Origin: Saccoglossus kowalevskii
Lineage: Eukaryota > Hemichordata > Enteropneusta > Harrimaniidae
Assembly (NCBI RefSeq): GCF_000003605.2
Contig: NW_003147271.1
Span: 4,558-68,557 of the forward strand
Direction: 5' to 3'
DNA length: 64,000 nucleotides
Under the pieces are notes generated by a model, which saw nothing but the letters and a program-made list of their open reading frames with translations, ran no database searches and was not told the DNA's origin. A program made the translations under genes and the position numbers. Position 1 is the stretch's first letter, and every line of letters starts with the position of its first letter. Shown piece after piece: positions 1 through 64,000 of this stretch.

Positions 1-790
1 TTCATCACATGACATTAAAGAATAAAACTTATTTACAGATGGATTTGTATAAGACCAAATGGGAATGAGTCGCTTTCTAAGCATCTCGTATAGAGGACAT
101 ATCATAATGAAATGATATTCGTCCTCTACTTCCATCGTGTCACAGACTTGACAAAGTCTATAATTAATGTCAAGCCCCATGACCCTGCCGCCCTCTATTG
201 CCAATACATGACTGGAACATCTAAAGCATGATAATGTTCTTCTCAATTTAACATTACTAATAAATAATCTTCCCTCTGGAATAGCATTTTGAAATTACAA
301 TATGTACGTAGTTTGTCTTTTGTACACACCTTCGCTCTCCAATTTTGTCTAAAAATATCATTTGCCCTTGACATGAATTGACAGAGAAAGGCTTCAGGGT
401 CACCAGGACCCTGCCAAAACCACACTTCACCAAAACCAAACTCAAAAAGAATAGATTTTATGTTTGTTGCCCATGACCTGTCATTTTCATCAAGATTGAG
501 CGCAAGTTTATAAGCTTGCTTAGCAACTCTACTTGGATGCATGGTTAATAGTCTTAGCCAGTATTTCATACACCTTTTGACTGTATAATTATATATAGGG
601 TATCTACCACTCTCCGAGTACTGCAACGTCAGGTGTGGAAGACTTAACTCCTAAAAAAGCTTTGCAATATTTTAACTGGTCTCTTTCTACTAGATACCTA
701 TGATGTCCCCATATCTCTGATCCGTAACCAAAAATTGGTAAAATCATACCATCAAATAATTTAATGTGTGTTGTTTTTGTGGCTAATTAT
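1..790 (-). mobile_element. 5'-truncated, decayed LINE ORF2 3' portion
   Basis: On the minus strand three frames together match the C-terminal part of a non-LTR retrotransposon polyprotein: LFDGMILPIFGYGSEIWG (about 760-700), GRYPIYNYTVKRCMKYWLRL and FGFGEVWFWQG (626-243), then NVKLRRTLSCFRCSSH and a zinc-knuckle-like CQVCDTMEVEDEYHFIMICP (about 270-60). Two frameshifts separate these blocks (near 625 and near 270), so it is dead. The element starts at about 790 (5' truncation) and its 3' end lies beyond the left edge of the window. I cannot assign the clade. Confidence 0.85.
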
Positions 791-1104
791 TGCCTTCACT
801 GACTCACTAGGGCATGGACCAGAGATTGCATTGACACCAGAATCTGCATAGCTGACACAAAGGTGCACAGAATATTTTGTCGATGGACCTCAGATGGTCA
901 CTGGGATCAAGAAAAGAGGGGTAACAAAATTGTTTACCCCTCAGTGTTTCATTGCAATCTGACTGAAATAATCCCCTGGCACATATTGCTGGCGAAGTAT
1001 ATAGAGGTTACCATTGTCTGTTCGTACAAAGACGTGTCAGGAGAACCTCTGAAAAACATTCAACGTTTTATTAAAGCTATTTGACACGATCTGATCATTT
1101 ATAC

Positions 1105-1138
1105 CATGGAACTATAACTATGGGTTTATAGTTCCATG
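1105..1138. repeat. Perfect 13-bp stem hairpin
   Basis: CATGGAACTATAA (1105-1117) pairs with TTATAGTTCCATG (1126-1138) across an 8-base loop. No element boundary was recognised. Confidence 0.85.
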
Positions 1139-1406
1139 TTTATACTTAATAACCATGTGTGGTCATGTGACCTCATTAACAATGCACGCCTATCAATCTG
1201 AAACACTATTGCAGATGTTAAAACATTCAACCAGTGCTTGTAATAAAGATGCCGGATTGTTACCTTGGTTACATGAATCAACAGGAAAAAATGAAACTAT
1301 TTTTGGAGGAACAATATTTTGTCCTGTGATTGCTTACCCCTGGATAGAGTTCACACAAAAGGCCAATGGGACAAGGTGTGAGTCTATGAAATAGTCTCCA
1401 ATTCTT

Positions 1407-1420
1407 GCCACTAGAGGGTG
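1407..1420 (+). promoter_or_regulatory. CTCF-like motif downstream of TSC22
   Basis: GCCACTAGAGGGTG has one mismatch to the CTCF core. A weaker one (CCTCTAGAGGGCAC) is at 23492-23505. Confidence 0.3.
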
Positions 1421-2533
1421 TAAACCAAGACCCTGCATTGAATAGTATTTATTCTACCCCTGGAGGATGTATATTAGGAATCGAGTCATTGGACTGAAGA
1501 CATATTCCATTAACCGTATGATAACAACCAAGTTAGTATTCTGCTTTCAGAGAAAATTCCAAGAAATACTCCAGCTATTTATTAGCGTGTTCACAGCTGT
1601 TTCTCTGTGTCACCCGCATAACTTTAAGACAACATAAAAGAAAAAACAGATGTAATCACGTTAGCATGGCAAAATTGGGCTTAAGGTAGTTTGCTACAAT
1701 TAAAAACACTACTTGAAATCCAAACTGTAATGTAAAGGTGTAATGGTCAACTATGTTCCATGTTTAATTTCAAAATACATGTAGGTGATTGCAATATATT
1801 ATATACTGTATACTATACCGGTATATTATCACAATCATGATATTTGACATGGCCAAGCATTGTCACTGTTGATGATCGATTCCATCGAAAACATAAATTA
1901 GATTGCCAAAAGACAAGGTAATCTAAACCATACACAAAATAAAAGTTGCCAATAGTGGTACCAAATTTTTCTGGGTATCACAATTTCCAAATTCTCTTGG
2001 CAATTACTAGTACCGTATATCACACTATTTTGTGCTCCATTTCTTCACTGTCAATGTCATGTGAATAAATTTCCTGCAAATTTATACTTTTGAAAACAGT
2101 TGCCCTGAAAGATTTACAAAAAGAAATATTCAAAGAAACCTTAGAAAGAACTCCCGTGTTGAAGGTATCGGAGGCATGAGCCCGGGCATGAGGTACAAAC
2201 GAGGAATACTGTATTATGGCAAACAAAATCATTACAATGTATAGACTTGTCTTTAATATTGGAATATTACTCAATATCACATGACCCCGATTATACAAGG
2301 AGGATAATTAATATACATGGATTTCAACCCTGAAGTAATCAGATATGTGGATTAACTGGAAGCATCTATCTCCCTAGTTTCATTGAGTTCCAAACACCCC
2401 GGTCATAAGGAAATGTCCACGAGTCCCTGAAGACGTTTCGATTTACCTTTTAGCATTGGGCTGACTAAAAGATAATGGATGTGACCACAGTCACTATGCT
2501 TGAATCGTTATTGCAGTTTGAAACAAGTCTAAC

Positions 2534-2693
2534 GACTACGAACAAAACGCAATAGGAAAGAACGTTGTTATACCCCCAGTTTATATCACGAATCTTTCGT
2601 GCATCCAGTATCTGACTACGAACAAAACGCAATAGGGAAGAACGTTGTTATACTCCCAGTTTATATCACGAACCTTTCGTGCAACCAGTATCT
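2534..2693. repeat. Two-copy 80-bp tandem duplication
   Basis: GACTACGAACAAAACGCAAT recurs at 2534 and 2614, and both copies continue to CCAGTATCT with a few differences. This suggests a fairly recent local duplication. Confidence 0.9.
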
Positions 2694-4456
2694 GAAATAG
2701 TTGTTGCGCCCTCAACGGTAGAACATTTTCTGTTTGAGCCACCATAGAGGGCGAAGTAACTCGCGTAGACAATTACCATCAAGTATTGATGCAGTATTTT
2801 GATAACAGATACGAATTTTGCAATCAATTTTAGATCACAACACAACAGAAATGAAAAGATACATACATTAGACCATTTTTTTTAGTAATGTTTTTTTTTC
2901 ACCAAACTTAAATTACCAAAGATCAAATTTGAAAAATCTTTCGTTTTTGTACATTACCACAGATGGCGCTTTAACTTGAAATTATTCATATTGATCTCCA
3001 GGTCGAAAGCATGCAAGTTTCCTGAATCCTTCCACACACGATGTCAGTTAACTAAGAATTATGGGCAGTTCAGACGCATTTTGCAATCAAACACAAAAGG
3101 GCAAGGCACCAAACTAGTCAATATAATCCACTTGCAAGCCACTCTGAGCAATGCTGTTTCAGTTTTAACAACCACACCAATGGATCAGCATCTTGTGTTA
3201 CAAGGTTCAAGTGTGCAGATATCGGGAGGGGGGGGACTGCACAATTGTTTAAAAAGTTAAAACTTCAGGGAGCCTCACATTTCACAACATGAAATAAGTC
3301 ATACGCAAACAATTGTTAGGTTTTCAAGGCAATCTTGAGCCTGGCAGGCGTTCTTTTTTTCTCATTTAATTTTTCAGGAAAAAAAAACTTCAACAGCATA
3401 GCATTCACAAGTCACTAAAAAATATAACATCGCTTTTCTTATCAAGTTAGTGGCATTCATCACAATATTATTAAAGATTTTCTGATACAGAAAAATCACA
3501 GCGAACAATTATCATTACTTCTCTAATGGTTATGAAGGGGTAAAATGGAATAACTTTGAAACTGAACAATAGTGTGCCCCCTACCAAATTGTTATTTCTA
3601 AATTCAAAACGTCTCAGGAATTTGCTTTTTTTTTCCTGTGCATCAGCACACTAAGTAATCCAAGACTACTTGATTGATCAGACTATAACATGGCTACCAG
3701 GATTATAATCAATGTTTCTTTTTCCCAATGAACTGCTTCCACAAAGTACTTCGGTTTCATTTTGTGATTTCATTAGCAAAGACTAGATAGAGCAATAAAC
3801 TTCCCCTCTGTTTTGTTAATGGGGGGACATTCACAAAGCAAAATTGTGGAGATCACTATGTGCAGCAGGCACTCTTCAAGTAAATTAACAGCACCAAGAC
3901 AACTTGAAATGTTAACCAGCTACAAGAAAATACTGCTTTGAAATCCCTGCAAAAATGTTACTGCAAAGTTCACGAAAATGTCTGCTGCTCTCACTGCCTT
4001 GATGTACTGCTGTATAAAGTGTCATCTCCTTCAGTTTGAGACACAAATGCAACATTAAGGAAAGAGAATAGCTTTCTACACAGCACATATTGGCAGAATA
4101 AAAAAGAAAGTTTCTTGCATATACTCTGAATTTTTGTATATTAGTACCTGCACAATAAATTGATCACTTAAACACACACACCCTCACCCTCCAAGAAACA
4201 TTCTAAAGCAGTGAAAAACATGTGCATCACTTGTACAAAATTATGTGCAGGGCCCACTCAAATTCTAGCACCTTTATGATAAAACATTGAGTAAATCTCT
4301 TAAACATTCTATCAATACTACAATTCTAAACGGTGTTTCTTTACAGCAAAAACAAAATTTGAGTTCTGAAATATCTTGCTTTTCATTATTGCTTATTGCA
4401 ACAAAAGCTCAGGATTATGGACATATATTACAAGGGGACTAAAAAAAATGAATAAT

Positions 4457-5918
4457 TTTATTACATCTATGGAGCATAGAGGGTGGCACCTATACTACAG
4501 GTGAAGAAGCAGCAGACTGTAAAGGGAGAGGGGAACAGCATATTTACTGTAAGCAAACTATTTACAAGGTGGTAGCTGAAATTAACATCGAAAATTGACA
4601 CGGCTAAAAAGTACAAATTTAAATTCCTAGTTAAATTAGCATCTGAATGGGATGCCTTGATAAATTCTTAGACTAAGGATTTCATGTGTAAAGTGCTGCA
4701 AGTAAATACTTTACTTTCAGAAAGGCTCTATACCATATAGTAGTTTGCAATATTATTAATGTTACTTACCTACAAAGCTCAGACACATAGTTTTGAATTT
4801 CATTGTAAATAGACTAAAAGCTTGACAGAATTTAAGAAATTAACTGTGTTTCTTTCATCCTGGACTGTGTACAGATTCCTATGAACATGTTAACTGGATC
4901 TAAACATTGGCCTCACAAGGAAGAAAAGTACAACTTGCATTAACAACTAATGGACGTGTGTAGACTGAATGCTGCTAAATTATTGCTTTCTCACTTTCTG
5001 GCGAATGAAAAGAATTTACTACATCACTAATGTTGCTGATTTCAGAAAAATGCGAGCAATAGATGCTGAAATTACGCACAACGCTTGTCAAGTGTCACAT
5101 GGCAAACCATCACACAGGTGACACACACAATGTTTGAAAAACTGGAAAGGCACAACGTTAATCAACTACTACAGGGATAATAAAATAGTCTTTAAAAAAA
5201 AATGTAACTGGAGACGGATGACTTTCCACAAGATGAACTCAATCTGGAACTCTGGATAACATTTTAAATGCATAATATATTTACATGAACAAAGTTGCTT
5301 TGTTAGCCAGAAATAATGTCACGTCTTAATTTCTAACATCTACCGTCCAAATTCTATAGTTTATAATGCTACGACTGGTGAGAGGTACACATGGTTTCCC
5401 CCAACCATCAACAAATGGTGTACCATCTCAAACTGCAAACGCATAATACCCTGAATGTATTAAATAATTTCCAAAATTGACTTCTATGACACCCATTTTC
5501 TTGTAATATTAAAGAAACTTCAAAAGAAATTATTCAGCCTCCTCACTCCCCCTTCCCCATTGCAAAAAAGGTTCAAAAAATACAATCACTCTGTAAAATT
5601 TTAAGCATTTGTTTTCTCACAACTTCTCACATTTGGAGCACACAGACTTAAGTGACCAATTCAACGGAAAAAGTACACAACTTGATAAATAAGTATCTAC
5701 AACCATCTTGCTGCTGCTACTTAGTTCACAGAAAACATTCAGGAAGATGCACAGAGTGATTGGCAGAAGTAGCAGCATGTGATGAATTAAGTTGATAAGC
5801 AAAGTAGCATTACTTCAATGGAAGGGAGAGTTTAATCTGTGTGCTCCCAATGTTCCCTTTATGTACAATCTGTATCTACCTAACTACAGCTACATTTCTA
5901 TCTACACACAAGTCTATG
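4457..5918 (-). other. Probable 3' UTR of TSC22, ending near a polyadenylation signal
   Basis: Below the stop at 5919 the sequence is unique, AT-rich and free of recognisable transposons. The first good AATAAA on the minus strand is at 4462-4457, followed downstream by a T-rich stretch. Several ATTTA pentamers (TAAAT on the plus strand, e.g. near 4617 and 5268) could act as AU-rich stability elements. An AG|GTAAGT donor-like site near 4766 may be chance. The true end needs transcript data. Confidence 0.4.
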
Positions 5919-6230
5919 CTATGACTGCGTAGCTGACTGTGTTGCTACTATTAAACTTGGCTGCTCTACTGGCGTTTTTGACTGTGTTGCTGTCGATTGC
6001 ATTTGGGGCTGCTGTTGAGCTGGATTTGTTGGTGGCTGCTGCTGCTGCTGCTGCTGCTGCTGTACCGGCCCTGGGGTTTGTTGAGCAGTTACCACTTGTA
6101 CCTGTTGCTGTCGTAGCAATGTATTTTCCTTCTCCAGTTGAGAGTTCCTCTCCAACAGTTCCTTTATTTGCTCCTTCAGTACTTCTACTTCTTCTCTCAC
6201 AGCATACATAAGGTGACTTTTCACAAGGTC
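5919..6230 (-). CDS. TSC22D1: TSC22 common last exon: TSC box, leucine zipper, Gln-rich tail
   Basis: The acceptor CATAG precedes GAC, and reading starts in phase 0 with [20 protein letters not shown]. This is the second half of the TSC box and one of the best-conserved stretches of the family. It continues into a short zipper (heptad-spaced leucines in [17 protein letters not shown]). The C-terminal ~60 residues are disordered: [10 protein letters not shown], nine consecutive glutamines all written CAG (6036-6062), a [11 protein letters not shown] stretch and a Ser/Thr/Gln end (ATQSATQS) with TAG at 5919. The pure CAG tract may vary in length between individuals. The exon holds 103 residues plus stop. 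Confidence 0.96.
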
Positions 6231-9200
6231 CTATGTCAATGCAAGCAAATTAACAATTAGATAAGTGTTGTCTCAAATATTTCATTTCTTATTAAAAATG
6301 AATAATGAAGAGTTAATAGTGATGTGACAAATCAAGCAGAACATTAGTTAGTATAATACAAAAAATAAAATAATAAAGCGCCCAATAACAGTTTATTTAA
6401 TATTTTGAACAAATTTTGAATACCTGTCTAACGGGAAATAATTGTCACATCACAATGTAGATTAATTTGTTTGAGGAATTGAATCGACAAAATCAATTAC
6501 AAGAAGATATTTTCAATGCCATGCCAATTAGCTATGTCCTTGTATGGTCATTGCATTGACCACAGCCCCTTCGTCCCTCAATAACAAGTTCAATAAAGCA
6601 TTGAGAGCGAGTACTCGACAAACAACATTGAATGGAATTCCACATCCTTGCAAACAAGGTTACCAGAGGACACTGACCGGGCAAAATCACAAAATGATGC
6701 AAACTGTATACGAAAGATGGACGTGGGTGTCATTCATTAATAAGAAATAAATTAGTTTTAATAATGCATGTAATGAAAGAATAATAATACGACTGAAGTT
6801 ATAATGAATGAGAGAAGCTAATTCATCAATGAGCGTTGTATACACACAAAACATCCCTACATTCATTTCATTTGGGATGTTCCAGACTTTGTACACACTG
6901 AATGTAGACACTGTTGAATTATTGATATACTTTAGTCACTAGTATTTTTTGTTATTTTTGCATCATTCCAGCTAAATCATCAATACATTTATCACCTATG
7001 TTCACTGCTTCATTGTCTATTACATGCCCAACATCCTACTGCAGCCCTAGCCAATCTTTTCAAAACAATGGACAGGAAAATTACTTTTTTTCAGTGGCAT
7101 ACATGTATATACAATACATGTTGGGTGGGGTGGGGTGTGGTGGTGTGGCCCATAGAAGTTTATCAAAACTAGACAATGCATAATGTCAATATTATTACTT
7201 TAATGAATTTTTAATAAATTTATTCATAATACTGTAGGCCTCTGGCCTCAAGGTATACTCATGTAATTACAGAGGACAATGTCATTTTACAGTGACTGAA
7301 AAAGAACAAGAAAATATGAAAAGAACATGAACTGTCAGCCCAAAATAATTGTATTACGTTTTTTTGTGGAGATAAAAATAAATTTAGAAATATCACGCAA
7401 GATTACTGCATTTTGTAATTGTAATTGTAATAGCGATATAAATTTTTCGGGTGAGGGGAGTGTATAATAATAACTTGGGATGTATTTAGATCTCAACTCT
7501 TGGTGAAACGGACAGATAATGCAAAAATGGTACTCGTCCTCTACACAATTGGTATTACATAAAACACAAACTTTCTGTGCGTGTATTATGGAATTTTCTA
7601 TCAGTTTCAATACGTAGACAATGGGCAGAAATTCTTAAGCGACACAATATTATTATATTATTATTATTAAGTATGGACTCATAAAATATAGCTTCTAAGT
7701 GGTGGGTAATTATCTGTTTTCACAGTGACTCACTGATGATCATCTGGTATTTGTGAATTATGAATAAAGCACAGCATGAATGCAATGTGCACAGGTTATA
7801 AAGGAAAGAAATGGATTTTGTAGCTACTGGTAATACAACATTACTGTAGGCGTCATTCCAGAATCTTTCTCAAAAAATGAGCACGAATGATTACCAAGTA
7901 ATATCAATAATATAATTGTCAAAATCCAAGTCAATTAAGTGTTTGTTTTTCAGAAATGATTCTCTAATGCTGTACACGATAATTGACATTTAATTTTTTT
8001 TACAAAGCTTTTATTTCCTTTTATTCAAATGAATTTGATTAATTGCAAAATGTACATATAATTCATTTTGTGTTCACTTCTAATACTATAATCAGACCAC
8101 ACATTACGTGGATGTACATGCATGTACACAATGGCGTATTGAAGTAGCTGAAATAATATAGGCTGGTGGTACATAAGTGGGATTTTTAAGACATTGGTCA
8201 TGAATTTATTTTTAGAGGAAAGTTATAAACCACAGTGGCCGTCTGTTGGCTGCCTGATTGAGACAGGGATAAAATATCAAAGGGGAAAATATACATATGC
8301 GTAATAAAGCTAAAAATACCACCATATAAACAAGTTATTTTTAGATAGCCAGGAAAACAAGTTGTTGCGCAGGCAATGACGGTTGAAAATGCTTAGTATA
8401 TGACGTCAACAACAGCCAACTTTGACGTCCTGCTATGCAATCAACAGAAATGCAAGTTCTATTAATCTTTACAAAACTGTAAAATCCTCATTTTAATGTA
8501 TATGCCCTTCCTTAAGGACACCTTTTACTGTGAAAGGTTTAATTATTCACTGGGTTTTAATTTTGTTTATTTCGCTGACTGGAAAATGCGCTAAATTAAA
8601 ACCCAGTGAATATATAAAATTTAGCATACTACACATTATCTAAATGATAAAACCGTGAATTTAAAACCCACTGAATATGCCTGAAATGGTAAATCAGCGA
8701 AATTTAAACCCAGTGAAAATTATTCATTTTACAGTATCTAAAGGGACAGACAATTGAATTGGGAGGAGGGCTGGGAGTTAAGTTAGGGTCAGGGGTACAA
8801 AAAGAATTCTTTCCAATATATATATATATAAATGATTTGCACAGGAGTTTTATCATCTGCCATCTAAGAATTGGTAATTGTTAACCAAAAGTCCCAATAT
8901 AAACAATGCTTGAAACCAAATCATGATTACCAGACTATAAAGCATGATGCATTTGCAATCAAGTTTTTGTCAAAAATGCTAAAAATACAATAAATCGTTT
9001 AAAAAAATATGCAATATTAGCTAACAATTAACACAAAAAGCGAGACTGCAGCAAACACCAATAAAAAATGGAATAAATCAATGTGTTTGAAGGTTGACAC
9101 TGATTATACCCATCCATGGTTGCATGCATGGTACTGAGATAGCAGGGTCATAAAATACAACATTACATAATTTAACACATGCACACAAGATTACATAACC

Positions 9201-12200
9201 CTTTTAAAAGGTAGAGAATAAAAACAAGAATTATAGACAGTAGATTGAATCAGTATCAATCCTATTCACAATTAAATTGTCTTCCTTTTCAGCACCACAA
9301 ACAGTTAATGAGCTTGAATGTCATGTGTCAATATGTTTGTTTACATAACTGTCAACAAACACAGCATAAAAAGCATGTAAATTTAAATGGCATGATAGAA
9401 ATGAAATCTACAATACTCACCATAGCTTGTTCAATTTTATTATCAATCGCTCCCACGCTAGCACCTGAAGCACTGCAAAGAAGATCAGAGAAATTCCATT
9501 TTAGCAATTTTTCCAAAGCCGTAGCCAGTTCATATTTTTCTGGCTTTCGAGCAGCATTCTCTATAGTTTTCTTCTCATGTTTGAGAGAGCTACGTCTGGT
9601 TTTGGTGGCTGCCGCCGTTGATAGTTTTCCCATTGACAAGGAGGAAATGAAAATTGTAATAATTTCCCTGTTGAATATATGCTGTGTAACTGTAATGGTA
9701 AACAGTACTACTGCAATTGCAGTGAGATGTGCAGCGAGTTAATCAGGTCAGTATGTTCATTTGGAATATCACATATGTTGTACAGGTCAACGGCTGTCAG
9801 GATGTCAACAAATTGCAAGGACAGGGAGGGATTACATCCAAAGGGTGACTGAATTCAGTTGCCGCCTGAACTGTGAATGACATCAGGTTGAAATCAACAT
9901 GGAAAATTCCAGAAAATGATAATGAGGTCCCAATCATTCAAAAGCCTATACATATGCAGATGAGGAATTCACTAAGGTGTGGCTCACCATGGTAACAATC
10001 AAAGGACTCAACCATTACATACACACAGGGAGGGGTTCAAGTTTGATTGGGAAAAGGGTACTTTTACCCATTTTTAAAAAAACACAGTGGAGGGGGTAAA
10101 CAAATATTGCTTAATTGTTTGCCATTTAATAGCAAATGAGATCCTGTAAAAAAAAAAAGAAGAAATAAACAGACAGCAAAAAAACTTATAGCAAAACGTG
10201 ACAAAAATGAGTGGGCGTATGATATGGGATGAAGAGAGTTGCAAACAGGAAATTACATCAAGTAAAATATACATCAATCTGATTAAAATCTGATGTAGTG
10301 TACGGGCTTTAATTATTTTGGCTATAAACTTATTTTAATTTTATTTTTTATTACTTTTGTTATTAATGCCCTTTTATTTTATTTTATTTTATTTTATTAT
10401 TTTACTTTGATTTTGATTTTGTGATTTTTTTAATTCCGCCCTACCTACATCTGAGCCGATGCCTATGTAACGAGATTTCAACGAGACCCACTATCGACGA
10501 TTTTAGTCAACGAATCACATACCTCCTTCTATAGCGCACATGATGAAGTCACCGGGCGGAGTTGGGTGGCAAACACACTCAAATAAAATGGCGGATTATA
10601 CCGACGTTAATATTGTGGCTCGAATGGTTCGACTTTAGATCGTTATTTTGCATAGTTATTCTGGGAGTGACGATTTTGTTTCCGCCGTTTCGACCGAACA
10701 CCAGTGTCTTTTTCCAGTCGCCTGCCCTGGAGACGGGTGATGTTTTGTTGAAGATCGNNNNNNNNNNNNNNNNNNNNNNNNNNNNNNNNNNNNNNNNNNN
10801 NNNNNNNNNNNNNNNNNNNNNNNNNNNNNNNNNNNNNNNNNNNNNNNNNGGTTGGCGAAGATGTATCTGGAAGTGTACACATTTGTTGGAAGTGAAAAAA
10901 ATATTCAATGTAATGACAAAAATTGTAAAATGCTGTGGAATTTCTTTTGCAAATAAAAATATACTAGCAATTTTCTATTAATGGTTTATTCAAGTGGGCA
11001 CAATATAATGTACAGAAAGATTGCCCGTAGAGTATCGCTACACTGAAGAGTAAGCAACCGACAGCCTGTATAAAAGGGGGGCTGTGATTGGCTGTTACTT
11101 ATGCGAGATTTGAACGGGACTTACATAGGCGTCGGATCAGATGTAGGTAGGGCAGAATTAAAAAAAAATCACAAAATCAAAATCAAAGTAAAATAATAAA
11201 ATAAAACGGCATTAATAACAAAAGTAATAAAAAAATAAAATTAAAATAAGTTTATAGCCACAATAATTAAAGCCCGTACACTACATCAGATTTTAATCAG
11301 ATTGAATATACATTAGAGAAACAAGTCACTTTGTCTTGAATTGAAACTGATGCACTTTTTATTAAAAGTTGTATTTATACAATTTTCGTTTCCTTTTCTG
11401 GTAATTAAACAAATGGATTTTTTGTTCCAAACATAGATGGGAAGTGTAGTACATATTATTCAAGGTGTCACTGAAAAGAAAATTACGAGTTGTTTTTTTT
11501 AAATTGCTTCAGACACAGCCAAATTCTGTTCATACAAGCCATGAACAAACAAGACAGAACACTTAGTAAATTCTCCCTTATTGAGAATTAATTTTAGACC
11601 AGACAGTGGAACTGACTATCTGATAACTATTTTAAAGCAGGGCAATAATAGTTTTAATCAATATTTAATTGCTTTAAATATGACGTGCCTTGACTTAGAT
11701 ATTGGCAGGTTATTTTTAGTTTGTTGGATCAAACATTACCATTTTATCTCCTCATTTGACTCAATAGAAGAGCCAAATAGTTTATGTAAATGTTACCCAA
11801 ATATATTCCATGTATAACCACGACGTTAAATTGAAGGAAATGCTTTCTCAGTATTCTATGAATACAAAATCAGAGATGGTACAGAATAAAATTAACTGAG
11901 GGGCATCTTGGTATTCTAATGTACAGTTATCTTGTTAAAACAACGTTCAGTAATTTCCTCAATAATCATAAAAGGCAATCAAACCAAGAGACTGTATGAC
12001 GTAGATGAGGAACCAGGTAGTAAGTACTGTAAAATCTGTATTAGAAACCGCGGCTTCTATTAAAATGGTACAATGCAATAGAGGGGATGTGGCTTCTATT
12101 AGAGCACCTACACATATGAGAAATGATGAATTTTTGGTTCTCAATTATTGAAAAAGAATGGGTGCGACTTTTATTAGGGATGCGGCTTCTAATACAGATT

Positions 12201-15200
12201 TTACGGTAATTTAAAAAGACATCCATCGTGTCCAAGCAGTAATTTAGTTTCCATCAATCGCAAAATGTGATTTAGTCCTGCAAAATGGACATATATGTTT
12301 ATGAATTTCAAAACTTCTATTTACAGATGCAACTCCATTCTGACAGAAACGAACTTTCAAAAAATGATGTGAAGTTCACATGTTTTAACTACTGCACACC
12401 ATGATCAGAAGCATCGATATAGTTTTTTTGCGACCGCTATTAATTTGTGTTACAAATCAAGTGAATCTTAATCCTTGAACAGCTTAAAATGCATTTAATT
12501 TTATCTTTGACTTGGACAAACAAAGTAATTGGATCAAATTTTGGCATTCTGTTTGTTGGAATTATTTCCATTGTTTGGATTTTGTCTGTGATATCTCTTA
12601 CAAGTTTTCCAGATAGATGAGAAATGACAGAATGTGTGCGGTAACATCCGCACATTGCATTTAATTTCCTCTTAGACTTGGACAAATAAAGTAATTGGAT
12701 GAAGATCAAACTTTGGCATTCTGTTTGTTGGAATTACTCCCATTGTTTGAATTTTGTCTGTGATATCTCTTACAAGTTTTTCAGATAGATGAGAAATGAC
12801 ACATTGCGTGCGGTAACATCCGGTGTCCTTTTTTTTTCAAACCACTAGGGGAATAACAAGTGAGTGAGAAGCAGTGATCAGATGGCATAGCAGAGGTTAT
12901 CTCAGTTTACTTAGTCCCCCATGGATACACAAACAGACAACTTTCCCTGAAATATTCAATATTCAACACACGTCTGCAGAAGTTTTTGTGATGAAACTCG
13001 CATCTCATTAGAGTGACGATGCAAAGATGACGATGCACGTAGTTCACGAACATTTTGAGATATTATCACATGAATAAAATACTGCATGAAATGATTTGAA
13101 GCCTTATCATGTACATACTAAATACATTCTCATCTCATAGTATTATTCATTTCTATATTCTATAACCACAATGTAAAAGCAATAAATATAGAATCTGTCT
13201 AAACTATACATCTTGAAATACTGTAAAATATTTTATTTTCGCTGAAGGGTGATTCAGTGGAAATAAAATCCAGCAAAAATACCTTTTCCTTAAATTTTAC
13301 TCATCAACAAAGTTTTTTCAGCGAAAAAAAAATATTTTACAGAATGGAATATAGAGTAATAGAAATTATTATAATGTGCAAATACAAAACACATACCAAA
13401 ATTATGCTTATATAAAATATTTCCAGTCCAAAAAGAATAAGGATATTGTCTATCAGTCCAAACAGTGGACATTGAAATTTTGTGTAAACAGCCTATTTTT
13501 CATAACAAATGACACCATTACTGATGCCCCAACTACCCTTTCAAGGTGTATTTTGAGAAACTTACAGCACAATTAAAATTATTAAAAAAAATTGTGTGGA
13601 TTTCTAGTATAATAATAAAGTAAATTTTTCTTTCATCAAAAATATTTTCACATTTTTCATTAAATAACAAGAGCGAGAGAGAGCGAGAGTGAGAGCGAGA
13701 GAATGTGGTTCAATCTGAAAAATGTACATTGTCGTGTTAAAAACCTTCAAAATAATTTCAGATTGTTTTTTTCTTTCACAGGCAAAGTAACATACTTGAT
13801 GCATGAATTGATAACATTGCAGTATCAGTAGTTATCATTTTACCAATCATTCACGAAAGGTAACAGCATGCATTTGTAAAAACCTTTGGGCAGGGAAAAA
13901 CACTGTGAAAGGGCGGAAGCTAGTTTTCAAATTTCCATAATTGGCAATACGGATACACACGTAATATGTTCATTAGTACACACTAATTTACCTTAAAGCT
14001 ATGGTCAATGTAAATTTAATACCTTTTAAATGACAATTTTCACACAATTGTAGCATTTCATCAAAATGCCCATAATCATAAAACTACATTGCGCGTGCAA
14101 CATTTTGTTATTAAATATTCATTATTTTAAATCGTTTATGAAAAAATGAATATGTTTCTCCCCAATCACAAATTTTGCAAGGGATCTGTAGCGATCTGAG
14201 GCTAAACTTCAGGTGTTTGGTTTTTAATTGACGCACTTAGAAAATAATGTGATGCCGACTTAAATTTAACTGAATTATTGATATTTAAAAATGAAATCCA
14301 TCAACTTGATGATGATGAATACCCCAAGAGGCACAAGATCCAGCATGACAAAAGTGGAATACTAAATACAAAAAAAAAAAAGCTTTTGCAATTCAAAATA
14401 CAAGACTTACTGATACGAAGACTGCCTTTGATAATTATACCAAGACATGAAGGGGCAGCAAAACATTGATCCTGGGGATGGAAAAGCCGGACTCCTCATA
14501 CATTAGATAAGCTGGCGACAACGGCATATGAACACTGACACCAAGTGTGAAACAGCGAATGGGACCCCTGACGATAATCAGTATGTCCGACAAAGCAGTC
14601 CGACAGTTTTTGCATATTGTCCAGCGGACCTACCTTTTGAAAATCAGAATCAGGGCTACCAAAGCAGGATCAACATCTTTTGGATTGTACAACGACAGTG
14701 GGCTATGGGGCTGACTCCCAGAATATCCATACGACTCCATGTCTGTTTTCAAGCTTCGGTAAACAAGTATGTGGTTTCCAGACTCGATAATAGGTATGAC
14801 AATGTGGTGAACATAACAGTAAGAAATGGACTAGCCGTCTAGCGATGACACGACAAAGTCCTCCAATTATATGTAACAGTTACATGTTTATGTCTGAATA
14901 AATTATTATTATCATCGCAGGAGGACTGCGCATATAATCTGTTGAATGGCAACACTCCAAGCAAGGACATCAGTCTCAATAATTCAAGGCTTAACGATAA
15001 GAAGATTCTACTGGGTTAACAACTAGTGACAACCTGATTTAACTGGAAAAACAAAGCAATTTCCATGTACAGCAACAGTCAGCACACATACGTGTGCTAA
15101 TATATCCACTGTAAAGCCACACGTACATGTAACATTTTCAGAATACTGCTTATATATCAGGGCCTCAAAATAACAAAACATCTTATAAGTCTGTTTTTTT

Positions 15201-18200
15201 TTGTAAATTTCGAGGAGTCTAGTTTGGAGACTAATTTGGAAAAATGGTTGCCATAGGACTGGAGTTGGTAGTTTGTGCATCTTGAGGGAGAATGTTGATT
15301 TCGATGCATGATTTTTTACAGCAATTAACATAACATCACGATCTAGCTTGCTGATCAACATTTCTTCAATAATGGGATGATTTCATAAAGGGGGTAAAAT
15401 ACACTTTGTTTATATACTGTGAAATACTTTATTTTCGTTTGGACTTAATTTTCGCTAAAGGAATAATTCAGTGAAAATAAAAATCCAGCAAATATACCCT
15501 ATTCCTATATTTTACATTCAACTCGCCAAAAATCAGTGAAAATAAATTCCATACAAAACAACCAAAAATTCTTTTCAGCGAAAATTAATTCCAGCTAAAA
15601 TAAAGTATTTTACAGTATAAGCATGCCCTGATATATGGTCTGCCTATTATTCAAACTATAATGAACCCCTCCCCCACTATGCCATTTTAGATGAGGAGAA
15701 AGGTCTATGGCAAGATAATGTGCGAGATGTAGGCAAACACATTACTGCGTCTCGACCCTTCCCTGAATCCAATACGACACTGTGGAGGAATTCATTATTG
15801 TTGTAATAAATCATCACTATCAGAATTTAGTTGAAATGAAGTTACTTGTGAATAGTGTTTCAAATTATTGGGTGATAATGCAAAGCTATGACATCATAAA
15901 ATCTTTAACTCTAATAGTGGTGATTTACAATTTGTAAAATCTGTATTAGAAGATGCATCCCAAATAGAAGCCACACCAATTCTTTTTGGACGATTGAGAA
16001 CCAAAAATTTGCCATTTCTTATACATGTACTGTAAAAGAATTAATTATTCACTGGGTTTTAATTTTGCTTATTTCGCTGACTGGAAAATGCGCTAAATTA
16101 AAACCCAGTGAATGTAAAATTTAGCATAGAACACATTATCTAAATGATAAAACTGTGAATTTAAACCCACTGAATGTGTCTGAAATGGTAAATCAGCAAA
16201 ATTTAAACCCAGTGAAAATTACCGGTAGTCATTTTACAGTATTTGAAGTTGATCTGATAGGAGCCACACCCTCTCTGTTGCACTGTATCATTTTAACAGA
16301 AGCTGTGGCTTCTAAAATACATATTATACAGTAGGTGTGTTTTGCAAAAATCCTATATTTTTTTTTAGAATTTTAGAATTGTTCACGTTGAATCAAGCAT
16401 TGATGCATTGTATTAGCTATTACATGCATATGTTCCACCAATTTCAATGAGCGTGGAAATAGTCTAAGGTAGTGAGCCAAGGCGATAATGTACACTAGAG
16501 GATAGAGTGCCAATACTACACAGGCTCCCATACTATCACTTTATAACAGTCTAATATTGCTGAAAGTTGAGTTTAGCAAATTCAGATAAATTATATTCAA
16601 TTGCACAACACGGCATAAATATTTAACTAGCTGATTGGGATATGACGAAGGGAAGCTTGTGAAATAGATCAGACAGACAGAGATTAACAATCATCTAAAG
16701 TTAGCGCAGACACATCATAGCGCAAAGACTTGAGAAAGTAGAAGCCGGATTTCAGTCTATCCCTTGACAATGTGTCAACATTCGTCTCATGATCAGCTTC
16801 ATTTTGTATAAAGTAACAAAAATGATGAAAGTCTGATAGATGACACTGGGAGTCTTTAAGATTGTTTGAAATGACATACCATCCACAAAGGCGGCCCTTC
16901 AGGGATGATGTCAACACATTTCCTCAATTGCAAGCATATCCCAATAGTGGAGATTACGATGAGCTTATTTCTGCAGACTTTATGAGGTATACCAAACTGA
17001 AACTCAGGCAGTGCAGGGCATTAACAGAAAAAATATTATTTAAGCAGACTTTAAGAGGTATACCAAACTGAAACTCAGGCAGTTCAGGACATTTGCAGAA
17101 AAGCCTGACCAGTATTTTAAAAACAGTACTTATGTTTCACTTTGACAGTGACTTTCAAAAGAATACATTTGCTTTTCCCACAATACAAAAAATAATGTAC
17201 CTTGTTTTTGCTGGAATAGAAAAGTAAAACTGCAAGATAATTATCAGCAATGGGTGAAGTTGAAAGTGCGTCTGGCGTTCTGTGTACTGTTTTTCAGCCA
17301 ATACATATAACACAAATTTCATTTACCAAGTTTGTTGCTTTAAGTTTGGTGCAAATGTCTTCCTTGTTGACACATTCCCATGATGCATTGTGTAGAACAT
17401 TTTTGAAGTTTTTGGTTCTCAATTGTTCAAAAAAAATGGGTGCAACTTCTATTAGGGATGCGGTTTCTAATACAGATTTTACGGTAGTTGCCATTTCGGA
17501 TAAAATGTCCTGAGATTTTGAGGCAACTGAATCTGACCGGTATTTGAGATACTAAGAGTATTTAACAAATACAAAGCCTTTAAAGCCAACCATTTTATAT
17601 AACTCACCCAAACCACATGTTCGATTAAAAAATTATTATGTATTAAAGAGTTGCAGAAAAAGGATACAGAAACTAATTTATCAGATCAAATTTGTTTTCA
17701 TTCAAAAACAACTCAATAACACAGGATGGCCTTTCTGTGGCTTTTAACTATGCTAATCGCCTCAGACAAAGTGTGATGGACTGTAGTCACGTAATGCATT
17801 GCATAAAATTGCTACAGAAGTGGTGGATACAAATGACAGCTATCCTACCCGAAGACGTATTTTAATATTTCATCCTTTATTTCTTAAAAATGGCATGGAA
17901 TGATCTCTCATTTCATAGCTGGAAATTTTACGTATTTTAAGAGTTCAGATTTTCAGCTAATAGATACTGCGGTGAGACAGGAACTGTGTTCAAGTGTTGA
18001 GAATATTTTACCTGTAAGTGCTGCAATTAAAGTCGAAAAGCTATTCATCTTTTTCATTTAATTGCTAAGAAAAAGAGTGACAAATAACCAAATGTTCTCC
18101 TTTGCTCTGGCTGCAATTTTGAAAAGAAATCAAGACCTAATTTTTTTTTCGCCTTCAGACCATTGTAAAACCAAGAAAATAATGCGAGACAACATCGGTA

Positions 18201-21200
18201 ACATCTTTGTGTATCTGCCAGTGATGACGATTGCAAACTCACATACGCAAGCATATAATAAACAAGTATAACTAGAAAATCAATTACAGAATAAGCATCA
18301 GAATAACGTGAGCCGATTCCTTGATTGCAGTTCTTTGAAAGCTGAGCCTCAATGACGTAAAAAGAATACGCAATGAGAAACAAGAAAGGGTGTTATCTAC
18401 AGTGATGTAACCAGAATACACAATAAGATAAATAAGATGAAAGGGCAATTGCTGTGCATACACTCTTGTATGAAATATTAATGATGATCAGTCTGCGTCA
18501 CTAGTCCAATTTAGATGCTTGACTTATGATTACCCTAAAGAAAATATTTAATAAAAGTACAATTAAAAGTGACCACTCGCATCATAAAGAATAATTAAGT
18601 CACTGTAAATCATATCATCTAACATTATTACTAATAAAGATTATAAGGCAAGTACTTAAAACTAAGCATTTTTCTTACCGAAATGTCAGCGAAAATCAGG
18701 TCCCCAAACAAATATTGATGCAGTCCAAACACTGGATATAATTGGTCATTACATCCTGTGATGCAAGAAATTGAACGTAAAAACAGAACAAAGGTCAGTG
18801 TTGTACTTGCCTTAGAACAGTTGGCCATTTTGAACTTATCCATAAAAAAAAAATTCCCATTGTGTTCAATGTATGTACCAAACCAAACCAAATCTGACCA
18901 CACAATTGAGATTTGGTTCCTGGTTGATGCATTTTGGCTGCCAATCAGCCATCTTAAGACTATGAAACACATGTGTATATTTCTAATACATATGTACATG
19001 TGAAGGATAAACTTGATCAGTCCAAGCGTGTCAGATATAGAGATCCAGAACTGCAGATTTTAAAACAAAATGCTCGCCAGTTGGTCATTTTTAACTTGAT
19101 CTGAAAAATAAAATGACGTGCATTGCATGGTCCCATTGTGTTCAATGAACATACTAGGGTTAAACCAAATCCAGAACAGTGACATCATTTCTGAATTAGA
19201 AAAAATAGTTCCACAAAGTCACTAAACCACAAACCTAAACCAACTTCAGTAAATCAGATAATACATAGTAGACTGAGTCGCATCTCTATGGGACAAGACA
19301 ACTGTTTCTGTTTGTACCTATTACAAATAACACTATTAAAAATTCAGGATAAAGTTGATAAGAATGTTGAAAATAGACAAACATGATTATTTCCCCTGGT
19401 TCATTTGTCTATAATGTTACAAAGAATGAGTTCCCAAGACAACCATCCTACAACAGAGTGAAAAAACTCAGGGGTAACCAACATAATGATAAATCGCACA
19501 CATTTACTGATGAATTCATTCTGCGGTACAATACATTACCATGACAACTGGAGTACTTTTTTAAATGATATCTGTATAGAACATCCAATTAACTTAATTG
19601 TAACAAAACGTGTATACAGGTCTGTCAATCATCCTAGCTTAATGCCTGCATACAGTATTGCATTTGAAATTAAGCAGCACACAGTTGCACTGCCAGCCAA
19701 GAGCGACAATGTATCACCAACAATACAGTAAATTTTAATAGGGCACTGGGGATTGTGGGCGAAAGAGCCACAAGCATTGGTGGTGACTGTGGGCAGAAAA
19801 GCATAACAAGTAATTGTAACTTACATAGTCCCACTCAATAATATACTTGACATTCAAACTCATACACTATGAATTTTCACTATGAAAAACCTTCAAATCT
19901 GCAATCCAATATATACATGTATGTATGTACCGGTATATATTAAATGGTGCTAAAGAAATGTTTTAGTATTTTATTTAACCATCTTTATGTAAACTAATTT
20001 CTGCCAGTCTTTCACTTTGAATAAAAATAAAATCGTGAAACAAAATTATAATCCACCATGAGTAATACTAATAACAAATTTAAAGTACCGAGTCAGCCAT
20101 CATGTGTAGATTTTTCAAAGAGACATGCATCAATCTCCTTTCACTAAATGTTAAGAAAATTGACAACCACATGCTTGAGATCTGCTTTCCGACATATTAA
20201 ATACCTGAAACAACAAGCCATGCATGGCACAGTCCCCGTTAGCTATCAAATTTCAGATGTATAGTTTTGTTTATAGTAATATAGCTGGAATATAACCATG
20301 TCAGAAATATGATTTTCTAACATTAAAATGATTGAAATTTGTATCTGATCGTCAAACAAGTACTTGTCCATATTGAGAGATATTGCTCTGGAACAGCCTT
20401 CAAAATCAGCCATTTTGAATACATGTATATATATAACATGATGTATAACGAATATACAAAATTTGAATATAATCAGTCAAAGCATATTTAAGAGATATGG
20501 TTCTAGAAGCCCAATCATTAAAACAAAATGGCTGCCAGTCAGCCATCTTGAATCAGATCATGGAACAAAATGATGTGCATCAAGGTCCTGTAATGTCTAA
20601 TGTATATAGCAAGTTTGAACAAAATCCATTTGTAAACAGCCGAGAAATGCTTGATTTTGATCATTTTTAGCACAAAAATGGCCGCCATTCGGCTATCTTG
20701 AATCAGATCGTGAAACAAATTGATGTGCATATGTATAATAGCATGTATGATGTATGTGTGAAGTTTGATTGTGATTGGTCCAGGCATTTCTAAGATACAG
20801 GTCCAGACACACAGAGGTCAAACATAAGTCCCCGTTTTTGGACTACGTCCGAACGGGGACTAAAAATGTCTGCCAGTCGTTCATCTTGGACCCAATCATG
20901 AAATCATCGTATTTGCACATGTATCAGACGAGGTGCTGAATATGTACAAGATTTGCAAGAATCTGTCGAGGTATGTGTATGTCTGAGATACAGCTCCAGA
21001 CAAAAGTATGGTTGCATGCACATACACACCCCCATTTCGGACTAGTAAGTACCAGGGGTGATGGATTGACTATAAAGCCTATGCTAAAATCATTCTATTT
21101 GACAGTGGCCCCTTCACTGTACAAAAGAGACTAATGTATTCACTAACAATGTCCAAAACAGTACATGTCTGTTCAATTTGACGATGATCATGCAACTTGT

Positions 21201-22632
21201 ATATACCGTTAGTTACATCACAATTCTGTTTGTGTTTTAGCCATAAGAAAATAGCAAACAAATGACGCAATAGGTGAAACAGCCAAAATGGTCTAAAGAC
21301 TGGCGTGTTTGTATTCAACATTCTAAGAAGTTTATACAAGTAGAAAGTCGTGGGATGTTTTTGATTAATATCAATCAAATTTTATTGCAAGGGGGAAACG
21401 ATTCAGGCGAGCTGACATGAAGTGCATGTAAGCAGGCGGCTTTACTACCCAGTGCAAATCAAGAAAAAAAAAGGTTTGTTCATGATCTTAGCTTAGAGAC
21501 TGCATTAAATGCAAATATGTGTGTTCAGGGTGCAATATTTTATTGAAATAATACAAAAATCTGTAATCTGTAAGTGCTTTTTGTACCAATGTTTGGCTAC
21601 AATCCAGAACACATTAGAAATGCTGAATTTAACAGTCAGTGAGTATCTACAGAGACAGACAAATGAAGCAGTACCAGCTCAGCCCACCTGAGCATGTCAT
21701 ACAACAACGAGAGATGAATACAAAATTATCATCACTCTATTCCTCACGAGATATGAACACACAAAGTACCTTGTCCAGGGCTAGTTTGTTTTTGTCTAAT
21801 TAGTTTACAAGATGATTACAGTGTTTTTGGCAGAGAACACCATCACTCAGAGAGCATTCGTGGTGAGTGTATGAAGCCAAACTGCAATGATGTATGTATT
21901 GATTTAATTTTTTAACAAATTTCAATGTTGGTGTTGAATTTGGGGACAGTTTGGGTTGTTATTGAGACTTGTATCTTTGTTGATGGTTGGTTTGAATGCA
22001 TTTACATTTATGCATAACATTATGACATTTAACATGGCAAAGAGTTGTCAACTGTTGATGATCAATACACCATTTTCTGGTTACTGCGAGATCCTGCGTT
22101 ATGTGTGAAATTGAACATAAAAACAGAACAAAGGTCAAAGTGGCCACAAACATTGCATGGGATTCTACAAATGTGAAAGTATTTTGCGAGATATGTGAGC
22201 TAGGAAATAAAGAAATTCGCGTTCAAAATCAAATCATTCGATTTTTACGGCGCACGTCTTTCACGCAACTCACAAGATTTCAGAGTTGAACCTATTGCTC
22301 ACAAGAATACGAATGAAAAAGCACAGAAAAGAAATACATGATCTACTGAAACATTGCCTATTTTTTTAGTTTACTGTTGTTCTGAACGTTACAATGATAT
22401 GTATAAAATACTAATTTTGCAGTAGTTTCCATAGACCACAATGATAACACATTTCCTTGTTAATAACTCGCAAAAAATATTGCCAATACTTATATACACC
22501 ACAAAGTACCTTGTCATACATTTTTCTGACACTACAAGTCTTCAGAAACTTTGAAATATTGAGATGCATCTTTGCCATAAGACATAAGAATGTTAAAATT
22601 TCCTAAAACTGTATTTATTAAAAGGACCATTA

Positions 22633-22667
<35 letters not shown>

Positions 22668-25600
22668 GCAATGAAAACATTATGTAACCAAATTGTTTCC
22701 TGTTGTTATGGTTACAGTTACACAAGTATGTATCCAGACAATATCTCACCACCACGAAAGAATTTAGTCCTAACATTAAGTCAACCTTTTAAATGAAGAA
22801 CAAATTTGTACATTGAAGAGTAAGTCTAATATTAATTTAAAATTAACTCTTTAATTCACAAGCATGTGAATAGATGGACATCATGCAGCATGTGTTCAAA
22901 CTCCATTTAATTAAACAAAGTATTTTAAAAGGATTTGTGTACGTCGCTACGAGTCCCATATCAAACAGGACAGGGTGCGACAACCCAACACCCTACACTG
23001 TAAACCGTTTAATTTTCAGTGGTAGAAATTTTCAAAATTTTCAGACTTTATGGCATTTGTGAAGAATAAATTTGTGAAAGTTACTGACACTGTGTTATAG
23101 GACTCCAGCAAAATTTGTACTGATACATGTATAAATTATCATGGTGATGCTCACTGTCTCACATAATTTGCCAAAAATTTGCCTCTCCCTAAATTAAAGT
23201 GCTTTACACTATTTTGCTTTAGAGTTGATCACCTACCACAAACTATTTTATTACAGTCAAATTTCCTTAATTCTGTCGTGCATAAAAGCTTAATACAATG
23301 CAAAACTAAAAAAATGTTTAGATATTTAAATAAAAAAAAACATGTCTTTCAATGTGTCCTTGACGGTTCAACTGTAAAATGATCATGTAATTAAATCATG
23401 TGAATACTTAAGTTAATAACATAAACAAGTGATCACTCCTCTGCTGAGTGACATTATGCTAATTTGAACCGGTCTTCATTTGTACAACTGGCCTCTAGAG
23501 GGCACTAATGTTTAAGAATGTTGGAACTGTATTTTTGTTGGTTATCTGTGTTTGGTCAGTGCATTGTCAACAAGATATTGAACGTTTTAGATTATTGACT
23601 TGACCAATCATGAACAAAATGAGCACAGAGGAATCCTGGAATGTGCATGTGTGCTGCCCCATGTCGGTCAATTAAAAGAAATTTATCTTAATTAATTAAA
23701 TATTGCAAATTAAGTTAAATAACATGAAGTTTTGAATTGGGAGGGGGGGGTAAAGATTTTGCACTGAATATATGAAAAGTACACATTTCATCTAGAAATG
23801 TGTACACTAAAAGAAAGACCTTGTATTAGCCTGCCAGTCTGTGCCTTGTACATTGTACACATAATAATAATTAACCATTTTTACAAAAATTCAACTTTAT
23901 CTAAAGTGTGTCAAACTATTTGATAAGATAAGCGTCTTTAAATTGACCAATATGGAGCACTTCAACAGGCCAACACATTCCAGGACATATCTGCACCTAC
24001 TTTGTCTGTGATTTGGGGATTCTGATATAGGGCAAAAATAAGCCTTAATTTTTAATTGCAGCCAAAACACTAGATTTATTATTTAGTGGCAACATATTAA
24101 TGAAAAAAAACAAATAAAACAGCTTCATACTATAAACCCAGTTCTACATTTTCAAGAAAATTCCAAAAATATATTCCAGTTGGCGTGATCGTCAGTAATC
24201 TGAACCACTGAATATATTGAACGTCAACACACTGCACTATAATAGCAAAAACACCTACATGAATACAGCAAGCAACAGCGCCCTCTGAAGGACAATTTGA
24301 TATATGAAGGCAGGTTACAGTTAGCATGTCGCTCACATACAGTAGCTTATAGCTGTCAAAATGATGTTTGCACGACTTATTTAGGGCAGTGGTCATCGCG
24401 CCATGTATGCACCAGATATGGGTCCCATACAAACAAGGTTATTGATAAGATTTATCACAATGCAATGTGTACATGTCCACAGAAACAACTTTGAGTTACA
24501 CAGAGCATACAAGAAAATAGTACTAAGGTTTAAATAAGTAAATTACGATCCGCTGCGTATCCTCTAACTACAAAGAGAACACAGCGTCCATTTTGTCCAT
24601 ATCAAAACTCACTCTTGTACTTGCCACCATATTGATTGGTTGGCAGAGCACAGCATGTTATGATATTACGTAAGTACAGTCAAACCTTGTCTTAGTGACC
24701 ACCTTTGAGCAGTTCCAACTCACATGTAAAATTACTTGTGTAAAGAATACTGTCCAAATTTTTTTTGGCAGGAGATTGGTCAAACAAACTTGTGTATAAA
24801 GTCCAAAATGATGGAAGAAGATTACATGTTGAGTGTTTGGTACTAGTCACTAGGCTGAAATTTTCAATTTATCGTAATCAAGACAAACATTACCCTGTAC
24901 CAGCCTGCCAGCCTCTGCCTTGTGCATGGAAATTTGGACAACATACATGTACTTGTACAGATAAGAAGACAATGCTTGTATAATCTATGTTATCAATCAA
25001 ATCTAACCGTACTGTATCATAAGACTACCATGACACTACACTACTTATAAATAATTGCCAGGTAATTTATTATAATAAAAAAGAATAATTGAGTAATCAG
25101 TACTTAATTCCTAACTAAATATCTCATTTTGAATGGATTTTGATCAATCCATTTGGAATGGCTACTACAGAAAAAAACAAAGGACATAATTATTTTGGTA
25201 AAATTTTGTGAAGATAGGTGAAAAGAAACTGCTACAAATGCAATAATATGCGAACAACACGTCCATAACCCATAACAGTACGTACAAATGCTTATATCCA
25301 GGGCAGGTATCAATTCTCACACCAACCTACTTTGTGTGATATTTTGATCCAATTGTCATTAAAGAGAAGACAATGCATGTACTGTTACACAAAAATACAC
25401 AGCCAAGGCTCTCGATAGGTTGAATATACTTCTCACGATGTCACTGTTTTGGCATGAAAAAAGCCTACTATGCATGAGTTTACAGTGAATAATAACTTGC
25501 GTATCACCAGTGTTATGTCACATACTGCTGAATTTTTTTCATTGTACGTGCTGCATGAAGGTTATCCGGAGTGTCCGGGGTTATATAGGTACGAAAAAAA

Positions 25601-28600
25601 CAGATTGTGGTAACAATGGTTCATTTTTTAGCAAATTTGTATTAATTATTATTCAAAATTATTATTCAATCACTCCAAAAAAATTGGTAGAAATTTGTAA
25701 AAATCTTAAAGCGAATTTAAATAAATACTACAAACGAGCAGAATCGCCATAAAGTGTACGCAAGGCACTACTGCTTAAAAACACATTTAGCAAAATGAAA
25801 TAGTCAAACCCGTATGTAGTGAAAAAATAAATATGGTAGAATAAATATTACAAGACTTTGATGTATTACAAGACTGAAGTTGTATAAAATACTGTGAGGT
25901 CCATCGATGAGGACAGAGATCAATGCAGCACACACTAACCTGAGATATTCATGATAAGACTGACTTCTTGATATTTTGTCTTGCGGCTGAGACATGTCAT
26001 AACTAAATCCTGAAAAGCTTGATCGATGGGGAGTCCTGTGGCCTGAACTCAAAAAATAACTATCTGAGTGCAGAACATACTCATAGTAGGAGCTGTTGCT
26101 GTTGCCAGAACTCAAAGTACGATTACGATGGCACATTTTAATGCTTTTGCTGCTGCTGTCGTCGTCGACACTGCTTGACATCAACATTTCTGTAGATAGT
26201 CTGTGCACTAGATAATCTGTGTGTAGATAGCCTGCGGAACAGTAGTGATATAATCTCGGACTCATCTCATCAGGTGGGGGTACGCATTTAAAGGTGCGAA
26301 TATTATTATTCACGCCATAAATCGTCTCAGGTATCACAGGCAAGGTGGTCATATCATCATCGTACGTCAAAGAATGACACACAGAATGGAAATGTTCCAC
26401 CTCTGTATCAATCCCTGCATCAGCAGAAATTTTAAGACTGATTCTCACTCTACACCAATCACCTAAACATATTGTCTTTATCGAGCAGGGTTAAGACCAG
26501 GTATTATTTACAGTGCACTGTTGATTAATGTATATCTGAACCCGAACTAGATATTTGTAACCTGCATATCGAAGACAGTCCAGAGTCAGTGGAGACTGCC
26601 AACATAATGGGAAGTATTCTTGAGTTACACCAACATTGTCAAACAGTAAAAAGGAGCATGGATGGTAAGAAAATATCACACACCAGCTGGATCAGATACT
26701 GTGACCCACGTCAAAGTCAGATCGTGATGATTGCTGGCATGTTTCACAATACCTTGTCACTTCATCTGTCAACTAGTCTTCGGCAGCACGTCCACACATT
26801 GAATTTAAAGGTCAACTACTACATGTATACCCACATGGGAAAATCAGAATCACAAAGTCAGGTCCAAGGTGTGAAGAATTGACAGTAAAAAAAAAATCTA
26901 CCGTTGACTTCTTTAGGTCTTTATAGTAACTTCAAATCAAGCTTCACATCCCATTCTTAAAAACATTAACTTCAAGATGGTATGGAACTCCAACTTCAAG
27001 TCAGTAGTTTAAAAACATACAGCAGTTTACTAGTACAATGTGTGAATTGACTAGCAGCATGAATAGGTGTATTCTAATGGGGCACACATTCAGTGAGTCA
27101 GTGTGTGAATTGGTGTCAGCTGTTCCGTTGACATACTGCACATACGTCACGCAAATACACCACCACAATTAACATCATGGAAAGGTAATTCAGGAATGCA
27201 AGAATTATCATTAAATCCTTCCGGTGAAAAACTGATAATACCGGTAGTCAAACTAAAGCCACTATTTTATATTCCTCATTTTATTTTTGACAAATTTTTA
27301 GGACAAATACGTTAAATTATTAATCCATGTAAACAAATATTAATGAATAATATCACATATTATTCAGTTCATTAGATATGTCAACTGTCTAATTTTATAA
27401 TTTATAATTGATAACTGATTCAGTATTTTGTTTGTCCACGCCATCCAAGCTAAAATTAACATTCAATCGCTACATATGGCGGAAGTACACTATTTGCACA
27501 ACACAAACAGATGGTAAGTATGTATATTAAAACATGCATATGACAAGTAAATATTTCCATATTGAATAACATGGTTATTAATTACAATTGCCATGTCTTA
27601 TTGTGATCAAACAAACAGAGCTGCAATCCAATCTTGTAAACATATTAAATAGGTTACTAGCCTCACAGTGAAACAAAAAAAAATATTTCAATAAAGTTTT
27701 TTTAATTTCTCTATTTTCACCAATAAGTAAAATTTGCCAAATTTAATTGAACATGTAAAATAACAATAAAAATTCATCAGTATACCTTTAATTATAAATG
27801 CCATTCTCTCAGTCAGATAACATTGTAAGACTGCCCTCTAGTGGCAGCATCAAATCTACTGATCACATGTACTTTTATCTCCCAGACACAGAGAAATTTG
27901 TTTTAAAAGAAATTAATCGTGACAAGATAAAAGGTTTAAGCTAAGTACACAAGGTAAAACATTCGCATGAAGAAAAAAAATCAGTAGAGTGCATACTGAT
28001 TGTTGAAAACAAAATCATTAATTAGTGGCTATTCCCATGCAGGCGTGCAAATTAAATTGAACTGAAATGGCAAAACAAAATGAAACGATCGATGAATTTT
28101 TAGGAAACAAGACTCTCTGGAACCCAGAAAATGAATACAACCTAGACAAATGTGTGAAATAGCTGAGAAGTGTTAAGTGGATCTGTGTTTTTTTATCTGG
28201 CTCATCAGATGAAATCTATATATATGTGCTGCAATTTGTCAGGTGTCAATGAGTGATTGTAGTAGATGCAACAACGTAGAACAGATCATGCATGAAAATG
28301 TTGTGATTCAGGGGCTGTAATGCTTGAGGAAACATTTGAAAGATTGGTTTAAAAGATGGGACAAAAAAAAATATATCAGTAGTAAACTGATCATTAACAA
28401 ATCTACTGGTCAATTTTGGGAGTTTGTGAATGCTTTACCAACTAAAGGTTTTATGGCACGAATGTCACAATGACTATCATAAAATTAAGTCAATCAAATT
28501 GCAAAATTTCCCAAAGCAAAAATTCACTGATTAGTTGAATCAAGTTTCAAAAATAATATACTATAGAATACTTTATTTTCGCTTGGAATTTATTTTCGCT

Positions 28601-31600
28601 ATTTTCGCTGAAGGAATGATTCTGTGAAAATAAAATCCAGCGAATATACTTTTTTTCCTATATTTCACATTAAACTCCTCAAAAATCTGTGAAAATAAAT
28701 TCCATACAAAACGCCCAAAAAGCCTTTTCAGCGAAAATTAATTCCAGCGAAAATAAAGTATTCCACAGTATATTAATCACAGCTACATGTATTATGATGT
28801 CCGTAGCAATGGGATAGAGCAATATTGTAGTTCTAGAATTGAAGTAGAAGATAACTAGCACCACAGGAAATAAAAATAAAACATGCAAAGGTGCAATCAC
28901 TGTAGAGGGAGAATTTAATTACAATACTTAACATGAGTTCAGGATATTAGTAAAGGCAAATTGAAAATAGGATTGGCACCCCTGTCTAGTGACAATTGGT
29001 GTACACTCGTTTGACCTTCCTCCTGACAATACAACAGCTGGAACACTCCAGTATTTAAGTGCCTTTGAATTTCACATACACACCAATCACCTGAATAATT
29101 GAGACAGGTTTCTCTCCACTAAGAGTACATATTAAATTGTATAAAGTGAGGTGAGGAAATGGCGATACCAGCTAATCAAAAATATATGTACTGCAATATA
29201 GCATTTGTGGTTTCATTGGGCATGGATTCCTTCAGTCCACTCAACCCTTAAAAAACAGGTCATGCATATGTTTCAACAGTGTGTAGATAATAACTGGTGA
29301 ACTGTAGCACACTGAAGCATTATATATTGCTTTGAAGCACCCTGGCATTCTACTGTTAGTGCACATACCGAGTAGTAGAGAAAGAATAAAAAAATACTTT
29401 TATTACCGACGAAAAAAATCCCATTATCCTCATAAATATTCTATTTTAGAAGTACATTGACATTGGAAATCATGTGATTATGTATCAGCATCTGTAACCC
29501 AATATGTACAGAAATAAATAGCAAGTTCAAATAAAAAATGTCAATGAAGTCAGGAAATAATTGTAGACATAAGAAATGAAATTTAGACAATCTGACAACA
29601 TTCATCTCCAATAGTTCCATACATGAAAGAATCAGGACTAAACAATTATGACTATCAACATGCCATCATACTGATATGTGGCAGTTGAATCAAAACAGAC
29701 AATCAACGAATGCAGTGCATAATGACATCAATCATCTGAAAATGTTCCAAGTGTTGGAACAGTCAATAAAAACCTTGATTTAGGTTGAATTATAAAATTT
29801 ATAAATATTTATAAAAAAGTAAAAGAAATGGTTTTGTGTTAATAGTGATGTACATATAAAAGTATTTGTTATTTACTAAATTTATTAAATTCCGAACATG
29901 TATACTAAATCTTTGTCCTAGTTGCAGTGTTCAAGCATAGACATTAAAAAAAATGTCTTTTAAGGTCTATGGTTGAAGATACCATGGCAGGTACCATGAA
30001 TGATCTCTAGGGATGTTACATAAGATATTTTTCAAATACCTGTCACATCCATGTGTTAACTACCGGTACTACTTCATCATCATGCTGTCACAATGATTCT
30101 TGGGGCAATGAACTATTAAAGTAATCAAGTACACCAGTGACTGTACATCAACCTTTCAGCTATTAATTCATGAAGATGAGTCTCTGATGCAAAAGCATCA
30201 AATTAGGTAAATTTTGAGTAACAGTTATCAATCTCTCACCAAAGGTTAAAGCTGGTGGTCTGGGCTTAAGCTAACACACTTACTCACTCTCATAGCCACA
30301 AGGCTTTCACTGTAAGTTGACAACCGGTGCGGTTGGATGATTACTTTGATTATTTGCCCAGCAAATTTGAAAAACTATGCAGTCAATGGAATAATTGTTT
30401 AGCCTCTTTAAGATTCTTGGTGTGTAGCCATCTACATGTACATCCACATGTACCAGACATGAATATTTTGTTTAATCTCAGTGATGTACGGTAGTCTGAA
30501 TTATATTCATTCAATGATGTCTTTAGATACTTTCAGTGTGCCTAGTTCACAGTATTTAACTTTGGTATTTGGTACTAATAACAATAACAGAACCCAAACA
30601 AAGTGTGCATCTAAAAAAGATGTGCTTACTAATTTCAAATGTGCAACCTGTTGGCTGTTGGTTGGAGGTGACTTCATAAAAGTTTATCATTCTGCTAACA
30701 ATGCATGTAACATGACATATTGCATGTAACAAAACAGCACAGGCCCCGTACAGCACAACACAACACTGAACAATAAGAGTGAACAAAAATTAGACTAATA
30801 TTATTGACAGGCAGTGAATGTTGTAGAAAGTAATGGTGATTGGCAGTCAATTGCATGACCAATTATAGATAAACAGTAAATTCATACAAAAGGCTGCAAA
30901 TTAAATCACATATAACATTTAATTTACCAACTTACTTTTCATAAGAACATGCCAAATATTAAAAGAATATGTAATATGTAAAGTAGTGTATTATTAAAGT
31001 TGCACTCTAAAAGATCATACCTTTATTAGGTCATGATATGTAAAATATTTGATAAGTTGGTAGTATAAACATGTGCATATTGCTGAACAAATTGAGGATT
31101 CTCTTTTGTTTTGATTGACTAAACCTTCCAATAATTCAGAACGAAGGCGAATCTTTGTGAATTCATGTGTTGGATCACTAATTATTAATGCACTGAAATT
31201 GAAAATTTGAATGTACATATCTGTCAATATTTCCTGCAACTCAAGAAAATGAAATATTTTACATATAGTCTGAAGGTCCTAGTAAGATAACAAGTGATAC
31301 ATATTTATACATACATAAGGATATTGTAAATGCACCCAAGTGTCCATGAGATATGATAATAGCATTGTCATAATACCCAAGTCAAGACTACTACAAAATG
31401 TTTAATTTTTTTCACTAGAAATTTCTGCATTTTGAGAATTAACGAATATTTTGTAAGGATGACACTTTGTAAAAGTTGCCATGACTCTCGTTTCAACATA
31501 TCCCCTACTAATGCATATATTTTTCGCATTTATTTAGGCTATCTGTGGGGGATTTCAGGAGGCATTACGGTTAAGTACCATGGTTCACAGTACAGTCATA

Positions 31601-34600
31601 CTTGTACTCCAAACATTGTGATCTGTCAGCTGACCTATGATGAATTTGTGTGTACCATATGACCACAGTCAGTTGGCGCACAAACAATAATAAAATAATT
31701 GGGATAATTACTATATAGGGGCTACCATCTTGAATACGGCATGAAACTAAATAAAGAGACAAGTTATGAAACAGGTTTTTCAGATTCCTACATACCAGGG
31801 GAAAACAAATTCTAATCTTTCACAGCCAAACGATCCGTTTGGGTAATAATATTAAGCCAACCACCAACATAATTAGGCCGAATATGTTTTTTGTGTGCAA
31901 AATACCTTGCATACGAACACCTAATTACTGGTACACAAAGAACATAGAACACTTTCCCTGGGTATTTGAAACTGAAATTGTCGTCTACACTGTAAGACCG
32001 TCGCTGATCTGCTTCTGAGTGAATGACCTTGTGGGAATATTGCTTTGTTAAAATAGAGACATCTTGAATTATCAAAATTACAGATTAGCTAAATTTTTTA
32101 CAGTATAGATGTACTCTTTTAAACCTTGATCTCCTAGTGTTTTTCATTTTACTCCAAGTAAAGCTCAATCACTGGAATGACGTCCAACTCGTATAAAATT
32201 TTCTTAATTTCAGTTTGGTACAAAACAGATTCGCTGATAATTCTCAAATGGAAGTATCAGTTTGCTTTGATTAATGACTTATAAAGAAATATATATAAAA
32301 AAATATATAAAGAAACGGTTGCCATGGCAACTATAATTCTATACATTTCGGTCGTCAAGGTAACATTTACGACATACTGCATTCTAATATCACATACTTC
32401 GATTTCATCAAGGTGAAACAAATGGTGAACAGGCAGGGTCACTGTATTTAAGAAGTGCATGCGCATAAAAACTGTCATCCATCTTTCATGACAACACAAA
32501 TGAAAAGACAGTTCACACACTGCGTATTAATATTTGTCATTGATTTACACTAATGAATCTAAAGGTTAATTATTTTTTTTCTTCAAAAATGTTGTCATAG
32601 AAACAATCTTGCATTTTCTCCTGTACATCTACACAGAATTTGTATTCTGAATTTCTTGTAAAGAAAAATCGCACAATAGAGAAGATTTAACCACAACATA
32701 AAAAAAACGCATTGTCAGCCACTAGGAGGATGGACAAGTGGTGAACAAAATTTTACGAGAAAAATTGTTATGAGCAAAGTCAACAGTATTTTTCTTCACA
32801 AATCAGAAAAGAAATCCTTGACATAAAAGGTGAGCAATATTCTCTCTTGGGATAAATTAAATTGTTTTTATTGAAAATTTCTAGAATTTTGTTCAGTTTG
32901 CTGTATTTACCGACAAATTGTATTTCCATATTAATTGAATGGAAACCCCAATCATTGGACAGAAATTTGAATAGGTCACATGGACAACTTAGATGAGGTG
33001 CTTCGAGTTGTGGCAATTTCCATAAAGTCAGGTAACATACAATATGTAATAATAACTAGGAACGCCATGACCTTGTTCTAACATTTGTAGAGTATGAAAG
33101 TTACTTCACTCATATACGGTATAACTACGCTACAGGTATTTACGATACACAACATTCCACAAATAATCCACAAACATCAGGGTGAGGCAGTCATAATATC
33201 GTGTCACGAGAATGTCAAGTAAAAGCGAAAATAGAATAAGCAGCTGAAAAAAGTGGTCATGAATAAATAAATAAAGCTAAAGAACACTTTTAACACAGTT
33301 TAACAAGTTTAATGTTAATAAGAAAATTCCAAAAATTGGAAACTGTGAAAGGAAAGTCGTGGCCAAACTTTCATTGATGAATGAATAAACTGCCTGCATG
33401 GATGGGTGTACATGGTGGACAAGGGTGTTTTTTGAGATCTGTTCTTGTCTCGACGCCTCATCCTTAGGTATACTGGCACAATAATGGCTAGTGTTGGAAG
33501 ACAGAAAGACGGTGCAATATAAAAATAATACTTCCCCAAGAAGCCCAGCAGGTAAACGCAAGTAAACCACTGGGTCAACACATAATTGGCTAGAGGTTGT
33601 TGTCTGTATTAAAAAGAAACAACCCAGCTGAAACAGTCAACAGACGAAGGTGGTGTAACTTGAAAGCAACCTGCAAATATTTGACAACTGGGTCACCGCT
33701 CGGGAAGCTTAGGATTCATAAACAACAGAGCGAGTGCTGGAATCCTAACAGACAACATCGATAAAGAGCAGTATGAGGTTGAGGTGTACACGTGTCAGTC
33801 AGACCAACTGTAGCGTATAAGAAAAGTTCATAGCATAGCAATTAGTGGCAACTAGATTGCATATACATGACGACACTACATGAATTCAGCCAAGATATGT
33901 TCAAACATTTTGTGTATTCACAAACAAAAAAGGCAGCCAGTCTATCAAATTTTATCAAACAAAAACATATTCATGAGATGGTGTTGGTTGAACCCACTGA
34001 AACCAAAAGGGTAATATATACACTATACACAACTGTATATTAGGGTTGAAGAAGATTTACCCAACAGACCATCTTTCTGATTACATTCATTCCTGAGATA
34101 TTATATTGCAGTGTCTACATGTATCAGTATTTCTTGTTTCACAAAATTAATCTTATAATTTAAAATATAATCAGTGAAAAAGTCAGTGCACATTTTTTTG
34201 GCAGCAGCAGTAGCAGAAGCATGTTAATAATTATAGATTTGGAAATTGATTTTCAGTCAAATCGCTTATCATCACAGATTTTCCCAAGAAACAATTATTT
34301 TTCCAGACTGGATAAATCAATTACAATGTATATCATAAACGTCTCCTTGTTGCAGGAAATGAACACACTGCTGGATCTGATTGTATTTTAAATAAATGGC
34401 AAGTTCAGTATTTTCCTATTCCTGGAATAGTGAGTTCATTTATCTGCTGCAAAGCATTACAAAGAAAATTTCTTTGACACATTTGAATATTATTTATAAG
34501 GGAAAATTATTGATTTAAGAGTTGAAACATAGTAGTAAAATTACCATGGTAGGGCCTTTTGTTTACTTGAAGAAACATTGTTAACTGCAACTGACAATTT

Positions 34601-37600
34601 TTTATATGCCAGGAAAAATAAAATTTTATAGCCTTTCTTTTTCTTTTTCAACCATCAAATCATAAATCTATAAAGTTTGGAGACAATGTCAATATCTGAT
34701 CAAACTTATATCCTTTAGCGTGGCGGTGGGGGGAGTTGGGGGTGGGAGTCTGACAGAAAAAAATGTATTCAACAATTTTATTTTTCAATGAGTTATTGTT
34801 CAAATAAAGAATTTATTTGTCTTAGGTGTTCAATTTTTTTGACAAAATCTTTACAATACACAAAACAAGTCAAGTTATAAAGCGGTTATATATTTTAAAA
34901 TATTGTTGGTTTTTCAGTTTACAAGTTTACAAGCACACACTGATTAAATGATAAACCATCATGGAATGTGTTTATGATAAATCAAAAAACATTCCTGGAA
35001 ATGTAAAACTATGCCAATTATCAATATTAAGAGGGAGTGGCCATTATTGTCGAAAAAAGTTAATCAGATCAGATTTATTAAATTTACAATCTGATGTATG
35101 GTCACAAATTTTATATTTCTATTTGGTAGTTCTCATATTTATGCAATTTTTGCATCCAAACTAAATTTATTATTTTTTGTTATTACAATGTATATTGAAA
35201 TTTTGACCACGAACATGGAAGATATTCCTACAAATAAACATAGGCATTTATTATGATGAATGTAACATGTAGTATTTCAACATGTATAATGTACCAAATT
35301 TGAACAAAAACGACAAAGCATGTCCAAGATACCACATTTTCGAAAAACAAAATGGCTGCCAGTCAGGGATCGAATCAGTAAACCACTGCATGTGCATATG
35401 TTCCACATAAAGTACTAGGCACATGCAAAAAATAAACAAAGAGTTCTGAAATATGGCTGCGGACAGATGGACAAACAGACAGACAGACAGATGGAGACCA
35501 AATTGTAAGACCCTGTTAACTTCCTTCGAATAGGGAATAATAACACTTATCAGCATGTATCTCTTGGTTGAGACGAAGACATATTGCAAGACCCTAGAGA
35601 TGAATGAAAAATGAGGCATTGTATGGAAATACCTGGATCAGTAATGAATAAAACACTATGACAGATTAGAGGTGTACCACCATCTGAAAGCAAGAGAAAA
35701 TAACTATACTGAGGCACGAGAAGGAAATGAACAATCACACATATTTGAGTAGGATGGGTAAGCAATGAAAACATATCTTGTACTCGGAACAATGTCTCAA
35801 ACATGAGCAAGATGCCAGAAACAATTCAGTCGCAAATTATAATTTGAATGAACTTTATATTACAATGAATATTAAAATAGAATTAGATTGACACTGACAG
35901 ATTATGCGTGATACACAATTAAACCCAAGTGGGGACGTTTTTGTCTTGGTCTGATGATTACGCCTAATTATTTGAATACATCTAGTCAGACACACCTGAC
36001 ATATACAATACGATGTCATGTTGCTATGACCTCATATTCATGCAGAACAGTTCACAGCCATCAGAATAGGAACACAAAGGATAAACAAGTTATGATGTTA
36101 TTATTAAAGCCATGACTCAATCATCATATGACCTAACATAATTTCACCGACCCAAGCTTTTAGTTCATGTTGTCTGTTAGTTGCCTTGTCATAAATTATT
36201 TTGAGAAATGACACATTTGTGCATTACACCAAAAGAGTTTTTTTTTCAAAACATGTTCTAATTTTGTTTTATAAAGTTGACATAAAAGACAGCAATGTCA
36301 TTCATGAAAAGGAGAATTTTCTTTCTTCTGACTGAATGGTCTATTCACATACATTTATATCATATACATATGGTAGTAACAAGTACATACTCCTAGAGCA
36401 CAGATCTTTCTTTTCAAAAAACAATTCCCATTCAATAAAAACATCTGCGACAAAAAATGCAAATTTTGATAATAACCTCCTGCAAATCTGGTCACCTGTA
36501 CTCAAGGATAGAATACTGATGAGAAACTATATACATCAAATGTTTTTTTCGCATTAATTAATAGTTTTCTCACAAATTTCTGCTACTAGACGAAATGATC
36601 AATTGAGAACATTTGCAAAATGTAACACGTTTTCAATTGGACATTCAATATTTCCCTTGCAATAAAAAAAATAGAGCATAGCATCATGGGTAATACTGCA
36701 AACGCAATCCTTGTGTACAGGCATCCATTGTGATGCAGATTGCTAAATAAATGAAGCTTTACAAGTAACTGATCATCGCTGTTCAGAATTGACATTTGAA
36801 AGCACAAAGTTTCACGAAAATCAGGGTTCTCAGGCCTTTTATTTTATTTCAAAATGGCTGATAAGCAAGAATTGGCAGTTCTGAACACAGTAATGCAAAT
36901 GATTGGAATGGTGATAATTAGTTCTCTTGATATCATTTTCCTCAAATAGAATGACCTGGGTTATGAAGAATATATGTAGCACACAAAACCAACAAGAGCT
37001 CCATCCATTAGCTAACTGATCTGAAAGTGAATGCAGACTCTTAAAACATGTGACAATTACAGTGTTGCTATAACAGCATAAAAAGCCACTTTCTACTGTG
37101 GTGATGTTTGTGGAGAGCTCATACTGATTACATTAGTGCATCCTTTCATAAAAAAAGTTTACATCCCATCATTTTTTTCATCATGCAACATTGTTGGAAC
37201 AAGTGAATGCACAGTCTCCTTGGGAAGCATGGAGCAAAACTGGCTGGCACACAAATTATGCTGTCTCAATAGATCCCTGAGAAATAACAGCACCCGGAAT
37301 ATACATAACTACTCATACTGCTAGTCAATTTAATCATCAGTGGAGCTCAGATTTATTGCAAATTATTAATCTGGGAAGGAGTTGTGGGATGGAGTTGTAT
37401 CTGTAAAAATACATTTCACTTACATATGTGCATGCTATAATACCCTTGCAATAGATAAGTGCAAAGTATGCAGCTCTACCACGTACTTATACAATGTAGC
37501 TGAAAATTCTGAATGTTTACATACATTGTAATTGCAACAGGGTGTCACACAATGACTCATTTTGCATCATAACTAATCTACATGTACATCTGCCCCTCCT

Positions 37601-40600
37601 TTTGATTCCTCTCTGTATACTTGTATCTCTCATCCTATATTGTAAACTATCCTACCTTGCTTTGACTTCCCGTTAACTGCATAGCTCCAAAATTTTTTGT
37701 ATCTAGAATTCCAAATGGCTTTTACACTCGACACCTTATTTCTAACCCAAGGGAAGTTGTCCAAAGTGATAAAAGCTAAAAGGGGGAATCCCAAATAAAT
37801 TGAATTTTAAAAGAAATAGTACAATTTACAAGATAGACCGAAATGTTACTGCATCACAGATAAGTAATTGGTACTCGGGATAGTAAAAATTCTTTAAAAA
37901 AAACAACATATTTATTTATATTATAGAGGAGAGCAAGATTGAAGAAGAAAGAATAAAGATAAGAGGTGGTAGTGGTGATATCAAAGGGTCTACTGCACAA
38001 GGGCTAATTAAACACAAAATATAACAAGTCATTGTCAATGACACGTCCCCGTTCCGTTCATATTTGAGTGACATATACATTCAAAGCAGATCATGACCGA
38101 AATGCACCTGCATATGTACAACACATTGTGCTAAATCTGAACAAAATCCATCCATGCATGACTGAGATCCGGTTCTGGAATTGTGAAAATACGTGATTTT
38201 GATGCATTTTCGGCCTTAAAATGGCCATCATTTCGCTATTGTTAAGCAGATCATGAAACAAAGGCACATATCTATTTGTGACATGATGTACCATGTGTGT
38301 GTGAAGTTTGAACTTGATCAATCCAGACATGTCTTGGATACGGATCCAGAAGTGAATTCTTTAAAACAAAAAGGCCGCCAGTCGGCCATTTCGAACTTGA
38401 TCCGTGCATCAAGGTCCTATTATGTTTAATGTATGTACCAAATTTGAACAAAATCCATCCATGCATAACTGAGATACGGGTCCGGAATGGTGAAAATGTG
38501 CGATTTCAATGCATTTTCGGCCTTAAAGCGGCCGCCATTTGGCTATCGTTAATGAGATCATGAAACAAATGCACATACATATTTGTGACATGATGTACCT
38601 TGTGTGTGTGAAGTTTGAACTCGATCAATCCAAGCATGTCTCGGATACGGATCCAGAACTGAATTCTTTAAAACAAAATGGCCGCCAGTCGGCCATTTCG
38701 AACTTGATCCGAAAAAAAAAATGACGTGCATCAAGGTCCTATTATGTTTAATGTATGTACCAAATTTGAATGAAATCCGTCCATGCATAACTGAGATCCG
38801 GGTCCGGAATGGTGAAATGTGCAATTTCAATGCATTTTCGGCCTTAAAGCGGCCACCATTTGGCTATCGTATGAGATCATGAAACANNNNNNNNNNNNNN
38901 NNNNNNNNNNNNNNNNNNNNNNNNNNNNNNNNNNNNNNNNNNNNNNNNNNNNNNNNNNNNNNNNNNNNNNNNNNNNNNNNNNNNNNNNNNNNNNNNNNNN
39001 NNNNNNNNNNNNNNNNNNNNNNNNNNNNNNNNNNNNNNNNNNNNNNNNNNNNNNNNNNNNNNNNNNNNNNNNNNNNNNNNNNNNNNNNNNNNNNNNNNNN
39101 NNNNNNNNNNNNNNNNNNNNNNNNNNNNNNNNNNNNNNNNNNNNNNNNNNNNNNNNNNNNNNNNNNNNNNNNNNNNNNNNNNNNNNNNNNNNNNNNNNNN
39201 NNNNNNNNNNNNNNNNNNNNNNNNNNNNNNNNNNNNNNNNNNNNNNNNNNNNNNNNNNNNNNNNNNNNNNNNNNNNNNNNNNNNNNNNNNNNNNNNNNNN
39301 NNNNNNNNNNNNNNNNNNNNNNNNNNNNNNNNNNNNNNNNNNNNNNNNNNNNNNNNNNNNNNNNNNNNNNNNNNNNNNNNNNNNNNNNNNNNNNNNNNNN
39401 NNNNNNNNNNNNNNNNNNNNNNNNNNNNNNNNNNNNNNNNNNNNNNNNNNNNNNNNNNNNNNNNNNNNNNNNNNNNNNNNNNNNNNNNNNNNNNNNNNNN
39501 NNNNNNNNNNNNNNNNNNNNNNNNNNNNNNNNNNNNNNNNNNNNNNNNNNNNNNNNNNNNNNNNNNNNNNNNNNNNNNNNNNNNNNNNNNNNNNNNNNNN
39601 NNNNNNNNNNNNNNNNNNNNNNNNNNNNNNNNNNNNNNNNNNNNNNNNNNNNNNNNNNNNNNNNNNNNNNNNNNNNNNNNNNNNNNNNNNNNNNNNNNNN
39701 NNNNNNNNNNNNNNNNNNNNNNNNNNNNNNNNNNNNNNNNNNNNNNNNNNNNNNNNNNNNNNNNNNTGCATGTGCATATGTCCCATATAATGTGTGATGT
39801 ATGAGTGAAGTTTGAACTCAATCGGTCCATGCATGTTCGAGATACAGGTGATCACGGACGCACAGACGCACGGACGCACGGACGCACACAGGGCAAAACA
39901 TAAGTCCCCGTTTTCGGACTGCGTCCGAACGGGGACTAATAATCACTAATAAAAATCCTAATGAATAAAAGTACAGATGTACATCAGGAGAATTTTATGA
40001 CTTTTTTTTAATTACAGCAAAGTAAATGTAACATGGTAATCTGGGAATCATTTGTTGGAAAGTAAATGTCATTTTGAATTAGCTTACCAGGGGGTAATCA
40101 TCATACATTACTTTTTTTTACTGTGAACAGAAAAAATAGCAGGGTATTTATATCCATTTATATCAAACCCATAATAAATTGGCAGACATTACTAGTATGA
40201 GTGGGCGGTCACATAACTAAAATATACATGTCATTTTAATAGTAGCTTACCATATCATACCCTGTTCTGTTCTTTTTGATAAATTTGCCAACACTTGTCG
40301 TCAGTCATCAATATTTAATTCAACACTAATTATTATTATTAATATGACAGGATCTGGTGACTGCAGTCATGACTATTGACTCCCATTTTTATTTTGCACA
40401 CATGATTGCAGGGGAATTTTCACCCACACTACTCGACCTGAATTTCACAATGCATATCTCCAATGTACTGAGTAAGAATTTATTATGAAGAGGTGAGCAC
40501 ATTTAATCACAATTTGAAATGCTTGTTGGTGTCCAGACCGACAACATTAAAATATGATTGGGTCACAGAAGTTAATGCATTATAAGTGATGGTTGTACAT

Positions 40601-43600
40601 ACATATGTAATTGTTTACCCAACTTACAAAAACCACTTAACCATAAAAAGGCAAAGCAAAAAGTGGAGAAATGAGGAATAGGAATAGAACTGTACTGGAA
40701 GTATCATCGCACGAATGTCCATTTGCATCATTATCTGAATACATACAAGATGGAAATTATCAACTCAACAGCTCAGCATGTCATTTTCCTCATATCAGAT
40801 CAGTTTACATTACAGTCACTTGAAACTAAATTAAGCATCAAAAAGAGTTAGTGACAAAGGGAGAATGTGATAAGTTTTATCATGCAATTTGATCTGATAA
40901 GTATTCCACTGTAAAGCACATGTATGGGCAAATAAGTGCGCATTCCGATAGTGTCAATGTTCATCAGCACCATAAATATTTTAACCTTTTAAACGACAAT
41001 TTTTTCCACCAACAATTAGGTACAACACTTTTGTATTTTTCAATATTAACTTTAATGTTAAGTTAGGAGTAAATGAATATGATATGATAATTACCATTGG
41101 CAAACAGGATTATGCTAAAAAATTTACTGATTTTTAGCTGATTTTGGTACTTAAAGGGATAACGAACATTTATCATACTCGTTCTGACATTTTACATCTT
41201 TCCAAAGCATTTAATTGTACAGCATTCATTTAAAACAGGGCAAATGTCAACTTTATAATTAACAATGTAAATCATCCCCCAGATTCCCAGGCAAGGGATA
41301 AAACTGTATTAAGACTACACAGATGTAACACATATACAATACATGTACAACAACAGAATAATCGCAACAAAAGTGGCACAGAACTCCCAGGGTATTATGG
41401 CATTGCTATTATAAGAGTCTACAGCAAGATCTACAATCCGATAACCATGACGAATGGGTCTAGGAAGATCATTAACATTAATGGTCTCATCTAAATCCAT
41501 GGCATGTAATATTAAATGAGGGCAAAACAACGCAAGTCACCTTTGCAGCATTGATCAGAAATCATCTTTATTTTCAGTCTTTGATATCCACTACTCACAT
41601 ACAAAGGTCAAATATAGTGCATATATCCTATAGTCTAGGGTAGTGCAAGCACTAATGTAATCTTTTTTTTCAACATTTGTATTTTGTTTACTATAGCAAC
41701 CCTAGTCAGCGGACAGCTCAATTATTACAAATTTGCTATGTCAATACCAGCACATTACTGTAAAAAATTTAAAATTAAAAGTTGGAGAATAAAAATGCTT
41801 GTCCTAATTGATGATCTATCTGTCCCTAGCAAGATAAATTGACATATTATTTAAAATTCAATTTTAAAAAAGGCTCGCCATCATTCCAAAAATTTGTTGG
41901 ATATTAGCAACATTAGACTACCCCCATTTGGTCAGTGAGTAAAACTTGATATTTTATTAGCCTATCAAGAGGGACAGGTGATTTGTACATTTACCTGTAC
42001 TAGCTAAAATCTGCATGTCTTGGGACTGGCCTCAATTTCGACCCGGTATTTAGCATGTTTAAAATTATCACCAAGTAATAGGTGATTTTCCGTTCAACTG
42101 CGAGATCTTGCGAGATGCATGAAAGACGCGCGTCGAACGTCTGCCGCAAAAATCGAACGATTTGATTTTCAACTCAAATTTCTTTATTTCATAGCTCACA
42201 TCGACCGGCCGATCTTCGACAGAGGAATATTGCTTTCGAATACCCTCACTTAATCGAAATTGTCTATCATCAAATGTATACAGCACATTATTAAGCATGG
42301 AAATGCCCCCAAAATATGTTCGCGTTTGTAGAATCCCACGCGATGTTTGGCGCCACTACGACGCTATGACCTTTGTTTGTCCTGTTGTTACATTCGATTT
42401 CATGCATAACGCGTGATTCTCGCAGTGTATGGAAAATGGTCTATTGAATCTTTGACAGTGATGTTAAAAAAAATAATAATAAATTGCTCTAATTTGGTAT
42501 TGACACATTTAATGGATTTAAATACATTATTAATGATCCAACATCCCTGACCTACAAGCATACATACAAAGATAATCTGTCATCTGCTAGATTCATACAG
42601 TATAGCCTCACATCGAAACAAGCAAAGAAATGACTGCGAGATGAGGATTAATAGATGATTTTTCGTACACTGCAGAATCTCGCATACAGTGTGAAAAGCT
42701 GTACAGTGATGATTTGATTTTGAACTTGCATTTCTTTCTAGCCTACATGCAATAACCAAAGGCCGATCTTTCAGAAGGGAATATTACACGTACTCATAAC
42801 TCATTTAAGATACCTTTTCTGTTTTGTTTTTCCTTGTTCTCTTCTTTTTATTTTTATTTTATTATGCTTTTATGTCTTGCCATTTTGAATGTATATGAAA
42901 CGTTATTGTATTTTATAATCTAGATCCTAAACAGGGTATGATTTCAATAAAGACATTTATTATTATAACTTCATCAAGAGTGACTATCATCAAATGTGTA
43001 TAGCACATACATGTACATGAAAATACCCCAAAATACTTTTTTATGTTTGTCAACTCACATATGTTTGACATTCGATTTTACTGATAAAACAAGATCTCAC
43101 AGTTAATGGAATAAAAACTTTTCGCGTGTGAGGGGGTGTACAAAATGTCAAGCTGAACAACTTGACTATTCTAGTCAGTAACACATGTATACAGCCACCA
43201 TAAATTACTGTGTATACCATGCCGTACTGAATTGCAATAAACTAAAATCCATTATAAAGAAGCTGCTGTTGTCTGACCTTTAAACAGATCATTGAGGTAA
43301 AAGGGTAAAAATAACTATATTGTTTAAAATATTTGAGAAATCCGTTTCGAGCACAGTGAACAATATTTAAATGATATTATGGTTCCCATAGAAACTCATC
43401 ATTATCTGTTATATTGTTGTTAATGACCATACCTCAATACGGAGACAAAAACAGAAATGTCAGCTTTTTTTGTCATTGTTGCTGTGCAAAATAAATTATG
43501 CTATGAGGAAGCCCCAGATTTTTTTTTTAAAGGAATGCCACAAACTGCCACATCAGGTATAATGCATGGTGTCAATATTAATGATAGCTACATGAATAAT

Positions 43601-46600
43601 GTAGGTTTGTTATAAACATATCCATATTGAAGAGAGAAATAGTTAATAGAATATAGAAATAGAATAGTTCTTACTATAAAAAACAAGCAGCTGCTCGGCA
43701 GAGATAGCTCTGCTTTTAGCAATGCACATTTCAATTAAAGAATTGAAGATATCACCACGAAATGAACAAATCTGATAGAGGTCTGCCTGTAGTACCTATA
43801 TGTATACCGGTAATATCAAAGCAATCAGATTTGCAGTTTTTAACAAGAAGTTAAAAATATAACTTTTTACTAAAAATATTCATTAAGATTAGAGAATTGA
43901 AGATATCATCAAGATATGAACAAATCTACTGGTAAGTGATGTCTACCCAAGGTATCAAAAGCAATCAGGCTTGTATTTTTTTAAGAAAATGTCGAAACAG
44001 TAAAAAGTTGATGCGGACCACAGTGACGACGGCGGACAACAACAGACAATCACTTGTATGATAAGCTCCACCCGACAAAGTCAACAGCGGGGCTAAAAAT
44101 ATACTGTTGTAAATTGTGCCCAATAATTTATGGGCAAAATAAGTCGTATGTATTTTAATGGTTCAGTATACAGCAGATTTTTTGTTTCTTTGTGCTTCTA
44201 CATAAGCTGTTCACATATTAAAACGGATAAAGAATTGATTTGAAACTACACCTTTATAACAACATGTCTAATATTTGGACTATAATCAATCAGAGTGAAA
44301 TAAAATAAATCACCCCAGAATTCCATGGAAACTTTATAGTGAGAGTAAAGACTACACTAATATTTAAACTGGGTGTACCAAACTTGACAAAAACTGATTG
44401 TAGTATTGCCAAGTCGCCTGATAACGCAATGCTATCCACATAAATTTTATTTAGGCGACATGTGGGATGAACTAAGAGGCAAGAGATTTTGGAATGATTT
44501 TAACTAACATGCAATCAACACCCCCCCCCTCCCCAAATTCGGTAACACAAATTCCTTAGTTAAAGACGACCACATGTTACATGTATATTCACTGAAACAC
44601 AAAACAGATTTGAGGAAAAGAAAATGTACATGATAGACCAATTTTGAATTCCCCGGTTGTTGTGCGCCAGTGTTGATGTGACAGAACCTACGATGTCACA
44701 AAATTAAATTTTGTCCTGCTTAAAGGGCAGTGGTCGCCATGTAGCAAGTGTTCAAATTTCATGTAAACAATGAATTTTACATGCATTGTATACGTCGCTA
44801 TGAATCTCATATCGAACATCAGCCTGACGACCAGCACCCTTTAAATATGTGTACAAACAAAATAAAGGTACTTTATATTAGGTTACTAAAGCAACCTGGA
44901 TGTACACGCCACAACATCTTCAATACAAAAACTGAAGTTTGTATAATAACAATTTGCCTAAAACTGCTTTACGAGATTGCAATTGTCATGCACATGGTAA
45001 CCAAGCAACAAGAGCACCCAAAACATGGTTATTTATGATCATAATAAGTTTCTAGTAGGAACACAAACCCACACATTTGCTAGTTCATTGTAGGTATTAT
45101 GAGACGAACATAAATTCTGTGACATCTTGAAAAATGCATGAAGATAAAGAATCATCATATGCAAATGAGGTTGATAATCGGCCAATATAATTTGTTAAGA
45201 GCACTGTTTATTTCTGCAGTATGTACAATAAAGCTCAATATCTTACAGACCTAATTTGTCTGCTGTCAATACTGTATATGAGGACACCTAGAGAGATGAA
45301 GTATCAATAAAATCTCAGACATTGCACAGAGACTGAGAGGCATTGTAGGGGAAAACACAAAACTCGACTCATCATACATTCCAGTCACAGTTCACAATCA
45401 GATCAATTTTCAGGAAACCAGCGAAAACTGCGCTATAAAATCTCTAAATGTATCGGGAAGCTCAAGAAAAATAGCTTGAAAAAATCTGAAGTGATTTGAA
45501 AGCTTGTTACCTCAAGGTCTGTTTATCAATAACTGGAAATTGAGGAAGCATGACAGAATTGTAGATTGACAAAAATGTAAAAGGGGCTAAGCAAACAACC
45601 TGATAACATAATGGAGACAGCAGCCCCATTCCCACTGGTGCACTAGATCCGACGTGGGAACGGTCAGTTCGCTGAGAAAGCTGGTCCAACTGGGCATGAG
45701 CTGACTTTTGAAAGGAGGAATATACACCAACACCCAGCAAATATGGTGATTGAAATTATACTGGTACTTAAGAAATTTTTCAAATTTATGTTCATATCTG
45801 AAGTTATATTTTGCAGTAGTAATTAAACAATTTCACATTGATTTTCATAAAACGTCCACTGACCACTGAATTTTTGGCATTTGTCAACTTTCAAAACGAT
45901 GCCATGTTCATAAAAATATCTGTTCTACTTCCCATCAGGACTTGACATCAGCACGTTGACTAAATCCCCTTCCTTGCGTGAACGTTGCATCAATGTTCTG
46001 TACACGATACAGCATGTACGCACAGATTTGAGAAAGCTCAATCATGCTTATGAATGGTACCGGTACTCTGTACTGGCAGATGTACATATGTAGATATGTG
46101 TCAAGTGTAAACACAATTTGTTTTTAGAACAGGCTCGCATTTCACGTGGATCATCACTGTTAATAATGATATCATGCACCAAACAAGATATGAACAGGCA
46201 TCTTGTGCTTATATCTACCGGTATCTATGAGTAATGTACAAAAAAAGGTCAAAGTGATGAATGAATTGAGAGGAAATGTTATAAAACAATCTACAGGGTT
46301 TTTCTAGAAAAGAACTGCAATTTAGTGGTGCCACCAAGCGGGGGAAGATAGGGTTCTGCCTACCAAGGTGTGGAGTTTCGGATAATTCTAAGTTAAAGTG
46401 GAGCATTCTATGGCTTCCTTTCTTCCTTAGAAACAATTAGTTTTTCCTACAGGGCCTGAACTTCAGAATTGAGAATGCACCAATTTCCACAAATGCTTTG
46501 GTATTATTGAAACTTTGAGGTACAAATATAAGGGTACCAGCCTTCTTAAATTCTCAGCTGTGAGGCTGCTAGGCATGATTGTCCTAAGCAAATTTGGTAC

Positions 46601-49600
46601 AGAGAAATGCAGAGATTTCATCTCAAAGTCCGCATTGAATCAGATGTACCATATTTTGCTCCATTAGAAGTGCATCTCTGATAATTTGTATATTACCGGT
46701 AGTATACACAATGAAATTTCATAGCCTAATTTTTACAGACGTGGTTGCTCGCAACAGAGACTGAAAAATTTAGACTCCACACTGAGATAAAATTGCAAAA
46801 GTAAGATGAAACACTCGCAGTCAAGGTATAAAGTTGGTTAGAAAACAACTTCAGGTTATATGAAGTAGGGCCATTCTGCATGTGTATGACCGACTACGAG
46901 CATGTACACTTCAACGATAGTTCAAATACAAATAGGCTCATCATTCACTTTATACTATAGCTTTATTGCCCTGAATATTTTTGTTGCTAGCAATTTGACA
47001 ACCATCAATGCAGCAACATAAAAATGTCAGGTTGACCCTAGAATGAACTTGACTAAACAAGCAAATTATATCTATAACTGCACCATCACAGATTCAGTCC
47101 AGCGACTGTAGCAGTCATGTGACCTATGATTTGAAAAACAATTTGTTTTTTCACTTCAGTAAAGGTGGTATTTTTGTCTAAATGATAAAGTATTTTTATA
47201 TCTTTTCAAAAAATGTGATCAAGACCTGTAGGCAAACAAAGGGAAACAATATTCATTTAGTCTAAAATTCACGACATAATAGAAAAAAAAATTAAAATGT
47301 GCAAAATGATGCACCAAGATTGGCGGGAAAATATGTGCCATTCAATGGGGTAAAGCCAACCATTTCATACTGGATAACAAGCAGAGTGAATGTGAGAATG
47401 ACAGAAAGGAAATAAGTGTGCGACTTTTACTGAAAACTCTAAACAAGTAATTGTATATGTAAATTTATTCATTACCCCCGGTACTGATTTTTGGATAACA
47501 TACACTGTAAAATCTGTATTAGAAGCTGCGGCTTCTATTATTAAAATAGTACAATGCAATGTTTCTATCAGTTAAAAGCAATAAAGATTAAGATTGTGAT
47601 AACTATTACTACAAAGAGAAAGTTAGTTGTTAAAAGGATAAAGCAAGTGTTACATATCAAATGGAATTTTCATTTCTTGATTGAAATGCATTATGAATAT
47701 AGTTACCAATCTTTTTTATTATTATTACAATGTCCTAATATGGTAAATTATACTCATGAGTTGCGGGAAGAAAAAAAGTATGGTAAAGGCAATCCATACA
47801 ACAAATATTTCTTTCATAGCACTTCTATTCGCAAGTCGGAAGAGAAAGGAAGGGTAACTTCAACACACTTATTTTCTTAATCCCACATTACACGAAGTAG
47901 GCTGTATTTGACAAAAACTGAATCCTACACTTATTTCCATGAAAAAACCCATAGCTGCAGGGCGATCTCTGCTGATTTAATACAATGTAGTATTATAGAG
48001 TTATGGCCATGACCTAATTGGATACATACCTTCTTTACACATACATGTACTACAGGACATTGATTTCCTTACACTGTACACACACCTAAGTATACCACTA
48101 TATTTGCATATTTATAAATGACATAGGTGTGTCTACAGTCGTAACAAATTCAGTTTCAATGATAAAGTATACATTAAATGCAAATTTTTGGTTTACGTAC
48201 ATGTCTAAAAGAGCAAATACAGTGTAGTACATACTGTAAAATACTTTATTTTGATTTTCGCTGAAAAGACCTTTAAGGGTTTTTTTTGTATGGAATTTAC
48301 TTTCACTCATTTTTGGCGAGTTGAATGTAAAATATAGGAAAAAGGTATATTTGCTGGATTTTATTTTCATTGAATCTTTTCTTCAGCGAAAATAAAGTAT
48401 TTTACAGTAGTTTGTATGCTGTCTGGTACGGCCAAAATTATTTATCTAATTCAATTTAGATTAATACTTACTTTAAAGATTTATTTTTGTATACTGTTTA
48501 ATCAATCCATGAAAAACGTACCATATGATGAACATATGCATGCTAGTACAAAATACATTCATACTGCAGAAATCCAATGAGTTCATTAATGCAAATAAAC
48601 TTATAAATATGCTTACAACACACTCTGATTATTCAGTATGTTATCAACTGCCAGGCAGTGCTTTCAGGGAAATGGAGTATATAATTAGAATATCTCGCAG
48701 ACAGTAAATCACAAGCAGTTCAAATGGAAGAGATTTACTGCTGATTAAGTCTTGTCTATGCAGCAGGTCAATTACATTGTCCATTAAGCAAGTGTCATAC
48801 CACACGGGTTAAATACATTGGGTTGGCAGCATCTCATTTTGTTAATTAAAGAACGAGTTATTGCTACACAGTTTGATCAATATGGGCCTCATGTGACATA
48901 AACAACAAATGAAATATACATAATTTGATGACACTGATAACTATAGTTTTACACTAGATATTATTATATATGTGAGCATGCAGAAACATGTCACCAAACA
49001 AAATAATTCACAAGGAATGATTACTGGTACATCATACTTGTGATGGGTAGACCAAGGTTAAAATCCCTGGTTGACTATACTACAGACTCAATGGGAATGC
49101 CAAAATCACCAAAACTAATGCTTTCTTTCCTCTTGGATTCGTTTCCATAATATTTACTGTGCGGAACTGATATCTCAGATGAAAGACGTTATTTGAATGG
49201 TCTTAGAACAACCTGAAAACTTAGTCAAACCATATATACAAGACAGAATTGGATACATAAAAAAAAAACAGTCAACAAACAAGCTGCTCTCTGATTGGTC
49301 TGAATGTTAGGTGTTAGGGTTGGGTAGCCAATCAGGCACAGTCTTGTAAGTAGCTTATGGTAAACTTGTGATCAGCTGTTTAAGATTAAACAGTAGAAAG
49401 TTTTTATTTGTTCAGTGTAACATGTACATGCATAGAAACCCTAAGGAAAGACATTAGGACATGATGGAGAGAATACCAGAGAACCACCAACCCCACTTTT
49501 TCTGGTCTTGAAATACTGTGACAGGAAATAAATAGCTACCCGGTACCTAAGAAGTCAAAGCTGTTGTCTAATTTGCATATCTGTTAGGAATGTAAATACA

Positions 49601-52600
49601 TGAAGGGTTGAGGGTACAAGTCTATATTTCCAATTGACAGCGCACCCAAAGCTGAGATTATTGCCGTGAATATTATCAGATATTGACAGGTACAGCCAAG
49701 GATGGTGCTACTTCATCGCGAAATGATATCAGTAATAAAATGCATTTTACCAATTAACAAATAAGTGATGCCTGAAAGCATGCAGACAGCATATTTAATT
49801 GATTTCCCCAGTTATTTCAATACAGCTGTAATGATGTTTGTTCCTTTTGTCATCTTACTTAACACATCCCTGCCATATTGTCTGTATGGTAACTGCTGGA
49901 ATCCTGTGATAGTGCCAATAGTGGAAAAGACAGGAAGTATACAAATACCTCAGATAAAAATGACATGAGCACTACATAAATTCAAACTCAAGTCTGTTCA
50001 CTATTAACCCCCCCCCCCCAATAAAAACATTAAAATGAATTCTGTGATGTTACATACTTATTATGATTTGAACAGGATGATCACTAGATTGGTTGTTTTT
50101 CATAAAATTATATACTTATCAATTTTTTTTTAATGTTAGAATATGATAATTGAGAACAGAGAAAAGAATTAACCATTTTCCATATACAACATAACGTAAT
50201 TTTTGCTAACGTCAATTCACAGCAGGATTTTTAGTAAATCTACAAAAAAAAATTCAATTTACTGACAGAGTACAATTATCTATCATTGCATATTCAAATA
50301 CGATCTAATCACTTTATTAAATTACCGGTACACATAGAGTACTGTGAACTGCTTTAGTTTTGCCAGACACAAATTACCAGTATTGCAAATTTAGCGAGTC
50401 ATTGAAAATGGCAAAATCTTGTAGCAATTAAAATTTTACTGGGGTCCTACGACACTAAGTATCAGTGACTTTCGTGAAATTTTGTCTTCAGGAATGCCAT
50501 AATATCCTGAAAGTTACAAACATTTGTAATATATGCAACATATGCAGAATTATAAACAAGTCACAAACATCATACATGTTGACAACAAAAAAAAGAGCAT
50601 CAGAAGAATTAACTGATCACTATGTACAATGTACAACTCAGGATATTTGTTGTTTTACATTACTTTTTTGTACCTTTATTTAATTTTACAAAATTTTAAG
50701 TAAACTGAACAGTAGGCAGATTCGCCAGCAAAGTGCACATCAACAAACAGAAATGAGTTCCAGGATTTTAATTATTTAAAGTCAAGGACAGTGTAGCTTT
50801 CACCAAAGATGTCCATTTCAGTTCATTAACTAATGTATAAAAAAATAAATAAATTGAGCAACAGTAAGTGGAATCACAAATGAGAAAGCTTTCGTAAATA
50901 TCCGAAAATAATTTAGCCAGCAAAATGCACATCAACTAATAAAACCAGGTCCCAGGATTCCTATTGTTAGGATCAAGGACACTAAAGTTGACACCAAGTG
51001 TCTATTAAAAAAAACATGAATAGTTTGGTACCTAAGGTACACCCTCCCCCCATTCAATAAAGTTGTCATTCGGAATAGTCATTTAAAATTGAAAGAGGAT
51101 ACAACATCTGAATACAATCCAGGTCCTATCTAGGTCTGATGCCACACATCATGTACATAGCACATGTACATGTAAGTAGGTTATGGCATAGTTAATGGTA
51201 ACCCTTACCCTGAACAAGATTTCCAGTCCATTTTTTTTCTTCATTTTCATTATTTTTAATAGACACTACCTTATTTTTTCTAGTAGTAGCACATTTATAA
51301 AATTGCCAAGTGTGTCTACGGTTAAAATAAGTCAAAAATAAATGGCTGAAATGTTAAACAATTATTATATATAAATACTGACAAACAAACAAATATAGCT
51401 ATTGACCAGCAACATATTTACAGATACCGGTTTTATAATTAGTACAAGTTGATATACTTTTAAAATAAGCATGCCATCTCAACTACAGGTGCCAGTCAAT
51501 ACAATACTGTGTAGTTGACGATATTATGACCCAGTTTAGGAGATAACCTTTCAGTATCTCTCACCTGTACAATACTTCTACTATATTACAACTTCAAACA
51601 ATGTATGCCTTTCATGGTGTCTCTCCCAACGTATCACCTGATCATGTAATGACAGCTTTATTTGTAATAACTAATGTACATGTAAATACCTTTCAATAAT
51701 CCAATGACGAAATACTTTGACATACATACTACAGCTTGTGCTTTGGTATTGTAATATGTTCGTGATTTGTTCACGAATGTACGATGCAAAAACTTTGGCA
51801 CTGTATTTTATGTTAAGACATTGCCTTGCTGATTAGTGTTTTGTTTTTTTCCTTATTGATTTTGGTATATCTGTACATCCAGCAGACAATGTATTAATTA
51901 ATTAATTAAAAGTACAGTGTTTATTAAATAACATTAAAGTGGCTAGTTATTTTGTTTAGACTATACATACACAGAAATAATATCAATATTATTATTAACA
52001 GATTGCCTGCTGACTCATTGATTTTAGTATGTCAGTAGAGGCATTCAGCAAGGCAGTGTGTTAATTAATTACCAGCACAGTGGGAACTCAATTGAATAAT
52101 ATTATATTGACTACTTATTTTGTTTAGAACTATATATGTATGCAAAGAATAACATTACAATTAACATACTGCCGACTGAAAACCTCCAGAGAATGAAAAT
52201 GAAACCGAAAAATGGCTTTAGCAGGTGATGTCTAAAAATCAAAACATTGCTACAGATATTGAACCTCAGCTTTGCATAAAAGAAGTGCATTGATTTTGCA
52301 CCGCATCTCGCAAGACTGACATTTTTCATAATCACGATTGTGGAATGTCAGTATTGTGCCTCAAACATTAAAGAATTAGTAAATTTCAATTGGCCCTGAA
52401 AATGCAAAAGGTTACCATTTTGCTATCCAATAAAATGCAATATTAGCTGCCGAGGGATTGACAAATACAAAAATACAAAGACACAAGCAAACAGTCACAG
52501 ATAACTGCAGTCTTTTTTTTTTGATGTTAGATCTCTGGATTTGAATGTGTTTTTGAATATTCAACATTTTAATATTTCAAAACAAGTTGCATCACACACT

Positions 52601-55082
52601 CCAGAATTCCTTTAAAAAAAAATCATGCAATAACACTTGGGATATTAATAATAATGAATAACCCAAAACTACCATCCAATATGGTGCCATAGGGAGTTAT
52701 TTATAATTGTAATACTAGTGATACGTTTGATGGGCGTGTCAAGTTACTGCATCACATTTTAATGGCATATAATTTGATACATAAATTGTATTATTATAGA
52801 TTATGCAATATAAATGGTCTAATTATAACTTTGTAACAGTACCGGTAGTACAGTTATTAGTTTTTTTCATAGTTATTATTTAAAACATCAAAATTGAAGC
52901 CCCTGATCATCATCTAAATCACAGCACACAGAATGGCTGACAACTCCCACCAACTGATCAATTATTATTTTTTCCAACATTTTTGCAGGCCCCTTCTGAT
53001 GAAACATGACATATTTTGTAGATAATTCATTACTTTTAATGAGTTAGGTAACACTATACCAGTAATAGTTCTAGACAACAATGCACTTTTTTTTGCAGTG
53101 ACCGTCAAGGTCAATATTGTACTAGAAAATTCCATTTTTCAACAAACATGTTTATTAATAATTATACTGGTAAACATGTTATGACAATAACATTTCAAAG
53201 AGTAAATGAAAGAGGCAACATGGGAATTCCCTGGTAACCTAATGCATCTGGTGTGTCAATACAAATATTCACAATTAGTTTTCTCTATAAATAGATCACA
53301 AATTATCAACAGTGAGAATGATTACATCATATTGCTCACACAGAGTTACAAGTTAATTATTATGTTATAGTTTCTGGTGTAAAGCTTTATCTTCCTGTAT
53401 AAGTATTTGACAACTAAGAATAGGACAGTTCAGAGTTTGTATTTGCACACAGGATGTTGCCACATTCACACCACGACTGTTGTACAATTTGGTGCTGTAA
53501 AGCCTACTACTCCGCATTCTACTACTACATTACCTATTCAGATATTACTGTGGAAAACCACTGACTGAAACGAGAATTTAATAATTATAAAGGAATAAGA
53601 TTAATAACTACCACTTATCTATATCTTATATCGGTTGGTCCTATGGCCCCAACTGCTTTCAACTATTTTTAGTTTAATTAAACATGGGTTAATATATTTC
53701 CAGGTTTTACCATCTGGGGGTCAATGTACATTTTTTAAGACAAGATTCAACTAGTTCATGTTGTGCAAGATCAGAGATAAACCATTAGATTAATTAATGC
53801 ATCACAAATTGCCTGTGACAAATGGTGACCAAGTACAATAATATTATCTGCATTCAGACGTAGTGCACTGTAAGAAAATCACAAGTGATCCCAACTAGAC
53901 ATTATCCCCAGACCAACAAGTCAGATTAAACTGCCACTGTTTCTCTGTCCTCTAAGCTCTACCATGAGAAAGAGAATTCTGCACTTTAATTTAACCAGAA
54001 AGTCTGACGGACAATGGTTAGAATATTTTAAGACATGGATATGATTGTTATTATTCAAATTTTAGACATGATTACAACCATATTGGGAAGCCACACTTAG
54101 TTAGAATTCCTCACCTGCATTGGACGATGTTTTATAATATAAATAATAGTGTACACTACCTGTCCTCGCCTTCTGACTGGCCATCTGTTGATGGGGCTCC
54201 AGAAGACATGTCATTGACATTCAGCGTATCTCTGATATGCTCCATCATAGAAAGGGAACTATAATCAGTAAGCCCTGGGAGAGTGGAAGCAGGCTGTGAC
54301 TGTGTTACCGATGACTGCACAGCCTCCTGTCCCTGATTCTGATTCCCACCTTGAGGTTGTGCATTGTTCTGTCCTGTGTTTTGCTGTGATGTTGGTATGT
54401 TTTGTTGGTTTTGCTGTGGGGTCGGATTCTGAGTTGGCGTGCTTGAATTTGTAGATTTCACCTGTGGCTGTATATTGGTAGTTGGTTGTTCACTTACAGG
54501 CAAAACTACAGGGTTTTCTGTAATTGCATCCTGACCGGCAGTGTAATGAACCGAACTTGCTGCACTAGAATTTCCAGAACCCGGCTCTATCTCAACGGTT
54601 CTTTCCGGAACATTAATGGTTTCAACTTTTGGCTCTTTTGGTTTCTCAGCTGGGTCCAAGAAATCAGTACAAGTCCACCTACCCCGTTTGATCGGCTCCG
54701 TTGTTTCAATTTTAACAACTCGAAACCTGGAGGGACCGTTTCCCTGGTTGTTGCCATTGACAGTCGGTGGTAAGGTTTCCTTAATAATTTCCGGAGACAT
54801 GAGATCTTCGTTTGATTGGTCGAGATCTTGTGATGTGTTTTTGGACATGTCAAGTAAGTCAGAGGACACATCCTCTGCGTGACTTTCGTCGAGTTCATCC
54901 ATACTTTCAGCATCATCATTGTTGGTGTTCTCCGACACCTTGACACTTGTTATTTGGAAGCAACTCTTCTTCTTTTGGCTAGCAGCGGTACCTGTTAGGT
55001 AAAGCTGTGAGCTTTCATCACCACCTACATCCATCGCATGTTTGTCCGCCATTATTTCTTCCTGTAAACCACCCTCTGCCAT
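5919..55082 (-). CDS. TSC22D1: TSC22-domain family protein, long isoform (three coding exons, alternative first exons)
   Basis: The long isoform joins exon 54160-55082, exon 9421-9472 and exon 5919-6230 into a predicted 428-residue protein. The N-terminal exon has the two long-isoform boxes ([11 protein letters not shown] at residues 37-47; SRFRVVKIE at 118-126 followed by [11 protein letters not shown] at 133-143). The shared exons give the TSC box ([17 protein letters not shown], then [19 protein letters not shown]) and a leucine zipper. Family knowledge: these are non-canonical zipper proteins that dimerise. Long forms (bunched-A, TSC22D1.1, D2, D4) promote growth and partner NRBP/Madm and WNK-pathway proteins; short forms act on transcription and can antagonise them. 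Frame, phase and splice sites agree at every junction. The ~45 kb first intron holds alternative first exons. Naming D1 rather than D2 or D4 is a convention, because invertebrates usually have one gene. The family identification is near certain. Confidence 0.95.
6036..6062 (-). repeat. Pure (CAG)9 tract inside the TSC22 coding exon
   Basis: Nine uninterrupted CTG on the plus strand are read as CAG on the coding strand and encode nine glutamines. Uninterrupted triplets inside a coding exon are candidates for length polymorphism. Confidence 0.95.
7190..7645 (-). mobile_element. Short 3' fragment of a LINE
   Basis: The minus-strand frame at 7610-7335 reads [30 protein letters not shown], the same C-terminal zinc-knuckle-like region as the element at 1-790 but from a different copy. 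It is followed by the typical end [17 protein letters not shown]. Just upstream, in another frame, is [12 protein letters not shown], so there is one frameshift. The 3' UTR runs down to about 7190 with an AATAAA near the end. Nearly all of the element is missing, as usual for 5'-truncated copies. Confidence 0.8.
8401..8408. promoter_or_regulatory. Perfect palindromic CRE (TGACGTCA) in the last TSC22 intron
   Basis: The full 8-bp CREB/ATF site occurs at 8401-8408, with a half-site (TGACGTCC) about 22 bp further on. Function is unknown. Confidence 0.3.
8528..8734. mobile_element. MITE family B copy with TA target duplication
   Basis: The 207-bp element starts CTGTGAAAGGTTTAATTATT and ends ATTATTCATTTTACAG, with CACTGGGTTTTAATTTTG and complementary AAACCCAGTG blocks. 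TA flanks both ends. It is very similar to the copy at 16030-16239. Confidence 0.85.
9421..9472 (-). CDS. TSC22D1: TSC22 common exon 2 (52 nt), N-terminal half of the TSC box
   Basis: The exon encodes (S)[17 protein letters not shown]. It is preceded by a pyrimidine-rich tract and TTTGCAG acceptor and followed by the donor ATG|GTGAGT. It needs two bases from the previous exon; AG + T makes Ser with every candidate first exon in this window. The sequence is nearly identical to the vertebrate equivalent ([18 protein letters not shown]). The longer open frame around it (9352-9639) is intron read-through and not coding. Confidence 0.95.
10274..11305. mobile_element. Long-TIR non-autonomous DNA transposon with 7-bp target duplication
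   Basis: The ends are near-identical inverted repeats of about 190 bp, starting TCAATCTGATTAAAATCTG. They are flanked on both sides by ATATACA (10267-10273 and 11306-11312), a perfect 7-bp duplication. The interior (about 10490-11090) is much more GC-rich and gene-like than the AT-rich arms, and includes the assembly gap 10758-10849. A small open frame starts ATGGCGGATTATACCGACG at 10588 and stops after 16 codons. An AATAAA occurs near 10956. No transposase is visible. The 7-bp duplication and arms do not fix the superfamily. Confidence 0.85.
10758..10849. other. Assembly gap (92 N) inside the long-TIR transposon
   Basis: Unknown bases lie in the GC-rich interior of the element at 10274-11305. 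Frames crossing it are artefacts. Confidence 0.99.
12027..12206. mobile_element. MITE family C copy with TA target duplication
   Basis: The 180-bp element starts CTGTAAAATCTGTATTAGAA and ends TTCTAATACAGATTTTACGG, with GCGGCTTCTATTA blocks near both ends and flanking TA. This is the most intact family C copy here. Confidence 0.85.
12491..12826. repeat. Two-copy 166-bp tandem duplication
   Basis: Both units start GCATTTAATTT (12491, 12657) and share GACTTGGACAAA, TTGTCTGTGATATCTCTTAC and GTGCGGTAACATCCG. They differ by roughly one base in ten. Confidence 0.85.
13221..13342. mobile_element. MITE family A copy (short)
   Basis: The termini CTGTAAAATATTTTATTTTCG and the complementary TATTTTACAG enclose a palindromic body with GCTGAA/TTCAGC blocks. 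TA lies on the left side; the right flank is degraded. Confidence 0.75.
13668..13705. repeat. GA-rich simple repeat
   Basis: AGCGAGAGAGAGCGAGAGTG and similar units form an imperfect purine tract. Confidence 0.9.
14634..14740 (-). CDS. TSC22D1: Candidate alternative first exon of TSC22, short isoform (35 codons + AG)
   Basis: This exon is too short for ordinary ORF lists. The ATG at 14740 (context GACATGG, good) opens [20 protein letters not shown] and the exon ends [14 protein letters not shown] at the donor GTAGGT. The next triplet is TAG, so the frame closes right at the splice site and in phase 2. Joined to the common exons it gives a 156-residue protein, close to GILZ and short TSC22 (about 137-144). 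The N-terminus has a Ser/Tyr/Pro-rich start and a hydrophobic end. The frame is open for about 30 codons upstream of the ATG. Local GC is higher than in flanking intron. It is the last start before the common exon, about 5.2 kb upstream of it, a usual place for the short-isoform promoter. Confidence 0.65.
15417..15615. mobile_element. MITE family A copy with TA target duplication
   Basis: This 199-bp element runs from CTGTGAAATACTTTATTTTC to AAATAAAGTATTTTACAG. It is flanked by TA on both sides, and the two halves are mutual inverted repeats. Confidence 0.85.
15932..16331. mobile_element. MITE family C copy interrupted by a family B MITE
   Basis: Family C arms (TGTAAAATCTGTATTAGAAG ... GGCTTCTAAAATACATATTA) lie on either side of the family B element at 16030-16239. 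Removing that insert leaves about 190 bp, the length of the intact family C copy at 12027-12206. Confidence 0.8.
16030..16239. mobile_element. MITE family B copy nested in a family C MITE
   Basis: The 210-bp element from CTGTAAAAGAATTAATTATT to GTAGTCATTTTACAG has TA on both sides and closely matches 8528-8734. It sits inside the family C element, so it is the younger of the two. Confidence 0.85.
16973..17100. repeat. Two-copy 70-bp tandem duplication
   Basis: GCAGACTTTA.GAGGTATACC and AAACTGAAACTCAGGCAGT recur 70 bp apart (16973, 17043). Confidence 0.85.
17403..17484. mobile_element. MITE family C, right half only
   Basis: From TTTTTGGTTCTCAATTGTTC to TAATACAGATTTTACGG it matches the right half of the copy at 12027-12206. 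The left half is missing. Confidence 0.75.
18740..18800. mobile_element. MITE family D fragment
   Basis: GAAATTGAACGTAAAAACAG followed by AACAAAGGTCA matches the left part of family D. It borders the dispersed repeat at 18810-19170. Confidence 0.5.
18810..19170. repeat. Diverged copies of the AGTCCCCGTT-element internal unit
   Basis: It shares TTGTGTTCAATGTATGTACC, TTGATCAGTCCAAGCGTGTC and ATGACGTGCATTGCATGG with the units at 38.1-38.9 kb. It has no hairpin ends of its own. Confidence 0.6.
20231..20861. mobile_element. Hairpin-ended repeat element (AGTCCCCGTT ends)
   Basis: The element starts AGTCCCCGTT and ends in a hairpin at 20827-20861 whose arms are AGTCCCCGTT and AACGGGGACT. The interior consists of diverged copies of a unit with AAAATGGCCGCCATTCGGC, GTGAAGTTTGA and AGATACAGGTCCAGACA. 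Further unit-like sequence continues to about 21045 and ends in CCCCCATTTCGGACTAG. No target duplication is evident. Confidence 0.65.
22062..22297. mobile_element. MITE family D copy with internal deletion
   Basis: CATTTTCTGGTTACTGCGAG and GAACATAAAAACAGAACAAA at one end and CGTCTTTCACGCAACTCAC at the other match family D, but the central part (~150 bp) is missing. Confidence 0.7.
22628..22663 (+). repeat. Poly(A) run
   Basis: A run of about 36 A has no clear retroposon body before it. Confidence 0.9.
23779..23805. repeat. Perfect 11-bp stem hairpin
   Basis: GTACACATTTC and GAAATGTGTAC are separated by a 5-base loop. Confidence 0.85.
25940..26352 (-). CDS. TSC22D1: Alternative first exon of TSC22, intermediate isoform (137 codons + AG)
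   Basis: The first ATG in this open frame is at 26352 ([17 protein letters not shown]). The frame opens after a TAA about 45 codons further upstream. The exon ends ...[10 protein letters not shown] and meets a strong donor, CAG|GTTAGT, in phase 2, so it joins the common exon as YHEYL-SASGASV. The predicted protein is 258 residues. The N-terminal 137 residues are rich in Ser, Tyr, His and Asp, with [12 protein letters not shown] and [11 protein letters not shown] runs and no membrane segment. I do not recognise this N-terminus in vertebrate TSC22D proteins. GC content and codon variety are clearly above the surrounding intron, which supports coding. Open reading continues ~45 codons past the donor, so a read-through form cannot be excluded. 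Confidence 0.75.
27831..27846 (-). promoter_or_regulatory. CTCF-like core motif
   Basis: On the minus strand TGCCACTAGAGGGCAG matches the bilaterian CTCF core (CCASYAGRKGGC). It lies in the TSC22 intron just upstream of the alternative exon at 25940-26352. Occupancy cannot be judged from sequence. Confidence 0.4.
28561..28768. mobile_element. MITE family A copy with TA target duplication
   Basis: This is a 208-bp inverted-repeat element of the same family as 15417-15615 (TACTTTATTTTCGCTTGG at one end, CCAGCGAAAATAAAGTA at the other), flanked by TA. Confidence 0.85.
35260..35515. repeat. Diverged copy of the AGTCCCCGTT-element internal unit
   Basis: ATGTACCAAATTTGAACAAA, ACAAAATGGCTGCCAGTCAG and a GACAGACAGACAGATGG tract match the unit seen at 20.5 kb and 38.5 kb. 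Confidence 0.6.
38044..39937. mobile_element. Hairpin-ended repeat element with internal ~310-bp tandem array, gap inside
   Basis: It begins CGTCCCCGTTC and ends in a hairpin at 39903-39937 (AGTCCCCGTT ... AACGGGGACT), as in the element at 20231-20861. Inside, the anchor GCATTTTCGGCCTTAAA recurs at 38204, 38511 and 38832, giving units of 307 and 321 bp. The array runs into the gap 38887-39766 and probably fills it. A (CACGGACG)-like minisatellite lies at 39848-39890. Confidence 0.7.
38887..39766. other. Assembly gap (880 N) in a tandem array
   Basis: Unknown bases lie between tandem repeat units. The long open frames predicted across it are artefacts of N. Confidence 0.99.
41315..41500 (-). 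CDS. Possible small single-pass membrane protein (61 aa) in the TSC22 intron
   Basis: The ATG at 41500 has an excellent context (GCCATGG). The frame reads 61 codons to TAG with varied codons and no low-complexity bias. The N-terminal ~38 residues are polar and acidic ([20 protein letters not shown]). The C-terminal ~20 residues form one clear hydrophobic segment ([20 protein letters not shown]), which would suit a tail-anchored or small integral membrane protein. I recognise no family. It is on the same strand as TSC22, within its first intron, with no obvious promoter. An ORF this short can occur by chance in 64 kb. It could also be one exon of a spliced product. Confidence 0.25.
   Translation of the reverse strand: MDLDETINVNDLPRPIRHGYRIVDLAVDSYNSNAIIPWEFCATFVAIILLLYMYCICVTSV
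42077..42445. mobile_element. MITE family D copy (GATTTTCCGT ends)
   Basis: The ends AATAGGTGATTTTCCGTTCA and the complement of AATAGACCATTTTCCATACA are inverted repeats about 35 bp long containing CTGCGAGA. The copy is in reverse orientation relative to 61476-61877, which it matches closely over its full length, implying recent activity. It carries an uninterrupted 76-codon minus-strand frame, only partly kept in other copies, so coding is doubtful. Confidence 0.8.
42640..43118. mobile_element. Old degenerate MITE family D copy, interrupted
   Basis: It is recognisable by ATTTTTCGTACACTGCAGAAT, GGCCGATCTTTCAGAAGGGA, CTATCATCAAATGTGTATAG and CAAGATCTCACAGTTAATGGA in the order of the intact copies. 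It is much more diverged and split by the retroposon tail at 42811-42966. Confidence 0.65.
42811..42966 (+). mobile_element. Retroposon 3' end (LINE or SINE tail) inside an older MITE
   Basis: This 156-bp insertion ends in AATAAAGACATTTATTATTAT and interrupts a degenerate copy of the GATTTTCCGT MITE family. It is flanked by AACTCATTTAAGA (42798-42810) and AACTTCATCAAGA (42967-42979), an imperfect 13-bp target duplication as expected for LINE-type insertion. Confidence 0.6.
44724..44840. mobile_element. MITE family E copy with TTAA target duplication
   Basis: The 117-bp element starts AGGGCAGTGGTCGCC and ends GACGACCAGCACCCT, flanked by TTAA at 44720-44723 and 44841-44844. TTAA targets are typical of piggyBac-type transposition. 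Confidence 0.75.
45511..45629 (-). CDS. TSC22D1: Candidate alternative first exon of TSC22, short isoform (39 codons + AG)
   Basis: An open frame begins after a TAA near 45756, runs through an ATG at 45629 (context GGGAATGG) and ends at 45511 in TTG-AG followed by the donor GTAACA. The next in-frame triplet after AGG is TAA, so the frame closes exactly at the splice site, in the phase 2 the common exon needs. The predicted N-terminus begins [20 protein letters not shown] and ends [11 protein letters not shown], then joins SASGASV. The CYQ...FTFLS pattern recalls the vertebrate short-isoform N-terminus (VYQL..FSISFLSSLLG), though the match is loose. The full product would be 160 residues, close to vertebrate short forms. 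The donor is acceptable but not strong. Upstream non-AUG codons could extend the product. Confidence 0.55.
47505..47562. mobile_element. MITE family C, left end only
   Basis: CTGTAAAATCTGTATTAGAA followed by GCTGCGGCTTCTATTA and AGTACAATGCAAT matches the left third of the family C element. The rest is absent. Confidence 0.7.
48234..48407. mobile_element. MITE family A copy with TA target duplication
   Basis: This 174-bp copy has near-perfect ends (CTGTAAAATACTTTATTTT / AAAATAAAGTATTTTACAG) and flanking TA on both sides. The ends look recent, although the interior differs from the other copies. Confidence 0.85.
50721..51003. repeat. Direct repeat, period about 191 bp
   Basis: GCCAGCAAAGTGCACATCAAC near 50724 and GCCAGCAAAATGCACATCAAC near 50915 are followed in both by a CCAGGATT and a TCAAGGACA block. 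Confidence 0.7.
51817..52140. repeat. Old direct repeat, period about 180 bp
   Basis: Both halves contain GATT..CTGCTGA or TGCTGATT, ATTGATTTT.GTAT.TC, TTAATTAATTA and TTATTTTGTTTAGA in the same order. Confidence 0.55.
54160..55082 (-). CDS. TSC22D1: TSC22 first exon of the long isoform (307 codons + 2 nt)
   Basis: The start ATG at 55082 sits in a good context (AAGATGG) and opens [20 protein letters not shown]. Residues 37-49 form the first conserved box and 118-143 the second. The second box contains RFRV (119-122), an RFxV-type motif known in other proteins to dock CCT domains of the SPAK/OSR1/WNK kind. Residues about 50-100 are acidic. Residues about 200-265 are Gln/Asn/Pro/Ser/Thr-rich and probably disordered. 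The last segment ([19 protein letters not shown]) looks more ordered. The exon ends GAC-AG and meets the donor GTAGTG, giving phase 2; reading on would stop at once (AGG TAG). There is no stop anywhere in the 923 nt. A stronger-looking donor (CAG|GTGAGG) lies 45 nt downstream, but using it would include the in-frame stop. Confidence 0.95.
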
Positions 55083-55420
55083 CTTCAGTCACAACACGGT
55101 GAAAATTATCACAGAAAACTCGACAGTGTTACCCACCTCACAAAGTCAAAATCGTACATAATAACTTCCATGGTTATCCAGTTATTATTTGGTATCAGTT
55201 CTGCGTCGACTGACCACCAAAATGTAACTTTTGCAACCAATTTTCGTCGAAAACCGGTCAACTACAAACTACACAGGCTTCTTGTACAAAACCCAAGATG
55301 GCGACAGTCATGTGTCATATACAAAGGATGATGGGAAATATTGCGTCGACCCTTTCGACACCGGGGGCGTCACTCCAACAAATACAATTTCAAATTTCGC
55401 CCGCGAGAGTCAAGTACGAC
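55083..55420 (-). promoter_or_regulatory. Probable promoter and 5' UTR of the TSC22 long isoform
   Basis: This stretch just upstream of the long-isoform ATG has more CpG than its surroundings (two GCGTCGAC, CACCGGGGGCG). It carries a CCAAT at 55237-55241 and a YY1-like CGCCATCTTG at 55303-55294 on the minus strand. No clear TATA box is seen. The plus-strand open frames here are not convincing genes. Confidence 0.45.
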
Positions 55421-57046
55421 CTCATTGCAATGATAATATCATTGTTGGGCTTCTTTTTAAATACAGTCTTAATTTTTACCTTTTTTATTTATTTATCTTA
55501 ATAATTATTATATTTTTTAGTTATTATAATGTTTATTTTTCAAGGCTTTTTTCGTCAATTTGTTATTAGCGGGCTTGCGATCAAGAACAGCAATAAGCAA
55601 ATTTGCCTGCCAGCAAAACAAGACAAAATAATAATAGCAAAATATATATATCACAAAACGGGAAAAACATTTTAAATTTAAAATTACATAAATAGAAGCC
55701 CAACAAAGACATTATTTTACTTATATTTTTGCTAGTTGGAGGCTTATTTGGATTGGTGTCAGGGGCCGGGTTTTAGAGTTCATCGAGTCCGACGATGACG
55801 ACTACGTGAAGAAAGCTTCCCAAGTTGAATATAAACCTGCATATTTTTCTACAGATGCAAAAAACAAAGAAGTCCGTGTGCCTAATTGTACCACAGTCAC
55901 TTATAACAAAAATAACACATTAAAGGGCGGTAGTCGTCGCGTGTTGATAAACATTGATTTTCCCCGCCATAATCCAATGCGCTTTTCTAATTACATGTAT
56001 ACCTTCCACTAAAAAAATACCTAATTGAAGCATGGTAACCTCTCAGTATGTACTCGTTGGTGCGCCACAGTCAAAGTCGCCATTTGTTTTTATATGAGAC
56101 CCGTCTCGCGCATGATTGTGACTAACCCTCGTGACTAGCCCTCGTATTTTAACATTTGGTACGCGTCGGAGCTTGGGATATAAGTTGCAGAATAATAAGT
56201 CTTATATGGAATCAAATGTTTTACTATATGTGGCTATGTTTGATAAAGTTTTAATTTGGACATTAAACATCATATTTGTACTTTTGTATATTTTTTGAAA
56301 TTATTCCCACTATGAGTAACATAATAAGCGAGTTTCCTCAATAAATTAACTTAAAACTTATACACACGGGTAACAGAACGTTTACCACGGACTTAGAAAT
56401 TGGTTGATTTGAACTAAACCTAAAGTTTGACTGAACAAAATGTGGACCTTTTAAAACACACCCGGTAGCATGTGGTTCGAAAATGTGGTAAAAGCCATAT
56501 ACGTCCACTCTTGACGCAGCAGTGCGTCCACCATAATAGACACAACACCTCCATAATATCGTATTGTATCCATATAAATATTGTGTGAAGTGTTACATAT
56601 TTCATATTGAATGTGATGCCTTCCAGAGATGACTTAATATAGTACATGGACTTTCACTGTGTGTATGGATTATGGGTTGTGTAATGGCTGAGTCAAGTCA
56701 AGAAATTATACACACATTGTGACATATCTTCAGCAGAGAAACAAAGAATTGAAACATAAAATTTCACCGCGTTGGGCTAACAGATAAACTTGAAATGGAA
56801 ACAAGAAGAAGAGGGTAGCTTCTCAAAGAAGACAGTACTTTATATGCGAATGAAAAGTTTACTGAGTACGATCTTCTAAAATATGATATGACAAATGTGA
56901 TGAAAGAACTTAGGGATATACTCGGCACAGTGGATAACTCATTACATTTTGTTAATAATATGCATATATGCTTGTATTACAATCTTTTAAAGTGTCAGAA
57001 CTTCAAGAAAATTAAACTGACCAGCAAATAAGAGTTCAGCGTTTAA

Positions 57047-57437
57047 GGTAGAAGTCTACTCATGAATGCCAATACCCAGAATTTATTCATTTTGCATACT
57101 TCGGATATACTCCCGGGCAATATAAGCATATTAACTTAAAAAAGTTGGGGTCACCATCCTAATTTTTGAGAAAATGATTGTTGTATTGTAGTGGATGGTG
57201 TCCATTTTGGCGTCAAACTGTAGTCAGGTGACATAGGCTGAAAAAATATACATTGTGACTGATGGGGTACTTTTTGTAGACCTCAATTATTTCAAAAAAA
57301 TGGATTTTAAAAAGTGTGGTCTAAGTTTCTGAAAACACATCGCTGTAACGCACAAAATAATGCTGTTTCATGGTGCAATGGGACAAAGGCTCCATGATTT
57401 TACATAATAAACCAATGAACAGCGTCTCACTTCTACC
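57047..57437. mobile_element. MITE family F with TTAA target duplication
   Basis: The element starts GGTAGAAGT and ends ACTTCTACC, with TTAA at 57043-57046 and 57438-57441. The 391-bp body shows no coding frame of note. Confidence 0.75.
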
Positions 57438-58811
57438 TTAATAATCTATCCAGCAAAGGTGGAGTATTTTATCATTTGCGCTCATAGCTCCGAATATTGA
57501 TCCTTTGATTGATCGTTACGTTTTCTCATTATGATGTGTAAATGTTGACCACAATGAGACACCAAACGCCAGTATTGCCCAATATATTCCTAAACATTTT
57601 ACATATATAATTTTAAAATTATTGCTACGACGTGCCACACCCTTTTTTGAATCATGCTTAATAATAATAAAAAAACATATTCTAACCGCACACTGCCAGG
57701 GTGTGCTCTAAAAGGTTCATTATACCACTATATTCGTTAAAACCTAAGATCTAGTTCCAATTGCATGAACTTGTTTTTTTATCAAGTCTTGGACTATATC
57801 TATCTAGTCGCAGTATTCCGCCCACGATTCAAGTCACGCACGCAGCACACGTTTATTTTAATAAACAATATCCTACTTTGCTGTATGCATGGTGTTATTT
57901 ATATTACTTATACATGTATGTAGTCCGACTAACCAGCAACAAAAACACGCATACTAACTCTGCCAATAAATTAGTAATATCGCAGGCGCCAGTGTGCTCG
58001 AGAAAAAAACTCGCACGTGGACAGACAGATACGAGGAATACAATACGCCGTTTATAGTATTCCCCGATCGAGTCATTCCGCCTCGCTTATCTTCACCAGA
58101 TACATGTGTTTATCTAAGACATGATGATGCCGGTAACCATGGGTAACACAAATGTGTTAAACAAGCTGGGATCCTTTGGTAATTGCTCATATTACAACAG
58201 GCGCCATCATTAAATTAAATGTTCATTCAATACAATATTCAGTAACCCGCTGTATTACACAGATCCGTATAAATTGGGTAGAAGTATGCACATCGAAGAA
58301 CAATCAAATGATGTAATTTTCTCAAAATTCTGTTAGATATTTGGGATGATGGTTTTGAGTGCCAGTGGTGTGGAGAAGTGTGACAATGCGGTTATACAAG
58401 ACGACTCGGAGTGACTTGAGCAACTTGCTGGCTGTGGAGTAATGAGCAATACGTTCATTTACACGTACAACAGGTTTGTGGCAGATATCACAGAATTAGG
58501 ACCACTGTCGAACGGAATTTAAATAAGTACAGACTGCTGATCGACACATGACACCGTTCGTAAAATAACGTCGAATTAAAAAATAATAAATATTAATTTT
58601 AAATTTTCGAAAAAAAAAGATTTGTAAGACCTGTGAATAAGCATGTTTATAAATGCATGCATGATGATAAGTTCCACACTGTATTAATAAACACAAAAGG
58701 CTGCTATCACGTACGCACTGCGATAACAGTGGTACATTCGTCACGCATGCAAGCGGAAATAACTATCCTCCTCGTTACTTGTATGAGCATAGACACTAAA
58801 ATACATTTTAA

Positions 58812-58936
58812 AGCGCGGTGGTCGTCGCGCAGAGCGTCTTCGAATTTCATGTAAATAAACAATTTATTTTACACGCGTTGTATAAGTCGCTATGAGTCCC
58901 ACATCGAACAGAACGCGGCGTGACGAACACCTCCCT
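58812..58936. mobile_element. MITE family E copy with TTAA target duplication
   Basis: The 125-bp element runs from AGCGCGGTGGTCGTCGCGC to GACGAACACCTCCCT with TTAA on both sides and shares interior GTCGCTATGA with 44724-44840. The flanks (AAAATACATT / AATGTATTTT) are also inverted repeats, so either the termini extend further or the target was palindromic. Confidence 0.75.
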
Positions 58937-59351
58937 TTAAAATGTATTTTAAGGTCTATGATATCATGAGTAAAATTGATGGTTGGGCGCACCGCCCTCA
59001 ACCGACTACCGCTGACAGACGAAGACTCGTACTTGGACGCAAAAGTTCATGGGACAAGGTACGAGTCTAGCACAGGGCGGGGCGAGAACGAGACGATATC
59101 TTACTGATACGTACTATTTTAGACTGCGAACAGGTTACATTATTTTATGGTACATTTTAATGGTAAACTAATATTAATATTTCTACTTAGTTAAAGCGGG
59201 GAGTCGTCACCTGCGCATGCGTCAAATGGTCATAGCGTGTCATTTACAAACAAGCGTCTACCCAAGAGCCTTTGCTTTTTAGTGTGTGTTGTTGTCGTCG
59301 TTTGGGACTCAATTCCCGCGCAATACTGCTGGTTTAGTTGCTTTTGCTTTT

Positions 59352-59500
59352 TAATAATAATAATAATAATAATCTTTATTGATAAACGTATCCTTAATTG
59401 AGATATTGTTCGTAATACAATACAATTAAATGTTGAAGGTTAAAATGAAATGAAATATTAAAACAAAAATAGAGAAAAAAAACACAAAAACAAACATTTT
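59352..59500 (-). mobile_element. Possible retroposon tail with (TAA)n end
   Basis: On the minus strand the sequence ends in AATAAAGATT and then seven ATT triplets, the usual 3' end of LINE/SINE copies. No coding part is recognisable upstream of it. Confidence 0.35.
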
Positions 59501-59589
59501 TTTATGAGGCAGCTGGTACTAGTAATTTAGATTTAATTTTTTCTTCTTTGTTTTGATCGGTCGGCGTTGCAAGAAATTTGTTTGAAGAA

Positions 59590-59613
59590 AGAAAACAATC
59601 GATATATATATAT
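59590..59613. repeat. TA dinucleotide repeat
   Basis: A short run of alternating TA. A similar one lies near 8816-8830. Confidence 0.85.
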
Positions 59614-61475
59614 ATATATAGTCAAGCATCAATCTAACGTGCTTCAAGTGTGTTTGACCGTTATCAAAATTCATAGTAACTTTACATTGAGTGTAGTGCT
59701 GTAATCTCATGAAAGACATACTAAGTGAGCAGAGAGTAGATGTATCCTATGCCGAAATCACAACGTCGCGAAACTTCGTGTCACTGTGTGGTTTGAAGAA
59801 ATACAATGTAGTGTGAAATGTACATCATATAATTGTGGTTCTTGATGAAATGTACAAGCAAGTATAAAGTTAAATTCATTCTTATTGCGTGCCCTCCATA
59901 TAGTGTGCATCGTTGGTATCTAAGTATGGTCCCGGGAGTATGGCAAGGCTACCACGTTCAGACATATGACTTTACCCGAAAACAGATGTCTCCACGTCGT
60001 TCCAAAGCAGTGTTTAACTCACGTTATTTATCAAGTGTATACTATATCATTAGGCAAGGTGTAGTACCTGTCAGCCTTGGGTGCCAACTTCCCACATAAA
60101 ATGTTTGGTTGACGTCAGTAAGGGCATACGGTCATAAAAACCTTGCACCAACAGATCCGCATAGGTGGACAATATTTTATGTAAATATGTATATACTAGT
60201 ATATACGTTTCAGTTGTCCTTAGCATTTGGCAGGGGGAATCGTAACCTCTTGTAGTGAGAACCAGTGTGACTGGCCTGCCAACAGGATGCTAAGGTTTTT
60301 ATAGTAAAAGTTATCAGTCACTTTCGTTAATGTAATTTCGTTTTATTTATCCGTATATCAAAAATCACTATATCATGATATATGACAATATCGACCCAAG
60401 AGAAAAGTGTCTATGATTGTACCGTATACCCAAGGGACTAGGGTATATGATTGCACAAATATCTGTCTATATGTTTAATACAAACGAATTAACAAACATA
60501 TCTCAGTTTATTGAAACTAGTGAAATTCCTCGGAAGGAATTAAATTGGTTATTATCAGAGTTGACAATTACCCATAATGCATCAGAATGAGTGATTATGA
60601 TCGCTAGTTCCATTACAAACATGGAAAAAAAAAACATTGAAATAAAACTGTTTTCACCCAAACCAACACACACGATAACTCTAGTATTTTTGAGAATGTT
60701 CAAATAATTAATTTTGAACAATCGTTTTGATAACAACTACATTTAGTTGGTGTAATTCATCATAAAATAAAGCCTTGTTTTGACAATTAAAAACGCCCTG
60801 AGTGTGTGTGCGTTTCGACTTCAGTAACGAATATATACACCACGGGAGCCAAGATGTTACATTATCCCGTCTAACAAAACAACGTTTTTATTATACGATG
60901 TTACATTCTACTGTCCCAACCAAGATATGTCAAATAAAACTATTTGAACATACTAAAAATACACCGATGGTATTCATAGTTTTTTCAAGCAATTACAAGT
61001 GGTGTGCAGTATACACAACATATATCAATTAACCTAGAAATCACCAAAACGTGTTTCTTACTGAAAAAAAAAATTGTCCTTTTTCATGAAATATACAAGG
61101 CACTGGCAGTTTGAGCCGAATATATAAGCAATGCATTATGGGAGATGAATTATCATTGTACAATAGAAAACTAGTGTCAGCTTGGAAACTCACTAAATTA
61201 TGTTATTTGTTACGACTTTTTCACCCCATGTCCCGAAGCAACATTTTTAGTGCGAAGAATATTATCTCACCATAGAAACCAGTGTAAAAATGCCAGTTTT
61301 GACTATTTTTCATTTCAAACCCTTGTATCTCAGAAAATCAGCCGTTGACCCAATTTGTTTTCTTTTCCGATGGTATAAAAGTATGACGAACAAGACATAT
61401 TTTTTTTTCCATACTTTTCAATTTGGCTCTAAACCTCCTCAAGTGTATCTTGATATGTCAGCAGTATAAGTTGAT

Positions 61476-61877
61476 AATAGACCATTTTCCGTTCACTGCG
61501 AGAATCACGCGTTATGCGTGAAATCGAACGTAAAAACAGGACAAACAAAGGTCATAGCGTCGTAGTCGCGTCAAACATCGCGTGGGATTCGACAAACGCG
61601 AAAGTATTTCGAGGACATTTCCATGCTTAATAATGTGCTGTCCACATTTGATGATAGGCAATTTCGATTAAGTAAGGGTATTCGGAAGCAATATTCCTCT
61701 GTCGAAGATCGGCCGGTCAATGTAAGTACAGTCCCTCTATAGAGGGACTGTGATGTAAGCTACGAAATAAAGAAATTCTAGTTCAAAATCAAATCGTTCG
61801 ATTTTTGCGGCAGACGTTCGACGCGCGTCTTTCATGCATCTCGCGAGATCTCGCAATTGTACGGAAAATCACCTATT
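61476..61877. mobile_element. MITE family D copy containing a 26-bp palindromic insertion
   Basis: This full-length copy runs from AATAGACCATTTTCCGTTCA to TACGGAAAATCACCTATT. Against the copy at 42077-42445 it is nearly identical except for an extra palindrome plus duplication at 61727-61759. No target duplication at the outer ends is obvious. Confidence 0.8.
61727..61752. mobile_element. 26-bp palindromic insertion with 7-bp target duplication
   Basis: A near-perfect palindrome (ACAGTCCCTCTA followed by its complement) sits between two copies of ATGTAAG (61720-61726 and 61753-61759) inside a MITE. The sister MITE at 42077-42445 lacks both the palindrome and the second ATGTAAG. Confidence 0.75.
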
Positions 61878-61954
61878 GTCCGAGTATTAAGCAGATTAAT
61901 ATGCATTGCACACGGATGTCACGAACTGTAGCATAAATTTCTGTAATGTCGACT

Positions 61955-61967
61955 ATAGGTGGCGCTG
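61955..61967 (+). promoter_or_regulatory. CTCF-like AGGTGGCGC motif upstream of TSC22
   Basis: ATAGGTGGCGCTG contains the nine-base core used by Drosophila and other CTCF proteins. It lies just outside the MITE at 61476-61877. Confidence 0.35.
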
Positions 61968-62447
61968 TTATGCTGTGAACCATGTGCAGTTTAAAAAGCC
62001 ATGCTGTGTGCATTTTGGCTTTTTATTTTTGGAAATTGGCATCCCAAAAGTCTATTTGTTCCATATTTGATCTTTGTAATGAAATGGACACATATACATA
62101 CTCATTTAAATTTCCTACTAATGCCTACTGGTCTTAACCACATTATTGAAAAATGTTGGAAAAAAATTAATTACATTAATATTGTGAAAAACAGTTGGCT
62201 TTGTCGTTATATCAGTTGAGAACAGTCTGCAGTTGAGAATGATTTTATAATAATAAAGAATAATCGAAATAATCAAGAATAAAAAATAATAAGACAGTAA
62301 TGAGGACAATGCAGCTTTCCTTCAGTCGTTGGGGATTGTGTCTTGGGGTAACATGTAGTTATATACAAAATGTAGTGAGTTTTTTTCACCTATGTCATTT
62401 ACAGCGTCGTCATTGTTCAGGTATAGCAGCCATTGTGGAGTCCAAGC

Positions 62448-62662
62448 TCTAGCCTTTTCACCACCAGACTTCCTCGCCCAAATTTGTTTTCACTTTTTTC
62501 TTATATTTTTCAATAATTCTGGAAATGAACCCTAATTTTGAAGCCAACAGACAAAATTTTCAGTTGCTACTCGAAAGAATTTGGCTATTTTTGTCCTAAT
62601 CTTCTGAAGGAAAGAATTTGAATTTGTGAAGAAATAAGGGAACTGGTGGTGAAAAGGCTAGA
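62448..62662. mobile_element. MITE with perfect 20-bp terminal inverted repeats
   Basis: TCTAGCCTTTTCACCACCAG at 62448-62467 is exactly complementary to CTGGTGGTGAAAAGGCTAGA at 62643-62662. The element is 215 bp with no clear target duplication. No other copy is seen in the window. Confidence 0.75.
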
Positions 62663-63339
62663 TCCATGATAAACATTGTTTGTGAAACCCACTCATGCTG
62701 GAGGTCAGATCACGTACGCACAAAGACCTACATAGAGCTCCATTGATTTAAAATGAGAGCAGCGATTTTTCTACTTCTTACAAACACACATGCTGTCAAC
62801 CACTATCATCTACATGGTATATTTAGTAACTGCCAGTGAGAAAAAATGAAACCACACATCTCGTACAAAACACATAGCTTATACAGGTGACATTTTTAAA
62901 ACACTTGGTTTTAAAAACTCCCAACTTTTATTGGTTTATTTACTAAAATTTACGTGTTTGTATCTTCAATAGTGATCAGAAAATACAGATGAAATGATTT
63001 AATCATAAAGAAGAATAGGTACAATAATATTCAGACTTTTCAGACTATTCAGACTTTCTCTTCACGTTCTACACGCGTTTATAACAGTGTTCTATTATTT
63101 ACGTTGAATGAAACAACTGTATCAGTAAAAGCTATGATCACCGATCTGATAAGTTGAAGACATCATCTACTTGAAAGAAAGTACTGTACACGTTATTTCA
63201 ATTTTATATCAATAATTCATTGAATTGTAATTTCACTAGTATTGCTGATGAAGTTTGTTACAAGTACCGGTAATACAATTTATTGTTTCAATAATAAATT
63301 CATTAATTTAAAACTCTGCCAATATTCTCAAAATATTAA

Positions 63340-63381
63340 AATAGTGAAATTAAATCGCAGTGAAAATTAATTATTTTACAG
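63340..63381. mobile_element. MITE family B, right end only
   Basis: AGTGAAATTAAATCGCAGTG followed by AAAATTAATTATTTTACAG resembles the right terminus of the copies at 8528-8734 and 16030-16239. Confidence 0.5.
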
Positions 63382-64000
63382 GGCAGTATGCCTGCTGACA
63401 CCGTTTTTTTTCCCCATTTATTTTGGCTACCCATAAAGGGCTGTCAGCTGGTGATGTATTCAATGAATAAACATGGCAGTGAAACAACAAATGGTACTTA
63501 TAAAAGAAAGAACAAAACAATATGTTTTTTTCACTATAAACTGGCAAAATAGCACCGTACAAAAAAATGTCTCATTCACAACAATTGCACATGATTTTAT
63601 ATTTCTAACTACTAGAAATTCAAATTGTGGCACCCATAAAAAAAGACAAGTGAATGAAAAAGACACTCTAAAATACGCTTTTAGGCTAAAAGTCAGAAAA
63701 GAGTATTCTAAAACACAGTTAAGCAAGCTGAACATCTCGATAATCATAGGTTTTTTTTTTCCCCAACAAGACTTGTCACACGTAATTTGCTTTGCATGAA
63801 AACTATGACATAGGAATGTATCTCTTGTGTACAAGAATACACAAAAATAAACTTAAACTTGAAATGTCAAGAAAAAAAAATCCCTTTGTAAAGTTTAAAG
63901 CTATGCCACTATATTTTCTCAGATAAATTATATGAAACATCAGGAAAAAAGGCGGAACAGAATAATGCTCATAAGATCACATGAATTTTTGCAACTTTTT

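Follow-up and report, generated by a model that had tools for sequence, protein, structure and literature searches.

A single TSC22 gene in the hemichordate Saccoglossus kowalevskii with a long motif-bearing first exon and a probable internal alternative first exon

Introduction

The Drosophila bunched (bun) locus is described as giving rise to at least six transcripts, in which distinct 5′ exons are joined to a common last exon, and overexpression of BunB and BunC is reported to antagonize BunA in the fly (PMC2253523). In the wider TSC22 family, the long forms are reported to carry R-phi motifs that the short forms lack (PMC12266109, PMC12266122), and the R-phi motifs of TSC22D2 and TSC22D4, RFRV and RWTC, to bind WNK1 CCTL1 and the CCT domain of NRBP1 (PMC12266122). 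Short forms are described as opposing long ones, with SPAK phosphorylation being lowered by TSC22D3.1 (PMC12266109). The production of long and short TSC22 isoforms by way of alternative first exons is already established for the family. Among the titles and opening parts of abstracts covered by a literature search, there was no report on invertebrate TSC22 first exons outside the fly.

The window analyzed here is a 64,000-nucleotide stretch of S. kowalevskii DNA (assembly GCF_000003605.2, contig NW_003147271.1, positions 4,558 to 68,557 of the forward strand), and all coordinates refer to it. It holds a single minus-strand TSC22 gene of the bunched type, an ordinary animal member of the family. 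Like Drosophila bunched, this is a single TSC22 locus with a long form carrying conserved N-terminal stretches, and distinct 5′ exons are placed onto a common 3′ part to give short forms, an arrangement that is predicted here and based on ESTs in the published account of the fly. The locus is also large, with a coding span of ~ 49 kb to set beside the 90 kb given for the fly locus (PMC2253523). Unlike bunched, the common part comprises two exons, one of 52 nt and a terminal one. The long product has the same RFRV, RWTC, and TSC22 domain as are described for the long forms of mammalian TSC22D1, TSC22D2, and TSC22D4 (PMC12266122), whereas a single match was found here in place of the four paralogous TSC22 genes of mammals. 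The candidate short products are, like TSC22D3/GILZ and L-GILZ, short TSC22 proteins.

Results

The exons and other features of the locus are collected in Table 1. The intron between the long first exon and exon 2 measures 44,687 nt and that between exon 2 and exon 3 measures 3,190 nt. The conceptual long product matched the Pfam TSC22 family (PF01166) with an E value of 2.3e-23 and 82.5 bits against a cut-off of 30, contained the TSC box and C-terminal leucine zipper by which the family is recognized, and resembled the solved DIP structure (PDB 1dip, E 7.3e-16). A search of 572,110,611 bases, in which 17 of 17 candidates were scored, returned exactly one TSC22 match at E ≤ 0.001, that at the present locus, in line, for an assembly that may be incomplete, with the one TSC22 locus per genome that characterizes a bunched-type gene. 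A sequence-only reading of this DNA had claimed one TSC22 gene whose first exon is long, and this claim is solid. No TSC22 relative was confirmed among 84 pattern matches in viral_contigs and 271 in genome_contigs, two sets that are without animal genomes by design, and tRNA and Rfam searches (gathering threshold) gave no match.

Table 1. Features of the TSC22 locus and candidate alternative starts (positions within the window).
Feature	Position	Strand	Remarks
Terminal exon 3	5919..6230	-	Leucine zipper and last part of the TSC box; tail rich in Q and P; stop codon
Common exon 2	9421..9472	-	52 nt; with AG, about 17-18 residues
Open frame reaching upstream from exon 2 across the acceptor, doubtful start of an unspliced short N terminus	9475..9633	-	53 codons from ATG 9633
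Short first exon, possible	14634..14740	-	35 codons; strong donor AAG/GTAGGT, score 10.25
Internal alternative first exon, probable	25940..26352	-	137 codons plus AG; donor GTTAGT
Second candidate exon of the sequence-only reading, most likely a chance ORF	45511..45629	-	Weaker donor GAG/GTAACA
Long first exon, coding part	54160..55082	-	307 codons plus AG, then donor
RWTC, R-phi motif B	54669..54680	-	aa 135-138 of long exon; described as the NRBP1 CCT ligand (PMC12266122)
RFRV, R-phi motif A	54717..54728	-	aa 119-122 of long exon; described as a CCT-domain ligand in TSC22D2/D4 (PMC12266122)
Upstream ORF, presumed 5′ leader of long form	55112..55171	-	20 codons, stop excluded

Splice sites were scored with approximate tables. 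The acceptor of exon 2 reached 11.38, where the 99th percentile for 2,898 minus-strand AG sites is 9.4, and that of exon 3 reached 4.9, close to the 90th percentile. Exon 3 displayed a strong period-3 signal that was equalled by none of 775 null windows. Within the second intron, a minus-strand frame of 99 aa (7335-7634) resembled the zinc-binding end of reverse transcriptases below the threshold (E 0.049) and is possibly a LINE remnant.

The long first exon ending at 54160 is practically certain. Its period-3 power was 9.49 against a null mean of 1.05 (0 of 235 null windows equal), and its GC content of 0.459 was reached by none of 1,848 intron windows. The exon encodes the hallmark of a long isoform, a conserved N-terminal region in which both RFRV and RWTC occur, and a further stretch of 11 residues was noted at aa 37-47. 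The letters of the two motifs are the same as those of the TSC22D2 and TSC22D4 motifs, and by analogy the long exon may encode a form that docks to WNK and NRBP1. CpG observed/expected (o/e) stood at 1.27 over the 500 bp preceding the exon vs a gene-body mean of 0.44 (382 windows). The upstream ORF in the presumed leader, MEVIMYDFDFVRWVTLSSFL, starts 89 nt before the long-form ATG, with an A at position -3 and a G at +4; it possibly acts in translational control. On the same strand, GCCATCTTG lies at 55294-55302, 220 nt before the long-form ATG and near the CpG boundary, and resembles a YY1-type promoter motif.

In the sequence-only reading, this gene had been given four candidate first exons, all spliced in the same phase to one acceptor. 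The letters bear out the junctions themselves. Four AG/GT donors are present with last exon bases at 54160, 45511, 25940, and 14634, the common acceptor lies at 9472, and exon 2 opens with T-GCT-TCA-GGT-GCT-AGC, so that AG plus T gives Ser and each of the four junctions reads Ser-Ala-Ser-Gly-Ala-Ser in frame. It is also correct that a stop directly follows AGG in three of the four cases, the triplets being TAG (54160), TAA (45511), TTA (25940), and TAG (14634). Neither property was accepted as evidence for the exons. The shared phase was the rule by which the exons had been picked, and in-phase junctions are therefore no evidence. The stop carries little weight because a phase-2 AG/GTAA or AG/GTAG necessarily reads AGG-TAA or AGG-TAG; in the interval from 9473 to 55082, 46 AG/GT donors have a score of 5 or more, the four just named among them, and 19 of the 46 have such a stop, and the probability of finding it in at least three of four is 0.19. 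The open codons counted from an ATG upstream of the donors number 307 for 54160, 39 for 45511 (13 from its second ATG), 137 for 25940, and 35 for 14634.

On the minus strand between 9473 and 55082, an interval that includes the long exon, 33 AG/GT sites were preceded by a phase-2 ORF with an ATG. Five of these combined at least 35 codons with a donor score of at least 5, namely the four proposed exons and a site at 17201. The plus strand of the same interval served as a control and held 34 sites, of which three fell in the class with at least 35 codons and a donor of at least 5 and none had at least 100 codons. When any dinucleotide was allowed at the junction (phase-2 ORF of at least 20 codons, donor at least 5), 17 minus-strand sites were found above 9473, and besides 54160 and 25940 nothing longer than 62 codons (46219) was among them.

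The null for these ORFs was a set of 200 simulated order-3 Markov introns of 45 kb each, with thresholds placed at the observed values after the candidates had been seen; on these terms an ORF that had 39 or more codons and a donor of at least 6.5 was present in 45% of introns (mean 0.7 per intron), one of at least 35 codons with a donor of at least 10 in 9%, one of at least 100 codons with a donor of at least 5 in 4.5%, and one of at least 137 codons with a donor of at least 5 in 0 of 200, while ORFs of at least 35 codons with a donor of at least 5 averaged 1.6 per intron. Of the proposed four first exons, 54160 and 25940 stand above chance, 14634 is borderline, and 45511 is at chance.

The internal exon ending at 25940 is predicted, with good confidence, to be a real alternative first exon. 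Its frame is stop-free as far as 26490 (183 codons) and its donor scores 9.11. The GC content of 0.423 lies in the 0.4% tail of 2,002 windows and drops to 0.338 past the donor; the period-3 tail is 4.2% when taken over 411 nt and 1.2% for the open stretch of 549 nt, all tail figures given here and below being per test and uncorrected for the number of tests. Residue and codon content were at chance (35% tails, from just 17 null stretches) and the proposed reading frame did not outscore the two alternative ones. A Pfam search with the peptide gave no match at E ≤ 0.1. Several ATGs lie ahead of the 25940 start, as they do ahead of the 14634 start.

For 14634, the case is only suggestive, and on its sequence this candidate falls just short of an even chance of being a real first exon. 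The simulated introns gave a chance probability of 0.09 at thresholds set after the candidate had been seen, and the tails were 3.7% for residue content, 5.9% for codon content, 3.2% for GC, and 38% for period-3. That 45511 is a real first exon is improbable. An ORF of its length with its donor arose with a probability of 0.45 in the simulated introns, its tails were at chance for residue content (42%), codon content (38%), GC (22%), and period-3 (67%), and it was rejected as most likely a chance ORF. When vertebrate-type short first exons were sought with TSC22D1.2 and GILZ peptides as queries, no clear match was found in the window (best E 0.34).

A fifth start, absent from the sequence-only reading, could lie next to exon 2. 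Upstream of 9472 the frame is open for 88 codons, includes an ATG at 9633, and enters exon 2 without a change of frame, and it could be that a short TSC22 form is transcribed through the exon 2 acceptor from this ATG, although the start is considered doubtful. If it were real, the splice acceptor would itself be coding, and the same DNA would be intron in the long form and coding exon in the short form. Of 43,501 intron positions on the minus strand, 1.6% have an ATG-open run that is 53 codons or longer, and on the opposite strand the figure is 1.1%; at 100 acceptor-like sites, a run of this kind was present in the matching frame in one case and in any frame in six. The residue content of the extension exceeded that of 374 of 374 null stretches, codon content lay in the 1.6% tail, GC in the 5.5% tail, and period-3 was at chance (35% tail). 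The GC and period-3 results count against the start, as do a stop-free plus-strand frame of 175 aa (9215-9742) that lies antisense to both exon 2 and the extension, the low CpG upstream (given below), and twelve upstream ATGs within 500 nt of 9633, though none of these is within 100 nt. The peptide matched no Pfam family above cut-off. A very strong acceptor-like site (score 16.8, TTTTTTTTTTTACAG/GATCTC) was also observed on the minus strand at 10143, which is 510 nt upstream of ATG 9633; a short transcript might use it for a noncoding exon.

CpG o/e was computed with repeats internal to the window masked and with repeats known solely from elsewhere in the genome left unmasked. Along the window, CpG is mostly depleted from 0 to 55 kb save in repeats, rises to 0.85-1.34 between 55 and 62 kb, and is depleted again up to 64 kb. 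The edge at 55 kb fits gene-body methylation, and the single large CpG step outside known repeats is that at the long exon, at ~ 55.2 kb. Over the 500 bp that precede the other candidate starts, CpG o/e was 0.45 for 25940 and 0.67 for 14634, both below the level of the long exon, 0.70 for 45511, and a low 0.17 for 9633. Windows centred on the exons fell at the 92nd percentile of the gene body for 25940, the 93rd for 14634, the 47th for 45511, and the 58th for 9633. The highest value among gene-body windows, 0.92, belongs to the one starting at 25400, immediately 3′ of the donor at 25940, and mildly favours the promoters proposed earlier; the top 20 also include windows at 14500 (0.76) and 13600-13900 (up to 0.81), together with an unrelated group at 31900-32300. 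The weaker rises by 25940 and 14634 would fit internal promoters but are not diagnostic of them.

Strong CpG peaks at 10.0, 38, and 42 kb were rejected as internal promoters since all overlap repeats. An element beside exon 2 (10274-11305) has 146-nt terminal inverted repeats that are 78% complementary, raised CpG, and an N gap at 10758-10849, and looks like a DNA transposon. A tandem array of 307 bp occupies 38133-38886 beside an N gap (38887-39766), with related single stretches at 19.0 and 20.6 kb. The segments 42077-42445 and 61476-61877 form an inverted dispersed repeat, 92-94% alike, that is CpG-normal within a CpG-poor gene body.

Discussion

From the exon sequences and motifs observed here we infer splicing, promoters, dimerization, and antagonism as parts of one reading, which is judged probable: the long exon would be spliced in phase 2 to exon 2 and the zipper exon, these two would be shared with one or more internal first exons (25940 and perhaps 14634) spliced in the same phase, and the motif-free internal forms would oppose the long form. 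The pattern R-[FWYLIVM]-x-[VIC] is absent from the four other candidate N termini (25940, 14634, 45511, and 9633), and forms starting at an internal exon would accordingly be without RFRV and RWTC while keeping the TSC box and zipper. By analogy with the family, such a short form may enter dimers with the long form, or compete with it for partners, and in this way could oppose it in WNK/NRBP1 signaling and growth control. Given that the R-phi motifs occur in the long exon and in none of the other candidate N termini, and given the published antagonism, the choice of first exon would then decide whether a dimer docks to the kinases.

One alternative interpretation is that the long form alone is real and that the three internal candidates are chance ORFs ahead of cryptic donors in a 45-kb intron. 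In its favour, the simulated introns average 0.7 and 1.6 ORFs in the two classes given above and the plus strand has three sites of the latter class; moreover, the strong internal CpG peaks are repeats and the residue and codon content of 25940 is at chance. This explanation is nevertheless judged unlikely, because an ORF such as that of 25940, with its 137 codons, 183 stop-free, and a donor of 9.11, was reached in 0 of 200 simulations, and because its GC and period-3 are raised. It could also be that the 25940 block is real but is an internal cassette entered from the long exon, and no first exon at all. An acceptor-like site of compatible phase at 26035 (score 7.86) makes phase 2 in and phase 2 out feasible; entry there would, however, keep only 32 of the 137 open codons, and from 25945 to 26700 the other two phase-compatible acceptor-like sites with a score of 3 or more reach 3.99 and 3.17, which leaves a cassette very unlikely.

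The proposal of the sequence-only reading, that four real exons mark a nested set of four promoters, is highly improbable. The junctions are in frame at all four, and the CpG values upstream of 45511 and 14634 come close to 0.69, the 90th percentile for gene-body windows, but 45511 does not exceed chance in GC, in period-3, in residue or codon content, or in the length of its ORF combined with donor strength, and the sole large CpG step outside known repeats belongs to the long exon. An internal first exon at 25940, alongside the long exon, is the preferred reading.

If 25940, and perhaps 14634 or 9633, is a true start, then an animal with a single TSC22 gene would have both docking-competent long forms and motif-less short forms from one locus. 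The opposition between long and short forms would then become testable without paralogues. For the field, the established scheme would be extended, not changed.
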